In this document: piece after piece, positions 1-64,000 of the stretch | How the letters are laid out: each line of letters opens with the position of its first letter | Numbering within the stretch: position 1 is the first letter of the stretch | IMG/VR virus record: IMGVR_UViG_3300035665_000001 | Span: 186,001 to 250,000 of that record | DNA length: 64,000 nucleotides | Origin: a virus | Direction: 5' to 3' (one strand) | Notes under the pieces: generated by a model | What the model saw: the letters and a program-made list of their open reading frames with translations, nothing else | Told to the model about the DNA's origin: nothing | The model's database searches: none | Translations under genes and position numbers: made by a program

Positions 1-5
1 TTGAA

Positions 6-962
6 TTGACTGAAATTCACAGAATGTTAAATTATAAGTATAATAAGGATAGTGAAGCCTTACTAAATTACCTCTATGAGTTAAAGAAAGTTGATGTTAT
101 GGTTAATACTTTAGGTAAAGTAAAAGACAGAATTGATTATAAACTAACATCAATAATCCATACACTAGAATGGTCAAAACATAAGAATATTTTAGATAAG
201 AAAATAAAAATTGGTATAGACCGAGATATTATTCTATCTTTCATTGATAGAAAGGATTATTTTGCAAAGATGCATCTTTCATTACAATTATCAATGGTTT
301 CAAAATATTCTAAGTTGTTATATGAGATATTGAAAGATTACGCTGGACTAAAAACGATTACTGTTGATTTTGGAATATTATTACCATTACTAAATGTTAA
401 TTTTGAAAATACTAGGAATGGTGAATGGTCTATGTTTAATCAAAACATTTTAATGAAATCGGTTAATGAAATCAATGAAAAATCTGATATTGTAGTTTCT
501 TATGAAGCGATTAAAGAAAAACCAGAAGGTGGTAGATTGCAAGTAACTAAAATAAAATTTACTATTGAAAAACAACCAGAAATAAGATTGTGTGAATTGG
601 GTTTAATTCCACCAAGAATTGATAATAATAAATTTTATAATAAATCAAAAACTAAACTAGATAAATTGATTAGTAGTGGTTATAAAGTTATTGATGAGGA
701 AAAATGGATTGAAACAGATATTACCAATAATGAAGAAAGATATGATGCAGAAATGCGTGTAGATATGTGGTTGAAAAGCACACCACGAGAAGATAGAAAT
801 AAGATTTATGAATTACTTGCAACAAATTTAGATGAATGTCATGAGCAATTTATCACCATTGAAGGCTATTTAATTAAAGGTATTTTTTCAAATGAAGCCT
901 ATACTAAGAATCCAATGGAAACTATTGCTGTTATGAATGATTTTTTGAGCAAAATAACATAA
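6..962 (+). CDS. Rep_3-like replication initiator, possibly 5'-truncated by the window edge
   Basis: The protein resembles plasmid initiators of the Rep_3 (RepE/RepB) superfamily. That family binds iterons as a winged-helix protein and starts replication. Visible family features are SKYSKLLYEILKDY (about residues 98-111), a hydrophobic segment ending in LLPLLNV, then FNQNILMKSVNEINEKSD followed by SYEAIKE and GRLQVTKIKFTIE, which matches the winged-helix signature 'EINEKSD...F.I'. The C-terminal third is unlike the family and unassigned. The first possible start is TTG, and the frame is still open at the left edge, so the gene may begin upstream. A plasmid-type initiator in a T4-like genome is unusual. 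Family assignment is from motif recall only. Confidence 0.6.
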   Translation: MTEIHRMLNYKYNKDSEALLNYLYELKKVDVMVNTLGKVKDRIDYKLTSIIHTLEWSKHKNILDKKIKIGIDRDIILSFIDRKDYFAKMHLSLQLSMVSKYSKLLYEILKDYAGLKTITVDFGILLPLLNVNFENTRNGEWSMFNQNILMKSVNEINEKSDIVVSYEAIKEKPEGGRLQVTKIKFTIEKQPEIRLCELGLIPPRIDNNKFYNKSKTKLDKLISSGYKVIDEEKWIETDITNNEERYDAEMRVDMWLKSTPREDRNKIYELLATNLDECHEQFITIEGYLIKGIFSNEAYTKNPMETIAVMNDFLSKIT

Positions 963-997
963 ATAAACATATTAAAATAATAAAAAGGTATTCACAT

Positions 998-1513
998 ATG
1001 GCTGACGAAAAACTTAGTGCAAAATTTGCAAAATATTGTGGAGAAGGCAAACTTACCATGGTTAAAAAATATATTGCTGATAAAAATGTCGATGTTAATT
1101 GGAATATGAGTTCACCATTAACAAAAGCAGTTAAATATGATAAAATTGAAGTTGTGAAACTTTTACTATCTGACCCTCGATTACAAACCGATTTTGAGAA
1201 TAAAAAAGAGTTGCGTGGATCGTTAATGTATAATAACCCACCATTAGTTTTAAATAATGTTATTATCAATCCATTTACTGAGGCAATGTTTACTAAAAAG
1301 TATGATATTCTCGATTTATTTTTATCAGATGGTAGATTTACAACTAATCGAACTGAATATTTGGATATTTTATTAAAAATTGATGATGATGAATTGAACA
1401 ATTACTTTAAAAAAATTCCAGGGTTTAAAGAATATGCTGTTTCCAAAGTTAAAGAAAACAATGATTATGTTAAGATAATTTCTAAATCTGTTGCATCCAT
1501 TATGATGTTTTAA
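998..1513 (+). CDS. Ankyrin-like repeat protein
   Basis: A protein of 171 residues with degenerate ankyrin units: a first unit around FAKYCGEGKLTMVKKYIADK, then SPLTKAVKYDKIEVVKLLLSD with the A-x-x-x-x-x-x-x-VVKLLL pattern, and a third around FTEAMFTKKYDILDLFLSD. Such repeats usually mediate protein binding; the partner is unknown. The C-terminus (KSVASIMMF) is short and hydrophobic, like the ends of several neighbouring proteins. The stretch YFKKIPGFKEYA recurs in altered form in the small protein at 51081-51299 (YFKNIPSLREYT). It starts with ATG after an AAAAAGG ribosome site and lies 35 bases after the initiator-like gene. Confidence 0.65.
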   Translation: MADEKLSAKFAKYCGEGKLTMVKKYIADKNVDVNWNMSSPLTKAVKYDKIEVVKLLLSDPRLQTDFENKKELRGSLMYNNPPLVLNNVIINPFTEAMFTKKYDILDLFLSDGRFTTNRTEYLDILLKIDDDELNNYFKKIPGFKEYAVSKVKENNDYVKIISKSVASIMMF

Positions 1514-1605
1514 GAGTTTAACCACTAACTATTTGAATAATGAAATATCTAGTTTTTTGAAGTGGTGAGGATAAATAATTAAAACAAAAATATATAGGGG
1601 AAAAT

Positions 1606-2118
1606 ATGCGTATATTAGATTTAATTTTGGAATTCCAATTTGAAGAATTAGCTCAAGCATTATTTGAAAAAACAGGTGATGGTAAGAATGCAACAGTTGT
1701 CGCATGGGCTAAAAAATTAGATATGACTTATGAAGAATTACATAAAGTATGGGATAAATCTAAAAAAATAGCAAAAAGTGATACTGATTATGGTTTGATT
1801 ATGACTATTTTTAAAAGACAGGTTACCTCACTTAAAGGCGTAACTAAAAAACAACTTAAAGATGGTGGCGATGCTAAATTTAATTATAAAGTTAGAACAC
1901 AACAAACAATAGATCAGTTATTAGACGATAAACCTGCACCAAAATCCACAAATCGAGTTGAAGTTAAAAAAGCAGCAGTAAAACTTAAAAAAATTAGTCA
2001 AGAAATCAAAGATATTAAAAGTAGACCAAATAATACACCTACTAGAAAAGCTAGAAATAAAAAGGATTTGGCTGCAGCAATCGCTAAAAGAAAAGAAATT
2101 AAAGATTCATTAAATTGA
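1606..2118 (+). CDS. Basic protein with possible capsid-targeting N-terminus
   Basis: A lysine-rich protein of 170 residues. The N-terminus MRILDLILEF resembles the short capsid-targeting sequences of T4 internal proteins, which are cut by the prohead protease after an (I/L)-x-E site; here the candidate cut is after LILE. The remainder is helical and strongly basic towards the C-terminus (KKAAVKLKKISQEIKD and onward), as expected for a DNA-associated internal head protein. This role is inference. The start follows a GGGG-type ribosome site, and the gene ends just before a strong hairpin. Confidence 0.6.
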   Translation: MRILDLILEFQFEELAQALFEKTGDGKNATVVAWAKKLDMTYEELHKVWDKSKKIAKSDTDYGLIMTIFKRQVTSLKGVTKKQLKDGGDAKFNYKVRTQQTIDQLLDDKPAPKSTNRVEVKKAAVKLKKISQEIKDIKSRPNNTPTRKARNKKDLAAAIAKRKEIKDSLN

Positions 2119-2127
2119 TTTGCTTCC

Positions 2128-2170
2128 CTTTTAAGGGGAAATGAACTAAATGTTAAATTCCCCTTAAAAG
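2128..2170 (+). terminator. Intrinsic terminator
   Basis: A perfect 13-base inverted repeat (CTTTTAAGGGGAA and its complement at 2158-2170) with a 17-base loop is followed by a T-rich run at 2175-2200. It terminates the plus-strand gene ending at 2118. Its right arm overlaps the 3' end of the converging minus-strand gene. Confidence 0.8.
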
Positions 2171-3570
2171 AATATTATTTTTTTTATTTTTTCAGGTAAA
2201 TATTCTACTTTTTTGTTAGTTAACAAATATTGTATGAATTCCTTATTTTTCAATAGTGATTGTTTTAACTGATCACCATCATTTAAATATTTCATTATTG
2301 ATGCTTCATCAATAGCATAATCCATCATATTACTAATAGTCGTGTTTTCAATAAAAATTCTTATCAAATTTGTTGCAATTTTACCCTCATGAATCTTATT
2401 TCCACTAAACAATTTAAGCAATTGTAATAATATGGTAGGTTGGTAATCTGGAAAATGTACCAACAGTATTTTTAATAAAATTGCCTGTGATTGTAAGTTA
2501 GTTTCAAAAATAGTTTTTTTAATGAGTGATAACAATTGTACATTTTCATCATCTACTAATCGCAACCAGTCTTGATCTATCAGTAGTTGTAGAAATTTAT
2601 GATCCTGTAAACAGGTAAGTGTTATAACCGATGATTTTAATCTCCAGCTATTAAAATAATATTTTTTTGCATCTTTATAATCGATGAATCTTGCGAATGC
2701 TGCATTATTTTCCGTATCTAGTAGATATTGCAATATTTCTTGACCTGTTTCGAATGAAAAATCCCAATTCTTCAAGATGTTTATATATATTTTTTGATAA
2801 CTAACCCCAATTTCAAATAATTTAAATGTTTGTGATACATTGTGGTTATTGTCGTCATCAAATAATGCTAGGTTATCAATTTTAAAGTCAGACAAGTGGT
2901 ATAATATATCGGAATATATTTTGTTTTGTGATTTATCTGACATAATATGAAAAAATGAATGAATTACATCTTCAATTTTTGTAGATTTATTTTCTGTTAA
3001 AATTTTTAATAAATCTATATTTTCTTGAGCGATACTAAAATCGATTACCCAGTTTATTGGGTTTTTAACGGTTGATGAAATTTCATCTATATTATTAATA
3101 ATTAGTTTTAATTCATGTGGTTTCAACTTTTCATTAAACTGTGAAATTGGGGATTGTTTATTATCATCAAAACCATAACCCACATTTTTTGGTATGATTG
3201 AATCGTAATCAGTAGATTCGGCTGATTTAAAATTGGTTTCTATTTCAAAATCATTTTTAATTTCTTTAGAACTTAAAATATTCTCTTTTATATCTAAAAT
3301 TATTGATGAAATCACGCCATTTTCTATGGTATATGAATTTCTAATTTTGATATTATTTTTCTTTAAAATAACAACTAATTTTTCAAACTTATTATTTAAG
3401 GAGTTTACTTCATCCTTACCTAATGTATGAGCATCATAGATTTTTGAGTTTATAATGAAACCATTTTTTTGAAAAGGTTGCCATACTTGCATAATAGTAT
3501 GTATATTATTTTCAACACTACATTTTAGTCCTAAAGAAAGGACCATGTGCTCTAATTCACTTTTTTTCAT
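2164..3570 (-). CDS. Large alpha-helical protein with shared C-terminal peptide
   Basis: A protein of 468 residues with no recognised domain. The first 120 residues look like an alpha/beta domain; the remainder is a series of amphipathic helices suggestive of HEAT- or ankyrin-like repeats. It ends VEYLPEKIKKIIFF, a peptide that recurs in slightly changed form at the C-termini of the proteins at 3604, 7143, 7781 and 15616. It is the last gene of a minus-strand series running from 9920 to 2164 with short intergenic gaps. Function unknown. Confidence 0.65.
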   Translation of the reverse strand: MKKSELEHMVLSLGLKCSVENNIHTIMQVWQPFQKNGFIINSKIYDAHTLGKDEVNSLNNKFEKLVVILKKNNIKIRNSYTIENGVISSIILDIKENILSSKEIKNDFEIETNFKSAESTDYDSIIPKNVGYGFDDNKQSPISQFNEKLKPHELKLIINNIDEISSTVKNPINWVIDFSIAQENIDLLKILTENKSTKIEDVIHSFFHIMSDKSQNKIYSDILYHLSDFKIDNLALFDDDNNHNVSQTFKLFEIGVSYQKIYINILKNWDFSFETGQEILQYLLDTENNAAFARFIDYKDAKKYYFNSWRLKSSVITLTCLQDHKFLQLLIDQDWLRLVDDENVQLLSLIKKTIFETNLQSQAILLKILLVHFPDYQPTILLQLLKLFSGNKIHEGKIATNLIRIFIENTTISNMMDYAIDEASIMKYLNDGDQLKQSLLKNKEFIQYLLTNKKVEYLPEKIKKIIFF

Positions 3571-3603
3571 ATTATATTTCTCTGTTGAATATCTTTTAAC
3601 CGC

Positions 3604-4335
3604 CTAAAAAAATAGATCTTTGATTTCTGTAGGTATATATTTTAGATCCTTCGTTTTCTTATATAAGTATTTACCTATAACATTCCTCGTTTTTACATCG
3701 GATAATGCTGCAAATCTAGTTTCTAAGGATTTAATATCTATATTTCTATCTTTATTTAGAATATTTGATATAATTAATTCAACATTTTTTACTTTTTTAC
3801 TTAACGTTAAACAATATCTTATTATTGCATTGTAAATTGTTGACTCTGAATTAAATCCATCAATTTCATCGATAAGCTTGTTTAAAATTTCTACTTCTTT
3901 ACCTTTTTCTCGACTAAAAATAAGATACATAAAATCATTTATTTCTGAAAATGTTCCAAACCCAGCCATTTCTTTAAATGAACCGTCTAACGTAGCCATG
4001 TGTCTTATTATCCATTCTCTATCAATACTTTCAGAATCGAAACTTTTTTTAGCTATTGTCGAACTAAATTTGGTATAACATGTTACTGTTGAATCAAAGT
4101 AAGGTGTATCTTTTAATAGATCCATCATTTCTTTATAATCATCATATGAATCGAATTTATATTTTGACATAAATGCTGATAATATTGCTGCATCATACTT
4201 ATCAAGCTCTTTATTCGCTGGAATAGTATAAAATTCCATCAGTCTTTTAAAAGTTTTCTTTGTAGCGGGTGCTTTTTTTTTAAAAATTGAGAGAATAAAT
4301 ATTCTCCATTTAAGCTGGTTATTATTTAAAGTCAT
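3604..4335 (-). CDS. Helical protein with shared C-terminal peptide
   Basis: A protein of 243 residues, predominantly helical, unrecognised. The N-terminus is basic (IFKKKAPATKKTFKRL). It ends LKYIPTEIKDLFF, which matches the C-terminal pattern [YF][IL]P-x-x-I-x-x-[IL]-F seen in neighbours. The gap to the next minus-strand gene is 33 bases. Upstream, about 330 bases of non-coding, IS200/IS605-like remnant sequence separate it from the gene at 4663, so it may have its own promoter. Confidence 0.6.
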   Translation of the reverse strand: MTLNNNQLKWRIFILSIFKKKAPATKKTFKRLMEFYTIPANKELDKYDAAILSAFMSKYKFDSYDDYKEMMDLLKDTPYFDSTVTCYTKFSSTIAKKSFDSESIDREWIIRHMATLDGSFKEMAGFGTFSEINDFMYLIFSREKGKEVEILNKLIDEIDGFNSESTIYNAIIRYCLTLSKKVKNVELIISNILNKDRNIDIKSLETRFAALSDVKTRNVIGKYLYKKTKDLKYIPTEIKDLFF

Positions 4336-4363
4336 ATTTCATCCACATGTATAAAATTTGTGA

Positions 4364-4660
4364 AGCACTCCGACCTAAAGGACGGAGCTTCTAATGCTTG
4401 TTTCCAAGACTTACAAAGATCTTGATTTCAATGGAAATCACAGCCTTCTCTCCCAGAGACCAATTTGTTTTGGGAACCAAATAACTTCATGATTCTCCGA
4501 TCAACGATCCATTTATATTTGGATCTGCTACAATCTTTACAGATTGCATTAAATTTATTTTGTGGAAATCCACATTTTTATTTATATCGGATTTTGTGAA
4601 AAACTGCCTATCCATCCTAAGCCTAAAGTCCGAGGTCTTACGGTAGGAATGAATAAAATA
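4364..4660. mobile_element. Decayed IS200/IS605-like end (possible omega-RNA remnant)
   Basis: This gene-free stretch holds a hairpin at about 4364-4392, with arms AAGCACTCCG and CGGAGCTT around the loop motif CCTAAAGG, of the kind found at IS200/IS605 (TnpB) element ends. A second imperfect hairpin motif lies at about 4600-4660. A near copy of that second motif (CCTAAAGTCCGAGGTCTTA in both) recurs at about 35836-35880. Read on the minus strand, the first hairpin sits where a TnpB right end/omega-RNA would end. No tnpA or tnpB ORF remains. Assignment rests on recalled family features and the internal repeat. Confidence 0.4.
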
Positions 4661-4662
4661 TC

Positions 4663-5136
4663 TCATAAAAAAAATATATTTTCGATCTGTGAATTTTTTT
4701 TTATCATTTCCATCCATTTTAATTCCAAAGCTATTTTATTGAAATTTTTATTGTTAGATAGAATTTCAGTTTCAAATCTCTTTATTTCCGATAATAGAAA
4801 AAAATTTGCGATTTCTCTATCCCATCTTATGTAGGTAAACAAATTTGGAAACCTTTTTAATACCTTGGTATCATTAATGTTAATTAGATTGATGTTGATT
4901 AGTCCACCATTTCCTTTATACTGTTGCACTTCATTATCTGCGTCATTTTGAGTTTGAATTATCCATTCGAGAACTCTTTCAACATTATATTTATCATTCC
5001 AACCTAATAATTCTGCATCACCTTCACGCATTTCATCAATGATTTTTAATGCTTCATGTGCTGGATCATATTTGCTGTTGTATTTGGTTTCATAAAAATC
5101 TTTGACTTTTTTCCAATATTCATTCGTATCTAACAT
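4663..5136 (-). CDS. Small protein of unknown function
   Basis: A protein of 157 residues, mixed charged and helical, unrecognised. It has a WDREIANFFLLSEIKRFETEI helix and ends KKNSQIENIFFL, which partly resembles the C-terminal peptide of its neighbours. Its start has an AAGG ribosome site and lies 34 bases after the upstream gene. It belongs to the minus-strand series of helical proteins. The decayed transposon end lies directly beyond its stop, so the C-terminus could have been altered by that insertion. Confidence 0.55.
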   Translation of the reverse strand: MLDTNEYWKKVKDFYETKYNSKYDPAHEALKIIDEMREGDAELLGWNDKYNVERVLEWIIQTQNDADNEVQQYKGNGGLININLININDTKVLKRFPNLFTYIRWDREIANFFLLSEIKRFETEILSNNKNFNKIALELKWMEMIKKNSQIENIFFL

Positions 5137-5169
5137 AACCTTTGATTCCTTATTACGTATTTACTATAA

Positions 5170-6612
5170 TCAAAAAGCGAGAACATTTGATAATTTTTTA
5201 AATTTTTCATATGTTGCCTTCCCAGATTTATCGACAGTTTCTACAAAATCCATTGTACTTTTAGGAATAGTTACCACATTATCATCTATTAAATTATTTA
5301 GGATTGAATTGATTGAGGTTTTTATTTTTGGTGGGTATAAATTTGCTTCAAAATGTAACCATAACCAATCATCCGTTGATAAGTTTACTATGCGGGATTT
5401 TATTTTTTGATAGTTAAAATTTAAAGCTTGCATAATATCTATTATATGATATTTTTGTACTTTTATTCCTTTCGGCCAATTAGATTTTACTTTGAAAAAA
5501 GCAACATCGTGGTTCTTTACCAAAAAGTCTAAAATCAAACTGTTTGATAGTAATTCATCTTCTACATTTCCTGGTAGTGTGTTTATGGCTATATAACTGA
5601 TATTCAACTTTTCGAGAATTTCTTTTGTCAACATATTTCCTCGAAATAACCTAAGTATAAACCTAGCTTTTGGTGATATATTTAGTATTTTTGGTGGTGT
5701 TTCTAATACATATTTAACAATTTTGTCTGTTAATTCTATATCTTTATCTAATGCGATTGCTATACCAGTTTTAGAAAAGGCAACATCGACTAATTGTGAT
5801 TTCCATCTAGGGTCAATAAACGACCAATCGTCTGAGTTTACATTAGGGGTAAGTTCGAAATATTTTTTAATTGCGTCTATAGTATAATAAGGCTGAGAAT
5901 TAATTAGGTTGAAATTTTCTGATAATCCACCACTACTTATTAACCACAACGCAAATATTTCTGGGTCAGCTTTAAATGTAGTAGATAGTTGACTCCAAAA
6001 TAATCGTAAAATATTGTATGTTTTTTTGTCAGTGTTTTTTAGATAGTCTATTATTTCTGATCGAGTTAATAAATTTTCTGGTAAGAAAATTATTGAATTT
6101 AAATCTAATTTTAATACTTGTTCTTTTAAAGATTTATCCCACCAATCAGTATGGAAATATTTTATTTGGTATATTTGATTAGTTATCAACCATTCTAATG
6201 TTTTAGTTGATGGTTTTTCTCCATGATAATTACTAAGGAAGTTAGATGAATTTTGTTGCAAATAAGAAATTAACCGTTTTTCAGTTTGTACTTCCCCAGG
6301 TAAAAATGGAAATAGTCCATTTTTAAAATCTGTTTTTGTATATAACCTATCATAAAATTCAAGGTTCAAAAATCCACCAATACCATTAATATCGGGAAAT
6401 TTAAACCATCCAATTATATTTGCTATTGGTGGAGTTTGATATACAAAATATAATTTTTCTATTAATTTTTGCCCATTTGGTGAATCTAAAATAAAATCGA
6501 GTATCTGATTAAATGTTGGTGGGGTAATAGAAATTATTTTTTCTATTTCCGATTTATCAATCGTGGATTGTTTAGATAAATTTATAAAAATTTCATTTTC
6601 AAACGGGTTCAT
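5170..6612 (-). CDS. Large helical protein of unknown function
   Basis: A protein of 480 residues containing many short segments of the type LEWLI, PENLLTRSEIIDYL, PKSTMDFVE, consistent with repeated helix pairs. No catalytic motif is visible. The end is FKKLSNVLAF, hydrophobic but only loosely like the shared peptide. ATG follows a clear AAGGA site. Within the minus-strand series it is 22 bases downstream of the gene at 6634-7122, suggesting co-transcription. Function unknown. Confidence 0.65.
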   Translation of the reverse strand: MNPFENEIFINLSKQSTIDKSEIEKIISITPPTFNQILDFILDSPNGQKLIEKLYFVYQTPPIANIIGWFKFPDINGIGGFLNLEFYDRLYTKTDFKNGLFPFLPGEVQTEKRLISYLQQNSSNFLSNYHGEKPSTKTLEWLITNQIYQIKYFHTDWWDKSLKEQVLKLDLNSIIFLPENLLTRSEIIDYLKNTDKKTYNILRLFWSQLSTTFKADPEIFALWLISSGGLSENFNLINSQPYYTIDAIKKYFELTPNVNSDDWSFIDPRWKSQLVDVAFSKTGIAIALDKDIELTDKIVKYVLETPPKILNISPKARFILRLFRGNMLTKEILEKLNISYIAINTLPGNVEDELLSNSLILDFLVKNHDVAFFKVKSNWPKGIKVQKYHIIDIMQALNFNYQKIKSRIVNLSTDDWLWLHFEANLYPPKIKTSINSILNNLIDDNVVTIPKSTMDFVETVDKSGKATYEKFKKLSNVLAF

Positions 6613-6633
6613 TATGTGTTCCTTACAGAATAA

Positions 6634-7122
6634 TTAAAAAGTAAAACATGACAAAACTTTAATAGCACGTAAAACTTTGTCTATTTCAGTTGATAATTGA
6701 GTTACAATAGTATTCATCTTCATATCAATCTCACCATCTACATGATATAGTGTGATCATTGTTTTAAGTTTTAGTTTTTCATCTAATTCAGCAACCAATA
6801 CATCGGAAATACCTTTGAAAACTAAAGTTGCTGAAAAATCTCTACGAGATGGTGCTTTATATCCAGCACCTAATTCTGAAATTTTAATGGTTGCTACAAC
6901 TTTAATATTATTTACCGGTTGAGTTATAAATGTTATTTTTGTTTTTCCATCAAAGGATGAAACTTTATTCTCAGAATCATATATAATTTCGGTTAAATTT
7001 ATATTAAGTTTATTGAACATATCATCCATTTTTTTGGAAGCGATATCTGTTAACATTTCAACATCATCTTTAAAAGTGTTTCTATCTTGTGCTGATAACA
7101 GTAGTGTTTTTTTAACTGACAT
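6634..7122 (-). CDS. Small protein, possible structural component
   Basis: A protein of 162 residues beginning MSVKKTLLLSAQDRNTFKDD, with alternating beta segments (KTKITFITQPVNNIKVVATIKI) and a helical C-terminal tail. It is the only mainly beta-rich member of this minus-strand cluster. It has a strong GAGGAG site. No family recognised. The location between two helical proteins of the cluster suggests the genes work together, but nothing in the sequence shows how. Confidence 0.6.
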   Translation of the reverse strand: MSVKKTLLLSAQDRNTFKDDVEMLTDIASKKMDDMFNKLNINLTEIIYDSENKVSSFDGKTKITFITQPVNNIKVVATIKISELGAGYKAPSRRDFSATLVFKGISDVLVAELDEKLKLKTMITLYHVDGEIDMKMNTIVTQLSTEIDKVLRAIKVLSCFTF

Positions 7123-7142
7123 TTTTTTATTCTCCTCTCATA

Positions 7143-7769
7143 TTATAGAAATAGTAAATTTTTCATCTTGCTAGATAAAAACTTTTTATCTTTTGTTAGT
7201 TGCACAAATAATTTCAAAATTTTATCTGTGGTCATATTATTATCAAAAACTGCTGAAAATATATCATTGTTTTCTTTACAAGTTGCAAATTTTTGCCCAA
7301 AATCAGAAAAAATCTGTAAAATAATTTCCTCAGAATAATTTTTTTTAGGGTATTTAAAAAAGTTATACCAGAACGTTTCCCAGATTTTATCTGATACTAT
7401 GTTTGTATGATTCATTATAAACTTATATAATGTTAACCACTCAGTATCACTGGCAAAAAATTTTTCATTTTCAAGAGGTTGCATTAAATAAAAACTATAT
7501 GTGGTATTTGATGAGATGAATTTGATAAAATCAAAAATCCATTCCTTTTTAAATGCTTCGTTGTCGTAAAACAATTTATAAACTCTACTATTTTTGTTGA
7601 ATATTTTTACTTTTTTGGGGTTTGTCAACACATTAAAGAATTCATCATTTATATTTTTACTCGACACTATAGCTTCAATAATATCATCGACATCATCACT
7701 GACTAATAATTTACAAAGGTCTTTGGATGATAGGTTATGTATAGTTTCATTATTATTTGAATTTGGCAT
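7143..7769 (-). CDS. Helical protein with shared C-terminal peptide
   Basis: A protein of 208 residues, highly helical and rich in Phe, Lys and Asn. It begins with a short polar leader then LSSKDLCKLLVSDDVDDIIEAI, reminiscent of helical solenoid units. It ends KKFLSSKMKNLLFL, a version of the recurrent C-terminal peptide. The downstream gene begins 21 bases on. Unrecognised. Confidence 0.6.
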   Translation of the reverse strand: MPNSNNNETIHNLSSKDLCKLLVSDDVDDIIEAIVSSKNINDEFFNVLTNPKKVKIFNKNSRVYKLFYDNEAFKKEWIFDFIKFISSNTTYSFYLMQPLENEKFFASDTEWLTLYKFIMNHTNIVSDKIWETFWYNFFKYPKKNYSEEIILQIFSDFGQKFATCKENNDIFSAVFDNNMTTDKILKLFVQLTKDKKFLSSKMKNLLFL

Positions 7770-7780
7770 AATAGTTTACC

Positions 7781-8593
7781 TTACAAAAACAATATATTTG
7801 CAATTTTTTCAGGGATGTACTTATTCGATCTTGTACTAGCGAATGCAGCTTTTTTAACTGCCATTGTTGCATTTTTATGATTGACAGCCTTATCTCTGAA
7901 TCCCTCTAAAAAACTAAAATTTCTAACATCTAATGGTGCTGAAGCAATATCGATAAGAATTGATTCATCTAAATCATCAAATTTTAATAATGTACCAACG
8001 ATAGAATACCAGATATTATCTTTGTATGACCAATCAGCATATTTTTTTAATTTATCATACCAGTCATTTATCAATTTTTTAGTAACATTTTTTGCTGCTA
8101 CTAATTTTTCAAATGCTAGGTAATTGTAATTTTTTGTATTGGGTGGTAATACCCACATATTAAAAAATAAATTTAAATGATTTTCTGTTATGGATGGGTT
8201 TTGAAGAACCTGAGCATAAGATGATGAACTTCGCATTAACGCATTGATTATACTGTCATCGATTACTGGGTTTTCAGCTAATAGTCTTCTAATTTTACCT
8301 CGCAATCCCAAGTTTTTGGATTTTGTTGCTTGTGAGATGCTACTTTGTTTTTCTTCGGTACTAATGTCCTTTAATGTTTTCATCATTAAACGTATAGTAT
8401 CGGGTGTTAAATTTGGATTTAATGCCGCTCCAATCCAGGCGTTATAATTTATTTTATCTGTAATAGTGATTAATTTTTCAACTTCTTTCAATGGTGCTTT
8501 AGAAAATTTTTCACCATCTTTTGTTAATTTAATGTCACTATCAATTGCACCTTGTAATCTAATTTGTCTATCTAAGTATTGACTCATACTCAT
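7781..8593 (-). CDS. Helical-repeat protein with shared C-terminal peptide
   Basis: A protein of 270 residues with repeats of the type LTPDTIRLMMKTL, IDDSIINALMRSS, ITENHLNLFFNMW, LDESILIDIASAP. Each is a helix starting after a short 'N-P-x-[IL]' turn, as in leucine-rich-variant or HEAT-like solenoids. It ends NKYIPEKIANILFL, the clearest example of the shared peptide together with the protein at 2164. It lies 22 bases after the PLP-enzyme gene. Function unknown. Confidence 0.62.
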   Translation of the reverse strand: MSMSQYLDRQIRLQGAIDSDIKLTKDGEKFSKAPLKEVEKLITITDKINYNAWIGAALNPNLTPDTIRLMMKTLKDISTEEKQSSISQATKSKNLGLRGKIRRLLAENPVIDDSIINALMRSSSSYAQVLQNPSITENHLNLFFNMWVLPPNTKNYNYLAFEKLVAAKNVTKKLINDWYDKLKKYADWSYKDNIWYSIVGTLLKFDDLDESILIDIASAPLDVRNFSFLEGFRDKAVNHKNATMAVKKAAFASTRSNKYIPEKIANILFL

Positions 8594-8615
8594 AAAATAA
8601 CTCCGGTTGTAAATA

Positions 8616-9920
8616 CTATATATTTATTTGGTAGGTGGTATTATTATCTAAATCAATTAACGCATTTCTAAGTGGTGGGGTTATTATCTCTTTTAATGCG
8701 TTTAATAGATAATCAACATCATCTTTTGTATGGGTATAATGAATGGAGATTCTCAACCAACCCATATCTGGTCTACTGTTTGGATCGTTTGGTAATCCAA
8801 GAAGTATATGTCCGTATGGACCAGCACAACTGCATCCTGCACGAGTTTCTAGTTGATATTGAGTTGATAGTTTTTCACATAGTTCTTCGGGAGTAAAACC
8901 TTTAACATTTAATGAACATATACCAATATTGGGAACATCCATATTTCCATAAACAGTAACATTAGGAAACGTACTCACTTCAGAAACGAAATACCGATGT
9001 AATTCTTTTTTGATATTCTTAATTTTATCTAATCCGAAATCATTTCGTAATTTATACGCTTTGGCAGTTTTTATAAATTGTAATATGCCCGGAGTTCCTG
9101 CATTTTCTCTAATATGTAAATCATCGTCATAATAGTGTTCTTCTGAATTAACATAACAAACTGTTCCACCACCTGCAAAAGTGGGTGGTAATGTAGTATC
9201 AACTAACGATTTTCTAATTACTAATAAACCTACACTACCTGGTCCACCAATACATTTATGTGGTGACATAAACATTACATCATAAAATGAGGAGGGTATA
9301 TTGATGTAAGGTGAACTTGTAGCAGCATCTAGACATAGCACAGCGTTATACTTCCTTGCTATGACACTTACCGCCTGTACATCGGTTATAATTCCAGTTA
9401 CGTTAGATGCTACGGATAAGCAAATATAAATTTCTCGATTTTTATTTTCTTGTAGTTTTTTTTCCAAATCTAATAAACATAATGTACCTGTATCATTTAA
9501 ATTTAATCGTATTATATCGGCAATGGATTCTCGATATGATACATCATTTGAGTGATGTTCATATGGACCGACTAATACTACAGGTTTATCAATTACTTTT
9601 ATTTCACATCGACGTTTTGTTCGTGGTGGTAAATAAATTCCAATCAATTCCTGAAATTTTTTTATTGCCGCTGTAGATCCATAACCTGCAGGTATTATTT
9701 CAAAATCGAAAGGATTTATTTCAAGTAATTTAAATAACGCATTTCTTGAAGTGGTCCAATGTTCGTTCATATAATTTGAAAGGGTTGCATCTTTAGAATG
9801 TGTATTTGCGTAATGTGCTGAAATTTGTTTCATTTCGGCTTCAATACTTTCAACACAAAGACCACTGGCAGTATAATCGAAATATTTATTTGCATTGGGA
9901 TTTATAAATTTGATTTTCAC
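8616..9920 (-). CDS. Class V aminotransferase / cysteine desulfurase-like PLP enzyme
   Basis: This has the class V aminotransferase fold of cysteine desulfurases, which take sulfur from cysteine for Fe-S clusters or thio-modification. Visible are GPYEHHSND (substrate/PLP contact region), a CLDAATS segment carrying the cofactor-binding Asp, the PLP lysine in MSPHKCIGGPGSVG (about residue 222), the AGTPG loop, and a C-terminal ETRAGCSCAGP with candidate persulfide cysteines. Length (about 434 residues) fits the family. A GTG at 9920 is chosen because AAGGAA lies upstream; an upstream TTG at 9944 is also open. No scaffold or acceptor gene is seen nearby. The target in the phage cycle is unknown; Fe-S supply, tRNA thiolation and DNA modification are all possible. 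Confidence 0.8.
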   Translation of the reverse strand: MKIKFINPNANKYFDYTASGLCVESIEAEMKQISAHYANTHSKDATLSNYMNEHWTTSRNALFKLLEINPFDFEIIPAGYGSTAAIKKFQELIGIYLPPRTKRRCEIKVIDKPVVLVGPYEHHSNDVSYRESIADIIRLNLNDTGTLCLLDLEKKLQENKNREIYICLSVASNVTGIITDVQAVSVIARKYNAVLCLDAATSSPYINIPSSFYDVMFMSPHKCIGGPGSVGLLVIRKSLVDTTLPPTFAGGGTVCYVNSEEHYYDDDLHIRENAGTPGILQFIKTAKAYKLRNDFGLDKIKNIKKELHRYFVSEVSTFPNVTVYGNMDVPNIGICSLNVKGFTPEELCEKLSTQYQLETRAGCSCAGPYGHILLGLPNDPNSRPDMGWLRISIHYTHTKDDVDYLLNALKEIITPPLRNALIDLDNNTTYQINI

Positions 9921-10035
9921 AGTTGCGATTTCCTTAGGTTGCAATGGTTTCGAGAATAAAATTATTTATAACATTTTTTTAAGAATTATTGTTAATCTTT
10001 AGTATAATAATTTTTTAATATAAAGAGAAAATAGA

Positions 10036-10803
10036 ATGATTGATTTAATTAAGGAAATAAATCTTGATACATTTATAATTTCAGATCTGCATTTTGCACA
10101 TAGTAGAATTCTACAATTTGAACCAGTAAGGGTTGAATACCTATCTGACTATAATTCCGATGTGATGCTAGAGTGTCAGGAATTATTAACTCTTTTGAAT
10201 TTAATTCCAAGAGAACAACGCTACAATCATACTGAGATAAACACACTGTGCAAATTTTTATTGCCTTTTCACGATGAAATGATTATAGAAAAATGGAACA
10301 TGACAGTTGGTGATGAAGATTTAATATTATGTTTGGGTGATTTTGCGTTTAGTGATGTTAAAAAATACACTGAACTTTTAAATGGTAGAAAAATATTATT
10401 GATGGGTAATCATGATAGAAATTCTGTTTCAGAATATTATGATTCTGGATGGAATTATGTTATTTCTACTGTCCACGAAAATATTGCATTGGATGAAGAT
10501 ATTACTATTCCCGAAATAATTCAAACTGATAAACACTGTAGTGGTTTGTTCAAAACCATTGAACAACATAAAATTTTATTTTCACATTATCCAATTTTTA
10601 ATACCAGTTTATATGATAATAAATTTTCAAAAATTACTGAAATTTTAGAATCAATGTATTCTAATAATAACGCAACTATTAATATTCATGGACATACTCA
10701 TAGTTCTAAATCAACATTTCCTAATGCTATTAGTGCGTCAATCGAATATTGTGCCTCTTTATCACCCATAACCATTCGAGCACTAATGGAAAAAAATCAA
10801 TAA
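10036..10803 (+). CDS. Calcineurin-like metallophosphoesterase
   Basis: A protein of 255 residues with the five metallophosphoesterase blocks: SDLHFAH (D17, H19), GDFAFSD (D102), MGNHDRN (N125, H126), FSHYP (H184) and HGHTH (H218, H220). All metal ligands are present, so a two-metal phosphoesterase acting on a phosphomonoester or diester is expected; the substrate cannot be read. Similar small enzymes are common in large phages. A TATAAT-like box lies about 30 bases upstream, in the divergent spacer with the PLP enzyme. Confidence 0.85.
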   Translation: MIDLIKEINLDTFIISDLHFAHSRILQFEPVRVEYLSDYNSDVMLECQELLTLLNLIPREQRYNHTEINTLCKFLLPFHDEMIIEKWNMTVGDEDLILCLGDFAFSDVKKYTELLNGRKILLMGNHDRNSVSEYYDSGWNYVISTVHENIALDEDITIPEIIQTDKHCSGLFKTIEQHKILFSHYPIFNTSLYDNKFSKITEILESMYSNNNATINIHGHTHSSKSTFPNAISASIEYCASLSPITIRALMEKNQ

Positions 10804-10861
10804 TTGGTAAATGTTTTAAATATAAATACAAATAATATAATGAATGTTTTTTGGAGTTAAA

Positions 10862-11236
10862 ATGTATAAGAAAATATTATTGTTTGGATTTTTAACAATT
10901 TTGTATGGCTGTGATGATACAGAGTTTCGAAAAAATAAAGAGATTGATGAATATATTGATAGTAAATATACGAGTAAATTACTGGAAGCCAATGTTAAGT
11001 TTCTAAAATGTTATCCACAAAAAGATGGAACAATGCGTGCAGTTTATACTACGATTCAAAGAGATAATTCATTTCCCGCAGTGGTAAGATTTGATTATTT
11101 TAATAATTCCTATAATCTTTATTTTGATGTATCTTATTTGAATACATCTAAAGACATTTTATTAACCGATATTGATAAATGTGTTGATGAATGGTCTAGA
11201 CTTAAAGAATCTAACCTTAGTTGGGGAAATGGATAA
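10862..11236 (+). CDS. Putative lipoprotein
   Basis: A protein of 124 residues from the ATG preceded by GGAG. The N-terminus MYKKILLFGFLTILYGC is a lipoprotein signal with lipobox L-Y-G-C followed by DD. Asp at position +2 would favour inner-membrane retention in enterobacteria-like hosts. The mature domain is small and mixed alpha/beta (AVVRFDYFNNSYNLYFDVS). It could act in superinfection exclusion, as phage lipoproteins often do; that is inference. It is followed after 2 bases by the next gene. Confidence 0.65.
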   Translation: MYKKILLFGFLTILYGCDDTEFRKNKEIDEYIDSKYTSKLLEANVKFLKCYPQKDGTMRAVYTTIQRDNSFPAVVRFDYFNNSYNLYFDVSYLNTSKDILLTDIDKCVDEWSRLKESNLSWGNG

Positions 11237-11238
11237 GT

Positions 11239-11679
11239 ATGTCCACATATACATTTGATATGTTAAGTATGTTAAATTATGTGGAAACCTATTCTAAAAA
11301 ACAATACATTCATAAAATGGTTTCCAAAATACGTGAAATAGGTGATGATGAATTTTGGGTATTAAATAAACAATATATGGAAATATATAAATTTCGGGCA
11401 GTTCGAGTATCAGAATTTGACGTACAAATGAATTTGGATAATGAGTTAGCAAAAGAACATATTTTTAGTGGAATATTCGTTTTACATATGAAGGAATTTT
11501 TGTTAAGATTTTTGGAAGAGGTTCCAGGAACTGTATATGTTAATAAGTTAGAATGTTACAGAGAACTCTATGATGTTTTATATGCAAAAGCTCATAAAAC
11601 AAAATCTTTAAAACAGAAAAAAATGTTGGTTGAAAAAATTGAGTTTATTGAAAATGAATTCCCACAATTTGTAATTTGA
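11239..11679 (+). CDS. Small protein of unknown function
   Basis: A protein of 146 residues, helical and charged, unrecognised. It starts with ATG two bases after the lipoprotein stop, so the two are probably translated together. It contains an internal helix LHMKEFLLRFLEEVPGTVYV and ends with acidic/basic pairs. An upstream in-frame TTG at 11221 overlaps the lipoprotein gene and is less likely as start. Confidence 0.55.
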   Translation: MSTYTFDMLSMLNYVETYSKKQYIHKMVSKIREIGDDEFWVLNKQYMEIYKFRAVRVSEFDVQMNLDNELAKEHIFSGIFVLHMKEFLLRFLEEVPGTVYVNKLECYRELYDVLYAKAHKTKSLKQKKMLVEKIEFIENEFPQFVI

Positions 11680-11706
11680 TGTAGGAATTCATTTCTTAAA
11701 TTTTAG

Positions 11707-12396
11707 TTATACGTGATATTTTTTTGATTTGATAGCACCATGTGTTCTCAAAGAGAATGTTTTTCCTTGTCTTCTCATAGCACTTATTTTTTTACCAAAC
11801 ATTCTACGAATTTTTTTATTTCTCATACGAATTTTTGATCTATTTTTTCTATAATTTAATTTTGCTGCTCTTTTTTCTGCAGATGTTGATTTTCCAAACA
11901 TAGATTCGTTGAAATCTTCATCTTCATCTTCATCACAGGTACATTCACCATTTTCATCTGGTTCACAGCATGGTTCATCTTCATCTTCATCCCATTCACC
12001 ACTGATATAATCTTCATTTTCATCAAAATCGGATTCTTCTACTTCACCACCACATGAAGGACATGCACCATCAACTAATTCTGCCTCTGTACCTATCCAA
12101 TCACCTTCAACACAAGCATATTCCATCATTTCATTATATTCATCATCATCACATGATTCACATGATTCCATTAATACATTTGCAAAAATTGATGAGATTG
12201 AATCCATCAATTTTGTTTTTTCTTTTTTAGTTAATGCATCATTTTTGAGCATTTCTAAAATTGTTTTAACTGCCTGTACGCTTCCATTTTTTGAATTTAA
12301 AGATCCCACTAAATCTTTATCTAAAGAAATTTTTGGTTTTTTACCCGCTTCTTTAAGATTTGCAGATGTTTTCATTAGTTCTCTTAAACTTGCCAT
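11707..12396 (-). CDS. Acidic, Cys-rich protein with basic tail
   Basis: A protein of 229 residues in three parts: a helical N-terminus (MASLRELMKTSANLKEAGKK), a very acidic middle (about 80-160) containing CESCDDDE, CPSCGGEVEE and CCEPDENGECTCDED, which could bind metal as zinc ribbons, and a strongly basic arginine/lysine tail (RKNRSKIRMRNKKIRRMFGKK). Such charge segregation suits an internal head or scaffold-type protein or a nucleic-acid binder; no family is recognised. It is monocistronic on the minus strand between plus-strand genes. Confidence 0.6.
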   Translation of the reverse strand: MASLRELMKTSANLKEAGKKPKISLDKDLVGSLNSKNGSVQAVKTILEMLKNDALTKKEKTKLMDSISSIFANVLMESCESCDDDEYNEMMEYACVEGDWIGTEAELVDGACPSCGGEVEESDFDENEDYISGEWDEDEDEPCCEPDENGECTCDEDEDEDFNESMFGKSTSAEKRAAKLNYRKNRSKIRMRNKKIRRMFGKKISAMRRQGKTFSLRTHGAIKSKKYHV

Positions 12397-12479
12397 TTTA
12401 TTTCCTCACTTAGGTTATAATCGTTTTATTTATTTATTATTTATTTATGGATGAATTGTAAAATTACCATTTCAAAAAA

Positions 12480-12728
12480 ATGATGGATATAAAAATGGAT
12501 AATAATCAATATGCACCATTATCAGACAGTGAAATGATAATCTTAAAACGACAACATACACAGAATTTTGATGACATGACTATTAAAGCCACAATACAGC
12601 TATTACATATGTTGAATTTTTCTGATGAAACCATGAAAACACATGTAAATAGCGAAGCATATAACTTACTACTCCGCAGATTACATATGATAATTGATTG
12701 GACTAATTACCCTGAAAGATTAATTTAA
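12480..12728 (+). CDS. Small protein of unknown function
   Basis: A protein of 82 residues, helical, unrecognised, containing DMTIKATIQLLHMLNFSDETM. It overlaps the converging minus-strand gene at 12720 by 9 bases. The ribosome site is weak. It may be real given lack of a competing frame, but support is limited to an open frame with typical codon use. Confidence 0.45.
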   Translation: MMDIKMDNNQYAPLSDSEMIILKRQHTQNFDDMTIKATIQLLHMLNFSDETMKTHVNSEAYNLLLRRLHMIIDWTNYPERLI

Positions 12729-12983
12729 TCTTTCAATTTTAACGGTCGACGCAAAATCACTACCTAGTTGGGAATTTAACCTTGATGCTAAATTTTCTAA
12801 TGCTGTATCATGATTATATTGTACTCTTCTATAATCAGTTAAATTTGGTATTTGTAAATTATTTACAATATTTGGTTGGTTAACCAGTTGTGTTTTTGCC
12901 CATTCTTCATGAAATTGTGTTGTATTTTTTGGTTCATTTAAACCTGCGAGTTCTCTAAATTCTGCCATTTCCGATGGTGTCAT
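12720..12983 (-). CDS. Small protein of unknown function
   Basis: A protein of 87 residues beginning MTPSEMAEFRELAGLNEP, with Asn/Gln-rich middle and a helical C-terminus. No family recognised. It converges with the preceding plus-strand gene, overlapping by 9 bases, and lies upstream of the GIY-YIG gene on the opposite strand. Confidence 0.5.
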   Translation of the reverse strand: MTPSEMAEFRELAGLNEPKNTTQFHEEWAKTQLVNQPNIVNNLQIPNLTDYRRVQYNHDTALENLASRLNSQLGSDFASTVKIERLN

Positions 12984-13073
12984 ACCTTACTCCTAAAAAC
13001 GTATATTTTTAAATTTTGATTTTACAAAAAAAATGTAAAATTGGTTAGTTAAATTAAATTAAATAGTGTAGGT

Positions 13074-14204
13074 ATGAAAACTAAAAATTATCATTATGTT
13101 TACAAAATTACAAATCATAATCCAGTAGATTCACGTAAGTTCTATATTGGTGTTAGAACAACGAAAGGGCGATTACCAGAAGATGATATTAATTATATGG
13201 GTTCATCAGATACATTAACCGCTGCAATTAAAACCCAAGGAAAAAAATATTTTTCTAAAGAAATTTTGTCAGTATGGCAATCAAAGGATGATGCATATGC
13301 TGAAGAAATAAGATTACATGAATTGTATGATGTTTGTAGAAACATGGAATATTATAATAATGCTAACCAAACGAGCACTAAATTTTGTACGGATGGTAGG
13401 GTTGTAGTGTTTGATAAGAACACGGGCAAAACAAAAAGTGTAACAAAAGAAGAATTTCAAACTGTTACTGATTATGTTGGTGTTAAAACAGGTATGGTTT
13501 CCGTAATGGATACTACCGATGGAGTATTTAAATCAGTGTCAAAGGAGGAATTTGAAAAATCCGAACATTATATTCATCCTGCAACTGGTAAAGTAACCGT
13601 GATTGATACCACCGATGGTTTAGTTAAACATGTGAACTGTACAGAATATAGAAGTTGTGAAAATTATGTTTCTATCGCTACTGGAACTGTAACGTGTTAT
13701 GATATTAGAGATGGAAAAAACAAACAAGTTTCTAAAGATGAATTTGATAATGCTGATAATTTAATCAGTTGTAATGCTGGAAAAGTTACTGTGCTTGATA
13801 CTCGTGATGGAATTAAGAAATCGGTAACTAAGGTAGAGTTTGATATTACCTCTCATTATGTCGGTGTTAAATCTGGTAGAGTTACCGCTTTCGATATTCG
13901 GGACAAAAAGTTTAAAACTGTTACGATTGAAGAATTTGCAAATGATGATAATTATGTGAAAGGTAATTCCAAAAAAGTTGTTATTTTTGATAATAATGAT
14001 AATGTGGTTTTTGTATCTTATGGCAATTTTGAAACTTTTTGTAAAAAACATAAATTGCCGTGCTTTGTATTTAGAATGTCATATCGTAATAATGGCAGTC
14101 CAATCTATCAAAATTTAAGAGGCGTAACAAAAGCAAAGATATTTAAAAATGGAAACTACAAATATATCGGTTGGTATGCTAAAATTAGTGATGATACAAC
14201 TTAA
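13074..14204 (+). CDS. GIY-YIG homing endonuclease with internal repeats
   Basis: A free-standing homing endonuclease that would cut an unoccupied target site and copy itself in. The GIY-YIG domain is N-terminal: YVY at 8-10, YIG at 24-26, then R28-like arginine and a Glu-containing helix (AYAEEIRLHELYDV). From about residue 108 to 310 there are roughly six repeats of about 33 residues on the theme GKVTVIDTTDG...KSVSKEEFE...HYI, apparently a DNA-contacting linker. The C-terminal KNGNYKYIGWYAKI resembles a DNA-binding tail. Its stop overlaps by 4 bases the stop of the terminase C-terminal fragment, so it sits exactly at the edge of a fractured gene. Confidence 0.8.
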   Translation: MKTKNYHYVYKITNHNPVDSRKFYIGVRTTKGRLPEDDINYMGSSDTLTAAIKTQGKKYFSKEILSVWQSKDDAYAEEIRLHELYDVCRNMEYYNNANQTSTKFCTDGRVVVFDKNTGKTKSVTKEEFQTVTDYVGVKTGMVSVMDTTDGVFKSVSKEEFEKSEHYIHPATGKVTVIDTTDGLVKHVNCTEYRSCENYVSIATGTVTCYDIRDGKNKQVSKDEFDNADNLISCNAGKVTVLDTRDGIKKSVTKVEFDITSHYVGVKSGRVTAFDIRDKKFKTVTIEEFANDDNYVKGNSKKVVIFDNNDNVVFVSYGNFETFCKKHKLPCFVFRMSYRNNGSPIYQNLRGVTKAKIFKNGNYKYIGWYAKISDDTT

Positions 14205-15511
14205 AAAACAGAAGGGAGAATATCCCATTTATCCATATCGGAGTCAGGATCATAATCATCATCCTCATCATATTCTACAACAGATGAACCATTTTGTGCC
14301 ATTCTGGCGTAGTATTCTCTTTCCTGTTTCTTTGCTTCTTCAATTAATTTTAGTTCTTCCTGTTTTTGTTGTTCTAATCGCAAAGTTTCTTTTTCTACTC
14401 GTTCTTTATATAATTTCGCAGGATCAATTTCTTCTTTATTGGTGTTGATAATTTTTTCATCTTTTTTAGTAATCAACATATTATCAACAGAAAAATCACC
14501 CATCGCGTAGTTTGCGAATTCATTAAGAAGATAATATACCATTAAGAATGAACAGGTGACTCTATCGTCAGTATAACCAGATTTAGCACAATACGCCCCA
14601 CCAGCTGTTCTAATAAATCCATATAATTCCTCAATAAATCTTCCATCTCGAATTACCATTTTGTCGTACTCAACCAAATTTTTAAATTGTAATGCTAGTT
14701 TATTTTTAAGAGTTGGGGTTATGTGTAATCCAGGTTTACCCTTAATATCATAGAAGATAGGCATTTCAAGATTTTCGATTGCCTTTTCAGTTTGGGTTAA
14801 AATTTGAGCTAATCCCTCACCAATACCATTACGTTCAAAGATAATAAGTGCTTCATTTGGTTCATACTGCCATCTTGTTCGCATGTAATCCTGTAACCAT
14901 AATAATTTTTCAAATAGTACTGATGCATCAGCAAATTCATCGACAAAAGAGGCGATTTCATAAACCTTATGTGGTGCTATTTCCCAAATTTGTAAACAAC
15001 TACTATTATTACCACCTGCGGATGGGTCAATAGTTACCACTAACAAACCATCATCGTGCTCCAATTTATCTTTAAAAATATTAAAACCATTAACATCCTC
15101 CTCAAGAATTTCAGGTATTTGGTAAAAATCTAAAATATCTGTAGAAATTAATGAAAGTTCGAAAGTGATGAAAGCACAATTATGGGTTTTTAATGAATTA
15201 GCCAATAAAAAACTGTGCTCATCGTTTTCAACCTCAATAATATCAAACATTTTGGTAAAATTGTGAATTTCATTGATTTCCTCCACCTCACACAAACCCG
15301 TTTCGGTTTTTAAATCAAACCCCACTAATAAATCTTTTGCTTTTATTAACAGGTTATTTGATGTCCAAAATAAATGTTCACCAGAACATTTTACCGAAAT
15401 ATCATTGCTTAATTTTATTTCAAAAAACGAATTATGTTCAGATGATGCTATTCCTGCAAACGCTTTGTAACCTTCAGGAGTTTTTATTTTAAATCTATTA
15501 TTTTTTACCAT
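14201..15511 (-). CDS. Terminase large subunit, C-terminal piece fused to C-terminal split-intein half
   Basis: The first 111 residues are a C-intein: TPEGYKAFAGI, a block-B-like region with CSGEHLFWT, block F MFDIIEVENDEHSFLLAN, and the splice end THN followed by Cys112. There is no block A, so the N-intein must be elsewhere. The candidate is the 46-residue tail of the ORF at 44010, because EFE there plus CAFITFELSLIS here rebuilds the T4 gp17-like EFECxF region. Residues 112-436 are the terminase nuclease: TIDPSAGG (D162), an ERNGIGEG motif and TDDRV. The tail is a charged coiled coil. The terminase would need trans-splicing from distant loci. Confidence 0.88.
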   Translation of the reverse strand: MVKNNRFKIKTPEGYKAFAGIASSEHNSFFEIKLSNDISVKCSGEHLFWTSNNLLIKAKDLLVGFDLKTETGLCEVEEINEIHNFTKMFDIIEVENDEHSFLLANSLKTHNCAFITFELSLISTDILDFYQIPEILEEDVNGFNIFKDKLEHDDGLLVVTIDPSAGGNNSSCLQIWEIAPHKVYEIASFVDEFADASVLFEKLLWLQDYMRTRWQYEPNEALIIFERNGIGEGLAQILTQTEKAIENLEMPIFYDIKGKPGLHITPTLKNKLALQFKNLVEYDKMVIRDGRFIEELYGFIRTAGGAYCAKSGYTDDRVTCSFLMVYYLLNEFANYAMGDFSVDNMLITKKDEKIINTNKEEIDPAKLYKERVEKETLRLEQQKQEELKLIEEAKKQEREYYARMAQNGSSVVEYDEDDDYDPDSDMDKWDILPSVF

Positions 15512-15615
15512 GAATTTTTTCTCAAATTAATGTAATTAAACTATATTTATGAATTTTTTGTTGAAACAATTACAAAAATAAATAAATATAATAAAATTAT
15601 AATTTGGAGAAAAAA

Positions 15616-16422
15616 ATGACGGTAGTAAACCAGAGTGATATTAAAAGTGGTTCAAAACCTGTTAGGGATTTATTTTCATTACTACCAAAAGACAGAGATT
15701 ATGGTTGGTTGTGTACGCAAACCTATTCAAATGACGATCTTGTCGAAATTTCATATATTGTGAATAATATTGAGAGTCCACATATCAAGAATTTTGGTTT
15801 TTTTAACTTACTGATACAGAGTCAAGCTGGACCATTCAATTCTGCTGTTTTTGCTGTCTATTTAAAAGAGTTAAATGCTGTAGATGTTCTAATTCATTTG
15901 ATCGCAAAAACCCCTAACTTATCAGAAAAAGAAAAAATTGCTTGGTTGGAAAACCCAAATATTATATCTAAAGGTTTTATGACAATGGTTAGATATTTTT
16001 TTGATCATGGTGTTGCCGCACAATGTGGAATTTCTAATACTAAATCACCATATAATGTGATATTTGCAAAAGAAATAATGGTATATGGTTATAGTACAAA
16101 TCATGATCGATTAAAAGACTTTTTATTTGGTTCGTTAAATTCTTTGACTCCTGCTGAATTAGATTCATGGTATCGTGAAACTCTTTTTATGATTTGTGGT
16201 GAGGATAATTATGTAGCAGTTGATGTGTTGGGTGATTATCCAAATACACCCGAAAATTTGTTGGATGACTATTTTTCACATACTCAAAACACTGCGTTGA
16301 AATTGAAATTGGCTTTGCATAAAAATTTCCCAGTAAAAAAAATATATCCTATATGGAAAGAAACTGAAAATACCATATTGTATGATAAGTTACCAGCGTC
16401 AATAAAAAGCTTGATATTCTAA
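15616..16422 (+). CDS. Helical protein with shared C-terminal peptide
   Basis: A protein of 268 residues from the ATG preceded by TTGGAG. Unrecognised; helical, with repeated short units such as NTPENLLDDYFSHTQ like those of the solenoid proteins at 7781 and 52049. It ends YDKLPASIKSLIF, the recurrent C-terminal peptide, although it lies 6 kb from the minus-strand cluster and on the other strand. That makes the peptide unlikely to be a simple by-product of tandem duplication. Confidence 0.62.
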   Translation: MTVVNQSDIKSGSKPVRDLFSLLPKDRDYGWLCTQTYSNDDLVEISYIVNNIESPHIKNFGFFNLLIQSQAGPFNSAVFAVYLKELNAVDVLIHLIAKTPNLSEKEKIAWLENPNIISKGFMTMVRYFFDHGVAAQCGISNTKSPYNVIFAKEIMVYGYSTNHDRLKDFLFGSLNSLTPAELDSWYRETLFMICGEDNYVAVDVLGDYPNTPENLLDDYFSHTQNTALKLKLALHKNFPVKKIYPIWKETENTILYDKLPASIKSLIF

Positions 16423-16426
16423 GAGT

Positions 16427-16458
16427 GAGTTGGTTGATAGATTGTTTTCAACCAACTC
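16427..16458. terminator. Bidirectional hairpin terminator
   Basis: A perfect 11-base inverted repeat (GAGTTGGTTGA / TCAACCAACTC) with a 10-base loop lies between the converging genes ending at 16422 (+) and 16467 (-). T-rich sequence on each side supports termination in both directions. Confidence 0.75.
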
Positions 16459-16466
16459 ATTTGTAA

Positions 16467-16967
16467 TTATACCAACTTACTCAATAGGTAAGTTTTATGT
16501 TTATTATTGTTAAAAACAAACATCACCTCATTTTTTTCTGTATTTTCATACAATTTAAATTTCTTGTAAATTGAAATTAATTGAGTAATTGGTGCAGTCA
16601 TAGTAACCATATTCACTCTTACATTTCTATCATAACAGAACGCTTGTAGGTCAGTAATATTTTTACCAAAACTTCCAAGATAATTGAAATTTTTAAGGTC
16701 GATTGCTTTTTCTGGTGAGGTTCCTAGAGTTTGATCTGTTACGGGAACTAATTTGTTTCGAGTTAATCTGAATGTCCCTTCAAAATCAATTTCTTCGGGA
16801 TTGTCATATACAATCATTGTTTTATCATTAATGCACGTCAAATATTCATTACATGCTGATGTATAAAGATTTGTTTTTTCACGTTGTAAATTTTTAAAAC
16901 TTTTTAACACTTCACGGTTAACATTGTCAATAATATCTAGGTTTAATGCTTCCACAACTATACTCAT
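16467..16967 (-). CDS. Small protein of unknown function
   Basis: A protein of 166 residues from the ATG (MSIVVEALNLDIIDN) that has a GGAG site nine bases upstream; longer in-frame starts reach 17048 but lack a site. Mixed alpha/beta, with no recognised motif. It is divergent from the gene at 17066, and the spacer holds a TATAAT-like box at about 17025-17033 for that gene. Confidence 0.55.
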   Translation of the reverse strand: MSIVVEALNLDIIDNVNREVLKSFKNLQREKTNLYTSACNEYLTCINDKTMIVYDNPEEIDFEGTFRLTRNKLVPVTDQTLGTSPEKAIDLKNFNYLGSFGKNITDLQAFCYDRNVRVNMVTMTAPITQLISIYKKFKLYENTEKNEVMFVFNNNKHKTYLLSKLV

Positions 16968-17065
16968 CGGTAAATTCTCCATTTTTAATTTATTTTGAAT
17001 TATTTTACAAAAAAATAAAAATTTAGTATAATTCTTTTGGAATACCAATAAATACGGAGAATTCT

Positions 17066-17827
17066 ATGTTCATATCATGGTTAGAAAAAAAATGTTATCC
17101 AAACCATCCAATATCTTTGACCGCTGAAGAATGGGTTGAATGGGAAAAGGTAGAAAAATCAAAACCAATTTGTAATTTTTGTGTTAATGTAGTTCCTCAA
17201 TGGTGTAAAAAATATATTACTAGACCCCTATCAAATGCACAATATTGGTTTTTATATCGGTTTGTTAAAAAACACAAATATCATTTAATTGATACTGGAT
17301 TGTTACCAGGCTATTATGATGTGGATACTCGTATTTTTCATGGTGTTTTTAATTTGATGAAAGAATTTTGTGAGGATGAACAACCTAGAAATGATTGGAT
17401 GTGGGAATCTGATAAAAATTCTAAAAAATTTGTTCCTGGATTTAATGCAGCGATTGAATCTTTTAAATGGCAAAAAGAATTGGTTTATACCTCGGATGAT
17501 GTCTGGGATATTGAAAATCAACATCTTATTGGTACACCACAACCACAGGCTTTAGTTGCTAAAGAATTAGAAGAAATCTATATTTGGTGGGTGGTAACTA
17601 GACCAAATCGAGAAGATCCATATAAAAAATTTCAGGATTTTTATTTTGAAAATCTTTTGCGAGAAAAAGGTTCCAGTATGTCACTATTATGTGCGAGATC
17701 ACCAGAAGAAGAAGAAAAAAGAGCATTGGTAGTTGCACAACGAGATGAATTAGAAAAGCAGTATAAAGATGAGGATGAAAATATGCTACTTAGATTGATA
17801 AAAATTAGACATTCTTTATGGACATGA
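17066..17827 (+). CDS. Conserved-looking phage hypothetical protein
   Basis: A protein of 253 residues, rich in Trp and Tyr. The segment DTGLLPGYYDVDTRIFHGVFNLMKEF resembles, from memory, a recurrent hypothetical family of large phages (pattern GYxDxDxxxxHxxFxLxxxF), but no function is known to me. The C-terminal 80 residues form charged helices (PEEEEKRALVVAQRDELEKQ). An upstream TATAAT-like box and GGAGA site support expression. It opens the 17-43 kb plus-strand accessory block. Confidence 0.65.
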   Translation: MFISWLEKKCYPNHPISLTAEEWVEWEKVEKSKPICNFCVNVVPQWCKKYITRPLSNAQYWFLYRFVKKHKYHLIDTGLLPGYYDVDTRIFHGVFNLMKEFCEDEQPRNDWMWESDKNSKKFVPGFNAAIESFKWQKELVYTSDDVWDIENQHLIGTPQPQALVAKELEEIYIWWVVTRPNREDPYKKFQDFYFENLLREKGSSMSLLCARSPEEEEKRALVVAQRDELEKQYKDEDENMLLRLIKIRHSLWT

Positions 17828-17924
17828 TGTTATTTGGGATTGTTATGTGAAATATTATTTTAGTTGTCGACATTCAATAACATATAAATATTCTGTTTTT
17901 AAAAAATTAATCGAGATTACGAAA

Positions 17925-18365
17925 ATGAAAAAAATATTATTACTGGCAATTTTATCATCGATACACCAAAATGCTCATGCTTTAAAAGTTATAGATAATG
18001 TAGTTGTCCCTATGGGTGCTGGAATTGCAGGAGCAATGATTTATCAGTCAATTAGTAGTGATGATAATCGGAGAAATAACAATCAGTATAACTCAGATTA
18101 TAATCGAAATACTTATCAATATAATAATACCTACCAATACAACAATAGTTATGGTCGAACCAATGATTATCAGTATAATAGAAACCACTACGATAACCAA
18201 TATGATTATAACAGTGATTACAGTAGAAGTAGAGATAATGAAAGAGAATATGAAGAACGACAAATTGAAAGAGATATTATTAGAGAAGAAAAAAGAAAAT
18301 TGCGATACTGTAAATATTTGTTAAATACACAACAACTTAATATGTATCGTTATAAATGTCAGTAG
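17925..18365 (+). CDS. Secreted low-complexity Asn/Tyr-rich protein
   Basis: A protein of 146 residues from the internal ATG at 17925. MKKILLLAILSSIHQNAHA is a typical Sec signal peptide with A-x-A cleavage. It is followed by a glycine-rich hydrophobic stretch (VPMGAGIAGAMIYQSI), then about 60 residues of Asn/Tyr/Arg/Asp low complexity and a charged helix. It should act outside the cytoplasm of the infected cell; the role is unknown. The upstream extension to 17847 is unlikely to be translated. Confidence 0.6.
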   Translation: MKKILLLAILSSIHQNAHALKVIDNVVVPMGAGIAGAMIYQSISSDDNRRNNNQYNSDYNRNTYQYNNTYQYNNSYGRTNDYQYNRNHYDNQYDYNSDYSRSRDNEREYEERQIERDIIREEKRKLRYCKYLLNTQQLNMYRYKCQ

Positions 18366-18410
18366 TTGAAACACGAATCAGATATTGTGTTAATTTTTTT
18401 GGAGTTAATT

Positions 18411-18596
18411 ATGAGTAAATTTATTTTACCGTGTTGTATTGGTTATATATTGATTAATTTGAATCATGTGATTTTTGGATATTCAGTTCATGATGATGTA
18501 ATACAGTTAATCAGTCATATGTTTTTACTGTTTTCGGAAATTTTTGTTATTGAATCCCTGATAAAATGGTTTAATAGACATGAAAATGTTGTATAA
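18411..18596 (+). CDS. Small membrane protein
   Basis: A protein of 61 residues from the ATG preceded by TTGGAG. It has two hydrophobic stretches (FILPCCIGYILINL and LISHMFLLFSEIFVI), so it is probably an inner-membrane peptide. It is followed by a charged end KWFNRHENVV. No family recognised. Small membrane proteins recur throughout this block (22178, 22299, 22983, 34510, 36718). Confidence 0.5.
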   Translation: MSKFILPCCIGYILINLNHVIFGYSVHDDVIQLISHMFLLFSEIFVIESLIKWFNRHENVV

Positions 18597-18647
18597 TAAT
18601 ATTGAAAGTTACAACCATTAACACTAATTTTTTGAGTAGATAACACA

Positions 18648-19625
18648 ATGCATACAGCAACAGACATCAAAAATTTAAAAGAAATTAAAGATTTTCTTGA
18701 TGAAAACGGATTAGAATATAGCACTGAATATGATAACTTTTGCCTCCATTATGGTAATCCAGATGGTAAAAGGTCTTATGAAATTTGTTATGTTGCATCA
18801 CACGAATACCCTATATCATACAAACAATATGGCATTGCAGGAGTGGATGCCGCATATTTTTATGAATTGTCTCATAAAGCAGAACACGAACAAAATTCCT
18901 TTAAATGTTGGGTTAAAGATTATGAATGGGCTGATGATAGAAAAAGAGAAGTGTTAAAATCTTACTTTATGCACGCAGCTGGTAAAACACGTTATAAATT
19001 TTATGCAAGGGATTGTGAAGTTCGTGAAGTTTCTACTCCAGTTGCTAGAAAATTTGAAAGTGAAAATTGTTTTTATGGTAAACGAGGTGCTTCTTTAAAT
19101 TTAGGTCTTTATTTGCGAAAAGAAAAAAATGGATTACCAGCTGGTACATTGATGATGATTTATACTTTTGGTAAAAACTTTTTTGGAAAGGATGATTCTA
19201 TTGAAGTTTTGCGTGTAGGAACTAAAAAGTTTTCGAATGTTGTTGGTGGAGCATCTAAGTTACTAAAGCATTTCATTTATAATTACCCAGTGTTGCGAAT
19301 CGGTGCAGTTGATGTTCCCGTAACCGTTTTGAAATTCTATAGTGATTATGACCATAACATTGGTAACAGTATGGACGAATTAGGATTTAAGTTTGTAAGT
19401 TATTCGGGTGGTGGATTTATGAATTACTGGGTTGCTACTGGAGAAGTAAAAGGTAGACAACCAAACAAACACAAATGGGTTATGGAACAAATGAAAGAAG
19501 GAAAAGTATTGGCAATTCCAAATGCTGGGGTAAAAACCTTTGTAATGTATGTTGATAGATCAACTTTACCACCACCTCCAGAAAAAATTATCGATCCTAA
19601 TGTTGGACCAGAAGTTCTTTTCTAA
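18648..19625 (+). CDS. Protein with GNAT-like domain related to homing-endonuclease-associated proteins
   Basis: A protein of 325 residues. The middle and C-terminus match a domain I recall from phage homing-endonuclease-like proteins, with an acetyltransferase-like layout: YARDCEVREVSTPVARKF, then LNLGLYLRK...GTLMMIYTFGK, RVGTKKFSNVVGGASKLLKHF, and LKFYSDYDHNIGNSMDELGFKF followed by NYWVATGEV. The first 100 residues are different and unassigned; no nuclease motif (GIY-YIG, HNH, PD-(D/E)xK) is visible. It could be a retained, nuclease-less relative of a mobile protein. Function uncertain. Confidence 0.6.
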   Translation: MHTATDIKNLKEIKDFLDENGLEYSTEYDNFCLHYGNPDGKRSYEICYVASHEYPISYKQYGIAGVDAAYFYELSHKAEHEQNSFKCWVKDYEWADDRKREVLKSYFMHAAGKTRYKFYARDCEVREVSTPVARKFESENCFYGKRGASLNLGLYLRKEKNGLPAGTLMMIYTFGKNFFGKDDSIEVLRVGTKKFSNVVGGASKLLKHFIYNYPVLRIGAVDVPVTVLKFYSDYDHNIGNSMDELGFKFVSYSGGGFMNYWVATGEVKGRQPNKHKWVMEQMKEGKVLAIPNAGVKTFVMYVDRSTLPPPPEKIIDPNVGPEVLF

Positions 19626-19656
19626 AAAAATTATTTTGTGTACTAAAGGATAAAAA

Positions 19657-20718
19657 ATGAAAATACAAGAACGATTAGAAAATGAAATTTTATTTATAAA
19701 ATTTGGAAATATTAATTTAGAGCAGTTTATTAGGATGGTTGGTTTGAAAATAGATGGTATTGCTAGTGTTGAAATTAGTAGTACCACTAATACGATAATT
19801 AGTGTGCATAAATCAAATGCACGTAGATTGGAGGTGTGTTTTGAATTAACATTAAATCTCTATAATAATTTTTTCTTAAATTGTGATAGAGATATTAAAA
19901 CTGCTTTAAAGAAACTATCAAAACATTCTAAAAAATATGATATTGAATTACTGGAAGTTAAAGATAGTTTTGCAGATGGTGAAAATAGATTTATCAGTTT
20001 TAAATTTAAACCACCCATAAAACAAATATTCCCATTAAGTACAAGAAAAAAAGAGATTTCAACTGATACAATCCGAGATATTATTGGGTTGAAAAAACAT
20101 TTAGATTATTCGGTTATTTCTGATAGACCTGTGAATAATGGGTGGCAATACATTTTCCATGTGTATGATATTGATAAATTTAGTTTACATTATATTGATA
20201 TGGAATTACAACGATCAAAAATATCAAAAGATTATTACATTAAAGTATTTTGTGATAAGTATGCTGATATTAGGGTAGTGCTTCAAAATAAAAAATCTAA
20301 ACAGTTTTTTAAAAATTGCATTCCCCAAATCACTATTCCACATTTAACTGCTATTCTTAGAACTAACGATTATGCTTTAAGTGGTGCATTTACTTACCAG
20401 GATGAATATGCCGCTGGGTTAAAATTTACTAATTTGTTTTTACCAACTATAAATGAATTTTTGGATTTTGATTATGTAGTCAACGAAATAAAACCTTATT
20501 TTAAAGAATATTATCATATTGAAACGAATGTAAGTGAAAATATGATTCGGTTTGTGGATAAAAGTGTTGATGCTAGATACAACCCCGAAGATTTGAGTGA
20601 TTCAATTATTCGTATCGTTCTTGAAGATGTAAAAGTAGAAAAGTTGTCGATACATGATGCAACGGAAATTATAAAATTGCATTTTGAACAAATAATCGAT
20701 AAATTGGTTACATCATAA
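19657..20718 (+). CDS. Protein of unknown function
   Basis: A protein of 353 residues, alternating beta strands and helices, with two roughly parallel halves (RFISFKFKPPIKQIFP, ITIPHLTAILRTNDYALSG). No catalytic motif recognised. It is preceded by AAAGGA and followed, 31 bases on, by the gene at 20750, so the genes 18648-21720 probably form one transcript. Function unknown. Confidence 0.6.
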   Translation: MKIQERLENEILFIKFGNINLEQFIRMVGLKIDGIASVEISSTTNTIISVHKSNARRLEVCFELTLNLYNNFFLNCDRDIKTALKKLSKHSKKYDIELLEVKDSFADGENRFISFKFKPPIKQIFPLSTRKKEISTDTIRDIIGLKKHLDYSVISDRPVNNGWQYIFHVYDIDKFSLHYIDMELQRSKISKDYYIKVFCDKYADIRVVLQNKKSKQFFKNCIPQITIPHLTAILRTNDYALSGAFTYQDEYAAGLKFTNLFLPTINEFLDFDYVVNEIKPYFKEYYHIETNVSENMIRFVDKSVDARYNPEDLSDSIIRIVLEDVKVEKLSIHDATEIIKLHFEQIIDKLVTS

Positions 20719-20749
20719 CACTACACACATTATTGTTGGGGTTACTAAA

Positions 20750-21211
20750 ATGGTTGATATTATACATGCTACTGAAGCTCGGAAGGTTACTAATATAGCG
20801 GTATCTGTATTAGAAAATCAGTTACAAGTTTTAGAGAATAACAAATGGTTGAAAGATTTAGAAATTATTAATACCGATTTGGATAACATCATCACCAATA
20901 TTATTAATGATGCCATAAAAAATGCAGCAAATGAGATGAAATATAGTGTTGAGTTTATAATTTCTACCGAAGATATTTCTTATGCTGATAAGTATTTTTA
21001 TTATACTCATATCATTCTTTCAGAATATTCTGAAAGAATGGTGGAAACCTTTGTTGATAAACTTAAAACTATTATTGAAGGTGGTGGTTATCATTGGCAG
21101 ATTGCAAAAAATAATATATTAGATTTGTGTCCAAAATTACAGGTTTCAAGTTATGTAGAATATTATTTTTTATCAGTTGACTGGTTAGTTGATGATGATA
21201 TTTACAATTGA
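20750..21211 (+). CDS. Small protein of unknown function
   Basis: A protein of 153 residues, helical and acidic. No family recognised. A perfect 28-base palindrome lies inside the coding sequence (21013-21040), which is unusual. It has a GGGG ribosome site and lies 31 bases after the previous gene. Confidence 0.55.
   Translation: MVDIIHATEARKVTNIAVSVLENQLQVLENNKWLKDLEIINTDLDNIITNIINDAIKNAANEMKYSVEFIISTEDISYADKYFYYTHIILSEYSERMVETFVDKLKTIIEGGGYHWQIAKNNILDLCPKLQVSSYVEYYFLSVDWLVDDDIYN
21013..21040. repeat. Perfect 28-base palindrome inside a gene
   Basis: The two 14-base arms (CATTCTTTCAGAAT and its exact complement) meet with no loop. The sequence codes for ILSEYSERM within the gene at 20750. 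It could be a dyad binding site or an mRNA hairpin; nothing in the context decides. Confidence 0.85.
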
Positions 21212-21240
21212 TGTTCTAATCCCTATTAGAGGAAAAAACT

Positions 21241-21720
21241 ATGAATACACCAAATGAAGTTGAACTAGATGTTAATTATGATGTTGATCAAGATGAATGG
21301 GATAAATTACTCCAGAATCAAATTGATTTATTGGATGATGATGGTTTTTATGATTTTGATTGCGATGAATGGGTTGTTAGTATGGGCGAATATGTTCCAG
21401 ATAAATGGGTTATTGTAAATATTTCTAATCCTACGGTCACCATTAGAAAGGTTTTAGGGTCTTGGTATGGCGGTTTTAATGGTGGTTGGAGTTATCGATT
21501 GAGTAGCGGTATCACTCAAACTGTTGATATGGGAGATTATTTTGAAATTCATAATGCATCTGGTAGTGTATATAAATGTTATAAATTCTGTCATGGTATG
21601 AGCTTATTTACAGCTGGGATATATGATGATTTTGTTAAAAACATTCCTGATGATACAGCTATATTCATCGAGGATAACCATGAACAGGATTATTTCGGGC
21701 ATTCTAACCTTCTACCATAG
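21241..21720 (+). CDS. Acidic protein of unknown function
   Basis: A protein of 159 residues with a very acidic first 45 residues (EVELDVNYDVDQDEWDKLL) and a beta-rich remainder containing GSWYGGFNGGWSYRL and SGSVYKCYKF. It has a GAGG ribosome site. No family recognised. Followed by about 130 bases of AT-rich spacer with a TGGTATAAT box before the next gene, so a transcription unit may end here. Confidence 0.55.
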   Translation: MNTPNEVELDVNYDVDQDEWDKLLQNQIDLLDDDGFYDFDCDEWVVSMGEYVPDKWVIVNISNPTVTIRKVLGSWYGGFNGGWSYRLSSGITQTVDMGDYFEIHNASGSVYKCYKFCHGMSLFTAGIYDDFVKNIPDDTAIFIEDNHEQDYFGHSNLLP

Positions 21721-21855
21721 AAATTTAAACTGTATGTTTTGGTTTGGTGGATATGGTTTTTAATTAATTGACATAAAATGGTTTATTTTCTCAAAATTGT
21801 ATTGTAATTATGGTATAATAAAATAACATTTTTTGAAATATGATTGAGAAAAAAT

Positions 21856-22146
21856 ATGAACACTATATCAGCATATAAAGAAACCACCGATAATTGGTTT
21901 CCTTCATTTAAATTTGTAGGAAATCAAAATCGGAATTTTGTTAATGTTGAATTCACAAAGATTGAACCAAATACATTGACAACGGGTATTGATGCATGGC
22001 GTGTTTGTGCTTGGGGCAATGATGATTTTGGGTTAGAACTTGATTATACCGACAGGATAGAAGCATTAAATATGTTTTACGCTATTATTACGTTGGAATA
22101 TGTTAATGTAGATATTTTGTGTGGTTATGGATTTAAAAGTGCATAA
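21856..22146 (+). CDS. Small protein of unknown function
   Basis: A protein of 96 residues from ATG at 21856 (an upstream TTG at 21844 is also open). The layout is beta-rich, ending DILCGYGFKSA. An extended -10 box (TGGTATAAT, 21811-21819) lies about 35 bases upstream and probably drives it. No family recognised. Confidence 0.5.
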   Translation: MNTISAYKETTDNWFPSFKFVGNQNRNFVNVEFTKIEPNTLTTGIDAWRVCAWGNDDFGLELDYTDRIEALNMFYAIITLEYVNVDILCGYGFKSA

Positions 22147-22177
22147 ACTTTAGCTTTTTATTTTTTTAGGGGGAGAA

Positions 22178-22285
22178 ATGAAAATTAATTTTGACAAAAG
22201 GTCGGTTGGACTTATATCTGTAATATTTTTGGGTGTGTTAATATTGATACAGTATATTTACACTATTGTAAGTTTTATTATGTAG
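22178..22285 (+). CDS. Tiny single-span membrane peptide
   Basis: A 35-residue ORF with a strong GGGGGAG site just upstream of ATG. After MKINFDKRS it is one continuous hydrophobic segment (VGLISVIFLGVLILIQYIY). The good ribosome site and clean membrane span make it a credible gene in spite of its length. Confidence 0.5.
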   Translation: MKINFDKRSVGLISVIFLGVLILIQYIYTIVSFIM

Positions 22286-22298
22286 AGTTATTAAGAAA

Positions 22299-22445
22299 AT
22301 GCAAACTATCCTGATAGCGTTTATTATGTTTCATATGACATTGATGATGTCATATGAGTTTAGATGTAGATTATATTTAATGCTATTATCTATTTTAGAG
22401 AAAATTGAACGAAAAATAAAGGAAATAAAAAAAGATGACGAATAA
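22299..22445 (+). CDS. Small membrane peptide
   Basis: A 48-residue ORF: an N-terminal hydrophobic, Met-rich segment (MQTILIAFIMFHMTLMMSYEF), then a basic amphipathic helix ILEKIERKIKEIKKDDE. Its end overlaps the start of the next gene (22435) by 11 bases, suggesting coupled translation. Confidence 0.45.
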   Translation: MQTILIAFIMFHMTLMMSYEFRCRLYLMLLSILEKIERKIKEIKKDDE

Positions 22446-22677
22446 TTTTTTTAGTAAACTGTCCGCTAAAGATGAATTACGTAAAAAGTTGATTAAAGAT
22501 TATGAGATTGGTTTGGATTATGCAAAAAAATTAAAAAATGCTGGTCGTGAAAACATTATTGATAATTTAGGTGGTACAACTTATAATGTTGTGTCAATTG
22601 ATGATTATATTAATTATTGGGAAGTTGGATTAAAAGCCCTATTATCGGGTGCTGATCCAGAAAAATATGATTTTTAA
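22435..22677 (+). CDS. Small protein of unknown function
   Basis: A protein of 80 residues: FSKLSAKDELRKKLIKDYEIGLDY is a long charged helix, and the C-terminal part (YINYWEVGLKALLSGADPEKYDF) looks folded. No family recognised. It overlaps the preceding membrane peptide. Confidence 0.5.
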   Translation: MTNNFFSKLSAKDELRKKLIKDYEIGLDYAKKLKNAGRENIIDNLGGTTYNVVSIDDYINYWEVGLKALLSGADPEKYDF

Positions 22678-22746
22678 TATATTTTTTTAATATTTAGTAT
22701 TTGATTACTAAACAAATTTTAACAGATTTAAAAATAGGATGAAAGA

Positions 22747-22950
22747 ATGGCTCTTAAAGAATCAAACAAAAATAGAAGTAACATGAATAACTGTTGTGGA
22801 CAGGGATGTAATAATCATGCAAACAAAGGTTGTGGGTCGAATGATGTTGATGATACATCGAGTTATATTACTGGAATAATTATTGGTAGTATGTTTGTTT
22901 TTGGTATATTTTTTCTGTTAGTTAACAGTTTTATTTTTCCAACGTTGTAA
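22747..22950 (+). CDS. Cys-rich single-span membrane protein
   Basis: A protein of 67 residues with a polar N-terminal half containing five cysteines (NCCGQGCNNHANKGCG), which could bind metal, then one membrane span (YITGIIIGSMFVFGIFFLLV). Preceded by AGGATGAAAG. Unrecognised. Confidence 0.5.
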   Translation: MALKESNKNRSNMNNCCGQGCNNHANKGCGSNDVDDTSSYITGIIIGSMFVFGIFFLLVNSFIFPTL

Positions 22951-22982
22951 TGGGTTTGTAGGTTACTTTACTCTGGGAGTTA

Positions 22983-23207
22983 ATGATGTGTTTTAAATTG
23001 TTTGAATTGCTATGTATTGTATTATTCGTCAGTGTAATTGTAGGCTTAATAAGTTTGTTGGGATTTGTTTTAATTAAAATTCCATATTTCTTAATGTTAA
23101 TTATTAATGTTTTGTCAATAATAATCTTAGTTGTTATGTTTTTTTACGGTGGTATTGCACTTAGTTGTAGAATCGATAGAATATATAACCGTAAGATAAA
23201 AGATTAG
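22983..23207 (+). CDS. Two-span membrane protein
   Basis: A protein of 74 residues with two hydrophobic stretches (LLCIVLFVSVIVGLISLLGFVL and FLMLIINVLSIIILVVMFF) and a basic tail RIDRIYNRKIKD. A GGGAG site precedes ATG. The arrangement resembles the membrane protein at 34510, which has a similar two-span plan. Confidence 0.5.
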   Translation: MMCFKLFELLCIVLFVSVIVGLISLLGFVLIKIPYFLMLIINVLSIIILVVMFFYGGIALSCRIDRIYNRKIKD

Positions 23208-23230
23208 CTAGTATTATTGTTGAGTACTGT

Positions 23231-23464
23231 ATGCCATTAAGAGATAGACAGGCTGCGAGACGCATTAAAACTTTGTTAGAGTTACCTAATACTGATATTG
23301 GTAGTATTACTGATTTGTTGACAGATATTATTCATTATTGTAATCTTGAGGGTGAAGATTTTAATTCGATTCTAAAAGATGCCAAGGATTATGTGTGGAA
23401 GGATATTGAAACTGATGAGGCTGAATTTGATGATATAGCTGAATTAGAATGGAACAAAAAATAA
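23231..23464 (+). CDS. Small acidic protein of unknown function
   Basis: A protein of 77 residues, with a basic start (MPLRDRQAARRIKTLLELP) and acidic remainder (DIETDEAEFDDIAELEW). No family recognised. The ribosome site is poor. Confidence 0.45.
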   Translation: MPLRDRQAARRIKTLLELPNTDIGSITDLLTDIIHYCNLEGEDFNSILKDAKDYVWKDIETDEAEFDDIAELEWNKK

Positions 23465-23494
23465 AAATTCACTTATGTAGTTTGGATAATTAAT

Positions 23495-23650
23495 ATGAAA
23501 CATACTAACACTAACTTTAAACCTGATTTAGATTGGGTAGATTTTTTCGAACGTTTTGATCGTAGAATTGAGGAATTAATTTCTGCTAACGATATAACTT
23601 TCGAACAGGCAGAAAAAATTGTTAACACGGAATTTAATTTAGATGACTGA
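23495..23650 (+). CDS. Small acidic protein of unknown function
   Basis: A 51-residue ORF, MKHTNTNFKPDLDWVDFFE then a helix RIEELISANDITFEQAEKI. Helical, acidic and compact. No similarity recognised. It lies between two other small plus-strand genes without overlap. Confidence 0.4.
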   Translation: MKHTNTNFKPDLDWVDFFERFDRRIEELISANDITFEQAEKIVNTEFNLDD

Positions 23651-23728
23651 CATGACTATTCCGCCTGTAGTATTGGTTATTTTGAAGATAAACATTTAAG
23701 TTACTATGATTAAAAATAAGAAAAAATT

Positions 23729-24073
23729 ATGACTTTTGTTAATTTTGAGAATAAATGTGATGATATAGATTCTATAACATGGGAATTCCAAGGTATAGTG
23801 ATTTATCCATTTTATGCCAAATACAAAGATTCGGATGGATATGATATTACATTTGTTGTAGATAACACTGGAATAGCAATTTGTTATTCTAAAAACATCA
23901 ATTCAAAAAAATTTGATGAATTTTTTTATTTTATTCAATGTGATTTAAATTACACTTTAGCTAAATTAGTTTGTGATGGGTTGGAAAAAATGGATATTGA
24001 CAGATATTTAGGTGAGGTTAAACATTATTATGAAAAACACACTATAACACATACCAACTTAAAGAGAAATTAA
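23729..24073 (+). CDS. Small protein of unknown function
   Basis: A protein of 114 residues, beta-rich at the N-terminus (IVIYPFYAKYKDSDGYDITFVVDNTG), helical afterwards. No family recognised. Codon use and spacing match the surrounding small genes. Confidence 0.5.
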   Translation: MTFVNFENKCDDIDSITWEFQGIVIYPFYAKYKDSDGYDITFVVDNTGIAICYSKNINSKKFDEFFYFIQCDLNYTLAKLVCDGLEKMDIDRYLGEVKHYYEKHTITHTNLKRN

Positions 24074-24137
24074 AAAAATTTGATAAATTGAATCAATTGA
24101 GTTAAGTATATTTTCAATTTTAAAATAGGGGTGCATA

Positions 24138-24728
24138 ATGCTAAGTGAAAAGAAAGAAACAATATTAACACAAAAAATAGATAATTTCTTTAAAATAACA
24201 GAACTACTAAATGAACAATATACTCATTTAGTTTACCAACCGATTCTGGATATAACTTACAGAATATCATTTGATGGTAATAATGTTGTTTGGTATAAAT
24301 CTGGAAATGAAACCACCAAATATCGATTGCCACCAAATATTTTTTTAAAATATATTAAAGTGGATATTGATAAAAAAATAAAATGCAGATTAGAAGATTT
24401 AGCTTATGTTGTATCAAGAAATTTTACATCTGGTAAATCGTCGAGTGCAGATGTAAATTGGGATATGGTTGATTTCACCGACAATGGTATCATATTGTCG
24501 TTTAATATAATGCCCTATACTGCAAATTGGTGTGGAATTAAAAAATTTCAAACACCATATAAATTCACCATTACCATTAGTAAGGATTATATTATAGTTG
24601 AGTCAGTTGAAATTAACACAAATGTTGAACCTATATCTGCCACGCTGTTTGATTTTTACGAACTGGATAATGTTATCACATTATTAGGTAAAATGTTAAA
24701 AATTAGAGATTATGGTGATGATGGTTAA
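24138..24728 (+). CDS. Protein of unknown function
   Basis: A protein of 196 residues, mostly beta strands after a short N-terminal helix, with segments such as YRISFDGNNVVWYKSG and GIILSFNIMPYTANWCGI. A GGGG site precedes the ATG. No family recognised. Confidence 0.55.
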   Translation: MLSEKKETILTQKIDNFFKITELLNEQYTHLVYQPILDITYRISFDGNNVVWYKSGNETTKYRLPPNIFLKYIKVDIDKKIKCRLEDLAYVVSRNFTSGKSSSADVNWDMVDFTDNGIILSFNIMPYTANWCGIKKFQTPYKFTITISKDYIIVESVEINTNVEPISATLFDFYELDNVITLLGKMLKIRDYGDDG

Positions 24729-24767
24729 GTTTTGAAAATTGAATATTTTCAAAGTAATTTTCACTAG

Positions 24768-25022
24768 ATGTGGGGTAAAGTAATGGTTTTCGATAAAGAA
24801 CCAAATTTAAAAGAATTTAATGATATATTTCAATCGTATGTTTCTGATTGTATGAGTAATGATGGTAATATTCAGTCACATACGTTTCCTGCAAACCTGA
24901 ATGTGTGGTGTGAGGAAGAAGATGGTTCATGCTACGATATAGTTGCGATTAATCGGGATTATTTAGGTGGTTGTGGTTGCCCTAGTGGTATTGAAATCAT
25001 TATTAAAAAGAGTAACATTTAA
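24768..25022 (+). CDS. Small acidic protein of unknown function
   Basis: A protein of 84 residues if started at 24768, 79 if at the ATG at 24783 that follows a GGGGTAAAG stretch; the latter seems better. Contains LNVWCEEEDGSCYDIVAI and a Gly/Cys turn GGCGCPSG, perhaps a metal site. Unrecognised. Confidence 0.45.
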   Translation: MWGKVMVFDKEPNLKEFNDIFQSYVSDCMSNDGNIQSHTFPANLNVWCEEEDGSCYDIVAINRDYLGGCGCPSGIEIIIKKSNI

Positions 25023-25048
25023 TTAAAAAAATAATAGGATAATAATAT

Positions 25049-25228
25049 ATGGGTTTTATTCCTGCTGAACCACCACCAAAAAGTAAAACTATCCCGCTAT
25101 CAGATGACAATCTTATATTAATGGATGGTAATGAGAGTTTAATTGATGTTGTTGAAAATAATCCATCAGCATTCTGTAACAGAATGGATTTTGATAATAT
25201 TTCAACAATTGATGATGATATGGTATAA
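25049..25228 (+). CDS. Small acidic protein of unknown function
   Basis: A 59-residue ORF, MGFIPAEPPPKSKTIPLSDD and an acidic tail. It has an AGGA site. Probably a short unstructured or partner-binding peptide. No similarity recognised. Confidence 0.4.
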   Translation: MGFIPAEPPPKSKTIPLSDDNLILMDGNESLIDVVENNPSAFCNRMDFDNISTIDDDMV

Positions 25229-25413
25229 TATTCTTATATTTTTGTATGTTAATTCCCTTTGTGAACGTATTACCAAATACTTTTGAGTATTGGTTTCACA
25301 TCACGGATAAAATAACCAAAATCATTTTAGGTTTCTAAAAAACGATGAACGATGTAGTTGGTTGTAAGTTTCCACTTTTATTAGATTGCGGTAAGAAAAT
25401 TAGATGATTAAAA

Positions 25414-25611
25414 ATGAAAGCTAAAGAATTAATTAAATTATTATCACAACATCCTAACGCTGATGTGGTTATAAGTGACTATAATGGTTGCGAAACACCA
25501 TTTTATGATGTTGATGCTATTGAATTCCATGAAAATAGTTATCCTGTCGGTGAAAATATTAGAAAAAGTGTCCAAACCAAACAAAGGTTTGATTACTTTC
25601 ATATTGGGTGA
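25414..25611 (+). CDS. Small conserved-type phage protein
   Basis: A protein of 65 residues opening MKAKELIKLLSQHPNADVVISD. From memory this is the opening of a widespread family of small phage and bacterial proteins with the pattern 'K-x-L-I-x-x-L-x-x-x-P-x-x-A-x-V-x-[IV]'. Its role is unknown. It lies after about 185 bases without a clear gene (25229-25413). Confidence 0.5.
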   Translation: MKAKELIKLLSQHPNADVVISDYNGCETPFYDVDAIEFHENSYPVGENIRKSVQTKQRFDYFHIG

Positions 25612-25683
25612 AAAATGTTAATGTGTAGTATTTTCCAACACTACACAAAGAATGCTGTGTGTTGATAGTCAAAATAATGAATC

Positions 25684-25887
25684 ATGTGGTGTGAAGTATT
25701 TACATTTAATGATATTACATTAAGTGTGAATAATGTACAATCCAAAACATTTTATAACCGTGCTGAATTGATTGAATTTTTAAAACAGCATAAAGTTAGA
25801 TTAGATGATCCAAAATATCCCTTAGAATTAGAGGGACCTTACGAACATCATGTCTTTGGTAATTGTGTTTATACCGTTAAACAATGA
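25684..25887 (+). CDS. Small protein of unknown function
   Basis: A protein of 67 residues, compact alpha/beta, containing VNNVQSKTFYNRAELIEFLKQH. No family recognised; ribosome site weak. Confidence 0.4.
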   Translation: MWCEVFTFNDITLSVNNVQSKTFYNRAELIEFLKQHKVRLDDPKYPLELEGPYEHHVFGNCVYTVKQ

Positions 25888-25930
25888 ACCACTATTGGCT
25901 GGATTAAAGACGAAATGATAGGATAAAATA

Positions 25931-26185
25931 ATGAATAAACATATTTACGAGCTTGCAGAACAAGCTGGAATACAACACCGTTTAGAAACCCCTAACGAGA
26001 TTTGGGGATTTGATCATAATTTAGAAAAGTTTGCTGAACTGATTATCAAAGAATGTATTGATAAGATTGAAACGCATCGAATTCGTGTAGGCAACAGTCC
26101 AGCAGGTGAATTAGCAGCTGAATGGACTTATGATTCATTGTTTGTGATTAGGGATAAGATTAAAGATCATTTTGATATGGGTTAG
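25931..26185 (+). CDS. Small phage protein of the 'I-x-E-L-A-x-Q-A / K-F-A-E-L-I' type
   Basis: A protein of 84 residues. MNKHIYELAEQAGIQ and LEKFAELIIKECIDKIE form a pattern I recall as frequent in small phage proteins of unknown role. The protein at 42947 shares this plan (IKEIATRC ... LEKFAREIVKECI), and the 39-residue peptide at 42521 keeps the first half. It has an AGGAT site and is followed 13 bases on by the ImmA-like gene. Confidence 0.55.
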   Translation: MNKHIYELAEQAGIQHRLETPNEIWGFDHNLEKFAELIIKECIDKIETHRIRVGNSPAGELAAEWTYDSLFVIRDKIKDHFDMG

Positions 26186-26198
26186 TAGATTATAATCC

Positions 26199-26719
26199 AT
26201 GAAAATTAATGGGACATTAATGAAAAGTAACTTTAGTAATCCAGTTGAAGCTGCTATACATTTGTTAAATGTTGCATGGGATGACAATCTTCCGGTAAAT
26301 CCAATAAAAATAGCGAACAAAATAGGTATAGAAGTGCGTTCTATTTCTTCGGACTCTTATAGTGGCAAAGCAATGTACGAAGGAAATAAACCAATTGTTG
26401 AGTTTAATGAAAAAGATACTCTTAGTGGTAAATTATTTACTATTTCTCATGAAATAGGACATCATTATCTTGGGCATACTGAAGGTGAAGAACAACATTT
26501 TGTACCACGCATTGATGAAGCTGAAAATTTCAATGTAAACGTAAATGATGAGTATGACAGACAAGCAAATAATTTCGCTATGGAATTGTTGATGCCTTAC
26601 AGTGTGGTTGATTTTTTAATAACTAAAAAAAGATGACCTCATTATATGATTTAGCGAATAAATTTGAAGTATCAACAGTTGCGATGAAATATAGGCTAAA
26701 GAATTTAGGGTGGAATTAA
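26199..26719 (+). pseudogene. ImmA/IrrE-type metallopeptidase, frameshifted at a poly-A run
   Basis: The zinc protease domain is clear: HEIGHHYLGH with H84, E85, H88, after an N-terminal helix-turn segment NPIKIANKIGI typical of ImmA/IrrE proteins, which cleave or regulate repressors. The first frame stops at 26636 just after seven A's (26625-26631). The -1 frame continues MTSLYDLANKFEVSTVAMKYRLKNLG to 26719, which is exactly the expected C-terminal helix-turn of the family. One extra A, or ribosomal/transcriptional slippage, would restore a full-length protein. It may be a true slippage gene, a recent mutation or an assembly error. Confidence 0.75.
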
Positions 26720-26881
26720 AATATGCCATTGGTAATTGAGTTGATACTCAAAAGTAAACAAAATCAGGTCCACAATAACCATACTTGAGATATTTAATAT
26801 ATTGTATGTTATAATCAATAATTATATTAATCTTCAAAAATTATTATCTGATAATAGACGTCAATTAAAGAGGAATTAAAA

Positions 26882-27106
26882 ATGAGAAGTGATGCATCAA
26901 GATTTACCGAATATGTTTTATTAGATATTAACCAGGCAAACGAAAAATTATCCAAGGCTGTATGGAGTATCAATCAGGTACAACAGCAGTTTACGTCTGA
27001 GAAATTTGAGTATGTAAAACAGCTAATGTACGAATCTAAAGAGATAGATGAATTAAAACGAAATATTGCTGATTTTGAAAAATTGTTAAATAACCATGCT
27101 GATTAG
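26882..27106 (+). CDS. Small helical protein, paralogue of 39603
   Basis: A protein of 74 residues: LDINQANEKLSKAVWSINQVQQ and IDELKRNIADFEKLLNNH. The protein at 39603 has the same plan (FDIDQMHKKLADHVCWVSNV ... IEKLKQGITDFEAMLDH). The 90 bases upstream of both are also alike, with a TATAAT/TACAAT box, a 'TCTTCAAAA' stretch and AGAGG site. A gene-plus-promoter duplication is therefore likely. Function unknown. Confidence 0.6.
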   Translation: MRSDASRFTEYVLLDINQANEKLSKAVWSINQVQQQFTSEKFEYVKQLMYESKEIDELKRNIADFEKLLNNHAD

Positions 27107-27124
27107 ATAGGTGTCAATTACCCC

Positions 27125-27144
27125 ACCCTAAAGGATGGGGCATT
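27125..27144. repeat. IS200/IS605-like end hairpin remnant
   Basis: A hairpin with arms CCCCACC / GGATGGGG around the loop TAAA, preceded by TCAATTA. It carries the CCTAAAGG motif seen at 4364 and 35836 and looks like an IS200/IS605 end. No transposase or TnpB reading frame is nearby. It could also act as a terminator for the gene ending at 27106, since TTTTGG follows. Confidence 0.4.
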
Positions 27145-27179
27145 TTGGTAGAACATGGGTAAATTAAAGAGAAAATAAA

Positions 27180-27458
27180 ATGCCAACAACTAAAGAATTG
27201 ACGTCAACAACTGATAAATTTTGTGAAAAACATGGTGGTACTGTAGAACAAGGTGATGCATACTGGTTATGTGACACATGTACTAGAGAGAATATCAACA
27301 AATGTAAATGTGGTGCTTATGCTAGGTATTTTGGCGAAGCTATGCTGTGTAGTATTTCTTGTGAAGCAAATTGTGGTGAAAATTTAGTAATGATATGCTA
27401 CGATGGTGATATTCGTCAGATGTGGAATGATGGTTTGCGTGGGTCCTACGAGGATTAA
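27180..27458 (+). CDS. Zinc-ribbon-like protein, possibly Lar-like
   Basis: A protein of 92 residues with clustered cysteines (LCDTCTREN, CKCGAY, CSISCEANCGE), then MICYDGDIRQMWNDGLRG. The end resembles the 'C..CG ... AI..WN.R' finish of Lar-type restriction-alleviation proteins. The N-terminal zinc pattern is atypical for Lar, so this is tentative. It has an AGAG site before ATG. Confidence 0.5.
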   Translation: MPTTKELTSTTDKFCEKHGGTVEQGDAYWLCDTCTRENINKCKCGAYARYFGEAMLCSISCEANCGENLVMICYDGDIRQMWNDGLRGSYED

Positions 27459-27459
27459 A

Positions 27460-27555
27460 ATGAAAGATGTTAGTGATACATTAGTTGGTAAATTTCACAG
27501 CCACTTAACAATTAAAAGTAATGACATTGACATGCTAAAAAAGCTGCTACTATAG
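27460..27555 (+). CDS. Tiny ORF, doubtful
   Basis: A 31-residue frame (MKDVSDTLVGKFHSHLTIKS...) beginning two bases after the previous stop. It may be the remnant of a longer gene; the region to 27634 has no other open frame. Low support. Confidence 0.25.
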   Translation: MKDVSDTLVGKFHSHLTIKSNDIDMLKKLLL

Positions 27556-27634
27556 CTAAAGGTAAATTGACAGTAATGTAGCTTTAGATGCTTGGTGGTG
27601 GACTACATGGATTTAACACACAGAGGAAATAAAA

Positions 27635-27994
27635 ATGACTAAACAATATGAAGAACGTGATATTATGGCATTAGACAGAGCTGGTGGATATTATATTAGA
27701 CATGTTGGTGCCATGACAACAGAAAAATTACACAACAAATCTGATATTGCTGCAGAATTAGCTCATCGAGATTGGTTAATTGATGATTTATTACAGCAAC
27801 TAAAAGCTTATCAGGTTAACTTCAATGATCAAGAAGAACTCTTGGAACAACTTTATTGGGAGTTTGATTCTGAAAGAAAAAGAACACCTGAGAATGAACG
27901 TATTTTGTTCAAAGGTAAGATGAGATTTTTTACAGGACAAGTAACTCAATACTTAAACACCCTTGTTGATGCACTTAAAAATAAGGAGAATTAA
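27635..27994 (+). CDS. Helical protein of unknown function
   Basis: A protein of 119 residues with a good AGAGGA site. Mostly helical with a probable coiled coil (HRDWLIDDLLQQLKAYQVNF). No family recognised. Confidence 0.55.
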   Translation: MTKQYEERDIMALDRAGGYYIRHVGAMTTEKLHNKSDIAAELAHRDWLIDDLLQQLKAYQVNFNDQEELLEQLYWEFDSERKRTPENERILFKGKMRFFTGQVTQYLNTLVDALKNKEN

Positions 27995-28017
27995 ATGAAA
28001 TTGGTTGGAGATAGAAA

Positions 28018-28327
28018 ATGCCATTACCGTTTAAAGTTGCTAGTAAATCAACTGAAAAACTGATGTCTTGGAAAGAAGCAGTAAGCTATGTTAAAACGAG
28101 ATGGGTGGTGGTTGGAGATTGCAAACTAAAAATGAAATGAATTGAATTTGATTTACAATTCCAAAACCAATTTTAACGAAAATGAATACTGGTCTGGCAC
28201 GGAGTTTAGTTCAACAAGGTCGTGAATAAAATTCTCCAACTGTTGTGGGTTCAGAAATCTTACTCATAAGTCTCACAGTTACTACATTAGAGCTGTAATG
28301 GATGTTGAACAAGTAAAACAAATCTAA
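28018..28327 (+). pseudogene. Broken DUF1566/Lcl domain copy
   Basis: The start LPFKVASKSTEKLMSWKEAV matches the opening of intact Lcl domains (LPFEVADKSTENRLSWNEAV at 36281). Reading on requires at least two frame changes to recover GWRL-like, EYWSGTEFSS and YYIRAV segments, which are the family landmarks. It is therefore a decayed copy. It keeps the same order of motifs over about 310 bases. Confidence 0.7.
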
Positions 28328-28357
28328 ACAACTTATTATGGGGTGTGGATAAAGAAA

Positions 28358-28480
28358 ATGGATAATCAGATAACTTATCTTTATTTTTGTACTCTTGGTG
28401 GATTGGCTAATCCTCGGTGTTACAAAAAGAAACACCAAAATGGAACGCATGTCTACTATACGTATCATTTAAATTATTAG
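28358..28480 (+). CDS. Small basic protein of unknown function
   Basis: A 40-residue ORF, ITYLYFCTLGGLANPRCYKK then KHQNGTHVYYTYHLNY. Compact, basic and aromatic. The composition resembles a folded mini-protein. It has a GGGG-rich upstream site. No function recognised. Confidence 0.4.
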   Translation: MDNQITYLYFCTLGGLANPRCYKKKHQNGTHVYYTYHLNY

Positions 28481-28535
28481 AGTGAAAATAATATGTCTCA
28501 AAGTAAAATTTTAGAAAATCACAATGTGGGGTAAA

Positions 28536-28637
28536 ATGATGAAATCGCAGTTTGTATGGTTTGGTATTTGGTTTTTTGTTATATTTGTACCAATGGTTAG
28601 TTTGGTGGTGTGCCAATTAACCAGGTGCTTTGGTTAG
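28536..28637 (+). CDS. Tiny membrane peptide
   Basis: A 33-residue ORF consisting of one hydrophobic span (FVWFGIWFFVIFVPMVSLVVC) after MMKSQ, preceded by GGGG. Between here and 28784 I see only an open frame lacking a start (about 28661-28774), so about 150 bases hold nothing I can support. Confidence 0.4.
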   Translation: MMKSQFVWFGIWFFVIFVPMVSLVVCQLTRCFG

Positions 28638-28784
28638 TTATGAATCGGAAAAAATAAACTGTTAGTCGAATGGTTTCATTCACAATCACCACATATTTGT
28701 GAGATATGGAAAAATATGTCTGGTATCGGTTGTGTCCATCACTGTGTGGGTGTTTTAACATTATTTAATTAGGTAGAGAAGAAA

Positions 28785-29111
28785 ATGGCAAATTATATTT
28801 TAGTAGAAGTGGACATGAATGATGCTGATTATGCAAGTAAATTTACACCAATTGATGATGAAGTATTGGCAATTATATTACCTTTAATTGAAAAAATTAA
28901 AGGTAATACAAACCGTCATAATTTTAGTTATCGAGAAAATACAAATGATGGTGAACATGCGTACGAGGTATATGTAAATGAAGAGACGGTTGATCACGAT
29001 GAAGAAGTTCTTGATATGTTTATGGATTTTCTTCCAGTAACAGAATACGGTTTTCATACGATAAAAACTATTGAAATTTATGATGTTGGGCACATTGAAA
29101 AATTTTTATAA
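28785..29111 (+). CDS. Small acidic protein of unknown function
   Basis: A protein of 108 residues, acidic alpha/beta (YILVEVDMNDADYASKF, YEVYVNEETVDHDEE). An AGAGAAG site precedes the ATG. No family recognised. Confidence 0.55.
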   Translation: MANYILVEVDMNDADYASKFTPIDDEVLAIILPLIEKIKGNTNRHNFSYRENTNDGEHAYEVYVNEETVDHDEEVLDMFMDFLPVTEYGFHTIKTIEIYDVGHIEKFL

Positions 29112-29218
29112 TCTGTTGAATAATGTTAGATATTGCGTTTGTGTTATTTGGCTATAATTTGAGTGAGTCAAGCGTACTATGTGAACGTGTTTTAACTAAT
29201 ATGTTGAGGAGTTAAAAA

Positions 29219-29623
29219 ATGACTGATATATTATCATATGACGAATTTATTAAAGGGCGTAAACGTTACGAAAGTAAACGCGAATTAGAAGCGATAGACG
29301 ATTTTTTTGATAATGATGAAAATTGCGATGGCGTGACAATTGATGTTTTTATTGGTTTTTTAAAAAAAATTAAGGAAGACCATAAAGACAAAGATCTTCG
29401 CGTAAAGCAAGATAGTTGGTATTCGTCAAACAAAACATACATTACATACACTGTATATGAGTCTGATAAAGACTATACTCAACGAATGACTAAATCCTAC
29501 AATACATACGTTGAAAATCAATCAGCAAAAATGATTAAAATGGCTGTTGATCCAGCAGATAAAATCAAAGCATTAGAAGTGGAGATTGCTAGACTAAGAA
29601 CGTTGATTGGAACAAATGAATGA
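29219..29623 (+). CDS. Charged protein with C-terminal coiled coil
   Basis: A protein of 134 residues. It has a highly charged N-terminal half (YDEFIKGRKRYESKRELEAI) and ends with a short leucine-zipper-like helix (DKIKALEVEIARLRTLIG). Such C-terminal coils often mediate oligomerisation in small phage proteins. GAGGAG site. No family recognised. Confidence 0.55.
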   Translation: MTDILSYDEFIKGRKRYESKRELEAIDDFFDNDENCDGVTIDVFIGFLKKIKEDHKDKDLRVKQDSWYSSNKTYITYTVYESDKDYTQRMTKSYNTYVENQSAKMIKMAVDPADKIKALEVEIARLRTLIGTNE

Positions 29624-29653
29624 AAAAATTTCCGGTAATATGGTAAGAAAAAA

Positions 29654-29863
29654 ATGAACAAAAATATTACATTTGAAACGTACAATTATATTACAGTAAC
29701 ATTAGATAAGTTGAGAGATGAAATAATGTATGTTGGTGATACTGATACTCGCATTTCGTTGTTAGAGCATCGTGATGCTATTCAACGCATTATTAGTGGA
29801 CATTCGTTTAAACCAATTAATCCCACCATTCCACCACAAAAACTTCCAAAAGACGGACAATAA
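29654..29863 (+). CDS. Small protein of unknown function
   Basis: A protein of 69 residues: a helical body (YITVTLDKLRDEIMYVGD) and a proline-rich tail NPTIPPQKLPKDGQ that may bind a partner. No family recognised. Confidence 0.5.
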   Translation: MNKNITFETYNYITVTLDKLRDEIMYVGDTDTRISLLEHRDAIQRIISGHSFKPINPTIPPQKLPKDGQ

Positions 29864-29906
29864 TATTTTTACATTGATTCATTGAAATGAAAAAGGAAAT
29901 ACAAAA

Positions 29907-30842
29907 ATGTCTAAAAAATTTAAACAAAAAATATCAAAATATATCAATGAGTTGGAATCACGTGGTGTCATTGTTGTGCAAGAAGGTGATTACATGGAAG
30001 ACGAAGATTATACAATTTATGATGTTGTTTATGAATATGTGATGAAATGTAATGACGATGAAATATATCATATCGTCCATCATGCTGATGGACATCTGGA
30101 GTTTACAAATGCAATTGAGGTTGATGTTTTAATTATTGATGATGCGTCAGATTTGTCATTATTATCTAATATCCAAGTTACATTAGATTTGTCGTTAGTG
30201 GAAGATGAAGATGAACCAGCTGATAACGATAGATTGAAATCTGTTGAAAATCAATTAGATAGATTAACACAAATACTATTGCCAATTTCTGAAAAATTGG
30301 ATAACTTGGAACGGAAATTATTAAAATTGAATACTCAACAAGCAAATTATTGTTTAAAATTTAATAAATTGCAGGAAGAAATAACTGGTATCCAAAAACA
30401 CCTAGTGGGTAGTAATGTGCAATCTCCAATTAAATCAAATATCACTTTGAAAAAATCTATTGATGATTTATTTGGTGAGGGTTATTACGATAGTCATCAA
30501 CAATTGGAAAATAGCGACCATCATCAATCGGAAATTAAATCAAAAAACAGTTTGACACGATATATTGATGATTTACTCGAGTTGGGTATTATATCGGCAG
30601 GTAAAAATTGTGGAAGATATTTTGATGGTACCTCAAGAATAATTCATAAAGTTAGTGATGAATATACCCTGACCCATTATAGTGAAATTAACACCTTTGA
30701 TGTTACCGAATTAAATTATGGTGCTGATACATTAACATTATATGGACAAAATGGTGCCTTTGGAGAACGTTATACCAACGAAGATTTTGAAACGTTTTTT
30801 AAAGAATCAAATTATCCATTAAAATTTAAATTAGCTAATTAG
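29907..30842 (+). CDS. Coiled-coil protein of unknown function
   Basis: A protein of 311 residues: an N-terminal acidic alpha/beta part (1-110), a coiled coil of about 60 residues (DRLKSVENQLDRLTQIL to EEITGIQKHL), and a C-terminal compact domain. Two similar 15-residue segments (LKKSIDDLFGEGYYDS and LTRYIDDLLELGIIS) suggest a short duplicated helix. AAAGGAAA site. It precedes the Lcl gene cluster. Confidence 0.55.
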   Translation: MSKKFKQKISKYINELESRGVIVVQEGDYMEDEDYTIYDVVYEYVMKCNDDEIYHIVHHADGHLEFTNAIEVDVLIIDDASDLSLLSNIQVTLDLSLVEDEDEPADNDRLKSVENQLDRLTQILLPISEKLDNLERKLLKLNTQQANYCLKFNKLQEEITGIQKHLVGSNVQSPIKSNITLKKSIDDLFGEGYYDSHQQLENSDHHQSEIKSKNSLTRYIDDLLELGIISAGKNCGRYFDGTSRIIHKVSDEYTLTHYSEINTFDVTELNYGADTLTLYGQNGAFGERYTNEDFETFFKESNYPLKFKLAN

Positions 30843-30913
30843 TGGACTAACGTAATAAATTATAATATAATATATTTTTTAAAATAACTTTTACAAACTA
30901 AAAGGATACTATT

Positions 30914-31852
30914 ATGGACATTAAAACAGAAATTGCCGAATTAAAATCTCGCATTAATATATTAGAACAACAATTAATTGAATTACCAAAAGAATTTCCA
31001 TTTGAAATAGCTCCTAAAATAAGTGAGCGAGAATGTAAATGGGAAGATGCCATTAGCTATTGTGAATTTTTAGGCCATGGATGGAGATTGCCTTATTTGA
31101 ATGAATTGGATTTAATATATCAAACTGAAAATGATTTTGGTGACAATACCTACTGGTCCGATACCACGAGTGGTGGCATTTACGTATGGCTTCATAATAT
31201 GTCTAATGGAAATCAGTTCAGGGACAGTAAGGTTAATAGCAGATACTATGTTAGACCTATCCGTGATTTAGTTAAATCAAAACTACCATTCGAAATAGCA
31301 GATATATCAACTGAGATTAAATCTGATTGGGATAGTGCCGTAGAATATGTTAAAAGATTAGGTAATGAATGGAGATTACCTAGTATAAATGAATTGGATT
31401 TGATTTATCAAACTGAAAACGACTTTGGGGACAATACTTACTGGACCTCTACTGAGGGCAATGGCAATGGCGCATGGGGTCAGAATGTGTCTAATGGGAA
31501 TCAGTTCAACTACAGTAAGAACTTCGGTGGCAACTACGTTAGACCTATCCGCAATTTAGTTAAATCGAAACTACCCTTTGTAATTGCAGCCAAGGCGTTT
31601 GAGATTAAATCTGATTGGGATAGTGCAGTAGAATATGTTAAAACATTGGGTAAAGGATGGCGACTACCAACTAAAGATGAATTAACATTAATTTATCAAA
31701 CTGCAAATGATTTCGGTGACAATACTTACTGGTCCACCACTGAGCCTGATGGCGATTACGCCTGGATTCAGGATATGTCCTGTGGGTATCAGAACTTCCA
31801 CAATAAGTATGGTGGCAATTTCTATGTTAGAGCTGTTAAAGATATAAATTAA
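30914..31852 (+). CDS. Triple DUF1566/Lcl-domain protein with variable C-terminal segments
   Basis: A protein of 312 residues with an N-terminal coiled coil (IAELKSRINILEQQL) then three tandem Lcl domains (about 35-125, 127-220, 222-312). Each has FEIA...W..A..Y...LG.GWRLP...EL.LIYQTENDFGDNTYW, then about 35 residues ending in YVR[PA][IV][RK]D. The fold is C-type-lectin/FGE-like, usually for ligand or surface binding. The segment between YW and YVR differs strongly between domains and uses many NNC codons (AAC, TAC, TTC, GGC, ACC), unlike the T-ending codons around it, as in diversity-generating-retroelement targets. The bordering DNA is nearly identical between domains, so duplication is recent. 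Confidence 0.8.
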   Translation: MDIKTEIAELKSRINILEQQLIELPKEFPFEIAPKISERECKWEDAISYCEFLGHGWRLPYLNELDLIYQTENDFGDNTYWSDTTSGGIYVWLHNMSNGNQFRDSKVNSRYYVRPIRDLVKSKLPFEIADISTEIKSDWDSAVEYVKRLGNEWRLPSINELDLIYQTENDFGDNTYWTSTEGNGNGAWGQNVSNGNQFNYSKNFGGNYVRPIRNLVKSKLPFVIAAKAFEIKSDWDSAVEYVKTLGKGWRLPTKDELTLIYQTANDFGDNTYWSTTEPDGDYAWIQDMSCGYQNFHNKYGGNFYVRAVKDIN

Positions 31853-31867
31853 AAAGATAATATTAAA

Positions 31868-32548
31868 ATGAATATCAATCAAGAAATTGCAAGAGTAAAA
31901 TATCGCCTTAGTAAATTAGAACAACAGCGAGATGAATTTCGGAGTGTGTTTTTACCAAACAATCGTGATAACAAGATTGATTGGAATTATAACAAAAACC
32001 GTGTTGATAAATGGAGACTGCCTAATGTCTCTAACTACGAAGTTAAAGAATGGTTAATTAACCTTGCATGCGGTGTGCGTTCAAAATTCGTGACCGCTGA
32101 TGAATTAATACATAAATTGCACTCATTGCCTACCGAGGTGCATGAGCGTATAATGTGGCACGCAAGTTTTGATGGTGGGCAATGTTTCGAAGATCTGTTT
32201 AGTGGTGATAGTTCACCTGTTACTGAATCCGCTGCAAGTGAATCGAATTTTGAAATAGCCCCAAAATCAACCGAAGTTAAAACTAATTGGTTCTATGCCA
32301 AGTTATATTGTATTGCTCTTAATATCGATGGAAAGACTGGTTGGCGTATGCCATCTAAAGAAGAACTAAATCAGATATACGAATCTGAAAATGATTTTGA
32401 GAAGGATTGGTATTGGTCATCCACTGAGGCTATTGGTGAACAAGGTCATGGTGATTATGCTTGGTATCAGCATTTTGGTCGATATCCGGTACCGGACTTC
32501 TACCAGAAAAATTACCGCAGATACGTTAGAGCTATTAGAGACATTTAG
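31868..32548 (+). CDS. DUF1566/Lcl-domain protein
   Basis: A protein of 226 residues. The N-terminal coiled coil (INQEIARVKYRLSKLEQQ) matches the leaders of the Lcl proteins at 30914, 35910 and 37868. A middle segment of about 80 residues (LINLACGVRSKFVTADELIH) has no counterpart in them. The C-terminal Lcl domain runs from FEIAPKSTEVKTNW to YVRAIRDI, with a variable segment GHGDYAWYQHFGRYPVPDF. It follows the triple-domain gene by 15 bases and is probably co-transcribed. Confidence 0.75.
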   Translation: MNINQEIARVKYRLSKLEQQRDEFRSVFLPNNRDNKIDWNYNKNRVDKWRLPNVSNYEVKEWLINLACGVRSKFVTADELIHKLHSLPTEVHERIMWHASFDGGQCFEDLFSGDSSPVTESAASESNFEIAPKSTEVKTNWFYAKLYCIALNIDGKTGWRMPSKEELNQIYESENDFEKDWYWSSTEAIGEQGHGDYAWYQHFGRYPVPDFYQKNYRRYVRAIRDI

Positions 32549-32610
32549 ATTTTTTAATTGGGACTGATAAATGAAAGATTTTCAAACATTTGAACAAACT
32601 ACAAGGAGTA

Positions 32611-33009
32611 ATGATGCTGTTATTTAAACATGATACACGAGAATATGGTATTAAGATTTCTAAGAAGTATCTTAGATTAGCAGCAACATATAGAAGGTTT
32701 TCAGACAGACATAACCAACATTGGGATTTCTCATTAGAAGCATTAATCGATTGTTTCAACCATGAATCCAGTGGTGGAACTTATTTTGGTAACAATGGTT
32801 ATGTTCATGGCAAATGGAATAAAGATATAACATTTGCTATGTGGGTTGAGGACATTAGAAACGGATATACCGCGAAGATTGAATATTACACACCATTAAA
32901 CAAGTGGTGGGCAATTCCTGCACTATCAACTGTTGCGGTAACAAAGCCATTGTTTCCATATACAGATATTAAAGTAAGAGAAAAGATTATACATGAAAAC
33001 AGAATATAG
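32611..33009 (+). CDS. Small protein of unknown function
   Basis: A protein of 132 residues from the ATG preceded by AAGGAG; an upstream in-frame TTG (32590) lacks a site. Mixed, with SKKYLRLAATYRRFSDRH and an aromatic C-terminus (YYTPLNKWWAIPALS). No family recognised. Confidence 0.5.
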   Translation: MMLLFKHDTREYGIKISKKYLRLAATYRRFSDRHNQHWDFSLEALIDCFNHESSGGTYFGNNGYVHGKWNKDITFAMWVEDIRNGYTAKIEYYTPLNKWWAIPALSTVAVTKPLFPYTDIKVREKIIHENRI

Positions 33010-33035
33010 CTTAATTTAACCTGGTAGAAAATACA

Positions 33036-33119
33036 ATGACCAAAGAATTTGTTCACCGATTGAAAGAATTGGCCGCTACTGATGCTTGGGTGGATATAAT
33101 TCTGGAGAGATTCAATTAA
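33036..33119 (+). CDS. Tiny ORF, doubtful
   Basis: A 27-residue frame (MTKEFVHRLKELAATDAW...). No ribosome site of note. It may be the start of a lost gene. Reported only because it is the only frame here. Confidence 0.2.
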   Translation: MTKEFVHRLKELAATDAWVDIILERFN

Positions 33120-33155
33120 CTCGAGAAATTCTAAGTGAGCTTAACATTAAATGGT

Positions 33156-33335
33156 ATGAAGAAGATGAGTAAACAAACGATTCAAGAATATAAAAAACGT
33201 AAGGTTGTTTTAAAACACCCCTGTACTGAGTGTATATCAAAAGATAACGATAAAATAAAGTTAGCATTAGGTTTAACCGCAGCGGTAGCATTGTTAGCTG
33301 GACTTTGTATTGGTTTAGACAATTCAAGACGATAA
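33156..33335 (+). CDS. Small membrane-anchored protein
   Basis: About 59 residues (ATG at 33156 or 33165). Basic N-terminal part with two Cys (HPCTEC), then one membrane span (LALGLTAAVALLAGLCIGL). Its stop overlaps the ATG of the next gene (TAATG), which suggests coupled translation. Confidence 0.45.
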   Translation: MKKMSKQTIQEYKKRKVVLKHPCTECISKDNDKIKLALGLTAAVALLAGLCIGLDNSRR

Positions 33336-33718
33336 TGAGGCAAACAATGCATGGATTTGATTTTGATTTGATAAGAATGAGAGAAGCAGTGGAATCTAAA
33401 ACTATTTCTATTCCATTAGAAGCATTGGATAGCTTTGAAAAGTTTGATGAATGGATTACTACAAGGCATAATTTATACACCAATATCAGAAATAGATTGC
33501 CAAACCCATTTACCACCGATTATCAATATAAAAATGGGCCATTAGATTTATACACTGAAACGGAGATGTTGAAATTTGCTGAAGCAATTATAAACCACTG
33601 TGTATATATGCTGGATGTAAATGATATATTATTGGTAGATGGTGTTGATAATACGCCAATCCCATCAACCGTAATTAAAAAAGGTTTTGGAATGAGTTTT
33701 AGTGAGGTAACTAAATGA
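33335..33718 (+). CDS. Small protein, shares a domain with 40890
   Basis: A protein of 127 residues from the ATG overlapping the previous stop. Residues about 6-40 (FDFDLIRMREAVESKTISIP) match the protein at 40890 (FNFDLERMKVAVESKKIEIP), followed in both by LE.F..FD.W. The rest differs, so this ~35-residue module has been reused. It overlaps the next gene by 4 bases. Function unknown. Confidence 0.55.
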   Translation: MRQTMHGFDFDLIRMREAVESKTISIPLEALDSFEKFDEWITTRHNLYTNIRNRLPNPFTTDYQYKNGPLDLYTETEMLKFAEAIINHCVYMLDVNDILLVDGVDNTPIPSTVIKKGFGMSFSEVTK

Positions 33719-33996
33719 ATAAAAATTTTGAGTTGTCAGATTTGTTGGGTTTATTGGTAATATCTTTATTAATTCTTACCTGTGTTAGTATATTTTATTC
33801 TTTGGTTAAAGATGCAAATCAAAAATATGTACAAAATCAAGTATTAGAACAACTCGATAGCCGTACTAAGGATGACAATTATATTAAATCGCATATACAT
33901 TATGGTAAAGACCAATTTGGAAATTGTTGGGTATGGGGGAGTAATAGTGGTCTTGTTTCAATAGAATGTTCTAAAATAGGTAGACAACATGAATGA
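33715..33996 (+). CDS. Single-span membrane protein
   Basis: A protein of 93 residues with one N-terminal span (LLGLLVISLLILTCVSIFY) and a soluble tail containing FGNCWVWGSNSGLVSIEC. Its start overlaps the previous stop by 4 bases, and its end overlaps the next start by 8 bases, so 33335-34431 is a tight translational unit. Confidence 0.5.
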   Translation: MNKNFELSDLLGLLVISLLILTCVSIFYSLVKDANQKYVQNQVLEQLDSRTKDDNYIKSHIHYGKDQFGNCWVWGSNSGLVSIECSKIGRQHE

Positions 33997-34204
33997 TAAA
34001 TTATTATTATCCAATGAAATTGGAGTGTATCCAAATCCACCGATTTCTGGTACATACCCCGTTTTCATTGAAAATACAATATTTGGCTTTCAACCGTATA
34101 TGAATTTTGATGGGAAATTATGGGACGTTCCACATGAGTTCATAAACAAACGAATTTGGTGGCTTAATGAAAAATGGGACAATATTAATGAACTATCACA
34201 GTGA
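33989..34204 (+). CDS. Small protein of unknown function
   Basis: A protein of 71 residues rich in aromatic residues and prolines (NPPISGTYPVFIENTIFGFQ), probably a compact beta fold. Overlaps both neighbours. No family recognised. Confidence 0.45.
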   Translation: MNDKLLLSNEIGVYPNPPISGTYPVFIENTIFGFQPYMNFDGKLWDVPHEFINKRIWWLNEKWDNINELSQ

Positions 34205-34431
34205 AAAATAAGAAAATGAGTGAAGAATATATTTTACCACCGAAAGATTTAATTGATAATGATGATATTGATTACAAAAAGGAACTGACTAAGGCATTAC
34301 GAGAAGCCACAGGATGTTATACGATGGAATGCAAAAGGGCATTGATGTTATTTGATTGGGATTTTATCCAGGCAAAGGCATATTTGGAAAACCCAATAAA
34401 TTCTATGCGTATATTGAATTTAAGAATTTAA
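34201..34431 (+). CDS. EF-Ts-like UBA-domain protein
   Basis: A protein of 76 residues with a GTG start overlapping the previous stop by 4 bases (alternative ATG at 34216). Residues about 29-60 (KALREATGCYTMECKRALML followed by DFIQAKAYL) match the N-terminal UBA domain of elongation factor Ts, pattern LRE-TG-x-x-x-x-x-CK-x-AL. In EF-Ts this helical bundle contacts EF-Tu. A free-standing copy in a phage could bind host EF-Tu; that is inference. Confidence 0.55.
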   Translation: MKNKKMSEEYILPPKDLIDNDDIDYKKELTKALREATGCYTMECKRALMLFDWDFIQAKAYLENPINSMRILNLRI

Positions 34432-34453
34432 ATGGAAATTTGTGAAAAAGTTC

Positions 34454-34482
34454 TTGACAAACTTTACACAGAATGGTATAAT
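34454..34482 (+). promoter_or_regulatory. Consensus sigma-70-type promoter
   Basis: TTGACA, 17 bases, TATAAT, with TGG just before the -10 box. Both hexamers are perfect. It lies 28 bases upstream of the ATG at 34510. Confidence 0.85.
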
Positions 34483-34509
34483 AATTTAAACTAATTGGTT
34501 GGAGAGAAA

Positions 34510-34743
34510 ATGAAGATTAAATTGTTTGACGTATTTTGTATTTGTGCATTTGTTATTATATCAATAGTTGTTATTATATCAATGGGAATAATTTGGTTTG
34601 TTATTTTCACATTTGTTAAAATTCCGGCATATCTATTTGTTTTTGTGGTATTATGGGGGTTGAGTGTTTTTTATTTGATGCGTATAATTATTAATGGTAT
34701 GATGCTTATTGATGGATTCCCACTTGGAGTAAGAAAAAAATGA
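34510..34743 (+). CDS. Two-span membrane protein
   Basis: A protein of 77 residues from the ATG preceded by GGAGAG. Two hydrophobic stretches (FCICAFVIISIVVIISMGIIW and LFVFVVLWGLSVFYLMRII). First gene behind a perfect promoter, so probably an early, host-polymerase-transcribed product. Overlaps the next gene by 4 bases. Confidence 0.5.
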   Translation: MKIKLFDVFCICAFVIISIVVIISMGIIWFVIFTFVKIPAYLFVFVVLWGLSVFYLMRIIINGMMLIDGFPLGVRKK

Positions 34744-35003
34744 CAAATAAGAGAGATAATATTTTAATGTCTGTAATTCTTGGTGGGATATTTGGTATTG
34801 TATTAACTGTAATTTTTTCCTGGAATAAGGCAACTAAATTAGATTGTCCGATAAAAATGGCCAGAATTCATAATGATTGGGGATTTGAAGAATTGGAACA
34901 AGCGTGTGGCATAGAACTTAGTGCGTCTAAAGAAAGTTGTATTCGCAGATTATCAAAAATTCATAGTGATTGGCGAGTAGAAGAATTAAGACAGGCTTGT
35001 TAA
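34740..35003 (+). CDS. Membrane-anchored protein with duplicated 'IHxDWxxEELxQAC' motif
   Basis: A protein of 87 residues. One membrane span (ILMSVILGGIFGIVLTVIF) is followed by two copies of a motif, RIHNDWGFEELEQAC and KIHSDWRVEELRQAC. Each contains a Trp-Glu-Glu-Leu core and ends in Cys. The duplicated unit is likely extracytoplasmic or cytoplasmic depending on orientation. Unrecognised. Confidence 0.5.
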   Translation: MTNKRDNILMSVILGGIFGIVLTVIFSWNKATKLDCPIKMARIHNDWGFEELEQACGIELSASKESCIRRLSKIHSDWRVEELRQAC

Positions 35004-35094
35004 TGAAATTTTTTGCTAATAATAGTTTAGGTTTAGATGTAGATTTCGGTTTGAATAGCATGTTAAAAAATACAGTAGAATCAGTTGATAAAAT

Positions 35095-35382
35095 TTGGAG
35101 AAAACAATAACATTATCATTTGAAATAGCACCGAAAGAATATGAAAGATGGTTAAATTGGGATGATAGTAAATTATATTGCACATTATTAATACTAAATG
35201 AACAGGATGATTGGCGATTACCCACCTTAACTGAATTGAATCACATGTTTAAATCTGAAAATGATTTTGCAAGCACAGGTTATTGGTCGTCTTCTGAGGG
35301 CATTAGTAATGATTGTGGGACAGAATACTACGGTGGCAAGGTTTTTAGTTGTTATGTTCGTCCTGTAAGAACTATTAAATAA
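35095..35382 (+). CDS. DUF1566/Lcl single-domain protein
   Basis: A protein of 95 residues beginning at TTG (weak start) and consisting of one Lcl domain: FEIAPKEYERWLNWDDSKLYC, DWRLPTLTELNHMF, GYWSSSEG and CYVRPVRTIK. The usual coiled-coil leader is absent, so it may be the surviving C-terminal part of a longer gene. The segment between YW and YVR is shorter than in other copies. Confidence 0.55.
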   Translation: MEKTITLSFEIAPKEYERWLNWDDSKLYCTLLILNEQDDWRLPTLTELNHMFKSENDFASTGYWSSSEGISNDCGTEYYGGKVFSCYVRPVRTIK

Positions 35383-35451
35383 TTAACAAACCATATTAAC
35401 TAGTGATTATTTTTAGTTGATGGTAGAGAATAATTAAAGAGATAACTTACG

Positions 35452-35742
35452 AATATCGAAATAAGTCATAAAGAATTTGAAAAAAAGTTAAACTGGTATG
35501 ATGGAATGAGGTATTGTCAATTATTAGATATTGATGGTAAGAAGGATTAGAGGATGCCTACTAAAGAAGAATTAAATGAAATATATAATTCTGAAAATGA
35601 TTTTGTCGGTTTCTTCTACTGGTCGTCTACTGAGTACAATGGTAACACCGCCTGGTATCAGGCTTTCTCGAATGGGTATCAGTTCAACTATTTCAAGAAT
35701 ACCTGCAACTATGTGTGTGCTGTGCGGAGTTCAACCATTTAA
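35452..35742 (+). pseudogene. DUF1566/Lcl domain copy interrupted by an amber codon
   Basis: In one frame the sequence reads IEISHKEFEKKLNWYDGMRY, LLDIDGKKD, then TAG at 35548-35550, then RMPTKEELNEIYNSENDF, FYWSSTEYN and YVCAVRSSTI. In every intact copy the interrupted position is Trp (GWRLP/GWRMP), so TGG has become TAG. The 3' part alone forms an ORF from ATG 35554. Its YW-to-YV segment is rich in NNC codons like the copies at 30914. It also lacks a start at the 5' end. Confidence 0.65.
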
Positions 35743-35751
35743 TTTTTTTAT

Positions 35752-35882
35752 CCATACTCTGTCGGAAAACCCAGTCCCTTTAGGGGTACGGTATAAATCA
35801 ACTGGGAAAATATCTTAAAGAAAAATAATTATTTTGTGGAGAACTACCTGTCCATCCTTAACCTAAAGTCCGAGGTCTTATG
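35752..35882. mobile_element. Second IS200/IS605-like remnant
   Basis: Between two Lcl genes lies sequence with hairpin-like CCCAGTCCCTTTAGGGG (about 35772) and a block at about 35836-35880 that repeats the sequence at 4604-4650 (both have CC, A/G, TCCATCC then CCTAAAGTCCGAGGTCTTA). No transposase remains. The copy near 4.6 kb is in the same orientation. Confidence 0.4.
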
Positions 35883-35909
35883 TCAGTAATGTTAAAAAAG
35901 GAAAAGAAA

Positions 35910-36557
35910 ATGAATATCAAAGAAGAAATCGATAATTTAAAAAAATTTATTGGGATTCATGAAAAAAGATTAGCTAAATTGGAACAACAATTATTAGAAT
36001 CAGAATCACGATTTGAAATAGCACCGAAGCTATTAGAAAAAGAAAATGTAAATTGGAATGAGGCTGTTAAATACTGTGAACTGTTGGGTAATGGATGGCG
36101 TTTACCATCTAAAGACGAATTAAAAATAATTCTTACATTGGAAAATGACTTAAACACAAACTATAGATATTGGTCAACAGCTACTAGGGGTAATAAAGAT
36201 CTTATTGCTTTTAATCAAAGTTTGTATAGAGGATATCGAGTTAGACCTATTAGAGATATTATTAAACCAAAATCATGTTTACCGTTCGAAGTTGCTGATA
36301 AATCAACTGAAAATAGATTATCATGGAATGAGGCTGTAAAATATGTTAAAACATTAGGTAAAGGTTGGAGATTGCCAACTAAACATGAATTAACTTTAAT
36401 CTATATTTCTGATAATGATTTTGACAAGGAATACTATTGGTCTAGTACAGAGTTTAATTCTACAGACGCTTGGGGGAAGGTCTTCGACGGTGGGTATGAG
36501 ACCACCAGCAATAAGGCTGGTAGTAACTATGTTAGAGCTATCCGTCCAATTCTTTAA
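35910..36557 (+). CDS. Two-domain DUF1566/Lcl protein
   Basis: A protein of 215 residues from the ATG with an AAAGGAAAAG site. Coiled-coil leader (IKEEIDNLKKFIGIHEKRLA), then two Lcl domains: FEIAPKLLEKENVNWNEAV to YRVRPIRDI, and LPFEVADKSTENRLSWNEAV to YVRAIRPIL. The first has an AT-rich, ordinary-codon C-terminal part; the second has a GC-richer part with GTC TTC GAC and ACC ACC AGC codons, as in the variable copies. An alternative ATG at 35880 adds 10 residues. Confidence 0.75.
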   Translation: MNIKEEIDNLKKFIGIHEKRLAKLEQQLLESESRFEIAPKLLEKENVNWNEAVKYCELLGNGWRLPSKDELKIILTLENDLNTNYRYWSTATRGNKDLIAFNQSLYRGYRVRPIRDIIKPKSCLPFEVADKSTENRLSWNEAVKYVKTLGKGWRLPTKHELTLIYISDNDFDKEYYWSSTEFNSTDAWGKVFDGGYETTSNKAGSNYVRAIRPIL

Positions 36558-36645
36558 TTATTAGATCATTTGTAAGAGGAATGAAAATGAAATCTATCAA
36601 TACAACTAAATTGTACACCATTAATCGTTAAACTAATACAATATG

Positions 36646-36674
36646 TTGACAAACGCACAATGGTGTGTTATAAT
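36646..36674 (+). promoter_or_regulatory. Consensus sigma-70-type promoter
   Basis: TTGACA, 17 bases, TATAAT, both perfect, 44 bases upstream of the ATG at 36718. Confidence 0.85.
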
Positions 36675-36717
36675 ATACACAGTGAATAACTTTTACAAAT
36701 TAAAAGGACCAAATCAA

Positions 36718-36939
36718 ATGAAAATTTTCAAACAAACAACGAGTATTATTAGTATTATTTTTGCATTAGCTGTATGTTTATTTTCCGTATCAGCGTTTAT
36801 ACATGCGTTATTTGTAATTCCAGCTTTTAGAATGTACTTAGGCCAGATGATTGTTGTCTGTGGAGCCACTTATCTATTTTTCAAGGGTATATTTGAGCTA
36901 TTGTCAATGTATATTGATTATGATCAACACCGAAAATAA
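36718..36939 (+). CDS. Two-span membrane protein
   Basis: A protein of 73 residues from the ATG with an AAAGGA site behind a perfect promoter. Hydrophobic stretches IISIIFALAVCLFSVSAFIHAL and MIVVCGATYLFFKGIFELL. Probably an early inner-membrane protein. Unrecognised. Confidence 0.55.
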   Translation: MKIFKQTTSIISIIFALAVCLFSVSAFIHALFVIPAFRMYLGQMIVVCGATYLFFKGIFELLSMYIDYDQHRK

Positions 36940-37098
36940 TGGTAGACCATCGATTACATAATATGTGAATTAACTAACTTTTCAACTAAGGGGTGTGTTA
37001 ATGAACAACATTGATGAGGATATTTTTGATGAATACTATCTAAGTCGGAGTAGATGTACACAATAATCCACTAATTAAAATGTTTGAGGATGAAAAAA

Positions 37099-37488
37099 AT
37101 GTTTGAACCTGCAAAAGAAATGTTACATAAAGCAAATGAAAATTTTAAAGCACTTTTTGAAGAGAAGATTACTGAAGTTGGTCCATGTATTCAAGAAGCA
37201 CTATTTGATGTGGCTGCTAAGGGAGAGTATAAAACTACCATCATATTTACTGGTCGTTCACATCGCAATCCAATTGGTTGGATACCAAACAACTATGTCC
37301 ACTATAATGAAGAAGATACAATGCTCAGTGCATTAACTGAGTTCTTTTGTGAACAATTGACTAATGATGGTTATGGTGTAGTTACCCAAATGGTTAAAAA
37401 TGATATAATTGTGATAACGATTTTTTTTAATCCTATGAAGACAAATAAAATGGGTACAAATTTACATGCAGTAGGTAATGGTTACTAA
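37099..37488 (+). CDS. Small protein of unknown function
   Basis: A protein of about 129 residues; ATG at 37099 has GAGG nine bases upstream, ATG at 37090 is also in frame. Helical N-terminus (PAKEMLHKANENFKALFEE), then an alpha/beta domain. No family recognised. Confidence 0.5.
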   Translation: MFEPAKEMLHKANENFKALFEEKITEVGPCIQEALFDVAAKGEYKTTIIFTGRSHRNPIGWIPNNYVHYNEEDTMLSALTEFFCEQLTNDGYGVVTQMVKNDIIVITIFFNPMKTNKMGTNLHAVGNGY

Positions 37489-37639
37489 GACGGATGAGTA
37501 AACGGAACAACAAATTATCTTTGAATTGTATCAAACGTCAACTAATGTTACCTGGGATATATTAACCTCAATTCAGAACAAACATATTTTGAGTGGGTGA
37601 TTACGTTTAGGATAAAGATTATGCCCCCAGTTTACGGAG

Positions 37640-37803
37640 ATGATGATTATTTCTGGTAGTATCCACCAATATGGTATAATATAATTTTTGAAGGTGATAT
37701 GCGCATTTAATAGAGTTAGATAATTTTAGTACTAAATGATGAGAATATTGGATATATGGTTGAATTATATTTAACAAATTCCATCAGAGTTAGAGCTATT
37801 TAA
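37640..37803 (+). pseudogene. Scrambled DUF1566/Lcl remnants
   Basis: The stretch 37489-37867 has no gene. It holds fragments of the Lcl family: ISGSIH-like sequence near 37650 and a short frame ending NSIRVRAI at about 37780-37802, matching the family's terminal YVRAI. Two TGGTATAAT-like boxes are also present (about 37672). The pieces are too small to reconstruct a copy. Confidence 0.45.
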
Positions 37804-37867
37804 TATGGTGTGTCACATGGTGAGTGGGATTAGAGATAGATTATCAATTATACTGAGTAATATAAAA

Positions 37868-38644
37868 ATGAATATTAATGAAGAAATTGCTGAAGTAAAA
37901 TCAATTATTGCAGTTCAAGAAAAACGATTAGCTGAATTAGAAAAGCAATCAAATGAATTAACATTTGAAATAGCTCCGGAGTTATTAGAAAAAGGCAATG
38001 TGGATTGGTATGAGGCGATTAACTATTGTAAATTGTTAGGTAATGGTTGGCGACTTCCATCTCGGGATGAACTGAAAATAATTTATAACTCTGATAATGA
38101 CTTGAACGAAAACAGTACGTATTGGTCAGCTACAAGGGGTAATAATGATCGTCTTGCTTTTAATCAAAGTATGTATAATGGGGATCAATTTATTTCGGAT
38201 AAAAGTTTTAGTTCCAATGAATATCGAGTTAGACCGATAAGGGATATTATTAGACCAAATTTATCGTTTGAAGTAGTTAATAAATCGACTGAGATTCAAG
38301 TGGAATGGGATAGTGTGGATAAGCATTGTAAACCGTTAGGTTTATCAACTACCGATGAATTACCGTTTGAAATTTCTCCTAAATCATGTGAAAAACAATG
38401 CAATTGGTATGAAGCATTTGAATATGCTGAATTTGTGGATCAAGGTTGGAGAATACCCACAATAGATGATTTAAAGCTTATTTTTCAAAACCGTAAAGGT
38501 ACAAATATGGAGCTTGGTGTTTATTGGACAAAAAATGTATATGGGCATACCGCTTTAGGTATTAATATGCTGAATGGATTACAACAACCGTATGGTAAAG
38601 AAATGGGTAACAACTACATTAGGCTAATTCGGAATAAAAAATGA
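37868..38644 (+). CDS. DUF1566/Lcl protein with a degenerate middle domain
   Basis: A protein of 258 residues from the ATG at 37868, which matches the leader of its relatives (INEEIAEVKSIIAVQEKRLA). Domain 1 is complete (FEIAPELLEKGNVDWYEAI to YRVRPIRDI). Domain 2 is cut down to about 35 residues (FEVVNKSTEIQVEWDSVDKH). Domain 3 is complete but diverged (FEISPKSCEKQCNWYEAFEY to YIRLIRNKK). Codon use is AT-rich throughout, unlike the variable copies. It overlaps the next gene by 4 bases. Confidence 0.7.
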   Translation: MNINEEIAEVKSIIAVQEKRLAELEKQSNELTFEIAPELLEKGNVDWYEAINYCKLLGNGWRLPSRDELKIIYNSDNDLNENSTYWSATRGNNDRLAFNQSMYNGDQFISDKSFSSNEYRVRPIRDIIRPNLSFEVVNKSTEIQVEWDSVDKHCKPLGLSTTDELPFEISPKSCEKQCNWYEAFEYAEFVDQGWRIPTIDDLKLIFQNRKGTNMELGVYWTKNVYGHTALGINMLNGLQQPYGKEMGNNYIRLIRNKK

Positions 38645-39153
38645 ATATAAAGAAAGAGACGATGTACACATTTGATGGGTTGAAAAACGCATGTCGAAAT
38701 GAAGTAATTGATTTTATTGAAGAATTGATGAAAGAAATTGACTTTCAACCTACTTGGTATGACCATAAGGAATCTGATTCTGATTTGCCTCGAGTACCAG
38801 TAACACCATCTGGGACATATATGTATGCCTTAAAAGTAATTAACAGTAGATGTAAAGAGTGGGAACATTTAATAATGGAGGAACCCAAATATTCGTATTT
38901 GTATGCATTAAACGTAATTGGTGGGAGATGGGAAGAGGCAGAACCAATTATTATGACTGATCCACAGTATGCATATTCGTATGCCATTGAGGTGATTAAA
39001 GGTAGATGGGAGCTAGGAGAGACTGTTATTAAAGAAGATTCCTATTATGCCTATTTGTATGCCCGAGATATACTTAAAGAGAGGTGGTGGGATGCTGAAC
39101 CTTATATAATGGAAACATCATGGTGGAAAAGGTATATACGTGATCTTGGATAA
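38641..39153 (+). CDS. Repeat protein ('YALxVIxGRWxxAExxI' repeats)
   Basis: A protein of 170 residues with four tandem repeats of about 33 residues: YMYALKVINSRCKEWEHLI, YLYALNVIGGRWEEAEPII, YSYAIEVIKGRWELGETVI, YLYARDILKERWWDAEPYI. Each is a pair of helices, and the repeats are spaced evenly. I recall this type of repeat from phage and bacterial proteins with unknown role. The first 45 residues are acidic and unrelated. Confidence 0.65.
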   Translation: MNIKKETMYTFDGLKNACRNEVIDFIEELMKEIDFQPTWYDHKESDSDLPRVPVTPSGTYMYALKVINSRCKEWEHLIMEEPKYSYLYALNVIGGRWEEAEPIIMTDPQYAYSYAIEVIKGRWELGETVIKEDSYYAYLYARDILKERWWDAEPYIMETSWWKRYIRDLG

Positions 39154-39230
39154 TTGATTCAAAATTATCTTTAGTAAATGTAGAAAACGAATAGGTTGAA
39201 TTTAGTGATCATACTGTAATAGGGTTTAAA

Positions 39231-39521
39231 ATGAGAAATGTGCAAGAAATAGCTGAAACTTTGATTAGCGAAGGTGTATTAGAATGGGTAGACAGTAATG
39301 AATTACCGTTTTATGAGATATTTGATGTATCTGATAATTATATTTTAGAACTTGATTACCTTGTTAATGATGATTATCCAATTAGATATAGAATTTGCTA
39401 TGTCAATATATCCGATGAGAAAATTGATTTTATCGGGTGTGAAGATGATAATATGCGATTACCACTCGATGGGTTGTTGGATGAATCAATTATGCATATA
39501 TATCAAAAAATATCAATTTAA
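39231..39521 (+). CDS. Small acidic protein of unknown function
   Basis: A protein of 96 residues, acidic with alternating strands (YRICYVNISDEKIDFIGCED). No family recognised. The start follows AGGGTTTAAA. Confidence 0.5.
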   Translation: MRNVQEIAETLISEGVLEWVDSNELPFYEIFDVSDNYILELDYLVNDDYPIRYRICYVNISDEKIDFIGCEDDNMRLPLDGLLDESIMHIYQKISI

Positions 39522-39602
39522 TATGTTGAGTGTTACAATCAATAGTTAAATTAGTCTTCAAAATTTGATGTCTACTGATAGACAAAAAAGAGGTATTGAA
39601 AA

Positions 39603-39833
39603 GTGTTTACTCACGAACAGGATATTGATAACGCATTGTTTGATATTGACCAAATGCACAAAAAATTAGCTGATCACGTTTGTTGGGTGTCAAATGTTAT
39701 GCGTGATCTTGATAATACGGAAATTGAGAAATTAAAAACACTGGTCACTGAGTCAGGTGCAATTGAAAAATTAAAACAAGGTATTACTGATTTTGAAGCA
39801 ATGTTGGATCATCGAGGAATTAAAAATGAATGA
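39603..39833 (+). CDS. Small helical protein, paralogue of 26882
   Basis: A protein of 76 residues with a GTG start after AGAGG. The order of helices and the motif IEKLKQGITDFEAMLDH match the protein at 26882. The upstream 90 bases also match. Its end overlaps a short Lcl remnant. Function unknown. Confidence 0.55.
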   Translation: MFTHEQDIDNALFDIDQMHKKLADHVCWVSNVMRDLDNTEIEKLKTLVTESGAIEKLKQGITDFEAMLDHRGIKNE

Positions 39834-39918
39834 AAAAAGTTTAAAATCGACTGGTGTTCAACTCAGTAAATCCCACAAGAATTACATCAGCTACGTGCGT
39901 ACAGTAAGAGATCTCTAA
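39826..39918 (+). pseudogene. Terminal fragment of a DUF1566/Lcl variable segment
   Basis: A 30-residue frame, MNEKSLKSTGVQLSKSHKNY then ISYVRTVRDL. The second half matches the end of Lcl domains (NYVRPIRDL) and keeps the C-ending codons (AAC/TAC/ATC/AGC type) of the variable copies. The rest of the domain is missing. Confidence 0.55.
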
Positions 39919-39954
39919 ACAGATAATAGAAACCATTTAACAAGGAAATCTATA

Positions 39955-40338
39955 ATGAATCACCAACCACCAATATCTATCACCAAAGAACACTATGACA
40001 ACAGAGATGTAATTTATTCGGATACATTGTTTGTGGTATGGATGCCAGATAATACCAGAAGAAAAACAATCGAACTAGCTATCAATGCAGTACGTTTATC
40101 TTGGCTTGATTTATCTTGGGCTAATTTAGCACATGACGATTTATCTGGGTTAGATTTATCGGGTTTGGATCTTTCTTATACTAATTTAACGTTTGCAAAT
40201 TTGTCAAATGCTAATCTAACCAATGCGAATTTATTTCAAGCAAGTTTACGTGGTGCTGATCTTACGAACACCATGATAAATAATACAAATCTTCAATATG
40301 CTGATTTAAGTTATACATTATTAAAAAATGACAGATAA
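39955..40338 (+). CDS. Pentapeptide-repeat protein
   Basis: A protein of 127 residues. From about residue 45 onward it consists of A(D/N)LXX-type pentapeptides (LDLSWANLAHDDLSGLDLSG, then TNLTFANLSNANLTNANLFQ, ASLRGADLTN), about 14 in all, giving a short right-handed quadrilateral beta-helix. Some such proteins mimic DNA and inhibit gyrase; most have unknown targets. AAGGAAA site. Confidence 0.75.
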   Translation: MNHQPPISITKEHYDNRDVIYSDTLFVVWMPDNTRRKTIELAINAVRLSWLDLSWANLAHDDLSGLDLSGLDLSYTNLTFANLSNANLTNANLFQASLRGADLTNTMINNTNLQYADLSYTLLKNDR

Positions 40339-40362
40339 TTTTACAATTTTTTTAAAAATCTC

Positions 40363-40391
40363 TTGACACCTTGACTTGTTTAAGGTATAAT
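40363..40391 (+). promoter_or_regulatory. Consensus sigma-70-type promoter
   Basis: TTGACA, 17 bases, TATAAT, both perfect, 38 bases upstream of the ATG at 40429. Confidence 0.85.
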
Positions 40392-40428
40392 ATTACTATC
40401 AAATTATTATTAGAAATATTCAAAATAT

Positions 40429-40614
40429 ATGCATGAAAAAGTAAAACCATTTTTGCCTGTTTACACTAGACCACCAAATGTCTTTTTGCGATATGAAGAA
40501 ACAAGATTTGATGATGGATATGGGCATACAGGTATAGCTAGAACAGCATTCTTTTTAACTAAAAAGAAAGAAGAAATGTCAATGATTGCCCAAATTATTT
40601 GGGATAACTTATGA
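40429..40614 (+). CDS. Small protein of unknown function
   Basis: A protein of 61 residues behind a perfect promoter. It is basic and aromatic at the N-terminus (VKPFLPVYTRPPNVFLRYEE), with a helical end. No family recognised. Ribosome site weak. Confidence 0.5.
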   Translation: MHEKVKPFLPVYTRPPNVFLRYEETRFDDGYGHTGIARTAFFLTKKKEEMSMIAQIIWDNL

Positions 40615-40624
40615 GGATTAAATA

Positions 40625-40876
40625 ATGAATTTGTACTTGTTGGAACAAGAAGAAAATAGTGGTTATGATACTTATGATTCTATGGTAGTAGCAGCAGAAA
40701 CTGAAGATAAAGCCAGATTAATTCATCCAAATACTTGGTTAGATAATCCTTGGGATAGAACAAAATTTAATAGAGATTGGGCAACTTCTCCCGATCAAGT
40801 TTCTGTTAAGTTAATCGGAACAGCGGTAGAAGGAACAAAATCTGGTGTGATTTTATCATCATTTAATGCAGGTTAG
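40625..40876 (+). CDS. Small protein of unknown function
   Basis: A protein of 83 residues. MNLYLLEQEENSGYDTYDSM followed by VVAAETEDKARLIHP resembles a recurrent small phage protein type ('YLLxQ...YDTYDSAVVAAESEEEARxIHP') known to me only as hypothetical. GAGGA site. Followed by the gene at 40890. Confidence 0.6.
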   Translation: MNLYLLEQEENSGYDTYDSMVVAAETEDKARLIHPNTWLDNPWDRTKFNRDWATSPDQVSVKLIGTAVEGTKSGVILSSFNAG

Positions 40877-40889
40877 ATAAGGAAAGAAT

Positions 40890-41402
40890 ATGCCTTTTAA
40901 AAAACATAGAACTGATTGTATATCAGAGTATGCAAACACAATTGCAAAGTTGTCTGTAGAGTTGGCTGTTTTAGGTACAAACCGGGATGATGCTGTTAAA
41001 TGTACCACAAAATTGATTAGTACCCTATTGAATAAATTGATGTTGAGTCCAGGGGCAGTAGAGATTCTAAAACATGATTTAAAAAATAATGTTATTCCAC
41101 TGTATAATTCTACTATTAAAAATGAGAGTGAAAATCAATATCCTACACCTGTTAAACAAAAAAAGTTAACGGTGGATTTTAATTTCGATTTGGAGAGAAT
41201 GAAAGTTGCGGTTGAATCAAAAAAAATTGAGATTCCAAAACATGCTTTAGAAAGTTTTGAAGCTTTTGATGCCTGGTTGAATGATGATGAACTACCTAAA
41301 AAGCAAATTTGTCCACAGAAAGTAAATGGACATTGTCCACTACATAATTTGTTTTGTAAATATCCAGAATGTGAGAAAATCCCTTTAGGGATGGGTAATT
41401 GA
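40890..41402 (+). CDS. Two-part protein sharing a module with 33335
   Basis: A protein of 170 residues. The N-terminal half is helical; residues about 93-128 (FNFDLERMKVAVESKKIEIP and on) match the start of the protein at 33335. A C-terminal Cys cluster (ICPQKVNGHCPLHNLFCKYPECE) looks like a small metal site. Function unknown. About 145 bases without a gene follow. Confidence 0.55.
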   Translation: MPFKKHRTDCISEYANTIAKLSVELAVLGTNRDDAVKCTTKLISTLLNKLMLSPGAVEILKHDLKNNVIPLYNSTIKNESENQYPTPVKQKKLTVDFNFDLERMKVAVESKKIEIPKHALESFEAFDAWLNDDELPKKQICPQKVNGHCPLHNLFCKYPECEKIPLGMGN

Positions 41403-41548
41403 CAATCAACTTTTTGCAGAAATTATCAAATCATTGCACCACTGATAATAGTAAAAAAATTGTAATAATAGAAATCGTATTGGTTGCAGAGATGTCTAAA
41501 GATTCTCTAACTATCCAATCACTTTTTTGAGTAAAGGTAGGTATAATT

Positions 41549-41809
41549 ATGAAAAATGCTAAAGCCGAAATTGTAGAAATTGTATCAAAAATTAATCCTG
41601 ATTTGGTTAGTCATGTTGATTTACTAAACATTGATAAGGCATGTTTTCAGTGTGGTCATTTTAACAAAAATTTAAAAGATGTAGATGTATATCGATGCTA
41701 TAATATTGGTACGTGTATATCGGCAACATTACATCCCGAAATCACTGATAAAATTTGGAGTGAATACACTGAAAATTTTTGGAAAGATGTTGATTGTGGT
41801 ATAATATAG
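41549..41809 (+). CDS. Small Cys-containing protein
   Basis: A protein of 86 residues with CFQCGHFNKN and two further Cys (YRCYNIGTC), a plausible four-Cys zinc site. AGGTAGG site. Function unknown. A TGGTATAAT box at its very end may drive the following genes. Confidence 0.5.
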   Translation: MKNAKAEIVEIVSKINPDLVSHVDLLNIDKACFQCGHFNKNLKDVDVYRCYNIGTCISATLHPEITDKIWSEYTENFWKDVDCGII

Positions 41810-41816
41810 GTGACAG

Positions 41817-41996
41817 ATGAAAGTGTATGTGGTTTACTATACCGATGGTTTAGGGATGTCAGATCGTTTTTGTGGTGTGTTTGATTCTCCCGAATCATGT
41901 ATTACATTTATCGATCGTCAAGATTTTAGTTGGTATTATGATTGGTTTTCATCAAAAGTATTATCTAAAGATGATCTAACATTGGATGATGTTTAA
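41817..41996 (+). CDS. Small protein of unknown function
   Basis: A 59-residue ORF starting 7 bases after the previous stop with an overlapping AGGTGA site. MKVYVVYYTDGLGMSDRFCG then FDSPESCITFIDRQDF gives a small alpha/beta protein. Unrecognised. Confidence 0.45.
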   Translation: MKVYVVYYTDGLGMSDRFCGVFDSPESCITFIDRQDFSWYYDWFSSKVLSKDDLTLDDV

Positions 41997-42020
41997 AACT
42001 ATTATGGATTGTGGGTAAAA

Positions 42021-42233
42021 ATGGCACAAATTGAAAACCCAGATTTAAAAATTTTTAAAGTTGTTTTAACAGAATATGAACGTGGCTGGGGATCTAAAAT
42101 CTGGGACACATTGTATTTTGATAATGAATTAGAAGCAAAAACATTTGCTACTGACTACAATCAACAAAATAATAGTGATTCTTATGTACCCGATTGGTAT
42201 GTTAGTGCGACTTATGAAGGTAAAGTAAGATAA
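42021..42233 (+). CDS. Small protein of unknown function
   Basis: A protein of 70 residues from ATG 42021 (an upstream TTG at 42009 is open). Beta-rich with a helix, KIFKVVLTEYERGWGSKIWD. Unrecognised. Confidence 0.45.
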   Translation: MAQIENPDLKIFKVVLTEYERGWGSKIWDTLYFDNELEAKTFATDYNQQNNSDSYVPDWYVSATYEGKVR

Positions 42234-42245
42234 TGATGGTTGATT

Positions 42246-42521
42246 ATGAAATATTATAACAGTAAGATAAGAGAGTTGGCTAATAAAACTGCGAATGAAA
42301 TAGCGGATCAATTTGCAATAGGTTATTTTGATGATCGTATGGTTGAATTACATTCTGACATTATAGAAAGAAATATGCTCACAATCGTGGATTTGTGCTC
42401 TCTAATAATATTAGAAGATGATAAGAAACAGGTTTCAATGTTTGATAAATTATTGAGAAATGATGCAGAGGAAATGCATAATCTTAGTAAAAAAATTAAA
42501 CTTTATTTTGGTGTGTTATAA
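42246..42521 (+). CDS. Small helical protein of unknown function
   Basis: A protein of 91 residues from ATG 42246. The opening SKIRELANKTANEIADQFAI recalls the 'I-x-E-L-A' small proteins at 25931 and 42947. Its stop overlaps the ATG of the next gene by one base. Confidence 0.5.
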   Translation: MKYYNSKIRELANKTANEIADQFAIGYFDDRMVELHSDIIERNMLTIVDLCSLIILEDDKKQVSMFDKLLRNDAEEMHNLSKKIKLYFGVL

Positions 42522-42640
42522 TGCATACATATATACAGAATATTGCCGATCAGGCTACCGAATATGCCAGTTTAAAGAAAAATTTGGTATGTGTTCAACT
42601 GCAAATGGTAATTAAACCGATGTTAAGAAAATTAAAATAA
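42521..42640 (+). CDS. Very small helical protein
   Basis: A 39-residue ORF beginning on the last base of the previous stop. MHTYIQNIADQATEYASLKK resembles the first helix of the 42947 family. Possibly a truncated relative. Confidence 0.35.
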   Translation: MHTYIQNIADQATEYASLKKNLVCVQLQMVIKPMLRKLK

Positions 42641-42694
42641 CTATATTACATTAAAAAATAGTAATAACAGAATCTAATGGAAATAGGAATTAAT

Positions 42695-42907
42695 ATGCAT
42701 GAAAACGTAAAACGAATTATTGATCAGTGGGATGAAATTTTAGATGATGAAGCTGATTTTGATGTCGAGTTAGCTAAATTGGTGGAAATAGTTGTTTTTG
42801 ATGTTATCAACAATATCAATGATGTTAAATATGAATCTGGAAAAAGTCTTTCTAAAATTATTGAAACTGTGATTAAAAACCATTATGGTTTAGAATATGA
42901 ACATTAA
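42695..42907 (+). CDS. Small acidic helical protein, paralogue of 43209
   Basis: A protein of 70 residues from the ATG preceded by AGGA (alternative at 42677). The plan VKRIIDQWDEILDDEADFDV, a second helix, then LSKIIETVIKNHYGL matches 43209 (IQKLISKFDDNFLDKNDSFE ... LAKTINHAVNKHYE). Tandem duplication with a different gene between. Function unknown. Confidence 0.5.
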   Translation: MHENVKRIIDQWDEILDDEADFDVELAKLVEIVVFDVINNINDVKYESGKSLSKIIETVIKNHYGLEYEH

Positions 42908-42946
42908 AAATAGATATTTGTTGGTTTACCATTTTGAGTTGAATTT

Positions 42947-43204
42947 ATGAATGAAAAAATTAAAGAAATTGCAACTAGGTGTAATTGGGTAGATTTAACT
43001 GGCGACGATAACTGGATCAACATTGAAGCTAATAAACGTGGTTATTTCACTGAAAAAGATTTAGAAAAGTTTGCAAGAGAGATAGTAAAAGAATGTATTG
43101 GTGTGTATGTGACCATTGCAAATGGTAATTATGTTGAGGATACCGATGATTACATTGTTGCGATTGGAAAAACATTTTTAACTGAGCGAAAAGTGGAAGA
43201 ATGA
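42947..43204 (+). CDS. Small phage protein, relative of 25931
   Basis: A protein of 85 residues: MNEKIKEIATRC, then LEKFAREIVKECIGVYVTIA, the same two-helix plan as 25931. Function unknown. Confidence 0.55.
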   Translation: MNEKIKEIATRCNWVDLTGDDNWINIEANKRGYFTEKDLEKFAREIVKECIGVYVTIANGNYVEDTDDYIVAIGKTFLTERKVEE

Positions 43205-43208
43205 TATT

Positions 43209-43424
43209 ATGGTCACCAAAATTCAAAAATTGATAAGTAAGTTTGATGATAATTTTTTAGATAAAAATGATTCATTCGAACAAATGATGGAAAAATTTGC
43301 TACATTGGTGATTTCTGATGTACTATATGTAGTAAACGATGAATTACAATATGAAATTGGTTTTGGGTTAGCAAAAACAATAAACCATGCAGTAAATAAA
43401 CATTATGAAATAAAGGATGATTAG
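43209..43424 (+). CDS. Small acidic helical protein, paralogue of 42695
   Basis: A protein of 71 residues, see 42695 for the shared plan. It starts 4 bases after the previous stop. Function unknown. Confidence 0.5.
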   Translation: MVTKIQKLISKFDDNFLDKNDSFEQMMEKFATLVISDVLYVVNDELQYEIGFGLAKTINHAVNKHYEIKDD

Positions 43425-43509
43425 AGTCCACACAAAACATAACTGATATGGTGTTATATTGATTATATTATCAGTTGGTTATTTAGAAAAACATTTTGAG
43501 AAAAAACAT

Positions 43510-43737
43510 ATGACAGATAATAATGTAGTGAAAAAAAAAGTTGTTACATACCCAATTATTGGTATTTTTCCAAAAACTGGAAACATAGTATTATTTTCAT
43601 CTTTGACCACTGGAACTTTTTTAAAATGTTCAGAGAGTTGTACACTTAAAGTGGGAACAACCATTTCTAATTTTGCTCGCAATTGGATTCCCTATCCAGG
43701 GATGTTAAACATGTCAAACGATATATTATCCAGGTAA
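43510..43737 (+). CDS. Small beta-rich protein of unknown function
   Basis: A protein of 75 residues from ATG 43510 with a GAGAAAA site (an upstream TTG at 43459 is open). VTYPIIGIFPKTGNIVLFSS looks like a beta sheet. Followed by a strong terminator hairpin, so it is the last gene of the 17-43.7 kb block. Confidence 0.45.
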   Translation: MTDNNVVKKKVVTYPIIGIFPKTGNIVLFSSLTTGTFLKCSESCTLKVGTTISNFARNWIPYPGMLNMSNDILSR

Positions 43738-43746
43738 AGAGTAATT

Positions 43747-43780
43747 AAGAAACCCCATATTTCAATTTGTGGGGTTTCTT
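43747..43780. terminator. Hairpin terminator
   Basis: Perfect 11-base arms AAGAAACCCCA / TGGGGTTTCTT around a 12-base loop close the plus-strand accessory block. The next 230 bases (43781-44009) carry no gene; they contain two TTGACA-like boxes (about 43789 and 43911) that may serve the terminase fragment. Confidence 0.75.
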
Positions 43781-44009
43781 CCACAAAAAATTGACACAAC
43801 CGTATATTTTCTTCAGAGTACACATTATGTCACTCAATTCAACAAGCCGGTAATCCTCAAAAATTTGTTAAAAATTCCAACACACGGGTATCTCACTACC
43901 CATAAGTTGACAAAAAATTGGTATTAATTAATTACGTTGACTTTTTTCATCACCTTGCTAAAAATTATAAATAGAATAACATCAGCAAAAAACTATTTAG
44001 AGTAAGATA

Positions 44010-44798
44010 ATGAAAGATATTAATGAGTGGGAGATTTTAACTCCAGAGGGATGGCGTGATTTTTCGGGAATTATCCAATTAGATAAGAAAGTTATCACTA
44101 TTGAATTTGATAATGGTAAACAGTTAACAGGTAGTGAAACACATCGAATTTTTTCTAAAATTGGAATACAAGAATTTAACACTTTAATGGTTGGTGATGA
44201 AATCAAAACCAATGATGGTTGGACTGTGGTAACTAAAATTTCAGATGTAAAACAAACTCAGAAAGTATATGATTTGGTAGAAGTAAAATCAGCTAACCAT
44301 CAATATTATACCAATGGTTTTGTTTCAAAAAATTGTGATGAGATTGCGTTTATTCCCAACAGAATTCAGGAAGAATTTATGTCTGGCACAACACCGGCTC
44401 TTTCTGCTACAAAAGGAAAAATGTTAATTACCTCAACGCCCAATGGTTCGAGAGATTTATTTGCGAAACTTTGGTTTGGATCCGGTATGACATGGGATAA
44501 AAAACAATATACATACGTCAGAAAAAATGAACCAAAAAACCTTTTTAGTCCATTATTTGTACCTTTTTGGATTGACCCAGAAAAAAACACTGATGAATGG
44601 ATTCACAGAGAAAAGATGACTCTCGATAGCCCAATAGCATGGAAAATAGAGTTTGAATGTATGTATCCAGATACGTTGATTGATGTATATGATGAAAAAA
44701 CTAAAAATTATCAAACAATAACTATAGAAGATATGTATCGAATGATACTTCGAGATGAAATTGAGAATAAAGTTATTATTGATGAATCTGATAATTAG
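44010..44798 (+). CDS. Terminase large subunit, middle piece flanked by two split-intein halves
   Basis: Residues 1-108 are a C-intein: ILTPEGWRDFSGI, a block-B-like GSETHRIF, LMVGDEIKTNDGW, block F VYDLVEVKSANHQYYTNGFV, end SKN then Cys109. Penultimate residue is Lys, not the usual His. The extein (109-216) is the ATPase Walker B and coupling region of a T4 gp17-like terminase: CDEIAFIPN with catalytic DE, then MLITSTPNGSRDLF. After EFE a second intein begins at Cys217 (CMYPDTLIDVYDEK, TITIEDMYRM) and stops after 46 residues. The N-terminal Walker A piece is not in the window; the next piece is at 14201 on the other strand. The design resembles the AceL-TerL split intein as I remember it. 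Confidence 0.88.
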   Translation: MKDINEWEILTPEGWRDFSGIIQLDKKVITIEFDNGKQLTGSETHRIFSKIGIQEFNTLMVGDEIKTNDGWTVVTKISDVKQTQKVYDLVEVKSANHQYYTNGFVSKNCDEIAFIPNRIQEEFMSGTTPALSATKGKMLITSTPNGSRDLFAKLWFGSGMTWDKKQYTYVRKNEPKNLFSPLFVPFWIDPEKNTDEWIHREKMTLDSPIAWKIEFECMYPDTLIDVYDEKTKNYQTITIEDMYRMILRDEIENKVIIDESDN

Positions 44799-44806
44799 AG
44801 AAATAT

Positions 44807-45970
44807 ATGTTGTTGAAAGAAAAAATGATATTGATAGAATTCATAATATTCGCAAAAAACAATATTAATAATATCGCTGAAAATCCAACAGATACGTTCA
44901 TCGATAAAGTGGTTGAAATTTACCATCGCAAGAAAAATGTTGAATTTAAAAACCCACTAGCAAATGAATTTCCTAGAGCACCTAATACACTTGAATATTG
45001 GTTACACCGTGGATGGAATGAAAAAGAAGCAGAGAAAAAAAGGTGTGAAAAAATTCTCGCTAGTAGTTGCTCATTACAAGCTTTAATTGCTAAACATGGT
45101 GAAGAAAAAGGGTATCATTTGTTCACCGAAATCAATACTAAAAAATCAAATACTTTGGATGGTTTCATTAGAAGACACGGTGATGAAATAGGAAAAAAAT
45201 TGTACGCTGCATATACCCTAAAAATGTCCACACAAAATACTTTAGTTGGGATGATTGAAACTTATGGTGAAATTGAGGGTAATGAAAGATATAACACTAT
45301 GATTTCTGGTAAGATACATAACTTAGAAAGTGTTATTAAGCGATATGGGGAAGAAGAAGGTAAAAAACGATACACTGCTAGTAATTTAAAAAGAAGTAAA
45401 TCACACAGTTATGTGGGGTTCGTTGAAAGGTTTGGTTCTTACGCTGACCAAAAATGGGAGGAATTATCAAAAAATCGATCATATAGAACAACAGTAGATT
45501 ATTATATTGAAAAATATGGGGATGATTTAGGGAGAAAAAAACATACCGATTGGTTTAAATCATCGATTGGTGGTGATTTTAGTCAAAGTTTTTCAAAAAC
45601 ATCTAAAATGTTATTTGAAAGTTTAAAAAATAATGAATTTGCTCAATTTGGTTGTAATGAAGCTTTAATTGAATTAACTACAGATGAACAATCAGTTTTA
45701 AATAGGAAATTTATTCGCCCCGATTTTTTACTTGATAACAAAATAATTGAATTTTACGGAACCTATTGGCATTGTCATGAATCCATGTTTGCTGCAGATC
45801 AGATACATCCACAGTTTAATAAGACAGCAACAGATATACGAAACTACGATTGTAAGAAAAATGAGGTGTTGAAATTGAAAGGGTTTGATGTTTTGGTTAT
45901 TTGGGAACATAATTATTATGCTAACAAAGAAGGTATTATTGCACAGTGTAATGACTTCTTAAATCAATAA
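44807..45970 (+). CDS. Vsr-like homing endonuclease with 'YGxEEG' repeats
   Basis: A protein of 387 residues. Residues about 90-260 hold five or six repeats of about 33 residues around (K/R)(Y/H)G-(E/D)E-x-G-K-(K/R)-x-Y, probably DNA-contacting. The C-terminus is a Vsr/PD-(D/E)xK-like nuclease: IRPDFLLDNKIIEFYGTYWH, NYDCKKNEVLKLKGFDVLVI, then WEHNYY. This matches the homing endonuclease type described with fractured, split-intein genes in marine metagenomes. It starts 8 bases after the terminase middle piece, exactly where the terminase is broken. The first 20-30 residues look non-native, so the true start may be internal. Confidence 0.78.
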   Translation: MLLKEKMILIEFIIFAKNNINNIAENPTDTFIDKVVEIYHRKKNVEFKNPLANEFPRAPNTLEYWLHRGWNEKEAEKKRCEKILASSCSLQALIAKHGEEKGYHLFTEINTKKSNTLDGFIRRHGDEIGKKLYAAYTLKMSTQNTLVGMIETYGEIEGNERYNTMISGKIHNLESVIKRYGEEEGKKRYTASNLKRSKSHSYVGFVERFGSYADQKWEELSKNRSYRTTVDYYIEKYGDDLGRKKHTDWFKSSIGGDFSQSFSKTSKMLFESLKNNEFAQFGCNEALIELTTDEQSVLNRKFIRPDFLLDNKIIEFYGTYWHCHESMFAADQIHPQFNKTATDIRNYDCKKNEVLKLKGFDVLVIWEHNYYANKEGIIAQCNDFLNQ

Positions 45971-45991
45971 TACCACTAAGTTACTTACAAA

Positions 45992-46501
45992 TCAAAAAAT
46001 ACTACTATTATTTAATTTATCGTGATTCTTTTTAAATTCGGTAATCAAGTCTGTAACTAACTGATGGTCTTTAATGTATTGTTTAATATCATCAACAGTA
46101 GCAGTTACCAATCGTTTATTTCTAAATTTAGGCCAGTTAGATGTAATATCTCGTTTGTTACCTAAACGACCGTTTGCATCGTAATAAAATTTTCTAACTT
46201 TTACAATTGTATGGAATGGATGTTCCATCGTGGGATCAAAATCCTCAGTTCCATCAAAATACCATTTAACTTGGGACTTTTTAAAATTGCCCACAAGAAA
46301 AATTATTTCTGATTTTTCACCAATCGATTCTAGATAAGTATGCAATGCTAATGCAAATTCATAGCATTTTCCCGATTCAAATGCAGATGGTCCTCTCATT
46401 CCACGCTCAATAAAAAACATACTATTCCGGTTTAAATCCGAAATAATTTGTTCAATATTATACTGTTTCATTGAGGCTTCTAAAAGTGTTGATAATCTCA
46501 T
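45992..46501 (-). CDS. Papain-like cysteine hydrolase with capsid-targeting-like N-terminus
   Basis: A protein of 169 residues. SGKCYEFALALHTYL (C46), EHPFHTIVKV (H97) and FYYDANGRLG (D108) have the order and spacing of a papain/NlpC-like Cys-His-Asp triad, so a cysteine protease, amidase or transglutaminase-like activity is possible. The N-terminus MRLSTLLEAS fits a T4-type capsid-targeting peptide with cleavage after LLE, which would make it an injected enzyme. Both points are inference from motifs. It converges with the homing endonuclease and is divergent from the ABC operon. It ends NNSSIF. Confidence 0.6.
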   Translation of the reverse strand: MRLSTLLEASMKQYNIEQIISDLNRNSMFFIERGMRGPSAFESGKCYEFALALHTYLESIGEKSEIIFLVGNFKKSQVKWYFDGTEDFDPTMEHPFHTIVKVRKFYYDANGRLGNKRDITSNWPKFRNKRLVTATVDDIKQYIKDHQLVTDLITEFKKNHDKLNNSSIF

Positions 46502-46592
46502 AAGTGGTTTTCCTATTAATTAAAGTTTTAACTATTTATCAACCCGAAATGTAAAATTACAAAATTGATTACATTGAAAGGAGAGTTAGACT

Positions 46593-48056
46593 TTGAGAAC
46601 CATATTAAAATTTATATTGATTACACTACTTTTGTTATTACCCGTAGTATTGATAACAAATCTAGGTGTGATACAACCTTCATACTATCATATTATTATA
46701 AATCAAATTTACAATACGGTAATTATAGTTTTGTCTGTATGTTTTATTACTACTATTGTTGGTGTAACACTATCATGGGTATTTGCAATTTACGATTTCC
46801 CCTTTAAAAATAGTTTGGAAAAAATAATTATTTTAGGTATGGTTTTTCCAAGTTATGTATTGGCATTTTTTTATTCCGAAATGTTTAATATCTTTGGTTC
46901 AATTGCGTTAATTGGTACTTTAGTTGTTACCACATTACCTTATGTTTTTATGATGGTAACTACCAGTATCCGAATACAATCCCAACGTATGGTTGAATCG
47001 GCATTGATGTTTGGTAAAGATAAGAGATGGATAAAAGGTAAATTGATATTGCCATTAATTTTTCCAACAATCGTTTTATCAACATTATTGGTTATGGGAG
47101 ATACATTTTCTGAATTTGGTGCCACTTATTTTTATGGTGTTAATACTGTGATGACTGGAATTTACGAAATTTGGTTTGGTTTGAATGAATCTATACAAGG
47201 GATACGATTGTCAGCATGGTTGTTAACAGTTGTTATAATGGTATATTTGGTTATTAATGTTTTGAAAAAAGTATTTGTTGATAAATCCGATAATTTTATA
47301 AACAGTCGTGAATTTAAAGGTATAGTGGTCGAGAATATAGGTATTAAAGGTTGGTTTATAACTTTTTTAATATTCTTACTAACCATTATTACTTTTTTTA
47401 TACCTTGTTTCGTGTTATTAACATGGGTAATTGAAAGTTATAACAAAACCGATTGGTTTAAAGTTTTAGCAACCACAATTAATTCGGGAATCTTAGCATC
47501 AATAATATCTTTAAGTGTATTATGTGTTACCACTATAATTTTATATTTGTTTAAGCATCGGCTAGTGGCAATAATGACAATTTGTAATACGTTGTATTCA
47601 ATACCAGGTATTGTTTTGGCAATAACGACAATCTTTATATCTACACATCTTCCATTGAGTTTTACACCTGTTATATTTTTGTATGTTTTAATAGTCAAGT
47701 ATATTGCAATTGGTGTTGATAATATTAGTGCTCCAATTCAAAAAATTCATAAACAACATTATCACTCCTCAAAATTGTTAGGTCATAGTTCCTTATGGTA
47801 TATTAAAAATGTTCAGTTTCCATTAGGTTTTCAAATATATTTGGTTGCAGGATTATTAGTTTGGATCGATGTCATTCGGGAATTAGTAATAGGGTTGACT
47901 ATTAGACCACAGGGATTAAATTTATTAAGTATCGAAATTTTTAGATTTATGGATTTAGAACAATTATCTATGAGTGGTCCTTGGATTTTATCTATGGTTA
48001 TTTTAACAATGGTTCCAATTTATTTTATAAATATGGTTTTAAAGCAAAATAGGTAA
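46593..48056 (+). CDS. Fe(III)-type ABC transporter permease (FbpB-like)
   Basis: A protein of 487 residues with about 12 membrane spans in two repeated halves, as in FbpB/AfuB-type permeases. Both halves carry EAA-loop-like segments contacting the ATPase: ESALMFGKDKRWIKGKLILP and SSKLLGHSSLWYIKNVQFP. Starts at TTG 46593, supported by a strong AAGGAGAG site 7 bases upstream. The ATPase gene begins 6 bases after the stop and the binding-protein gene follows, so this is a complete three-gene importer operon. No Fur box could be recognised upstream. Codon use and AT content match the phage neighbours. Confidence 0.85.
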   Translation: MRTILKFILITLLLLLPVVLITNLGVIQPSYYHIIINQIYNTVIIVLSVCFITTIVGVTLSWVFAIYDFPFKNSLEKIIILGMVFPSYVLAFFYSEMFNIFGSIALIGTLVVTTLPYVFMMVTTSIRIQSQRMVESALMFGKDKRWIKGKLILPLIFPTIVLSTLLVMGDTFSEFGATYFYGVNTVMTGIYEIWFGLNESIQGIRLSAWLLTVVIMVYLVINVLKKVFVDKSDNFINSREFKGIVVENIGIKGWFITFLIFLLTIITFFIPCFVLLTWVIESYNKTDWFKVLATTINSGILASIISLSVLCVTTIILYLFKHRLVAIMTICNTLYSIPGIVLAITTIFISTHLPLSFTPVIFLYVLIVKYIAIGVDNISAPIQKIHKQHYHSSKLLGHSSLWYIKNVQFPLGFQIYLVAGLLVWIDVIRELVIGLTIRPQGLNLLSIEIFRFMDLEQLSMSGPWILSMVILTMVPIYFINMVLKQNR

Positions 48057-48062
48057 ATCTGT

Positions 48063-48968
48063 ATGTTTGATGTAAAAAATCTAAACCTAATAATAGATGA
48101 TGTTGATATTCTACACAATATAAACTTTGATATTCATAATGGTGAAATACTTTCTATTATTGGACCGAGTGGTTGTGGTAAATCATCTATTTTAAAATCT
48201 ATAGCTGGAATTTATAAACATACTACAGGGGCATTAATATTAGATGGTGAAAATATCGCGGACAAACCTATTAATCTCAGAAATGTCAACTTAGTTTTTC
48301 AAGATTTCCCTTTGTTTCCACATATGACTACTATACAAAATATGCTTGTTGCCTGTGATAATAACCGAGTTATTGATATAGTCCTCGATGAAATGGGTAT
48401 CAAACATTTAAAATTTAAATATCCTCATGAAATGAGTGGTGGTGAACAACAACGAGTTGCATTAGCTCGTGCGATAGTGTATAAACCCAAATTATTATTA
48501 TTGGACGAACCATTTTCAAATATTGATGTGCTAACCACAAAAGTATTGAGACATAAAGTATTTAATTTATTGAAGCAATTTAATATTACTACTCTAATGG
48601 TTACACATGATTTGGATGATGTTTTTGAAATGAGTGAAAGATGTATCGTTATGAAAAATTCGAGTATTGTACAGTTTGATACTTTTGATAATTTATACAA
48701 TTATCCAGTTGACGAATATGTTTCAACTTTATTCGGTAATGTTGTTTCTTATGCAGGTAAAAATTATAGACCAGAAAATATATTAATTATTGCAGATTAT
48801 TCACCTAATTCCGTTAAAACTGTAATTAAAAATGTAAAATTTAAATCACATTATAATGAAATAACTTTAGAATTGGATAATAAACAAGATATCATTGTTT
48901 TTGATTATTATCGTAAAAAGTATAAAATTAATGAGATTATGTATTTGAATTTTAATAACCCATTATAG
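48063..48968 (+). CDS. ABC transporter ATP-binding protein (FbpC-like)
   Basis: A protein of 301 residues with all nucleotide-binding motifs: Walker A GPSGCGKSS (34-42), Q-loop VFQDFPLFPHMT, signature MSGGEQQRVALARA (124-137), Walker B LLLLDEPFSN (D148, E149) and H-loop MVTHDLDD. The C-terminal ~90 residues form a small regulatory extension, shorter than in typical FbpC/PotA. It energises the permease encoded 6 bases upstream. All catalytic residues are intact. Confidence 0.88.
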   Translation: MFDVKNLNLIIDDVDILHNINFDIHNGEILSIIGPSGCGKSSILKSIAGIYKHTTGALILDGENIADKPINLRNVNLVFQDFPLFPHMTTIQNMLVACDNNRVIDIVLDEMGIKHLKFKYPHEMSGGEQQRVALARAIVYKPKLLLLDEPFSNIDVLTTKVLRHKVFNLLKQFNITTLMVTHDLDDVFEMSERCIVMKNSSIVQFDTFDNLYNYPVDEYVSTLFGNVVSYAGKNYRPENILIIADYSPNSVKTVIKNVKFKSHYNEITLELDNKQDIIVFDYYRKKYKINEIMYLNFNNPL

Positions 48969-48980
48969 GAAAAACATATT

Positions 48981-49976
48981 ATGAAGAAAAATTTATGGTT
49001 GCTACTTTTTTTGTTTGGTATTTATAATGCATCTGCTTCAGATAAAAAGAGTATTCATGTTATTACTGATAGAAGTGATGCACACTTATTAGATTTAACA
49101 TCAAAATTTGAAAAAGAAAGTGGTGTTGAAGTGAATTTAACATTCGTTAAAAATGGCATTATTGAAAAAGTAAAAAGTTATGATTATGATGCAATTATCA
49201 GTAAGGATAGTAGTGAATTAGTTGCGGCGAAAGATGAGGGGTTGTTACATACTATTGATGATAGTGTGCTAGACAACATTCCAACCAATTTTAAGGATAT
49301 TGATAAACAATGGTTTAATATGAGCTATAGAATTAGATCATTTCATATGAAGAAAGGTTTAACAGATGCACCAACATCGTATGAGGATTTAGCAAAACCC
49401 CAGTATAAAAATAGAATTTGTATTAGAAGTTTAACTCACAATTACAATTTAGAAATGTATGGAACTATGTTATCATATATGGGTGAGGAGAAATTTACTA
49501 ACTGGTTTAAAGGATTTAAATCGAATATAGTTAAAGATTCGGCAGCAGGAAATGATAGAACCCAGGTTAAAGGTGTGTATGATGGTGAATGTGACATAGC
49601 AGTTGCAAATTCATATTATCGTGGATTGATGTTACAAGATCCGGAGCAAAAAAAATGGGCAGAAGCAACATATTTATACATACCTAACCAAGAAAACGGT
49701 AGAGGAGCGATAGCATTGTATTCTGCAGTAGGTTCGTTATCGGATAATACCAATAATAAAACATTTTTGAATTATTTAATTTCAAAAGAAACGCAACAAC
49801 AGTTATCATATGATAATTATGAATATCCAATTAAAACTGAAAATACATCACCTACTGTTAAACAATATGGTGATGCACAGAAATTGGACTATAAATCAAT
49901 CAAATTATTTGATAATGTTCAAAACGATTTATTTGAATTGAGAAAAAAAGCTTATTTAATTATTAAAGCCAACTAA
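48981..49976 (+). CDS. Periplasmic Fe(III)-binding protein (FbpA-like)
   Basis: A protein of 331 residues with a Sec signal peptide (MKKNLWLLLFLFGIYNASA, cleavage after ASA). The mature part is a type II periplasmic binding fold of the Fe(III) group: HVITDRSDAHLLDL at the start and CDIAVANSYYRGLM, where Tyr212-Tyr213 match the iron-ligating tyrosine pair of FbpA; WFNMSYRIRS is also family-like. It would capture iron in the host periplasm for the permease. Starts 12 bases after the ATPase gene; its stop overlaps a converging gene by 4 bases. Substrate is inferred from the tyrosine pair. Confidence 0.82.
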   Translation: MKKNLWLLLFLFGIYNASASDKKSIHVITDRSDAHLLDLTSKFEKESGVEVNLTFVKNGIIEKVKSYDYDAIISKDSSELVAAKDEGLLHTIDDSVLDNIPTNFKDIDKQWFNMSYRIRSFHMKKGLTDAPTSYEDLAKPQYKNRICIRSLTHNYNLEMYGTMLSYMGEEKFTNWFKGFKSNIVKDSAAGNDRTQVKGVYDGECDIAVANSYYRGLMLQDPEQKKWAEATYLYIPNQENGRGAIALYSAVGSLSDNTNNKTFLNYLISKETQQQLSYDNYEYPIKTENTSPTVKQYGDAQKLDYKSIKLFDNVQNDLFELRKKAYLIIKAN

Positions 49977-50944
49977 AACAAAACCAATTTTGCAATTGGG
50001 GTGAGTTTAATAAATTCACCCCAATGTTTCCAATCTCTTTCAGCTGATATAGTTTTTACAAACACTTTTGATCTTGAATTGAGGTCGGCAATCAAATCCT
50101 CATCAAATAATATTTTATCATCTTTTAATAATGAAATAGCTAATTGTTTCCATTCATCGTCAGAAAATTTAAAAAAATCTAAATATTTTGGATTCTCAAC
50201 GTATAAATCTGACATATTTTTAATAACTACTTGACCAATAGCTGTTGATGATATTCTCACAAATGGCAATATCTTTTCTAATGATCTGGATGATAAATTT
50301 CGTAAAAATGGATAGGTATAAACTGATAGTCCTGTCAATACTTTACCATCTCTTATAATACCCATTTTTATATAAAAATCAATAGTTTCATCTTCTCTAT
50401 CAAGTGAACGACAATTCAATAATATTGATGCCACCCAATTATTGTCAATGATGGGATAGTTTTTAACACCGTAAGTTTTAACCAACCATTCCATTGCAGG
50501 TAAATTGTGAAATTTATAAAACAATTGAAAGTATTTTATATCACTGAAATTTGTTAATTTATTTTCCTTGTATAACTTATCAAGTATTGGTACAACATTG
50601 GGATCATCATACTTTATACTTGATAAATCGGCATCAAAGAAAAATTTACGCAATTCTGGTGTAAATTTATCAATGGTTAATTTTTTTAACATTGCCGCAG
50701 TTATTGAATATCTACCCTTTGGTGTTTTTTTGATTTCTATACCATTTGCTTTTAAGGCTGATACAATAATTTCGACTTTTTTATTGAATTCATCGATTTT
50801 TAGATTTGATGTGTAATTGTTTCCTCGTCCAAAATAATCCAATATTTCTTCACGCAATCCACATTGTGAATTTCTAAAGGTTTCTAACCATTCGATTATG
50901 TTTAATCTTCCAGAAAGGGGTAAACTTAATAATTTTGATGCCAT
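49973..50944 (-). CDS. Helical protein of unknown function
   Basis: A protein of 323 residues, mostly helical with solenoid-like units (YENPKYLDFFKFSDDEWKQ, MAS-starting N-terminus with LSGRLNIIEWLETFRNSQ). It ends FIKLTPIAKLVLF, similar in character to the shared C-terminal peptide. It converges with the iron-binding protein gene, overlapping 4 bases. Function unknown. Confidence 0.6.
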   Translation of the reverse strand: MASKLLSLPLSGRLNIIEWLETFRNSQCGLREEILDYFGRGNNYTSNLKIDEFNKKVEIIVSALKANGIEIKKTPKGRYSITAAMLKKLTIDKFTPELRKFFFDADLSSIKYDDPNVVPILDKLYKENKLTNFSDIKYFQLFYKFHNLPAMEWLVKTYGVKNYPIIDNNWVASILLNCRSLDREDETIDFYIKMGIIRDGKVLTGLSVYTYPFLRNLSSRSLEKILPFVRISSTAIGQVVIKNMSDLYVENPKYLDFFKFSDDEWKQLAISLLKDDKILFDEDLIADLNSRSKVFVKTISAERDWKHWGEFIKLTPIAKLVLF

Positions 50945-51080
50945 GCAGATTTCTCCAAACGTAATGATTATATTTAATTATACTAAAATAATTTATACTA
51001 AAACAGTATTTATCCTCACATTTTTAAAAATAATGAATAAAAATGGGATAAATAAATTCATATTTAAGGAGATAAATACT

Positions 51081-51299
51081 ATGATAGATGGTTATAATTT
51101 ATTTTTACAAAATTTAGAATCAAAATATCCTGAGGTATATTTCAAACTTTGTAGTTTACCACAGGCATCGATATATGGTATTATTAATGGGTTTCAATCA
51201 TCGAATGTTAATTTTAATGATGAGGATAAGGTTGTCACTTATTTTAAAAACATACCATCATTGCGAGAATATACTGAAATTGAATTTAAAATCAAATAG
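51081..51299 (+). CDS. Small helical protein
   Basis: A protein of 72 residues from the ATG preceded by AAGGAGA. MIDGYNLFLQNLESKYPEVY, then YFKNIPSLREYTE, which resembles YFKKIPGFKEYA in the ankyrin-like protein at 998. Function unknown. Confidence 0.55.
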   Translation: MIDGYNLFLQNLESKYPEVYFKLCSLPQASIYGIINGFQSSNVNFNDEDKVVTYFKNIPSLREYTEIEFKIK

Positions 51300-51315
51300 C
51301 CGTTGGAGATAAAAT

Positions 51316-51990
51316 ATGGTTGATAATATCACGAATGTTGAACATACAATTAATTATTTTAGAAAGAATTACATAAGTGATGGATTGGAAATAAATTATC
51401 AACTTGTTGGTTCGGAAAAATTAAAATTTAAAATACCAAAAAACGAATATGGTTTAATAACTCAAAAATTAAAAGCTGACAATATTGATTTTGAAGTAAT
51501 CCCATCCGATAGAAAAATGGAATTGGAATTTCAGCAATATGATGGTTTTCAGTTATTGACAAAAACGTTTAAAATGGATATATATTTTGTTGAGTATGCA
51601 GCACTTAAAAATGTTGAAAATATTCATAATTCCACGGATTTAAACATTAAAAATTGGTCTGATTTTTTTGATCTAATTGATCCGGAGTATCGCAATTTAT
51701 TGCTTCATATTATAAATGGTGTGCCTATAGCAACTCATAAAAATGAATACAATAAGGTCATTTCGAAGAAAGTATATTGGATTGATCCCAAAGATGGTTT
51801 ATTTGAAAAGAAAGAAAAATTGGTAAATGATGAGTGGAAAGTTACTTATCAATTGGTTACAAATAATTTACACCAAATATTTAAAATGTTTTTTAAATAT
51901 TTTGATGAAATTCCATTTAATGAGTTAGCCGATTTTGAAAAATTCAAAGAAATTGTTGCCAACACAAAATATAAAACTTATTTGTATTAA
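51316..51990 (+). CDS. Protein of unknown function
   Basis: A protein of 224 residues, alpha/beta, with VDNITNVEHTINYFRKNYIS at the start and a helical C-terminus ending NTKYKTYLY. TTGGAG site. No family recognised. Lies 16 bases after the previous gene. Confidence 0.6.
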   Translation: MVDNITNVEHTINYFRKNYISDGLEINYQLVGSEKLKFKIPKNEYGLITQKLKADNIDFEVIPSDRKMELEFQQYDGFQLLTKTFKMDIYFVEYAALKNVENIHNSTDLNIKNWSDFFDLIDPEYRNLLLHIINGVPIATHKNEYNKVISKKVYWIDPKDGLFEKKEKLVNDEWKVTYQLVTNNLHQIFKMFFKYFDEIPFNELADFEKFKEIVANTKYKTYLY

Positions 51991-52048
51991 AAAATATTTT
52001 TTGAGTAAATAAAGGAATGTTGAAATACTTTATAAAGGATAGTGTTAT

Positions 52049-53608
52049 ATGACTTATACTGAAAATGATCTAATTTATTATAAAAACCACCCAGAACATA
52101 TAACGTCGGAACTTGATCACGATTTATTATTAGCATTAATATCTTATAACGTTGAAAATATGTCGCGTATTAAGAAACAAACCACCGAATTTATAAGTGC
52201 AGCTTATGATATAAGTCATTCAGTTTTTAAATATATTGATTTCAGTGAAGTATCTATTCACTTTTTAGAAATTGCAATATCAAATAACCCTACATTTATT
52301 CAATACCTATATTCACCAAGCCCAGAAATAATTAAATTAGCATTATCGAAAGACATCAACGTGTTTATGTATGTTGAGAAATACTTGGATGCTAGTATGT
52401 TTGAATGGTTGTTATCACAAAATGGATTGATGTTAGAATATGTCCCGGCAGAAATACAAACTGAAAAAATGGTATTGATAGCATTAAAAGAAAATGTACA
52501 GTCGTATAAATTTGCACATATAAAAACAAAAGAAACAGATATTTGTTTAATTAATATCGACCAAACAAAAATAAGTTGGATAACTGGTTTTTGGACAGAA
52601 TTAGTTAAACCGATAATTGAATATAATCCTTTATACATCGCCAAATTTTTCGATACCCCTGAAATATTAACCAATGATATTGTAAAAATGGCATTAAGAA
52701 AAAACCCAAAAATTTATAAAATTCTACCAAATCCAAACCCAGAATTAAAATTGTATGCCGCTGAATTGGATATTTCTTTACTTGAACACATGAAATTTGA
52801 CAGAACACTGATTGAACATATTGTTTCTAAAAACGGGTTAGCTCTTAAATATGTAAAGAAAAAAGATTTGTATATAATAAAAATAGCAATTTTACAAAAT
52901 GTATTTTCACTCGATTATGTTGTAAATGTTGATAGACCTAGACAATTTCTTATTGATTATGCGTTTAAGCATGATGGTGCTGCATTAAAATATATGACGT
53001 CACCTACATACAAACAATGTTTAGACGCAGTTACTAGAAATCCATTGGCAATTCAATTTGTTCCAGCGTTACATAACACTGAAGAGATACAATTGGTGGC
53101 GTTGCATGGTGGGAAATATGAAGTGGTACAGTATATTTCTACACCTGCATCAAATGTGGTTATTTTGGCAATGATTGAATGTGATCCAAGTTATATATTT
53201 AAAATTCCAAATCCAACAAAAGAAATATATAAACTTGCGTTTAAACATGATGGTCGATTGATGATGCAATTTCCAAATTGGAATAATAAATTTGATCCTG
53301 ATGTTATTTCTGTTGCACTTAGTCAAGATGGTGAAATATTTGAATATGTTGAACGCAAAACTAAAACTTACGCGACTGTCGCAATTAGTCAATATCCACC
53401 AGCGATACAATGGGTTATATTCCAGGATTTAGAATTAGCTACTTTAGCGGTAAATTTAGATCCAAGAACGATATTTTTCGTCGATAAAAGTATATTAGAT
53501 AAAAAATTATTTGAAACTGCACTTACATTAGATCCAGACTTTTTTGAACATACAGCTGGTGAGATGACATGGGATGAATGGTTGAAAATAATTACACCAA
53601 TACAATAA
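52049..53608 (+). CDS. DUF4116-type helical repeat protein
   Basis: A protein of 519 residues built of about 14 repeats of 30-40 residues with the core 'A-x-x-x-(D/N)-G-x-A-L-x-Y-(V/M)', e.g. VSKNGLALKYVKKKDLYIIK, AFKHDGAALKYMTSPTYKQC, ALSQDGEIFEYVERKTKTYA. This agrees with DUF4116 repeats, known from large viruses and intracellular bacteria, role unknown and probably protein binding. It ends WLKIITPIQ. AAGGATAG site. Confidence 0.7.
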   Translation: MTYTENDLIYYKNHPEHITSELDHDLLLALISYNVENMSRIKKQTTEFISAAYDISHSVFKYIDFSEVSIHFLEIAISNNPTFIQYLYSPSPEIIKLALSKDINVFMYVEKYLDASMFEWLLSQNGLMLEYVPAEIQTEKMVLIALKENVQSYKFAHIKTKETDICLINIDQTKISWITGFWTELVKPIIEYNPLYIAKFFDTPEILTNDIVKMALRKNPKIYKILPNPNPELKLYAAELDISLLEHMKFDRTLIEHIVSKNGLALKYVKKKDLYIIKIAILQNVFSLDYVVNVDRPRQFLIDYAFKHDGAALKYMTSPTYKQCLDAVTRNPLAIQFVPALHNTEEIQLVALHGGKYEVVQYISTPASNVVILAMIECDPSYIFKIPNPTKEIYKLAFKHDGRLMMQFPNWNNKFDPDVISVALSQDGEIFEYVERKTKTYATVAISQYPPAIQWVIFQDLELATLAVNLDPRTIFFVDKSILDKKLFETALTLDPDFFEHTAGEMTWDEWLKIITPIQ

Positions 53609-53627
53609 CAAAGAAGGAAATCAAACA

Positions 53628-54155
53628 ATGAAATTAGGTAAATTAAGTGAAAGTTTTACAAATCCAGATACATTTTTTCTGAAATTGTATCAGACTGAAG
53701 ATTTGTCAAATTGTACAACATTAAATGAAACCAAAGAAACTATATCTACCATATTTGCAGCCGCAGATACTTATGCAGTTAATAATAAGTTTAAACACAA
53801 ATATTTTGATTTGGCACATACTCCCCTGTGGGAAAATTTAGAAATTGAAAAACACCATTTTATTTTAAAAGGTTTTGATGCGTTTATTGCGATCGATTTA
53901 ACTGAAAATTTGCATGACATTAGACCATTTGTATTGGTTCAACACAATAATGTTGAAGATTTGGAATATGGGCATCGAATTGAAATCACTGAAGAATTTA
54001 TAAATTCTATGGTTGTATTTCAGAAAGAACTTTTTTTAGAAGCATTACATAGATTTGAAAGTGAAACTGTGGAAACATTAAAGGCTGTTTGGAAGGTTGA
54101 ACAGCAAAGAATAGATAAATGGGTTAAAACTTGTAAAATTGATTTGAATTCGTAA
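53628..54155 (+). CDS. Protein of unknown function with MKLGKLSES-type start
   Basis: A protein of 175 residues. MKLGKLSESFTNPDTFFLKL could be another capsid-targeting-like start, though weaker than those at 1606 and 45992. The rest is helical with a beta core (HHFILKGFDAFIAIDLTENL). Starts 19 bases after the DUF4116 gene. Function unknown. Confidence 0.55.
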   Translation: MKLGKLSESFTNPDTFFLKLYQTEDLSNCTTLNETKETISTIFAAADTYAVNNKFKHKYFDLAHTPLWENLEIEKHHFILKGFDAFIAIDLTENLHDIRPFVLVQHNNVEDLEYGHRIEITEEFINSMVVFQKELFLEALHRFESETVETLKAVWKVEQQRIDKWVKTCKIDLNS

Positions 54156-54200
54156 ATCAGTGTAGTATAATTGGTATTTAATTATACAAATAGGATAAAC

Positions 54201-54485
54201 ATGGAAATCTTGGATATTTCAACAGTTCGTGAAAAAACTATCAATTCACAACCCATTGAAAAAGAATATGATACTATGATTTCTGACTGGAATAATATCA
54301 TTGATTGGACATCTAATAATCACTTTGGATATACTAAAATTTGGTTTTATGAGCATCAACTCGAAGAATTAGAAACTGATATTTTACATGTTTCTAATTT
54401 GTATAGGGTTGGTGGTTATAAAGTGAGTGACATCGGGTTTGATAAATACTTCTCTTATTATTTTGTAGAGATATCGTGGGCATGA
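54201..54485 (+). CDS. Small protein of unknown function
   Basis: A protein of 94 residues from ATG 54201 with AGGAT upstream. Contains NNIIDWTSNNHFGYTKIWFY. A TATAAT-like box at about 54164-54169 precedes it. Its stop overlaps the ATG of the next gene (ATGA). Confidence 0.5.
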   Translation: MEILDISTVREKTINSQPIEKEYDTMISDWNNIIDWTSNNHFGYTKIWFYEHQLEELETDILHVSNLYRVGGYKVSDIGFDKYFSYYFVEISWA

Positions 54486-54952
54486 CAATATTTCTTGATA
54501 AAATCAAAGATTTGTTAACTGTACAGAAAAACATTATAATTTCTGATATTACCCCAGTTATACATGTGGCCCATATAACTAACAATGGGTATCTACATTT
54601 GGGAATTGAATTTCATGAGGAGTTACAGGTAAGAATGTTATATCATGGTTTTAAACCAAATAATGTGTGGCAGTTATCACTTACGGGGTTATTTGACGAA
54701 CATGAAAACATAATCACTTATATATCGGAACATTATTTAACCATACAGGTAACAAATAATCGGTGGTATCAATTAGATTTATTCACCGATAATGAGGTAA
54801 GTGATTACAGTTTAACTATCGAAAGTATTGAATTCTCGAAAGTAGTTAAGTCACTATTACAGTTATCAGAAGAAAAAACAATCCATTTAAGAGTTAGAAT
54901 TGGTGAGTCAAATTGGTCAGAAATAGTGAAATTTGATGTTTCAAAAATTTAG
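54482..54952 (+). CDS. Protein of unknown function
   Basis: A protein of 156 residues from the ATG overlapping the previous stop (ATGA). Beta-rich, including ITPVIHVAHITNNGYLHLGI and a C-terminal LRVRIGESNWSEIVKFDV. No family recognised. Confidence 0.55.
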   Translation: MTIFLDKIKDLLTVQKNIIISDITPVIHVAHITNNGYLHLGIEFHEELQVRMLYHGFKPNNVWQLSLTGLFDEHENIITYISEHYLTIQVTNNRWYQLDLFTDNEVSDYSLTIESIEFSKVVKSLLQLSEEKTIHLRVRIGESNWSEIVKFDVSKI

Positions 54953-54988
54953 GAACCAAATTATCTACCTAAGAGGAGATTAAACTCA

Positions 54989-55165
54989 ATGAATCATAAT
55001 CGTGTTTTGATGGTGTATGAACAATCTAAGAAAAAATTACTACCTCACAATATCACTAAAATATGGGAATATATTTCTCATCACATTCCAACTAAAAAAA
55101 TACCAGTTAAAACTTTTTTATCACCAAAAAATATTGTAAAATTGTTATCATCAACAATAAAATAG
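54989..55165 (+). CDS. Small basic protein of unknown function
   Basis: A 58-residue ORF with an AGAGGAG site. Basic and helical (VYEQSKKKLLPHNITKIWEY). It lies 11 bases before the uvsX first piece and is probably in the same transcript. Unrecognised. Confidence 0.5.
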   Translation: MNHNRVLMVYEQSKKKLLPHNITKIWEYISHHIPTKKIPVKTFLSPKNIVKLLSSTIK

Positions 55166-55176
55166 GATATTAAATT

Positions 55177-55470
55177 ATGGCTAAGAAAGACACAACCACA
55201 TCTACATCTAAAAGTGCCACACCTAAAAAAAATGATTTATTCACCAAAATGAGAAAAAACATTCTTAAAAAGAATGAAGATGCAATGTTAGATTTAACGG
55301 AACCTACTGTTTGGGCATCATCTGGAAATTATGTATTAAATCATATTTTGAGTGGTAGATTTCATAGAGGTTATCCTTCTGGAAGAATTGTACAAATTTT
55401 TGGTGATTCTGGGTGTTTATTGCCACATGAAAAAATAAAAGTGTATGAATTCAAATCAAATATTGTATGA
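55177..55470 (+). CDS. uvsX: UvsX/RecA recombinase, N-terminal piece with an 18-residue N-intein
   Basis: A protein of 97 residues. Residues 1-79 are the N-terminal region of a UvsX/RecA-type strand-exchange ATPase, with LNHILSGRFHRGYPSGRIVQ leading to the first half of the P-loop, IFGDSG. At residue 80 the recombinase breaks off and an intein begins (CLLPHEKIKVYEFKSNIV), ending after only 18 residues. The second half of the P-loop (SGKS) is encoded in the next gene after a C-intein. Neither ORF alone could bind ATP, so trans-splicing is required. An 18-residue N-intein is shorter than the 25 residues I recall for AceL-TerL. Confidence 0.9.
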   Translation: MAKKDTTTSTSKSATPKKNDLFTKMRKNILKKNEDAMLDLTEPTVWASSGNYVLNHILSGRFHRGYPSGRIVQIFGDSGCLLPHEKIKVYEFKSNIV

Positions 55471-55533
55471 AATACTTGTTAAATTATTATAAAACTAACA
55501 ATCAAAAAATAAAAAACTTTATTGGAGAACAAA

Positions 55534-56856
55534 ATGATTGAAAACAATGTTAGAGAATTAACTGATAAAGAAAAATTACTGGAATTAAAAGAATGGTATT
55601 CCTCTGATGAATTATCAAAATCCCTTGATGTTACTGAAGAAATGCTTGGTAATTTTTTAAATGATAAAAGTTCTTTTACATTAACAAATTCTGAGAAATT
55701 GAACGATTTTTTTAATAACCATGTTCATGAAAATTCAAAATTTGAAATGATTAAAAATGTTTATGGTTTGTGGGAAACTGATGAAAAACAATTTATGGTT
55801 GATACTCCTGATGGGTTTCAATTTGTTAGTGAATTTATTCATAAAGATTCAAGAAGTTGCTTTGACTTAAGAACCGATAATTTTCATATTGAATGTTCGG
55901 GTGACCATTTGATTGAAACTGATAAAGGTTGGGTGAAAACTGAAGATATTGTAGTTGGTTCAAAAGTGTTAACCCGTGTTGGTTTTGAGGAAGTTAAATC
56001 AAATGCACAACTTAGTGATAGTGATGTTTACGATATGACTGTTGAACATGATAATCATCGATATTGGGGTGGTGCCGGTATTTCATCACATAATTCTGGT
56101 AAATCTTTTCTTATGGCTAAAGCGATTGTTGAGGCTCAAAAAGAAGGTTATATGGTGGCAGTATTAGATTCGGAACAAGCGGTTTCACAGGATTATTTGA
56201 AAAAAATTGGGGTTGATTTAGACCCATCAATGTTAATGACTGTGCAGGTACAAACAGTTGAACAAACTCAAGATATGCTTCTAGAAGTTTTGGAAGGTGT
56301 TAAGGAAGAACAAGAAGCTTTAGGAAATACCAAAGAACTAAAATTATTACTGATTGTTGATTCCATTGGTATGCTTTCATCTGGAAAAGCACTAGCAAAT
56401 GCTGAAGCTGGACATCACGCGGCTGATATGGGTACTAAAGCAAAAGCATTAACCAATATGTTCAACCAAATTGTACAAAAAGTTGGTATTACTGAAACTG
56501 TTTGTTTAGTAACTAATCATGGAGCATTAGAAGTTGGAGTTATGTTCCCACAACTCAAACCAAAAGGTGGACAATGTTTAGTAGCAGGTACAAAAGTACA
56601 AACTGATAAAGGTTATAAAAATATTGAAGAAATCCAAGTTGGTGATATGGTGAGAACACACTTGAACCAAATTAAACCTGTTGAAAAATTATTTAGTTTC
56701 GATAATCTTGATATTCTTAATTTTGAATTAGAAACAGGACAAAACATTAAAATGTCGAAGGATCATAAAATGTTAGTTTTGCGAAATGGTGAAAAATTGT
56801 GGTTGGAAGCTCAATTTATAACTACTTATGATTCATTGTTAGCACTTGATGTTTAA
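55534..56856 (+). CDS. uvsX: UvsX/RecA recombinase, middle piece between two split-intein halves
   Basis: A protein of 440 residues from ATG 55534 (GGAG site). Residues 1-~85 are an extra helical, possibly HTH-like leader (WYSSDELSKSLDVTEEML). 86-187 are the C-intein (VDTPDGFQFV, block-B-like CSGDHLIET, block F VYDMTVEHDNHRYWGGAGI, end SHN). Ser188 starts the extein SGKSFLMAKA, finishing the P-loop, through LLIVDSIGML (Walker B) and LVTNHGALEVGVM to KPKGGQ at 347. Cys348 begins a second, 93-residue N-intein (CLVAGTKVQTDKGYKNIEEI, VGDMVRTH, SKDHKMLVL). Its partner is at 57946. A strong terminator follows. Confidence 0.92.
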   Translation: MIENNVRELTDKEKLLELKEWYSSDELSKSLDVTEEMLGNFLNDKSSFTLTNSEKLNDFFNNHVHENSKFEMIKNVYGLWETDEKQFMVDTPDGFQFVSEFIHKDSRSCFDLRTDNFHIECSGDHLIETDKGWVKTEDIVVGSKVLTRVGFEEVKSNAQLSDSDVYDMTVEHDNHRYWGGAGISSHNSGKSFLMAKAIVEAQKEGYMVAVLDSEQAVSQDYLKKIGVDLDPSMLMTVQVQTVEQTQDMLLEVLEGVKEEQEALGNTKELKLLLIVDSIGMLSSGKALANAEAGHHAADMGTKAKALTNMFNQIVQKVGITETVCLVTNHGALEVGVMFPQLKPKGGQCLVAGTKVQTDKGYKNIEEIQVGDMVRTHLNQIKPVEKLFSFDNLDILNFELETGQNIKMSKDHKMLVLRNGEKLWLEAQFITTYDSLLALDV

Positions 56857-56870
56857 TAATTAAATGGATT

Positions 56871-56894
56871 GGGGTGGATATTGAAATCCACCCC
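56871..56894. terminator. Strong intrinsic terminator between converging genes
   Basis: GGGGTGGAT / ATCCACCCC stem (9 bases, perfect), loop ATTGAA, then ATTTTTTTATT. It ends the uvsX middle piece and, on the other strand, the tail-fibre-like gene. Its presence inside the three-part uvsX locus means piece three needs its own transcription start. Confidence 0.9.
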
Positions 56895-56900
56895 ATTTTT

Positions 56901-57397
56901 TTATTGTACAGCCCCATATCTAGAACCAGTAACCAACCATGTAATTGAACTGTTTCCACTTATTGATGCACCACCTGAACCACCACCTGAACCCATATCG
57001 TTGTATGATGTTTTACCACCGCCACCACCACAGATTGCACCTGCTTGACCTGTAAATGCTGAACCGCCTGTACCTGCTGTCCTACCATATGAGTTAGAAC
57101 CATTAGTTCCGTATGTCGCACCTATCCAGTTTTCAGTACCACTTCCCCATGGTGAAGCACCACCAGCACCACCTTGAGTTTGTGTACCACTGTTACCATT
57201 ACCACCAGCGGCATAACCAAAACTTGTTTCCGTTCCACCTGATGCAGGTGAATTATTCGAATCGGACTGTCTAGCAGTTGTTTCTGCAGCTAAATTAGTA
57301 GTTAAAGTTGCATCTGCAGCTTGTCTCGCAGTTACCTCATTTGCAATATTGGTAGCAACAACACTACCGATTTTTTTTTAAATATTGAATCGACCAT
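56901..57397 (-). pseudogene. Glycine-rich tail-fibre-like protein, frameshifted at a poly-A run
   Basis: From ATG 57397 (AGGAG site) the frame reads MVDSIFKKK then meets nine A's (T's at 57371-57379 on the plus strand) and goes out of frame. With one extra A it continues for about 155 residues: GSVVATNIANEVTARQAADA (a fibre-type coiled-coil repeat), then Gly-rich GGASPWGSGTENWIGATYG, AGAICGGGGGKTSYNDMGSG and ITWLVTGSRYGAVQ to TAA 56901-56903. Gly-rich tips of this kind occur in phage adhesins. The gene is oriented against uvsX and sits between pieces two and three. Length change of the A-run could switch it on or off. Confidence 0.7.
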
Positions 57398-57477
57398 TTG
57401 TATCTCCTATTTAATAACTATTAAAAATCGGTATGATTTTTTGAATGAATCCACTTGTGTGGAATATGTTATATTTA

Positions 57478-57789
57478 TCAAATAGTATCATTTTGCGGAA
57501 CTAAATTTCGTTCTAAAACACCCCATTTATGTAATCTTCTTAGTTCTGCAGAATGATCACGGCAGCAGGTTTTATTAAATCCAGCACCAATTGACACAAA
57601 TTTTGTTACTTTATTACATTTTGGATGTTGACATATATTGCTGTCTGGATGATAAAATAAATAAATTTTTGCATCTGTCGGTGTACCTTCAAAAAGTTTG
57701 GAATCCTCACATTCATTTAACCATAACCCAACGTTATGTTTGAATCCTTTTTCTTTGTTTTTTATAAAATATGTTTCAAAATTATTCAT
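57478..57789 (-). CDS. Homing-endonuclease N-terminal remnant
   Basis: A protein of 103 residues: a helical start then NICQHPKCNKVTKFVSIGAG, KTCCRDHSAELRRLHKWGVL. The C-x4-C ... C-C-x-x-H pattern with 'F-x-x-x-G-x-G-[FY]' resembles the zinc-binding leader of free-standing phage homing endonucleases (Vsr-like type); the nuclease part is missing. It lies in the uvsX locus exactly between pieces two and three, where a homing endonuclease is expected. Confidence 0.5.
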   Translation of the reverse strand: MNNFETYFIKNKEKGFKHNVGLWLNECEDSKLFEGTPTDAKIYLFYHPDSNICQHPKCNKVTKFVSIGAGFNKTCCRDHSAELRRLHKWGVLERNLVPQNDTI

Positions 57790-57945
57790 TTGTTTTTTTC
57801 TCCTGAAAATAATATAGTATTATACATTAAGTGACAATTCATCTTATTATCGAGTGATAGGCAAAAAATAAATTTTTAAGATTTTACTTTTATCTCATTT
57901 GATTGTAAAATAATAGTTAATAACCATTCACTAAAGGAGTATTTT

Positions 57946-58614
57946 ATGAACTCAAATGAGTTTTTAGTCGATTCAAATTATAAACCAGTTAAGATTAAAT
58001 CTATTACCCCTGTGGCAATAGAAAAAACTTATGATTTTCAAGTTGCTGACGATCATAGTTTTTTATTAGAAAATAATATAATTTCAAGTAATTGTATGGA
58101 ATTTGTACCATCAATTTCTTTGCGTGTAACTAAAGGTAAGATTAAACCCACTGATTTGGCAGAATTAGAATATTTGTATGATGGTGGAATACCAAAACAT
58201 TTGGGTGCTTTAGGGATTGTATCGAGAATTGAATTGTATAAATCCCGATTTACCCGACCTTTTAGAAAGGTACAATTGATGATTCCATACGATTTTGGAT
58301 TACCTGAATATGCGGGATTATTTGATTATCTCAAAGATAATGGTATAATTATTGAAAATGGTAGAAAAGGTTATTATAATTGTACTGAGGTACAATTTGA
58401 AAAAGATTTTACTAGAAAAGATTTTATTAAAGGTGGTTGGGCTGATTTAATTATGGAACATTTATTAGCTGAGGAAACCAAAGGTAGAATTTATGATTTT
58501 ATTATGAAATCTAGTGATGATGATGCCCGAGAAAAAGAACAAGGATTAGATTCAATTGATGACTCTTACATTGAAGATGATGATATGGATGAATCGGAAT
58601 TTAATGTTGAATAA
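57946..58614 (+). CDS. uvsX: UvsX/RecA recombinase, C-terminal piece with C-intein
   Basis: A protein of 222 residues. Residues 1-49 are a C-intein: KPVKIKSITPVAIEKTYDFQ and block F TYDFQVADDHSFLLENNII, ending SSN then Cys50. The penultimate residue is Ser rather than the usual His. Residues 50-222 are the UvsX C-terminal part (CMEFVPSISLRVTKGKIKPT, then a helical DNA-binding region and acidic tail DDDMDESEFNVE). GGQ (end of piece two) joined to CMEF rebuilds the RecA-family 'GG-x-x-[LM]-[EK]-F' strand. AAAGGAG site; own promoter needed because of the terminator at 56871. Confidence 0.9.
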   Translation: MNSNEFLVDSNYKPVKIKSITPVAIEKTYDFQVADDHSFLLENNIISSNCMEFVPSISLRVTKGKIKPTDLAELEYLYDGGIPKHLGALGIVSRIELYKSRFTRPFRKVQLMIPYDFGLPEYAGLFDYLKDNGIIIENGRKGYYNCTEVQFEKDFTRKDFIKGGWADLIMEHLLAEETKGRIYDFIMKSSDDDAREKEQGLDSIDDSYIEDDDMDESEFNVE

Positions 58615-58632
58615 CCATAGTGAGAAAAAAAT

Positions 58633-59079
58633 ATGTTTAGAGTAGTTTCAATTAATGGTACTATGAATGATATTTTTAATGAAGGGAGTTTTCTCGTTGA
58701 AGAAGCTTTCTTCTTCACTATTAAATCAACTTCATATTACAATGTTTATAATAAAAGAGAAGAACTTATTGGTGTGATTCCTGATGGATACAACTTATTC
58801 TTTAAAGTTGAGGAACATGATAATTTTGAAGAAATTGATATGTTTAATGTGCTCAGATTATTTGAAATGGGTGAAGAATTTCAAATTGTTGGAACTATTA
58901 GTAATAGTCAACAGGTTAAATTGATTTCAAGTAATATTATTAAAGAATTTAGATTGGTCGATGATGATGTTATTAATATTCCATTTACTAATAAGGCATT
59001 TGATTCTGAGGGAATCATCGTATTCAAAAATATGGTATCATTGGCTGAATCTATTAAATTAGAAAATGATTCACATTGA
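58633..59079 (+). CDS. Protein of unknown function in the replication block
   Basis: A protein of 148 residues, beta-rich with acidic patches (FKVEEHDNFEEIDMFNVLRL). Lies 18 bases after uvsX piece three and 38 bases before the gp62-like gene, so it is probably co-transcribed with replication genes. No family recognised. Confidence 0.55.
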   Translation: MFRVVSINGTMNDIFNEGSFLVEEAFFFTIKSTSYYNVYNKREELIGVIPDGYNLFFKVEEHDNFEEIDMFNVLRLFEMGEEFQIVGTISNSQQVKLISSNIIKEFRLVDDDVINIPFTNKAFDSEGIIVFKNMVSLAESIKLENDSH

Positions 59080-59117
59080 TTGTGTTATTAAAAAATTATA
59101 TTGGTTGGTGATAAATA

Positions 59118-59705
59118 ATGGATATTTTTGAAATAGCTCAGAAAGGTATGGAAATCCAAGAAGTTGAAAGGGTTGAAAAACTTAAAGAAGCGGCTGAAAT
59201 AGAAAAAACTAAAGCGTACAAATTAGAAATTTTTGATGTTATTAGAGCTGCCGAAAATAAAGATTATGATTGGTTTAATCGTTTGGGTGAGAACCAAAAA
59301 CATTTTCAACCGTTTATGTTAAATTTATGGTTGGGTATGTTGTGGAATGTAAAAAATACACAAAAAAAATTCAATAATAATGATATGATTTATGCTGAGT
59401 TGATTAAAAGTATAAATCATAATTTAAACAGACACGTATACAACACTCCAAAAGAATTATTTTGGTTATTAGCTTGTATAATTCAAGAGTATGACGCACC
59501 ATTCGATGTAGATTATAAAAAATCATTAAAAAAAATATCAGGCGAAAAATATAATAAAAAGGTTATTGATTATATGTCTAAAGAATTATTATCTTCAAAA
59601 GAGAAAATTCTTGATATGATTGATATGGGTTTAATAACCAATGAGGATATGATTGAAATTGAAAAAGATTTGGAAACTCTTGAAGATCAACGAAAAAAGA
59701 AGTAA
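59118..59705 (+). CDS. Candidate clamp-loader small subunit (gp62-like)
   Basis: A protein of 195 residues, helical. A charged N-terminal coil (about 1-38) is followed by LEIFDVIRAAENKDYDWFNR and FQPFMLNLWLGMLWNVKN, which recall the 'F-x-x-I-x-A-I-x-x-K ... PFM-x-N' pattern of T4-type gp62 proteins, then ELIKSINHNLNRHVYNTPKE. gp62 joins gp44 to load the sliding clamp. Length and position beside uvsX, RNase H and polymerase fit. The match is from memory of family shape only. Confidence 0.5.
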   Translation: MDIFEIAQKGMEIQEVERVEKLKEAAEIEKTKAYKLEIFDVIRAAENKDYDWFNRLGENQKHFQPFMLNLWLGMLWNVKNTQKKFNNNDMIYAELIKSINHNLNRHVYNTPKELFWLLACIIQEYDAPFDVDYKKSLKKISGEKYNKKVIDYMSKELLSSKEKILDMIDMGLITNEDMIEIEKDLETLEDQRKKK

Positions 59706-59741
59706 CACTTTTAATTTAAAAATCTAAAAAAGGAACATGTC

Positions 59742-59951
59742 ATGAAACTAAAATTTCGCAATCCATTGTTAAATAAAAACAAAAAACCATGTAAATTTAC
59801 ATGTCATAATCAATCAATCAGATCTAAAGGAGTAGTTATTACTTATTCAACGGAAGAAAGTTATGAACTTAGGAGTTGTACCTCCTGTGGTAGAAAATAT
59901 ACTGCTGTATTAACCCCTGTTGGCTTGATTGAAACACAAAACAAATTTTAG
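59742..59951 (+). CDS. Small zinc-finger-like protein
   Basis: A protein of 69 residues with a Cys/His pair KPCKFTCHNQ and a second pair RSCTSCGRKY, giving a likely four-ligand zinc site. AAAGGAAC site. Typical of small phage nucleic-acid-associated proteins; role unknown. Confidence 0.55.
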   Translation: MKLKFRNPLLNKNKKPCKFTCHNQSIRSKGVVITYSTEESYELRSCTSCGRKYTAVLTPVGLIETQNKF

Positions 59952-59959
59952 GATTTCTT

Positions 59960-60337
59960 ATGTTGAGTTTAATAGAAGAGTTTAAACAAGATGCAACAAT
60001 TTTCATCTTGGTAAAAAATACAAAGGATTTTTTATATGGTGAATACCACGTTGTAGATGTCAAATATCGAAGTATGAATAATCAGTATGCTAAATTAGCA
60101 TTGAAAGTTGCACCTAAAAAACAAAGGTATTTTAAACCTACCTTTGAATTTGATGGGTTTCATATTGAATTTAAAAATCATTCAAATCAGGAATATTTAG
60201 TTTTTGAAACTTATGATGATTTAGTTCGAGAATTTTGTAATATCTTAGATAAAAATGGTGATTATGATTCAAAGTTATTTAAAAAGTTTAAAAAACTGTA
60301 TCCTCAATTTTTTAAATTTAAACATTATGATCTGTAA
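59960..60337 (+). CDS. Protein of unknown function in the replication block
   Basis: A protein of 125 residues, basic, with a beta-rich middle (ALKVAPKKQRYFKPTFEFDG) and a helical end LFKKFKKLYPQFFKFKHYDL. Lies 9 bases after the zinc protein and 22 bases before RNase H. Unrecognised. Confidence 0.55.
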   Translation: MLSLIEEFKQDATIFILVKNTKDFLYGEYHVVDVKYRSMNNQYAKLALKVAPKKQRYFKPTFEFDGFHIEFKNHSNQEYLVFETYDDLVREFCNILDKNGDYDSKLFKKFKKLYPQFFKFKHYDL

Positions 60338-60358
60338 AAACTGATAGGATAAGTTAAA

Positions 60359-60796
60359 ATGTCAATTACAATTTACACTGATGGCAGTTGTCGTGGAAAC
60401 CCTGGACCAGGTGGTTGGGCTACATTGATAAAAAAAAGTAACGGTGGTGAAGAAAAAGTTTTACATGGTAGCAATGAAAAAACTACCAATAATGTGATGG
60501 AATTAACTGCCATCATTGAGGCTTTGCGAGAAATTCAATTATCTACCGATACAACTTTACCCATAAAAATATATTCTGATAGCACTTATTGTGTTAAAGG
60601 GATTTCTGAATGGCTTCCAGGTTGGATAAAAACCAATTTCAAAGGTAAAAAAAATGTGGATCTTTGGAAAGATTACATTTCCTGTTCAAAAGGCTTAAAC
60701 ATTACCGTTGAATGGGTTAAGGCACATAATGGTCATGAAGAAAATGAATTCGTTGATAGGTTAGCGTTTGAAGAAGCTAGTAGGTATTTTACATGA
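60359..60796 (+). CDS. rnhA: Ribonuclease HI
   Basis: A protein of 145 residues, a full-length RNase HI that removes RNA from RNA-DNA hybrids such as Okazaki primers. Catalytic residues are visible: D8 (YTDGSCRGNPGPGG), E48 (NNVMELTAI), D74 (IYSDSTYCV) and D133 (EFVDRLA), with H123 in VKAHNGH. It is a bacterial-type HI enzyme, not T4 Rnh (FEN family). Its stop overlaps the next ATG (ATGA). Confidence 0.93.
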   Translation: MSITIYTDGSCRGNPGPGGWATLIKKSNGGEEKVLHGSNEKTTNNVMELTAIIEALREIQLSTDTTLPIKIYSDSTYCVKGISEWLPGWIKTNFKGKKNVDLWKDYISCSKGLNITVEWVKAHNGHEENEFVDRLAFEEASRYFT

Positions 60797-60960
60797 TCAT
60801 CCGATATGGATTAGTAAAAATTGATTATAATTGGATTAATACTCGAGCATATTATATTTACTTAGAAACTAACGAAGATGATGATTTTAAAAATTGGTTA
60901 CAGGCTCAGGAAGAATATTTCATTTTTGTTAATATGGATGAAGGAAGAATAAATGGCTAA
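60793..60960 (+). CDS. Small protein coupled to RNase H and polymerase
   Basis: A 55-residue ORF, MIIRYGLVKIDYNWINTRAY then acidic NEDDDFKNWLQAQEEYFIFV. It overlaps the RNase H stop by 4 bases and the polymerase start by 8 bases. This tight overlap at both ends supports it as a real, translationally coupled gene. Unrecognised. Confidence 0.55.
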   Translation: MIIRYGLVKIDYNWINTRAYYIYLETNEDDDFKNWLQAQEEYFIFVNMDEGRING

Positions 60961-62692
60961 CTATATTGATTTTGCTTATTTAGGTAAAACCGCAGACCCA
61001 ACAGGCATTAGAGTGTGGGAACAAAATTATGAAACAGGTAAAATTGATGAGAAAGATTATGACATAAAAGATTATTTGTATTTTTACATTGATGCTACTG
61101 ACGAGAACAAAATTGAAAAAAATTTAATTTCTCAAAGGGGAACAAAAGTTAAAAAAGTGGTTGCAGATAACTTTAAAGTTCTTAGAAATGGTGAATCTGC
61201 GAAAATGTTTCATAGTTTAAATCTTAATACTTATGAGTCTGATATTGAACCCTTACATAAGGTAATGTTGGATAATTATGGAAAAGATCATCAAAAAGCC
61301 ACTAATTGGAATTTAGCTTTATATGATATTGAAACGGATGTTCGTATGGAGGATTCTTTTATGGGTATGCGAGCAAATGCAGATCGAGAGATAAACGCTA
61401 TTTCTGTGTGGTATTCGAAACCAAATAAATTTTATAATTTTACCGTTGTACCACCTATGCTGCGAGATGAATGGGATTTTGATACTATTGAAACTCGTGG
61501 TAATTTTGAGATTATCTATTTTGATAATGAAGAAGAAATGCTGGAAACATTTTTCACAGTTACAAAAAAACATGAAACTATGGCATTAGGTGCGTGGAAT
61601 GGGGATTTTTTCGATACCAAGTATATTTTTGATAGATGCAAAAATATTTGGAAAGAAAAAGGTGCTGCAGAACGAATGGGGCGGTTTACAAAAGTTAAAA
61701 AAACTAAAATCATGTTGGGTGAAAAAGAAGAAATTTTGGTTAGACCAATTGGTATGATTTGGTACGATTGTATGGAGGCTTATAAGAAAAATGGTCCAGA
61801 ATTAGAATCGTTTGCTCTAAATGCTGTAGTTGAACATGAAAATTTGGGAAGTAAGTTAGATTTTGAAGGGTCGTTTGAAACTTTATATCACGGAAGTAGA
61901 AAAGATAGAGATAGATTTTTAGAATTAACACCAAAGAAAAAAAGAAAAAATTTGATTAAAAAATCTAATGAGATTGGAAACTCGGTTATTTCTGATTTGG
62001 GGTTATATAGCGAATGTAAAGATATGTTGAAGATGGATACAAGCATCGAAGAATATGAATTGGAAACTCGAATTCAAATAAGTATTACTGATAGATTGGA
62101 AGAGCTTCTCAAAATGAATGAAACCAAAGAAGATTTAGGTGATATGTTTGAGGATTTTGAACGATTTGTAGTGTATAAAAAGTTAACAGATACTTATAGA
62201 CTTTTTGTTGATTATTCTAATCAGGATAGTCAACTTTTACATGATTTAGAAATGAAGTTGGAAAAATTTAAAACTCTTATGATGTTGGCACAGTATAATG
62301 TATCATCGTTTTATGATGTATTTTCTACACTCAAACAGGTTGAACAGGGTATTACTAATTTTGCTCATTTATATAATAATAAAGTTGTTATTGATCGAGA
62401 GTATGATAAGAAAAAACAGATTTATAATAAATTTGTTGATAAAGATTTGTTACAAATCAGAATCGACAATGATACTCGTATACAACCAAATGATAATCGG
62501 AAGATAAGAGAAATAAAAACTCTTTTGGAGCAAAAAAAAATACCTGGAGCCAACGTGCTTCAACCATACGTAGGATTGATTTCTTACAATGAGGCGGAAA
62601 CACCACAGTTAGCAAGAGAATTCAAATCATTAAAAAATGAATTGCGAGAAATAGATGAACAGTTAAAACAATTTGAAATGGATGAAAATTAG
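60953..62692 (+). CDS. Family B DNA polymerase, N-terminal and 3'-5' exonuclease piece only
   Basis: A protein of 579 residues resembling the first part of T4 gp43. Exo I is ALYDIETD (D125, E127), Exo II is LGAWNGDFFD (N215, D220), Exo III region around YDCMEAYKKNGPELESFALN and LDFEGSFETLYH. The helix before the palm is present (LEKFKTLMMLAQYNVSSF) and PGANVLQPYVG matches the 'GA-x-V-x-x-P-x-x-G' just before polymerase motif A. The protein then ends after about 40 unrelated charged residues, with no SLYPS motif. The polymerase domain must be in another gene. No intein half is visible at its end, so this break differs from those in uvsX and terminase. Confidence 0.85.
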   Translation: MANYIDFAYLGKTADPTGIRVWEQNYETGKIDEKDYDIKDYLYFYIDATDENKIEKNLISQRGTKVKKVVADNFKVLRNGESAKMFHSLNLNTYESDIEPLHKVMLDNYGKDHQKATNWNLALYDIETDVRMEDSFMGMRANADREINAISVWYSKPNKFYNFTVVPPMLRDEWDFDTIETRGNFEIIYFDNEEEMLETFFTVTKKHETMALGAWNGDFFDTKYIFDRCKNIWKEKGAAERMGRFTKVKKTKIMLGEKEEILVRPIGMIWYDCMEAYKKNGPELESFALNAVVEHENLGSKLDFEGSFETLYHGSRKDRDRFLELTPKKKRKNLIKKSNEIGNSVISDLGLYSECKDMLKMDTSIEEYELETRIQISITDRLEELLKMNETKEDLGDMFEDFERFVVYKKLTDTYRLFVDYSNQDSQLLHDLEMKLEKFKTLMMLAQYNVSSFYDVFSTLKQVEQGITNFAHLYNNKVVIDREYDKKKQIYNKFVDKDLLQIRIDNDTRIQPNDNRKIREIKTLLEQKKIPGANVLQPYVGLISYNEAETPQLAREFKSLKNELREIDEQLKQFEMDEN

Positions 62693-63924
62693 ATTCTCTC
62701 TTTAATTAGATTCACACATTTTTCTACCATCTGTTCTATATTTTCTTTTGTTTCATAATCCCAAATTTCGATTACAGTGAACCCTTTTTTTTCAGCAGAT
62801 GCTAATTTTAATCTGTCCAATTCAAATTTTTCATCTGCTGATTTTCCTGTCCAAGGACATCTCCATCGTTCCCATTGCTCAGTTGTTAATTTTTCTTTTG
62901 ATGGGTGTACATGACTTCCATTATATTCAAAAATTAATTTTAGTGGTAAAATAGTATAATCGAATGAATGCAGTTTTGTACCTTCTTCAATTTTGTATTC
63001 ACAAGAGTTTTCAACGCCGTAAAAAATATCAGAAAAATCAATACCGTGTGCAAGTGAAAAATCAGTTAAATGTTTAAAAAATGCCAATGATTCTTTGGAA
63101 GCAATATAACCTGCATTGCTGTTTTTGTATTTTTTCCATCTGGTCAACCCTTCTTCATATCCATGAACTCTGATGAAATTCTCTTTAGTATTTGCAGATC
63201 GTTTACAAAATAGGTTGTATTTCTTTTCACCTAATTCTGTACCATACCGGGAAATGAAATTCTCCTTACTTAATTTAGATTTTTCTTTAAATTCTACCCA
63301 TTTTTGTTTTCCCAATTCTTCTCCATGCCGAAGTTTAAAATTTTCTTCGGATAGCATGCACTTTTTTTTCCATGATTTGTATTTCTTTTCACCCAATTCA
63401 ACACCATGACGTTTTTGCATTTTTTCTAAAGTTTGTCCACCTCTTGTAGAAATTGCCTTGGTAAACAATTTCAACCCTTCATCATTTCCATATTTCTTAG
63501 TGAATTTTTCTAAGGTAAGCACTTTTTTTGAATTCATTTCAGTGTATCTTCTAGATCCTTCTTCCAATCCATATTTTTCTACTTGTCCCTCTAACGTGTT
63601 ACCAATACCTTTTTTTCTGTTATTATCAAGATATTTTTTTAAACCTATCTCGTCACCATACTTTAACCTAAAATAATGTTCAGTGTTAGATTTAGTCTTT
63701 AGAAATTTTTTAAATCGGACTACTAAATTTTCTTCTAGGGTAGTGGTAGATATTAGCATACAATGAAACGAATATCTTTGTTCTTGTGTTAAATTTCCTC
63801 CCAATACTAAGTTGACGTCTTTTAATCTTTCAATCCCAATGTTTTCAAAAGTAATCCCATTCTCCTTAAAAAACTTATTGGTGAACGCTCTTTTCGTTTT
63901 TAAATTTAATTCTGAATATTTCAT
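62689..63924 (-). CDS. Vsr-like homing endonuclease with 'YGxExGxxKY' repeats
   Basis: A protein of 411 residues. Residues about 75-270 carry about seven repeats of about 30 residues (EKFTKKYGNDEGLKLFTKAI, ENFKLRHGEELGKQKWVEFK). The C-terminus is a Vsr/PD-(D/E)xK-type nuclease: HSFDYTILPLKLIFEYNGSH, then EKFELDRLKLASAEKKGFTV, IEIWDYE. The same architecture occurs at 44807. Its stop overlaps the stop of the truncated polymerase by 4 bases, on the other strand. It therefore sits precisely at the polymerase break and probably caused or maintains it. Confidence 0.8.
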   Translation of the reverse strand: MKYSELNLKTKRAFTNKFFKENGITFENIGIERLKDVNLVLGGNLTQEQRYSFHCMLISTTTLEENLVVRFKKFLKTKSNTEHYFRLKYGDEIGLKKYLDNNRKKGIGNTLEGQVEKYGLEEGSRRYTEMNSKKVLTLEKFTKKYGNDEGLKLFTKAISTRGGQTLEKMQKRHGVELGEKKYKSWKKKCMLSEENFKLRHGEELGKQKWVEFKEKSKLSKENFISRYGTELGEKKYNLFCKRSANTKENFIRVHGYEEGLTRWKKYKNSNAGYIASKESLAFFKHLTDFSLAHGIDFSDIFYGVENSCEYKIEEGTKLHSFDYTILPLKLIFEYNGSHVHPSKEKLTTEQWERWRCPWTGKSADEKFELDRLKLASAEKKGFTVIEIWDYETKENIEQMVEKCVNLIKERI

Positions 63925-63994
63925 GTTAACCGATTATTATTGTATAATTTAAATATATTATTATACAAATTTATGTATTTGAAGGTGTTTTCTT

Positions 63995-64000
63995 ATGAAA
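63995..64000 (+). other. Possible start of the next gene (edge)
   Basis: ATGAAA begins at 63995, after a GTATAATTTAAAT stretch that could hold a -10 box (about 63943) and a weak GAAGG site. If the polymerase is only split by the homing endonuclease, its palm-domain piece should begin here; two codons are too few to tell. Confidence 0.3.

Follow-up and report, generated by a model that had tools for sequence, protein, structure and literature searches.

In the fractured genes that Dassa and colleagues reportedly described in 2009, split inteins interrupt essential phage genes and are accompanied by free-standing homing endonucleases, the two halves being neighbours with the endonuclease between them. 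In Synechocystis, hundreds of kb separate the two halves of DnaE, which are on opposite strands. For cyanobacteria, the DnaE halves have been documented as encoded by two genes, each in its own part of the genome (PMC7765530), and natural, atypically split inteins with an N-half of 25–37 aa and a long C-half are known from the large terminases (TerL) AceL-TerL and GOS-TerL (PMC11766414). For the Campylobacter phage IBB_35, a group II relative, both an intein and an intron have been reported in terL (PMC3322345).

We analyzed a stretch of 64,000 nt (the window), which corresponds to bases 186001–250000 of the metagenomic, linear record IMGVR_UViG_3300035665_000001 (306,333 bases; G000) of a T4-type jumbo phage, and read the record in full. 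The original prediction linked two ORFs of the window, at 44010 (+) and 14201 (−), as terminase pieces joined by protein trans-splicing. On re-reading, the ORFs, their strands and their junction sequences were as claimed, and alignment to gp17 together with a Pfam match of the joined product bore out that they complement each other within a gp17-type TerL and meet at EFE/CAF. The split-intein parts thus stand, but the description was incomplete, as TerL comes in four pieces with three split inteins. The ORF at 44010 begins with 108 residues of C-intein and is a middle piece, not an N-terminal one, with halves of two different inteins, one at each end. The Walker A part, expected elsewhere in the genome, was recovered as pieces 1 and 2, both outside the window, by an intein-end scan of the full record plus inspection (Table 1). 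A six-frame search of the 306-kb record located TerL at these four places, with all frames open, and found no complete terL gene. The pieces span 61.4 kb on both strands in the genomic order 2, 1, 4, 3, with gaps between successive partners of 14.8 kb (1–2), 59.9 kb (2–3), and 28.5 kb (3–4), the last confirming that the two window pieces lie far apart on opposite strands.

Table 1 Coordinates of the TerL pieces and neighbouring features (a slash marks a predicted extein–intein boundary)
Feature	Coordinates	Strand	Remarks
TerL piece 1	record 184957–185400	−	ends LLASRQMSK/CVKGNSIITV, break inside Walker A; left of window
TerL piece 2	record 169358–170113	−	ILSHN/TTIGAF...LKFVY/CLDGKTQ; left of window
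TerL piece 3	record 230001–230798 = window 44010–44798	+	FVSKN/CDEIAF...KIEFE/CMYPDTLI
C-half of split intein 2 (108 aa), opens piece 3	window 44010..44333	+	ends YYTNGFVSKN, then CDEIAFIP
Piece 3 extein (108 aa)	window 44334..44657	+	Walker B CDE, ITSTPNGS, up to EFE
N-half of split intein 3 (46 aa)	window 44658..44798	+	CMYPDTLI...DESDN, plus stop codon
TerL piece 4	record 200201–201526 = window 14201–15511	−	LKTHN/CAFITFEL; C-terminal piece
C-half of split intein 3 (111 aa), opens piece 4	window 15179..15511	−	ends SLKTHN
Piece 4 extein (325 aa)	window 14201..15178	−	starts CAFITFEL; nuclease domain with DPSAGG, ERNG, DDRV acidic motifs, plus stop
Vsr/DUF559-like endonuclease gene, directly after piece 3	window 44807..45970	+	phrog_22677 E 5e-23; phrog_13076 endonuclease E 1.6e-4
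SegE-type GIY-YIG homing endonuclease, tail to tail with piece 4	window 13074..14204	+	
TATAAATA, core of a T4-type late promoter, 44 nt before piece 3	window 43966..43973	+	
CATAAATA, resembles a late promoter with one mismatch, 40 nt before piece 4	window 15544..15551	−	weak
Campylobacter phage CP30A TerL N-piece	CP30A 49486–50202	−	ends IDE/CVAGDTKITV
Campylobacter phage CP30A TerL C-piece	CP30A 74590–75918	+	starts with C-intein ending SHN/CAFI

Joined in order, the four exteins form a product of 602 aa, at least 80% of whose length is covered in 973 phage records, at ~30% identity and with E-values down to 8e-45 among the matches listed. In Pfam, this product matched Terminase_6N (3e-11) and GpA_ATPase (2.7e-6); neither piece 3 nor piece 4 alone matched a terminase family there, and a PHROGs search recognized a terminase in each of the two. 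Comparison with the T4 gp17 structure 3ezk (E 4e-35) gave an alignment that runs end to end and is gap-free at all three junctions, placing SRQMSK-TTIGAF opposite SRQLGKTTVVAI (junction 1), KFVY-CDEIAFIP opposite MIYIDECAFIP (junction 2), and FE-CAF opposite gp17 AAF (junction 3). The ATPase and nuclease motifs, spread over the pieces, all align to gp17 (VYCDE, TSTPNGS, TIDPSAG, IIFERNG, and GYTDDR). With end-to-end similarity, Walker A and B, the coupling motif and the acidic triad, the product belongs to the T4-type large terminases (gp17/Terminase_6N), which T4 encodes in one gene and this phage in four. Its Walker A reads SRQMSKTT, with Ser replacing the usual Gly, as it does in G002 (IMGVR_UViG_3300026521_000003; 289,880 bp), a phage found with a DNA pattern for N/CDExAFIP in viral contigs, whose exteins are 65–77% identical to those studied here. 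G002 was the sole close relative found in alignment-based scans, and single-protein scans with pieces 3 and 4 returned nothing new. An AlphaFold2 model of piece 4, built from a two-row alignment, reached a pLDDT of 42 and was set aside.

We assigned the partner halves of the inteins by insertion site. The N-halves N1, N2 and N3 comprise 32, 33 and 46 aa, and the C-halves C1, C2 and C3, counted from the first possible start, 129, 108 and 111 aa; all three have the architecture of the atypically split (AceL-TerL type) inteins, with a short N-half led by Cys1 and a long C-half. Cys1, the block B His, the terminal Asn and a +1 Cys or Thr are retained at all three sites (C-half ends HN/T, KN/C, and HN/C, respectively). 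The penultimate His of most inteins is present in C1, C3 and the C2 of G002, and is replaced by Lys in the C2 of the source phage. Compared alone, N2+C2 had its best PDB match in the consensus atypical TerL intein CatC (6dsl, E 2.5e-7) and a weak one in VidaL (6vgv, E 0.04). The best match of N1+C1 was a cis intein at the identical GK/TT site of Vibrio phage VP-1 (41% over 160 positions). Cis inteins also occupy site 2 (in G003) and site 3 (in L044), the comparison with the latter not by itself singling out N3+C3; a simple N-intein motif scan matched N3 only, the motif being too strict. Between the two phages, C2 and C3 are 54–56% identical, compared with mostly 24–33% across sites, C1 against the C2 of G002 being the exception (41%).

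In our reading, which is the simplest one and which we consider very likely, TerL, an essential motor protein of DNA packaging, is made as four separately encoded polypeptides that are joined by three split inteins. Inside Walker A, the SRQMSK end of piece 1 would be joined to piece 2 (TTIGAF...FVY). The second junction, linking piece 2 with piece 3 (CDEIAF...EFE), would lie just ahead of Walker B, and the third would add the nuclease, piece 4 (CAFITFEL). At each junction, the short N-half (32–46 aa) would dock on the long C-half (108–129 aa) to complete the intein fold, and the completed intein would excise itself and ligate its flanks, yielding in the end one 602-aa ATPase-nuclease. As for its history, mobile inteins probably entered three recurrent TerL sites and then split, with homing endonucleases nearby, and ordinary genome rearrangement could later have separated the pieces, a separation that would be tolerable because joining occurs between proteins.

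The pieces might instead associate non-covalently as subunits, with intein halves that are remnants and no longer splice, to which we assign a slim probability. Enzymes that exist in pieces without splicing are known, such as phage NrdA split by a homing endonuclease (PMC10448857, PMC3322345), and both the lost penultimate His of C2 and the fast evolution of N-half 3, whose sequence differs strongly from one phage to the other (29% identity, dN/dS ~0.8), would suit such remnants. Against this, the breaks fall inside Walker A (K/T) and one residue before the DE of Walker B, where catalysis by unligated pieces is unlikely, and the intein residues listed above have been kept at all three sites. 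Estimates of dN/dS (Nei-Gojobori, G000 versus G002), which are rough with synonymous sites near saturation, also argue against decay, with C-half 2 at 0.20 and C-half 3 at 0.22; N-half 2 is at 0.22 as well. All four exteins are under purifying selection (0.14, 0.12, 0.12 and 0.23 for exteins 1–4).

A misassembly or chimera, with pieces that are really adjacent or stem from different phages, has a very slim probability. The linear, metagenomic nature of the record would allow for it, as would the region between pieces 1 and 2, which lie on one strand in the correct order with ~15 kb of largely tail-fibre-like genes between them, including tail-fibre repeats; the near-identical contig G001 appears to end in this region. 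However, piece 2 and its neighbours recur in a near-identical 140-kb contig (L014), and in the independent G002 piece 4 is again remote, 79 kb away on the opposite strand; an ORF-by-ORF comparison showed the loci of pieces 3 and 4 each to be collinear between the two phages. Misassembly is therefore excluded for piece 4 and unlikely overall, and even if adjacent, the pieces would remain separate proteins through their own starts, stops and intein halves.

The same comparison bears on the history of the scatter under the split-intein reading. In G002, pieces 1 and 2 are one unsplit protein that aligns gap-free to our joined pieces 1 and 2 (SRQMSKTT), and piece 3, with both half-inteins, follows 3.6 kb downstream; the left neighbour of this unsplit protein (273797–274312) corresponds to 187579–188118 of the source phage, which belongs to an inverted block and has stayed close to piece 1. 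Only the source phage shows a break between piece 1 and piece 2 (piece 2 being present also in the near-identical contig). Because the loci of pieces 3 and 4 are each collinear in both phages, the remote place of piece 4 predates their divergence. The genome rearrangement proposed originally is thus right in that the scatter of this split-intein TerL is real, but the remote place of piece 4 is not new, and a recent rearrangement of piece 4 was rejected on the synteny with G002. The two genomes suggest that site 3 separated first, and that the Walker A break and further separation came later in the lineage of the source phage.

Two further explanations have a negligible probability. RNA trans-splicing, in which split introns would join the messages, and for which the intein plus intron reported in a Campylobacter phage terL (PMC3322345) might speak, was rejected because the 104 kb covering the four pieces matched nothing in Rfam, which includes group I and II introns, and each half-intein is an open frame with intein motifs and its own start or stop. 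A decaying pseudogene, with TerL supplied by a helper phage or the host, would agree with the fact that no intact copy is present in the record, which may be incomplete, but not with strong purifying selection on four exteins, open frames throughout, ATPase and nuclease motif positions kept across the pieces in the gp17 alignment, and the same design in cultured Campylobacter phages.

Endonuclease genes adjoin pieces 2, 3 and 4 rather than lying between neighbouring halves. The gene directly after piece 3 is a candidate (ex-)homing endonuclease; the SegE-type gene beside piece 4 is absent from the corresponding place in G002, and a paralogue of it stands tail to tail with piece 2. Other genes of the source phage are fractured as well: NrdA into three adjacent genes with two split inteins (record 106990–110468; intact in G002), and UvsX into three neighbouring genes, also with two (window 55177–58614), the first N-half of which has only 18 aa and lies inside Walker A (GDSG/CLLPHEK... 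and HN/SGKS). The C-piece of the DnaB helicase (159019–159603) carries a C-intein, whose N-partner was not found. NrdA and UvsX are newer or unscattered cases, which fits scatter coming after splitting.

Late promoters suggest how the scattered pieces could be expressed together. The core TATAAATA occurs in sense orientation within 100 nt of 24 of the 223 long ORFs (1.9 expected), the capsid gene included, at a spacing of 31–58 nt, and a gp55-like sigma factor ORF is present. Besides the site before piece 3, a T4-type core lies 78 nt upstream of piece 1 and, in G002, 47 nt from piece 4. Pieces 2 and 4 of the source phage have one-mismatch versions, and the site CATAAATA counts as weak because a search allowing one mismatch also hits 21 of the 223 antisense controls. 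Separate late transcription units for the TerL pieces are plausible.

Pieces 2 and 3 each carry the C-half of one intein and the N-half of another, so that cross-pairing would cyclise or skip pieces and the three pairs must be orthogonal. Laboratory tests found cross-reaction in just this class, the atypically split inteins with short halves (PMC7090010), which makes three of them in one protein risky. From the sequence we infer splicing, a lack of cross-reaction among the three pairs and co-expression from late promoters. It seems probable that this is a natural protein assembled from four polypeptides by three orthogonal split inteins, fully uncoupled from gene order and strand, that a large natural orthogonal set works in one cell, the phage carrying at least seven matched pairs (three in TerL, two in NrdA and two in UvsX), and that TerL activity needs all four late transcripts. 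If so, the phage would illustrate the degree of dispersal that an essential gene can bear once its products are joined as proteins. Its three atypical split inteins would also form a natural set in which cross-pairing must be avoided, and it is this avoidance that most often fails for the class in laboratory tests (PMC7090010). TerL is also the usual marker in phage classification, and in pieces it may be missed or miscounted.

Among known systems, AceL-TerL, GOS-TerL, Cat (6dsl) and VidaL (6vgv) likewise combine a short N-half with a long C-half and share TerL as host gene; in the literature searched, we found no description of more than one split intein in a single TerL, in contrast to the three found here. 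To our knowledge and in that literature, four pieces with three inteins and full scatter are undescribed. Scatter as such is not unique, as shorter versions are known. The initial view that split-intein genes usually remain neighbours is partly true, the ordinary adjacent form being seen in terL of G003 and of Vibrio 1.244.A and in NrdA of the source phage, but cyanobacterial DnaE (PMC7765530) and Campylobacter TerL depart from it. DnaE, the classic example of scatter, resembles our case in its separate genes and differs in having one break, a canonical split and a cellular host gene.

The closest parallel comes from Campylobacter phages, which led us to reject the idea that this is the only known scattered split terminase. 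In the circular genome of the cultured phage CP30A, TerL is encoded by two genes on opposite strands (Table 1); the N-piece occurs in 39 Campylobacter phage records and the C-piece, at ≥95% identity, in 39, and in those compared (NCTC12673, CPX, CP81, and CP30A) the pieces lie 22–27 kb apart on opposite strands. We found no paper in the literature searched that describes this two-piece TerL as trans-splicing. As in the source phage, TerL of these Fletchervirus members (CP30A, NCTC12673, CPX, and others) is interrupted close to Walker B by a split intein, and its parts lie on opposite strands, but it has two pieces and one intein, and the insertion point lies two residues further on. The fractured gene arrangement with its neighbouring halves and intervening endonuclease is seen in G003 and, loosely, at site 2 of G002, in contrast to the TerL studied here, which is scattered over 61 kb on both strands. 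Phages thus present a graded series for study that runs from intact terL through cis inteins and split genes that are neighbours and accompanied by a GIY-YIG endonuclease (G003, Vibrio VP-1, and 1.244.A) to the half-scattered TerL of G002 and the fully scattered one of the source phage.

NrdA lies in three pieces in the full record containing the window (G000), whereas in the related jumbo phage G002 it is unbroken (67370-69823). The break in G000 is a recent fracture and provides a counterpart to set against the scattered large terminase (TerL). Two split inteins divide the window's UvsX/RecA, the first of them sited in the Walker A motif and having an N-half of only 18 aa (GDSG/CLLPHEKIKVYEFKSNIV).

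A C-intein (THN/SASGD) opens the DnaB-like helicase C-terminal piece, and neither the G000 nor the G002 record yielded a partner carrying the ATPase core. The portal protein gp20 measures 1066 aa in G000 versus 499 aa in G002 (100792-102291), which therefore lacks the two cis inteins. DNA polymerase B of G000 appears to be split, with the exonuclease ORF apart from the polymerase ORF; an endonuclease gene follows the first ORF, and no intein was seen at the break. The GIY-YIG endonucleases adjoining TerL pieces 4 and 2 are paralogous, both containing repeated VIDTxDG-like units.

Across the whole G000 and G002 records, long ORFs show strong enrichment of TATAAATA, the core of the T4-type late promoter, at 28-60 nt upstream. 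An ABC transporter-type ATPase is also carried by this phage genome.

Coordinates of the features discussed
Feature	Location	Strand	Remarks
NrdA, three adjacent pieces	G000:106990-108756, 108775-109890, 109977-110468	+	two split inteins; outside window
UvsX/RecA, three neighbouring pieces	window 55177-55470, 55522-56856, 57946-58614	+	
DnaB-like helicase C-terminal piece	G000:159019-159603	-	
DnaB-like helicase C-terminal piece	G002:225480-226100	+	
Portal protein gp20	G000:63427-66627	+	two cis inteins
DNA polymerase B, two ORFs	G000:246953-248692, 257090-257830	+	
GIY-YIG endonuclease	window 13074-14204	+	tail to tail with TerL piece 4
GIY-YIG endonuclease	G000:168080-169351	+	tail to tail with TerL piece 2
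ABC transporter-type ATPase	window 48057-48968	+	motifs GPSGCGKSS, MSGGEQQRVALARA
TerL, two genes, phage CP30A	NC_018861 49486-50202, 74590-75918	-, +	opposite strands

Like Campylobacter phage CP30A, other Fletchervirus records from cultured Campylobacter phages have a two-gene TerL on opposite strands, each gene bearing one split-intein half; in the annotations the genes stand as a pair of distinct terminase entries or as hypothetical proteins.

What the first reader, a model, noticed from the sequence alone, without database searches (positions are those of the whole stretch)
44010..44798. Terminase middle piece with intein halves at both ends, one inside Walker B
A C-intein (1-108) abuts CDEIAFIPN, so splicing happens directly before the catalytic Asp-Glu of Walker B; the other end is an N-intein. 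The terminase is thus in at least three genes, the first (Walker A) outside the window. Insertion at catalytic motifs is typical of inteins.
Basis: partly seen in the sequence, partly recalled or inferred. Interest (0 to 1): 0.8.

Follow-up and report, generated by a model that had tools for sequence, protein, structure and literature searches.

The report
Four-gene terminase joined by split inteins
In this 306-kb phage the DNA-packaging motor (terminase) is encoded by four short genes scattered over 61 kb and both strands, each carrying matching halves of self-splicing inteins that should stitch the four protein pieces into one working enzyme; the middle-piece gene that was flagged is genuine.

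Summary
Confirmed and extended. Window 44010-44798 encodes a C-intein (aa 1-108), 108 aa of T4-type terminase large subunit (TerL) starting C-D-E of Walker B, and a 46-aa N-intein. The missing parts are in the same record. TerL is in FOUR genes: P1 (to Walker A Lys + 32-aa N-intein, 0.7 kb left of the window), P2 (C-intein, Walker A to Walker B, N-intein, 15.9 kb left of the window), P3 (the finding) and P4 (window 14201-15511, C-intein + nuclease domain). Genomic order is 2-1-4-3, on both strands. Joined in silico, the 602-aa product aligns without junction gaps to T4 gp17 (E 4e-35); Walker B, TSTP and the nuclease acids are kept, Walker A has one Gly->Ser change. The inteins are of the 'atypical' short-IntN class: P3 alone hits CatC, the consensus TerL intein (PDB 6DSL). 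An IMG/VR contig (L082/G010) has the same three split sites in four collinear genes with endonuclease genes between; Salicola phage SCTP-2 has a dispersed three-gene TerL. Best reading: three homing split inteins fractured TerL, rearrangement scattered the pieces, and trans-splicing makes gene order irrelevant. A known principle in an extreme, apparently undescribed form; splicing is inferred, not shown.

The parts
44010..44333 (+). P3 C-intein half (IntC-B), 108 aa, ends ..FVSKN
   Evidence: CatC match 8.8e-8; TIGR01443 over cut-off; AF2 core aa 31-80 pLDDT about 90 and Foldseek top 50 all intein/Hint structures
44334..44657 (+). P3 extein: TerL from Walker B (CDEIAFIPN) through motif TSTP to ..WKIEFE, 108 aa
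   Evidence: PHROG terminase 1.9e-10; continuous alignment with T4 gp17 after in-silico joining
44658..44795 (+). P3 N-intein half (IntN-C), 46 aa, starts CMYPDTLIDVY
   Evidence: aligned with short IntNs of other TerL split sites; same design in L152, L153, L160 etc.
44807..45970 (+). Vsr-like (EDxHD-type) putative homing endonuclease directly after the IntN of P3, 387 aa
   Evidence: phrog_22677 5e-23 and phrog_13076 endonuclease 1.6e-4, vsr TIGR00632 0.006, below its cut-off; blastp 2e-13 to the endonuclease gene inside intein A of L254/G010
43966..43973 (+). TATAAATA, the T4-type late promoter word, 44 b before P3 (another 78 b before P1)
   Evidence: the word is under-represented in the window (9 copies); not found before P2 or P4; role inferred only
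15179..15511 (-). P4 C-intein half (IntC-C), 111 aa, ends ..LKTHN
   Evidence: CatC match 7.7e-4; TIGR01443 over cut-off
14204..15178 (-). P4 extein: TerL nuclease domain, 325 aa, starts CAFITFE
   Evidence: PHROG terminase 1.3e-5; terminase nuclease structure 3C6A 6e-4; gp17 alignment
13074..14204 (+). SegE-type GIY-YIG putative homing endonuclease, convergent with P4 and overlapping it by 4 b
   Evidence: PF19835 1.2e-7, phrog_314 homing endonuclease 6e-18; about 40% identical paralogue beside P2, L015:2116-3351

Best explanation
A T4-type terminase large subunit is made from four genes. P1 ends at the Walker A lysine and carries N-intein A; P2 has C-intein A, the Walker A-to-Walker B segment and N-intein B; P3 (the finding) has C-intein B, the Walker B-to-hinge segment and N-intein C; P4 has C-intein C and the rest with the nuclease domain. 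After translation each N-intein docks on its own C-intein, completes a Hint fold and joins the flanking segments, so three trans-splicing reactions give one 602-aa motor protein. The intein sites were probably invaded one at a time by homing elements; endonuclease genes within the inteins broke the gene into collinear pieces, and later rearrangement scattered them (genome order 2-1-4-3, both strands), which costs nothing because splicing is in trans. Shown: the pieces, the intein homology, the match to gp17 when joined, collinear and dispersed relatives. Inferred: splicing, its specificity, co-expression, the order of events.
For: All four pieces are in one record and are its only TerL matches. 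Joined exteins give one gap-free-at-junction alignment to T4 gp17, E 4e-35, with catalytic residues kept in alignment A5. C-inteins match CatC, gp41-1 and VidaL. The same three sites recur: L254/G010 has four collinear pieces with endonuclease genes between; SCTP-2 has gp534, gp267, gp224 at 429, 256 and 216 kb; VmeM-32 has its N piece beside gp16 and the rest beside gp18, 79 kb apart in the record. Intein halves cluster by insertion site in the tree (51 site-A rows: 2 changes against 31 in shuffles), as expected for homing.
Against: No splicing was observed. The C-intein of P3 lacks the penultimate His. P1 has Ser for the Walker A glycine (RQMSKTT). The record is classed as linear and may be incomplete, so an intact second terminase outside it cannot be excluded. 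Only the P2 locus was seen in an independent assembly (L063).
Confidence: 0.87

Rival explanations
1. The pieces are expressed but not (fully) spliced: they assemble non-covalently, as reported for a ribonucleotide reductase gene cut in two by a homing endonuclease.
For: Such a case is mentioned in PMC10448857. The P3 C-intein has a non-standard penultimate residue.
Against: All three sites keep matching intein halves with Cys1, Cys/Thr+1 and a terminal Asn; cuts lie inside Walker A and Walker B, where unjoined chains are unlikely to form a P-loop.
Confidence: 0.05
2. The pieces are decaying remnants, and the real terminase lies outside the record or is too diverged to be found.
For: The record may be a fragment; the N part of topoisomerase II was not found in it either. 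Walker A has Gly to Ser. Partial second TerL-like copies do exist beside TerL in XaC1 and G014.
Against: Four open frames of 113-436 aa in 70% A+T DNA with catalytic residues kept; no other TerL match in 306 kb.
Confidence: 0.05
3. The dispersal is an assembly artefact and the pieces are really contiguous, as in G010.
For: It is a metagenome-derived record; the collinear arrangement exists in a relative.
Against: An independent 140-kb contig repeats at least 8.7 kb around P2 at 100% identity, with only a tandem-repeat length difference and no P1, P3 or P4 match; dispersed TerL also occurs in the isolates SCTP-2 and VmeM-32.
Confidence: 0.03

Closest known systems
Atypical split inteins of phage TerL (AceL-TerL, GOS-TerL, engineered consensus Cat; PDB 6DSL)
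   Same: Same host protein, IntN of 25-37 aa and IntC of about 104 aa (PMC11766414); direct sequence match of P3, P2 and P4 C-inteins to CatC
   Different: Those are described as single split inteins; here three different ones sit in one TerL, so TerL is four proteins
Fractured genes (Dassa et al. 2009, cited in PMC6892783; paper itself not held)
   Same: Essential phage gene cut by a split intein associated with Vsr-like free-standing endonuclease genes (own knowledge of that paper)
   Different: In G000 the halves no longer lie side by side; pieces are 15-61 kb apart on both strands. The collinear state is seen in G010
Cyanobacterial dnaE-n/dnaE-c with the DnaE split intein (own knowledge)
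   Same: Widely separated genes on opposite strands joined by protein trans-splicing
   Different: Two pieces and one intein with a long IntN; here four pieces and three short-IntN inteins
Salicola phage SCTP-2 terminase genes gp534, gp267, gp224 (MF360958)
   Same: Same Walker A and Walker B split sites, pieces dispersed over 213 kb
   Different: Three pieces, no split at the third site, plus a contiguous intein at another site; annotated only as 'terminase large subunit'

Membership tests
T4-type terminase large subunit (gp17) | Homology over ATPase and nuclease domains | tested here: met
   Joined protein vs 3EZK E 4.3e-35, residues 37-502
T4-type terminase large subunit (gp17) | Walker A, Walker B, motif TSTP, nuclease Asp/Glu/Asp | tested here: met
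   A5 columns D171/E172, T202..P205, D328, E392, D481/D482 invariant; Walker A K81/T82 kept but the Gly is Ser
Atypical TerL-type split intein | Short IntN (about 25-37 aa) and long IntC (about 104 aa) | tested here: met
   IntN 32, 33 and 46 aa (the last somewhat longer); IntC about 102-111 aa
Atypical TerL-type split intein | Sequence homology to CatC / AceL-TerL | tested here: met
   8.8e-8, 8.3e-5, 7.7e-4 for P3, P2, P4 alone
Atypical TerL-type split intein | Cys1, terminal Asn, Cys/Ser/Thr +1 | tested here: met
   C1 in all three; N|T, N|C, N|C
Atypical TerL-type split intein | Penultimate His (usual, not obligatory) | tested here: not met
   Met in P2 and P4 (HN); P3 has KN. Most collected Walker B-site relatives even end in Gln (35 of 40). 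Not treated as a defining feature
Atypical TerL-type split intein | Trans-splicing activity | not testable with these tools
   needs expression
Fractured gene arrangement | Intein halves at one locus with an endonuclease gene between them | tested here: not met
   Not so for TerL in G000 (pieces dispersed; P3 keeps an endonuclease gene on its IntN side); met in L254/G010 and L256/G003. Filed as derived from it, not as a standard member

The most novel reading that the evidence does not exclude
An essential viral motor is built from four unlinked genes by three mutually orthogonal, related split inteins in one cell. P2 and P3 have the order C-intein/extein/N-intein, the topology used to make cyclic peptides, so the phage must have evolved pair specificity to avoid skipping or circularising pieces; assembly could also act as a timer or gate on DNA packaging.
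Probability: 0.2. Interest if true: 0.82.

Novelty: new variant of a known kind. Interest (0 to 1): 0.62.

Why it matters
I know of no natural protein assembled from four separately encoded, unlinked pieces by three protein trans-splicing reactions, and found no paper describing one in the library searched. It shows that once a gene is fractured by split inteins its parts become free to move round the genome. It supplies three related natural split inteins that ought to be orthogonal in one cell, useful for multi-fragment protein assembly. It also warns annotators that terminase, a widely used phage marker, can look absent when it is in pieces.

Tried and rejected
Pfam PF03237 on the genome gave nothing, probably because each piece is too short to score. 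phrog_5989 and phrog_36964 searches did not find P1; it was found by reading the stretch left of the window. A pattern for QxGK-C in the window found nothing, since P1 has SK rather than GK and lies outside. Single-sequence scans with P1, P3 and P4 found no close relative in IMG/VR. The idea that the three inteins arose by duplication inside this genome was not supported: site-A and most site-B halves group with the same site in other phages, although P3 and P4 sit on long, weakly placed branches. A T4 late-promoter argument was kept minor: TATAAATA precedes P1 and P3 only. The counts of split loci (53 of 80 at site A, 40 of 43 at Y|CDE) are not prevalences, because the scans were seeded with intein patterns.

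Full report
What is there. The ORF at 44010-44798 (+) has three parts: residues 1-108 a C-terminal intein half, 109-216 a piece of T4-type terminase, 217-262 an N-terminal intein half. P3 searched alone matches CatC, the consensus C-half of the known TerL atypical split inteins (PDB 6DSL), up to and across the splice point, E 8.8e-8. The NCBI intein C-terminal model reaches its cut-off there. An AlphaFold model is confident only for the core (residues 31-80, pLDDT about 90; mean 64.7), but its 50 best Foldseek matches are all inteins or Hint domains. The first extein residues are C-D-E, so the joint is one residue before the Walker B acids.

The other pieces. A search of the 306,333-b record with the ORF found three more C-inteins. 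One is window 14201-15511 (-), 436 aa: C-intein ending KTHN, then CAFITFE and the nuclease domain. One is G000:169358-170110 (-), 250 aa: C-intein ending LSHN, then TTIGAFYLLYE.. to ..LKFVY, then N-intein CLDGKTQ... The third belongs to an AAA ATPase. The first terminase piece lies 0.7 kb left of the window, G000:184957-185298 (-), 113 aa, ending SRQMSK then N-intein CVKGNSIITVRN... Extein lengths: 81 + 88 + 108 + 325 = 602 aa. Joined, they align to T4 gp17 in one stretch with no gap at any joint, and the four places are the only TerL matches in the record. Genome order is P2, P1, P4 (all -), P3 (+), spanning 61 kb. Window = G000:186001-250000.

Relatives. The Walker A site (K|TT) is split in Agrobacterium phage Atu_ph07 (adjacent genes), Vibrio phage VmeM-32 (dispersed; N piece next to gp16, C piece next to gp18), Salicola phage SCTP-2, and a 735-kb uncultured phage record. 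SCTP-2 also has the Walker B split at the same residue (Y|CDE): gp534 at 429 kb, gp267 at 256 kb, gp224 at 216 kb. In IMG/VR, intein-seeded scans gave 53 loci of 80 where an ORF begins with the site-A C-intein, 7 of which also end in a short IntN at or near Walker B, and 40 loci where an ORF begins with the Y|CDE C-intein, 11 of which end in a short IntN at the third site, the same design as the finding. One contig, IMGVR_UViG_3300020198_000018 (L082, stretch L254), has all three splits with the four genes in order in 5 kb and endonuclease-like genes inside inteins A and B. An independent 140-kb contig (L063) repeats the P2 region at 100% identity apart from tandem-repeat length.

Origin. A tree of C-inteins sorts largely by insertion site (few columns, weak deep forks), as expected if each site is re-invaded by homing. 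The gene after P3 is a Vsr-like endonuclease related (2e-13) to the one inside intein A of L254. SegE-type GIY-YIG genes abut P2 and P4. The simplest history is: three homing split inteins, collinear fractured gene as in L254, then rearrangement. The order of these steps is inferred.

Mechanism. Atypical split inteins have a short N half that completes a nearly whole C half (PMC11766414); the halves here have that shape. N-inteins of two TerL inteins, GOS and AceL, are reported to be interchangeable (same source), so cross-talk is a real issue here: P1 and P2 IntNs are 38% identical, P3 IntN 22% and 33% to them. P2 and P3, with C-intein first and N-intein last, would circularise if their own halves paired. 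Pair specificity is therefore a strong prediction, untested.

Novelty. TerL split inteins, fractured genes and dispersed trans-spliced genes (DnaE, own knowledge) are all known separately. Literature searches found no four-gene or three-split terminase; the Atu_ph07 paper does not mention an intein. Dassa 2009 and Bachmann & Mootz 2015 were not held, so an earlier mention there cannot be excluded. Verdict: new variant of a known kind.

Context. The genome is rich in inteins: UvsX in three pieces (window 55177-58614), NrdA in three, an AAA ATPase in two, T4-type portal with two contiguous inteins, and C-halves on topoisomerase II and a helicase-like protein: at least 12 intein sites by my count.

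Noticed in passing
window 55177-55470, 55522-56856, 57946-58614 (+): UvsX/RecA-like recombinase in three genes: short atypical IntN in Walker A (GDSG|C.. / ..SSHN|SGKS) and a second, canonical split intein (GGQ|CLVAGT.. / ..IISSN|CMEF).
   Followed up: partly
L014:1110-3140 and 3413-5032 (-) (G000:1110-5032): AAA ATPase split at a Walker A motif (GEPGIGK|CLRG.. / ..IHHN|TAHM) by an atypical split intein.
   Followed up: partly
L061:2496-5968 (+): NrdA in three adjacent ORFs with two intein pairs whose halves are separated by only about 100 b, with no endonuclease gene between.
   Followed up: partly
L060:2960-6127 (+): T4-type portal protein carrying two contiguous inteins close together, the second with an HNH domain.
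   Followed up: partly
L061:12959-14197 and 14214-16001 (+): Topoisomerase II large-subunit C part starting with a C-intein; its N part was not found in the record. It is followed by a DUF7487 protein with an endonuclease-like stretch.
   Followed up: partly
L062:2519-3103 (-): C-intein followed by a helicase-like tail (THN|SASGDTNDISEENIQGG..), no family match; possible gp41-type C piece.
   Followed up: no
window 46593-49976 (+): Complete ABC importer (permease, ATPase, solute-binding protein; families BPD_transp_1, ABC_tran, SBP_bac_6) in a phage genome.
   Followed up: partly
window 2164-8593, 15604-16422, 49973-50944: Many different ORFs end in a similar short tail (..PEKIKKIIFF / ..KSLIF / ..NILFL): a possible expanded paralogous family.
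   Followed up: no
window 13074-14204; L015:2116-3351: SegE-type GIY-YIG proteins made largely of short repeats (V.DTRDG..K.VS..EF), about 40% identical to each other.
   Followed up: no
L143-L195 (C-intein at Y|CDE): At the Walker B site most C-inteins end in Gln (HQ|CDE), 35 of 40, not Asn.
   Followed up: partly
L015:4292-5086 versus L063: Gly-rich repeat protein differs by about 36 b of tandem repeat between two assemblies of the same phage.
   Followed up: no

What the first reader, a model, noticed from the sequence alone, without database searches (positions are those of the whole stretch)
55177..58614. uvsX encoded as three genes joined by two split inteins
Three ORFs carry successive parts of one recombinase. 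The P-loop is cut between GDSG (55177 ORF) and SGKS (55534 ORF), and a second cut falls at GGQ|CMEF between the 55534 and 57946 ORFs. Each cut is bordered by an N-intein starting with Cys and a C-intein ending in Asn followed by Ser or Cys. No single piece is a functional ATPase. Fractured genes with split inteins were described from marine metagenomes (Dassa and colleagues, as I recall), so the principle is known. Two splits in one recombinase, with a tail-fibre-like gene and a terminator lodged between the parts, would be notable.
Basis: partly seen in the sequence, partly recalled or inferred. Interest (0 to 1): 0.9.

Follow-up and report, generated by a model that had tools for sequence, protein, structure and literature searches.

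The report
Phage recombinase spliced from three genes
A large bacterial virus encodes its UvsX/RecA-type DNA-recombination enzyme as three separate genes whose products carry matching halves of two different self-splicing elements (split inteins) and so can be joined after translation into one enzyme; the same three-gene layout turns up in several other uncultured phages, so it is a real, recurrent variant of a known phenomenon.

Summary
Three ORFs encode successive parts of one UvsX; joined at the predicted splice points they give 412 residues that align without gap or duplication at the junctions to jumbo-phage UvsX. Shifting any of the four boundaries by 1-6 residues lowers the profile score. 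Intein 1 cuts the P-loop (GDSG|SGKS) and is a VidaL-type, atypically split intein: 18-residue N-half, 187-residue C-half with an extra helical domain. Intein 2 cuts beside the L2 loop (GGQ|CMEF) and is canonically split (93 + 49). No other uvsX was found in the 306-kb record. The insert between genes 2 and 3 holds a terminator, a frame-broken fibre-like gene and a homing-endonuclease remnant. It is not unique: Pseudomonas phage PA5oct is split at site 1, Proteus and Vibrio T4-like phages next to site 2, Salicola phage SCTP-2 has both inteins unsplit, and five further viral contigs are split at both sites. The genome is intein-rich: NrdA in three genes, TerL in four scattered genes (also scattered in SCTP-2). 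Most likely a relic of homing-endonuclease invasion whose product is rebuilt by two trans-splicing reactions. Splicing itself is inferred. New variant of a known kind.

The parts
55177..55413 (+). uvsX N-extein (79 aa), ends ...IFGDSG (first half of the P-loop)
   Evidence: phrog_97 UvsX profile positions 1-84; profile score peaks at this boundary
55414..55470 (+). N-intein 1, 18 aa CLLPHEKIKVYEFKSNIV plus stop; atypical (S1-type) short N-half
   Evidence: counterparts of mostly 15-33 aa at the same site in PA5oct (17 aa) and viral contigs
55534..56094 (+). C-intein 1, 187 aa, ends ...HRYWGGAGISSHN; residues about 1-83 are an extra helical domain
   Evidence: (VidaL 6vgv E=1e-14)
56095..56574 (+). 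uvsX middle extein (160 aa), starts SGKS (second half of the P-loop), ends ...KPKGGQ
56575..56856 (+). N-intein 2, 93 aa CLVAGTKV...LLALDV plus stop; canonical split
   Evidence: (Hint_2 above cut-off)
56870..56895 (+). intrinsic-terminator-like hairpin (10 pairs) and T run after piece 2
56901..57397 (-). glycine-rich, tail-fibre-like small gene lodged between pieces 2 and 3; reading frame interrupted at a homopolymer run; no Pfam family
   Evidence: sequence (no match)
57478..57789 (-). 103-aa ORF matching the N-terminal zinc-ribbon domain of Hef-like homing endonucleases of the same genome: truncated endonuclease remnant
57946..58092 (+). C-intein 2, 49 aa, ends ...SFLLENNIISSN
58093..58614 (+). 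uvsX C-extein (173 aa), starts CMEFVPSI, plus stop

Best explanation
This is one UvsX recombinase made from three genes. SHOWN from sequence: complementary halves of two inteins with the splicing residues in place, and exteins that join into an uninterrupted UvsX. INFERRED: (1) the 18-aa N-intein on piece 1 docks on the large C-intein of piece 2; Cys1 makes the thioester, the chain passes to Ser+1 of SGKS, Asn187 (with the preceding His) cyclises, and the P-loop GDSG-SGKS is sealed. (2) The 93-aa N-intein of piece 2 pairs with the 49-aa C-intein of piece 3 and joins GGQ to CMEF next to the DNA-binding loop L2. (3) Only the doubly spliced protein can bind and hydrolyse ATP. Because piece 2 is laid out C-intein/extein/N-intein, the two inteins must not cross-react or piece 2 would be circularised; using two different split classes probably ensures this. 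Origin (inferred): inteins homed into conserved uvsX codons, homing-endonuclease genes broke the inteins, and the endonucleases later decayed (63-bp gap at site 1; an inverted endonuclease remnant plus a fibre-like gene at site 2).
For: Gap-free join and boundary-shift control. Intein blocks and VidaL/Hint homology by sequence and fold. Invariant splicing residues and P-loop Lys in a 36-row alignment. Sole uvsX in the record. Same site-1 split in PA5oct with an unrelated ORF between the pieces, and in 39 distinct UvsX loci, against 16 unsplit, with a two-mode spacing of about 30-400 or 1100-1460 bp. Fractured-gene form next to site 2 with endonuclease between the pieces in Pm5461 and EniLVp02. 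Both inteins unsplit in SCTP-2. Five further distinct contigs with both sites split. Endonuclease remnant in the gap. VidaL itself is a naturally split, fast intein with a 16-aa N-half (PMC13014065).
Against: No protein-level evidence for splicing in this phage. C-intein 2 has Ser rather than His before the terminal Asn; by my knowledge this also occurs in DnaE split inteins, its nearest PDB relatives. The site-2 position is one residue downstream of that in SCTP-2, Pm5461 and EniLVp02, so it is not exactly the same allele. No promoter for piece 3 stands out above shuffled sequence.
Confidence: 0.88

Rival explanations
1. The locus is a decaying pseudogene: the pieces are relics of an intein-disrupted uvsX and the phage uses the host RecA.
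For: A frame-broken gene and a truncated endonuclease lie between pieces 2 and 3; C-intein 2 lacks the usual penultimate His.
Against: All three frames are open and retain every splicing residue and the recombinase motifs; no residue is lost at either junction; the same split states recur in many divergent phages; there is no other recombinase of this family in the record.
Confidence: 0.05
2. The splits are kept as a control device: joining of the pieces (rate, redox state, relative dosage of a separately transcribed piece 3) sets when active recombinase appears.
For: Piece 3 is separated from pieces 1-2 by a strong terminator-like hairpin and minus-strand genes; split intein junctions in this genome sit in key replication, nucleotide and packaging enzymes.
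Against: No regulatory feature was found; related contigs carry the pieces next to each other or with an endonuclease between, and SCTP-2 has both inteins unsplit, so a neutral, homing-driven origin suffices.
Confidence: 0.15
3. The halves only dock: the pieces assemble non-covalently into a working UvsX without peptide-bond formation.
For: Intein halves bind tightly before splicing (general knowledge of split inteins).
Against: Docked but unspliced inteins would sit inside the P-loop and next to L2, blocking ATP and DNA binding; all splicing residues are conserved, which docking alone would not require.
Confidence: 0.03
4. Interruption at RNA level (self-splicing introns), or one contiguous gene broken by assembly or sequencing error.
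For: The fibre-like gene shows one frame break at a homopolymer run.
Against: No Rfam match in the region at E<=1; intervening sequences encode intein blocks; stops in all three frames in the 63-bp gap; same splits in independent assemblies and in isolated phages.
Confidence: 0.02

Closest known systems
VidaL naturally split intein (PDB 6vgv, 6vgw; discussed in PMC13014065)
   Same: Intein 1: same fold (1.5 A rmsd over 123 aligned columns), sequence relative (E=1e-14), same S1-type split with a very short N-half (18 against 16 aa)
   Different: Window C-half carries an extra domain of about 80 residues that is helical in the model, shared with the PhoH intein of LR756500 and other long C-halves; the host protein of VidaL was not verified here
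Split uvsX of Pseudomonas phage PA5oct and relatives (Wroclawvirus)
   Same: Same site GESG|SGKS, 17-aa N-half, same C-half family, second piece annotated as UvsX-like recombinase
   Different: Only one split, hence two genes; a 477-aa ORF (probable homing endonuclease, no Pfam match) between the pieces; no intein at site 2
Split uvsX of Proteus phage Pm5461 and Vibrio phage EniLVp02
   Same: Canonical split intein in the same loop, 96-aa N-half and 35-aa C-half, homing endonuclease gene between the pieces
   Different: Inserted after GG instead of GGQ; no intein at site 1, hence two genes
Salicola phage SCTP-2 gene 204
   Same: Both inteins in one UvsX, site 1 identical
   Different: Both unsplit, one gene; site 2 is one residue upstream
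Three-gene uvsX in IMG/VR contigs (L145, L148, L165 complete; L152, L170 cut by the contig end)
   Same: Atypical split at site 1 plus canonical split at site 2
   Different: Short form of C-intein 1 (about 125 aa); site 2 is GG|SG...; endonuclease or a short gap instead of inverted genes between pieces 2 and 3
'Fractured genes' (Dassa et al. 2009; paper not held, known from citation and memory)
   Same: A phage enzyme gene broken by a split intein with an endonuclease gene between the halves
   Different: Recalled as broken in two; here broken in three, with the endonuclease lost at site 1 and reduced to an inverted remnant at site 2

Membership tests
UvsX/RecA recombinase | Joined exteins align end to end with P-loop and core motifs | tested here: met
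   30-33% identity to jumbo-phage UvsX; P-loop GDSGSGKS restored
UvsX/RecA recombinase | ATP-dependent strand exchange activity | not testable with these tools
   needs protein
Split inteins | Cys1 at the start of the N-half; terminal Asn and Ser/Cys/Thr +1 at the C-half; block B and F residues | tested here: met
   Intein 1: C1, SGDH, D167/H175, HN|S (invariant H125, D167, H175, H186, N187 in 36 rows). Intein 2: C1, SKDH, TYDFQVADDH, SN|C
Split inteins | Hint fold | tested here: met
   sequence; model of piece 2, intein 1 part; intein 2 part had low confidence
Split inteins | Protein trans-splicing | not testable with these tools
   inferred from complete machinery
VidaL-type atypically split inteins | N-half of about 15-37 aa, split right after the second beta strand | tested here: met
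   18 aa; 15-37 aa range and S1 position from PMC13014065; relatives 15-33 aa, one of 43
Fractured genes (split intein plus endonuclease gene between the halves) | Free-standing homing endonuclease gene between the fragments | tested here: inconclusive
   Site 1: none, 63 bp only. Site 2: inverted 103-aa remnant of a Hef-like endonuclease. Relatives have full-length endonuclease or endonuclease-like genes there
Fractured genes (split intein plus endonuclease gene between the halves) | Gene broken into two | tested here: not met
   broken into three

The most novel reading that the evidence does not exclude
This phage belongs to a group in which several core enzymes (recombinase in three genes, ribonucleotide reductase in three, terminase motor in four genes scattered over 61 kb on both strands, an AAA ATPase in two) are all built by protein trans-splicing with about ten mutually non-cross-reacting split inteins, and the need to bring pieces together acts as a layer of post-translational timing of replication and packaging.
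Probability: 0.15. Interest if true: 0.85.

Novelty: new variant of a known kind. Interest (0 to 1): 0.62.

Why it matters
Natural proteins assembled from three separately translated parts by two different split inteins are rare; this locus and its relatives give a ready series (unsplit, split once, split twice; endonuclease present, decayed, gone) for testing how inteins break genes. Piece 2 has the C-intein/protein/N-intein layout used in the laboratory to make circular proteins, so nature must have solved orthogonality here. The pairs (18-aa and 93-aa N-halves in one host protein) are candidates for three-part protein ligation, and the genome holds further pairs that must work side by side in one cell.

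Tried and rejected
Exact-peptide scans of IMG/VR with the joined UvsX and with the DNA polymerase part found no close relative, so lineage-level conservation could not be tested. A scan with UvsX alone listed matches ranked by extein similarity and was not informative about split forms; a scan with the junction alignment A3 was what revealed them. Rfam found no intron. Sigma-70 promoter scan gave no excess over shuffles. The 103-aa ORF had no match in phage records and was identified only through paralogues in the same genome. The fibre-like gene has no Pfam family. I considered the classic RecA intein sites of mycobacteria for site 2; from memory the M. tuberculosis one lies elsewhere (KNK|C), so no identity of site is claimed. 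N-halves for the topoisomerase and helicase C-pieces were searched and not found. Papers that would bear most on novelty (Dassa 2009, Burton 2020) are not held.
Full report
WHAT IS THERE. The window is bases 186001-250000 of a 306,333-base IMG/VR virus record; its nearest UvsX and TerL relatives are in jumbo and T4-like tailed phages. Three ORFs carry successive parts of one UvsX. Piece 1 (55177-55470): 79 extein residues ending IFGDSG, then 18 residues CLLPHEKIKVYEFKSNIV. Piece 2 (ATG 55534 to 56856): 187 intein residues ending GISSHN, 160 extein residues SGKS...KPKGGQ, then 93 intein residues starting CLVAGTKV. Piece 3 (57946-58614): 49 intein residues ending IISSN, then 173 extein residues CMEF....

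IS IT MORE THAN CHANCE. The joined 412 residues match UvsX/RecA over both junctions without gap: E. coli RecA and other solved recombinases, 2,267 phage records, and a nine-member alignment with UvsX of 121Q, Atu_ph07, Phosso, XaC1, PA5oct, SCTP-2, Pm5461 and EniLVp02. A profile built without the window scores the join at 225.2 bits; moving any of the four boundaries by 1 to 6 residues lowers the score in every case, and the pieces alone score 41, 114 and 45. PHROG hits of the three pieces are to one family, UvsX-like recombinase, in order. No other part of the record matches the UvsX profile or Pfam RecA. The record may be a fragment, so an intact copy outside it cannot be excluded.

INTEIN 1. 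It cuts the P-loop, GDSG|SGKS. Its C-half hits VidaL in the PDB at E=1e-14, and the AlphaFold model of piece 2 (36-row alignment; confident over most of residues 6-329, low beyond) has VidaL as first fold match, 1.5 A over 123 columns, with Mtu RecA and DnaB inteins next and T4 UvsX/RecA for the extein part. VidaL is a natural, fast split intein with a 16-aa N-half; natural atypical N-halves are 15-37 aa (PMC13014065). The window's C-half has an extra N-terminal domain of about 83 residues, helical in the model, that the PA5oct and SCTP-2 forms lack; a related extension is on the PhoH intein of uncultured phage LR756500 (N-half CLYPDEKIKIYKMKSKN... against the window's CLLPHEKIKVYEFKSN...) and similar ones on a set of contigs with long C-halves. 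In an intein tree the window's row is closest by identity (47%) to that PhoH intein, though few forks are well resolved. The same family therefore occupies P-loops of UvsX, PhoH and AAA proteins. What the extra domain does is unknown; help in capturing the N-half or a leftover DNA-binding domain are guesses.

INTEIN 2. It cuts GGQ|CMEF, just after the stretch that aligns with the end of loop L2 of RecA (loop L2 position from general knowledge). It is canonically split (93 + 49). Its nearest solved relatives are DnaE inteins (E=5e-5) and its nearest phage relative is the second intein of SCTP-2 UvsX (33%). It ends Ser-Asn with Cys +1. In SCTP-2, Pm5461 and EniLVp02 the insertion is one residue upstream (GG|S or GG|T), so the window's is a neighbouring, not identical, site.

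BETWEEN THE PIECES. Pieces 1 and 2 are 63 bp apart with stops in all frames. After piece 2 comes a strong terminator-like hairpin (56870-56895), then a minus-strand glycine-rich fibre-like gene (56901-57397) whose frame is interrupted, then a 103-aa minus-strand ORF (57478-57789). That ORF has no database match but matches a 171-aa ORF of the same genome (E=1.6e-25) and the N-terminal zinc-ribbon domain of two full-length Hef-like endonucleases of about 600 aa (73030-74856 and 118693-120501), more weakly. I read it as an endonuclease remnant. Piece 3 therefore probably needs its own transcript; no promoter stands out.

RELATIVES. Site 1 split: PA5oct uvsX (17-aa N-half, 477-aa intervening ORF, then C-half plus SGKSY). 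Next to site 2 split: Pm5461 and EniLVp02, each with an endonuclease (NUMOD3) between the halves. Both unsplit: SCTP-2 gene 204. A scan of IMG/VR with the junction alignment returned 80 loci. Among distinct UvsX loci the site-1 intein is split in 39 and unsplit in 16; N-halves are mostly 15-16 aa; the distance between the pieces is either about 30-400 bp or about 1100-1460 bp, consistent with endonuclease absent or present. Both sites are split in five distinct contigs: L145, L148 and L165 (same sequence in L166, L169) show all three genes, L152 and L170 are cut by the contig end. The counts were made by pattern rules on the best 80 loci, so they are indicative.

MECHANISM. Shown: complementary halves, intact splicing residues, gap-free exteins. 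Inferred: two trans-splicing reactions, in either order, that seal the P-loop and the L2 region. Piece 2 has the layout C-intein/extein/N-intein; if N-intein 2 could pair with C-intein 1 the piece would be circularised. In the window and the five relatives, site 1 uses a short-N-half intein and site 2 a canonical one, which I take as the reason that the combination is tolerated. Origin: homing of inteins into conserved codons, breaking of the intein by an endonuclease gene, loss of the endonuclease. T4 offers a parallel in that its endonuclease SegA, encoded next to uvsX, cuts uvsX (PMC2988022).

GENOME CONTEXT. Searches for intein models and a local profile show that uvsX is one of several such genes here. 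NrdA is in three adjacent genes and its joined 802 residues match the full-length family. An AAA ATPase is in two genes, cut at GIGK|T. TerL is in four genes at record positions 184957-185400(-), 169358-170113(-), 230001-230798(+) and 200201-201526(-), with three short-N-half inteins; the joined exteins match T4-type TerL. C-pieces of a topoisomerase II and a DnaB-like helicase lack a found partner. A portal-like protein has two unsplit inteins. SCTP-2, an isolate with a genome recorded as complete, also has TerL pieces 40 kb apart on opposite strands, split at two of the same sites, which argues against misassembly as the cause of the scatter.

NOVELTY. Split inteins, atypical splits and fractured phage genes are known. 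In the library at hand no paper holds both 'split intein' and 'UvsX'; nine hold 'intein' and 'UvsX', and in the three I looked into the passages found do not describe a split UvsX. The MIJ3 paper reports a split intein in PolB; the passages found with the term 'intein' mention no split uvsX, although MIJ3 carries the same C-intein in its recA/uvsX gene. The key intein papers are not held, so priority is not claimed. What appears new is the combination: one recombinase in three genes through two split inteins of different class, recurring across viral contigs. I file it as a new variant of a known kind.

Noticed in passing
record 184957-185400(-), 169358-170113(-), 230001-230798(+) = window 44001-44798, 200201-201526(-) = window 14201-15526: Terminase large subunit encoded in four genes scattered over 61 kb on both strands, joined by three atypical split inteins (cuts at SRQMSK|T, FVY|CDE, EFE|CAF). 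SCTP-2 has TerL pieces 40 kb apart on opposite strands at two of the same cuts. Arguably stranger than the uvsX locus.
   Followed up: partly
record 106990-110468(+): NrdA (ribonucleotide reductase large subunit) encoded in three adjacent genes with two canonical split inteins; joined exteins match the full-length family.
   Followed up: partly
record 1110-5035(-): AAA ATPase in two genes, cut inside its second P-loop (GEPGIGK|T) by an atypical split intein.
   Followed up: partly
record 117459-118697(+) and 159019-159603(-): C-intein plus C-terminal part of a topoisomerase II large subunit and of a DnaB-like helicase; matching N-parts not found in the record. A Hef-like endonuclease gene (118693-120501) follows the topoisomerase piece.
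   Followed up: partly
record 63427-66627(+): Portal-like protein with two unsplit inteins close together, the second longer than a mini-intein.
   Followed up: no
window 60953-62692(+) and 62689-63933(-): DNA polymerase N-terminal part (579 aa) ends early and is followed by a minus-strand homing-endonuclease-like gene that resembles the one in the split phoH of phage LR756500; the C-terminal polymerase part was not looked for.
   Followed up: no
L113 767-4029 (LR756500.1); same in L118: phoH of an uncultured 462-kb phage is split at its P-loop by the same intein family (26-aa N-half), with an endonuclease-like gene between the halves.
   Followed up: partly
L124 and L125: UvsX with the P-loop split intein and a second split intein at yet another site (TNHTYA|C...MHN|SIGSF), with an endonuclease-like gene between.
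   Followed up: no
window 55534-55782: Helical extension on C-intein 1 with a weak helix-turn-helix resemblance (HTH_3, E=0.19); similar extensions on about 17 contigs with long C-inteins; function unknown.
   Followed up: partly
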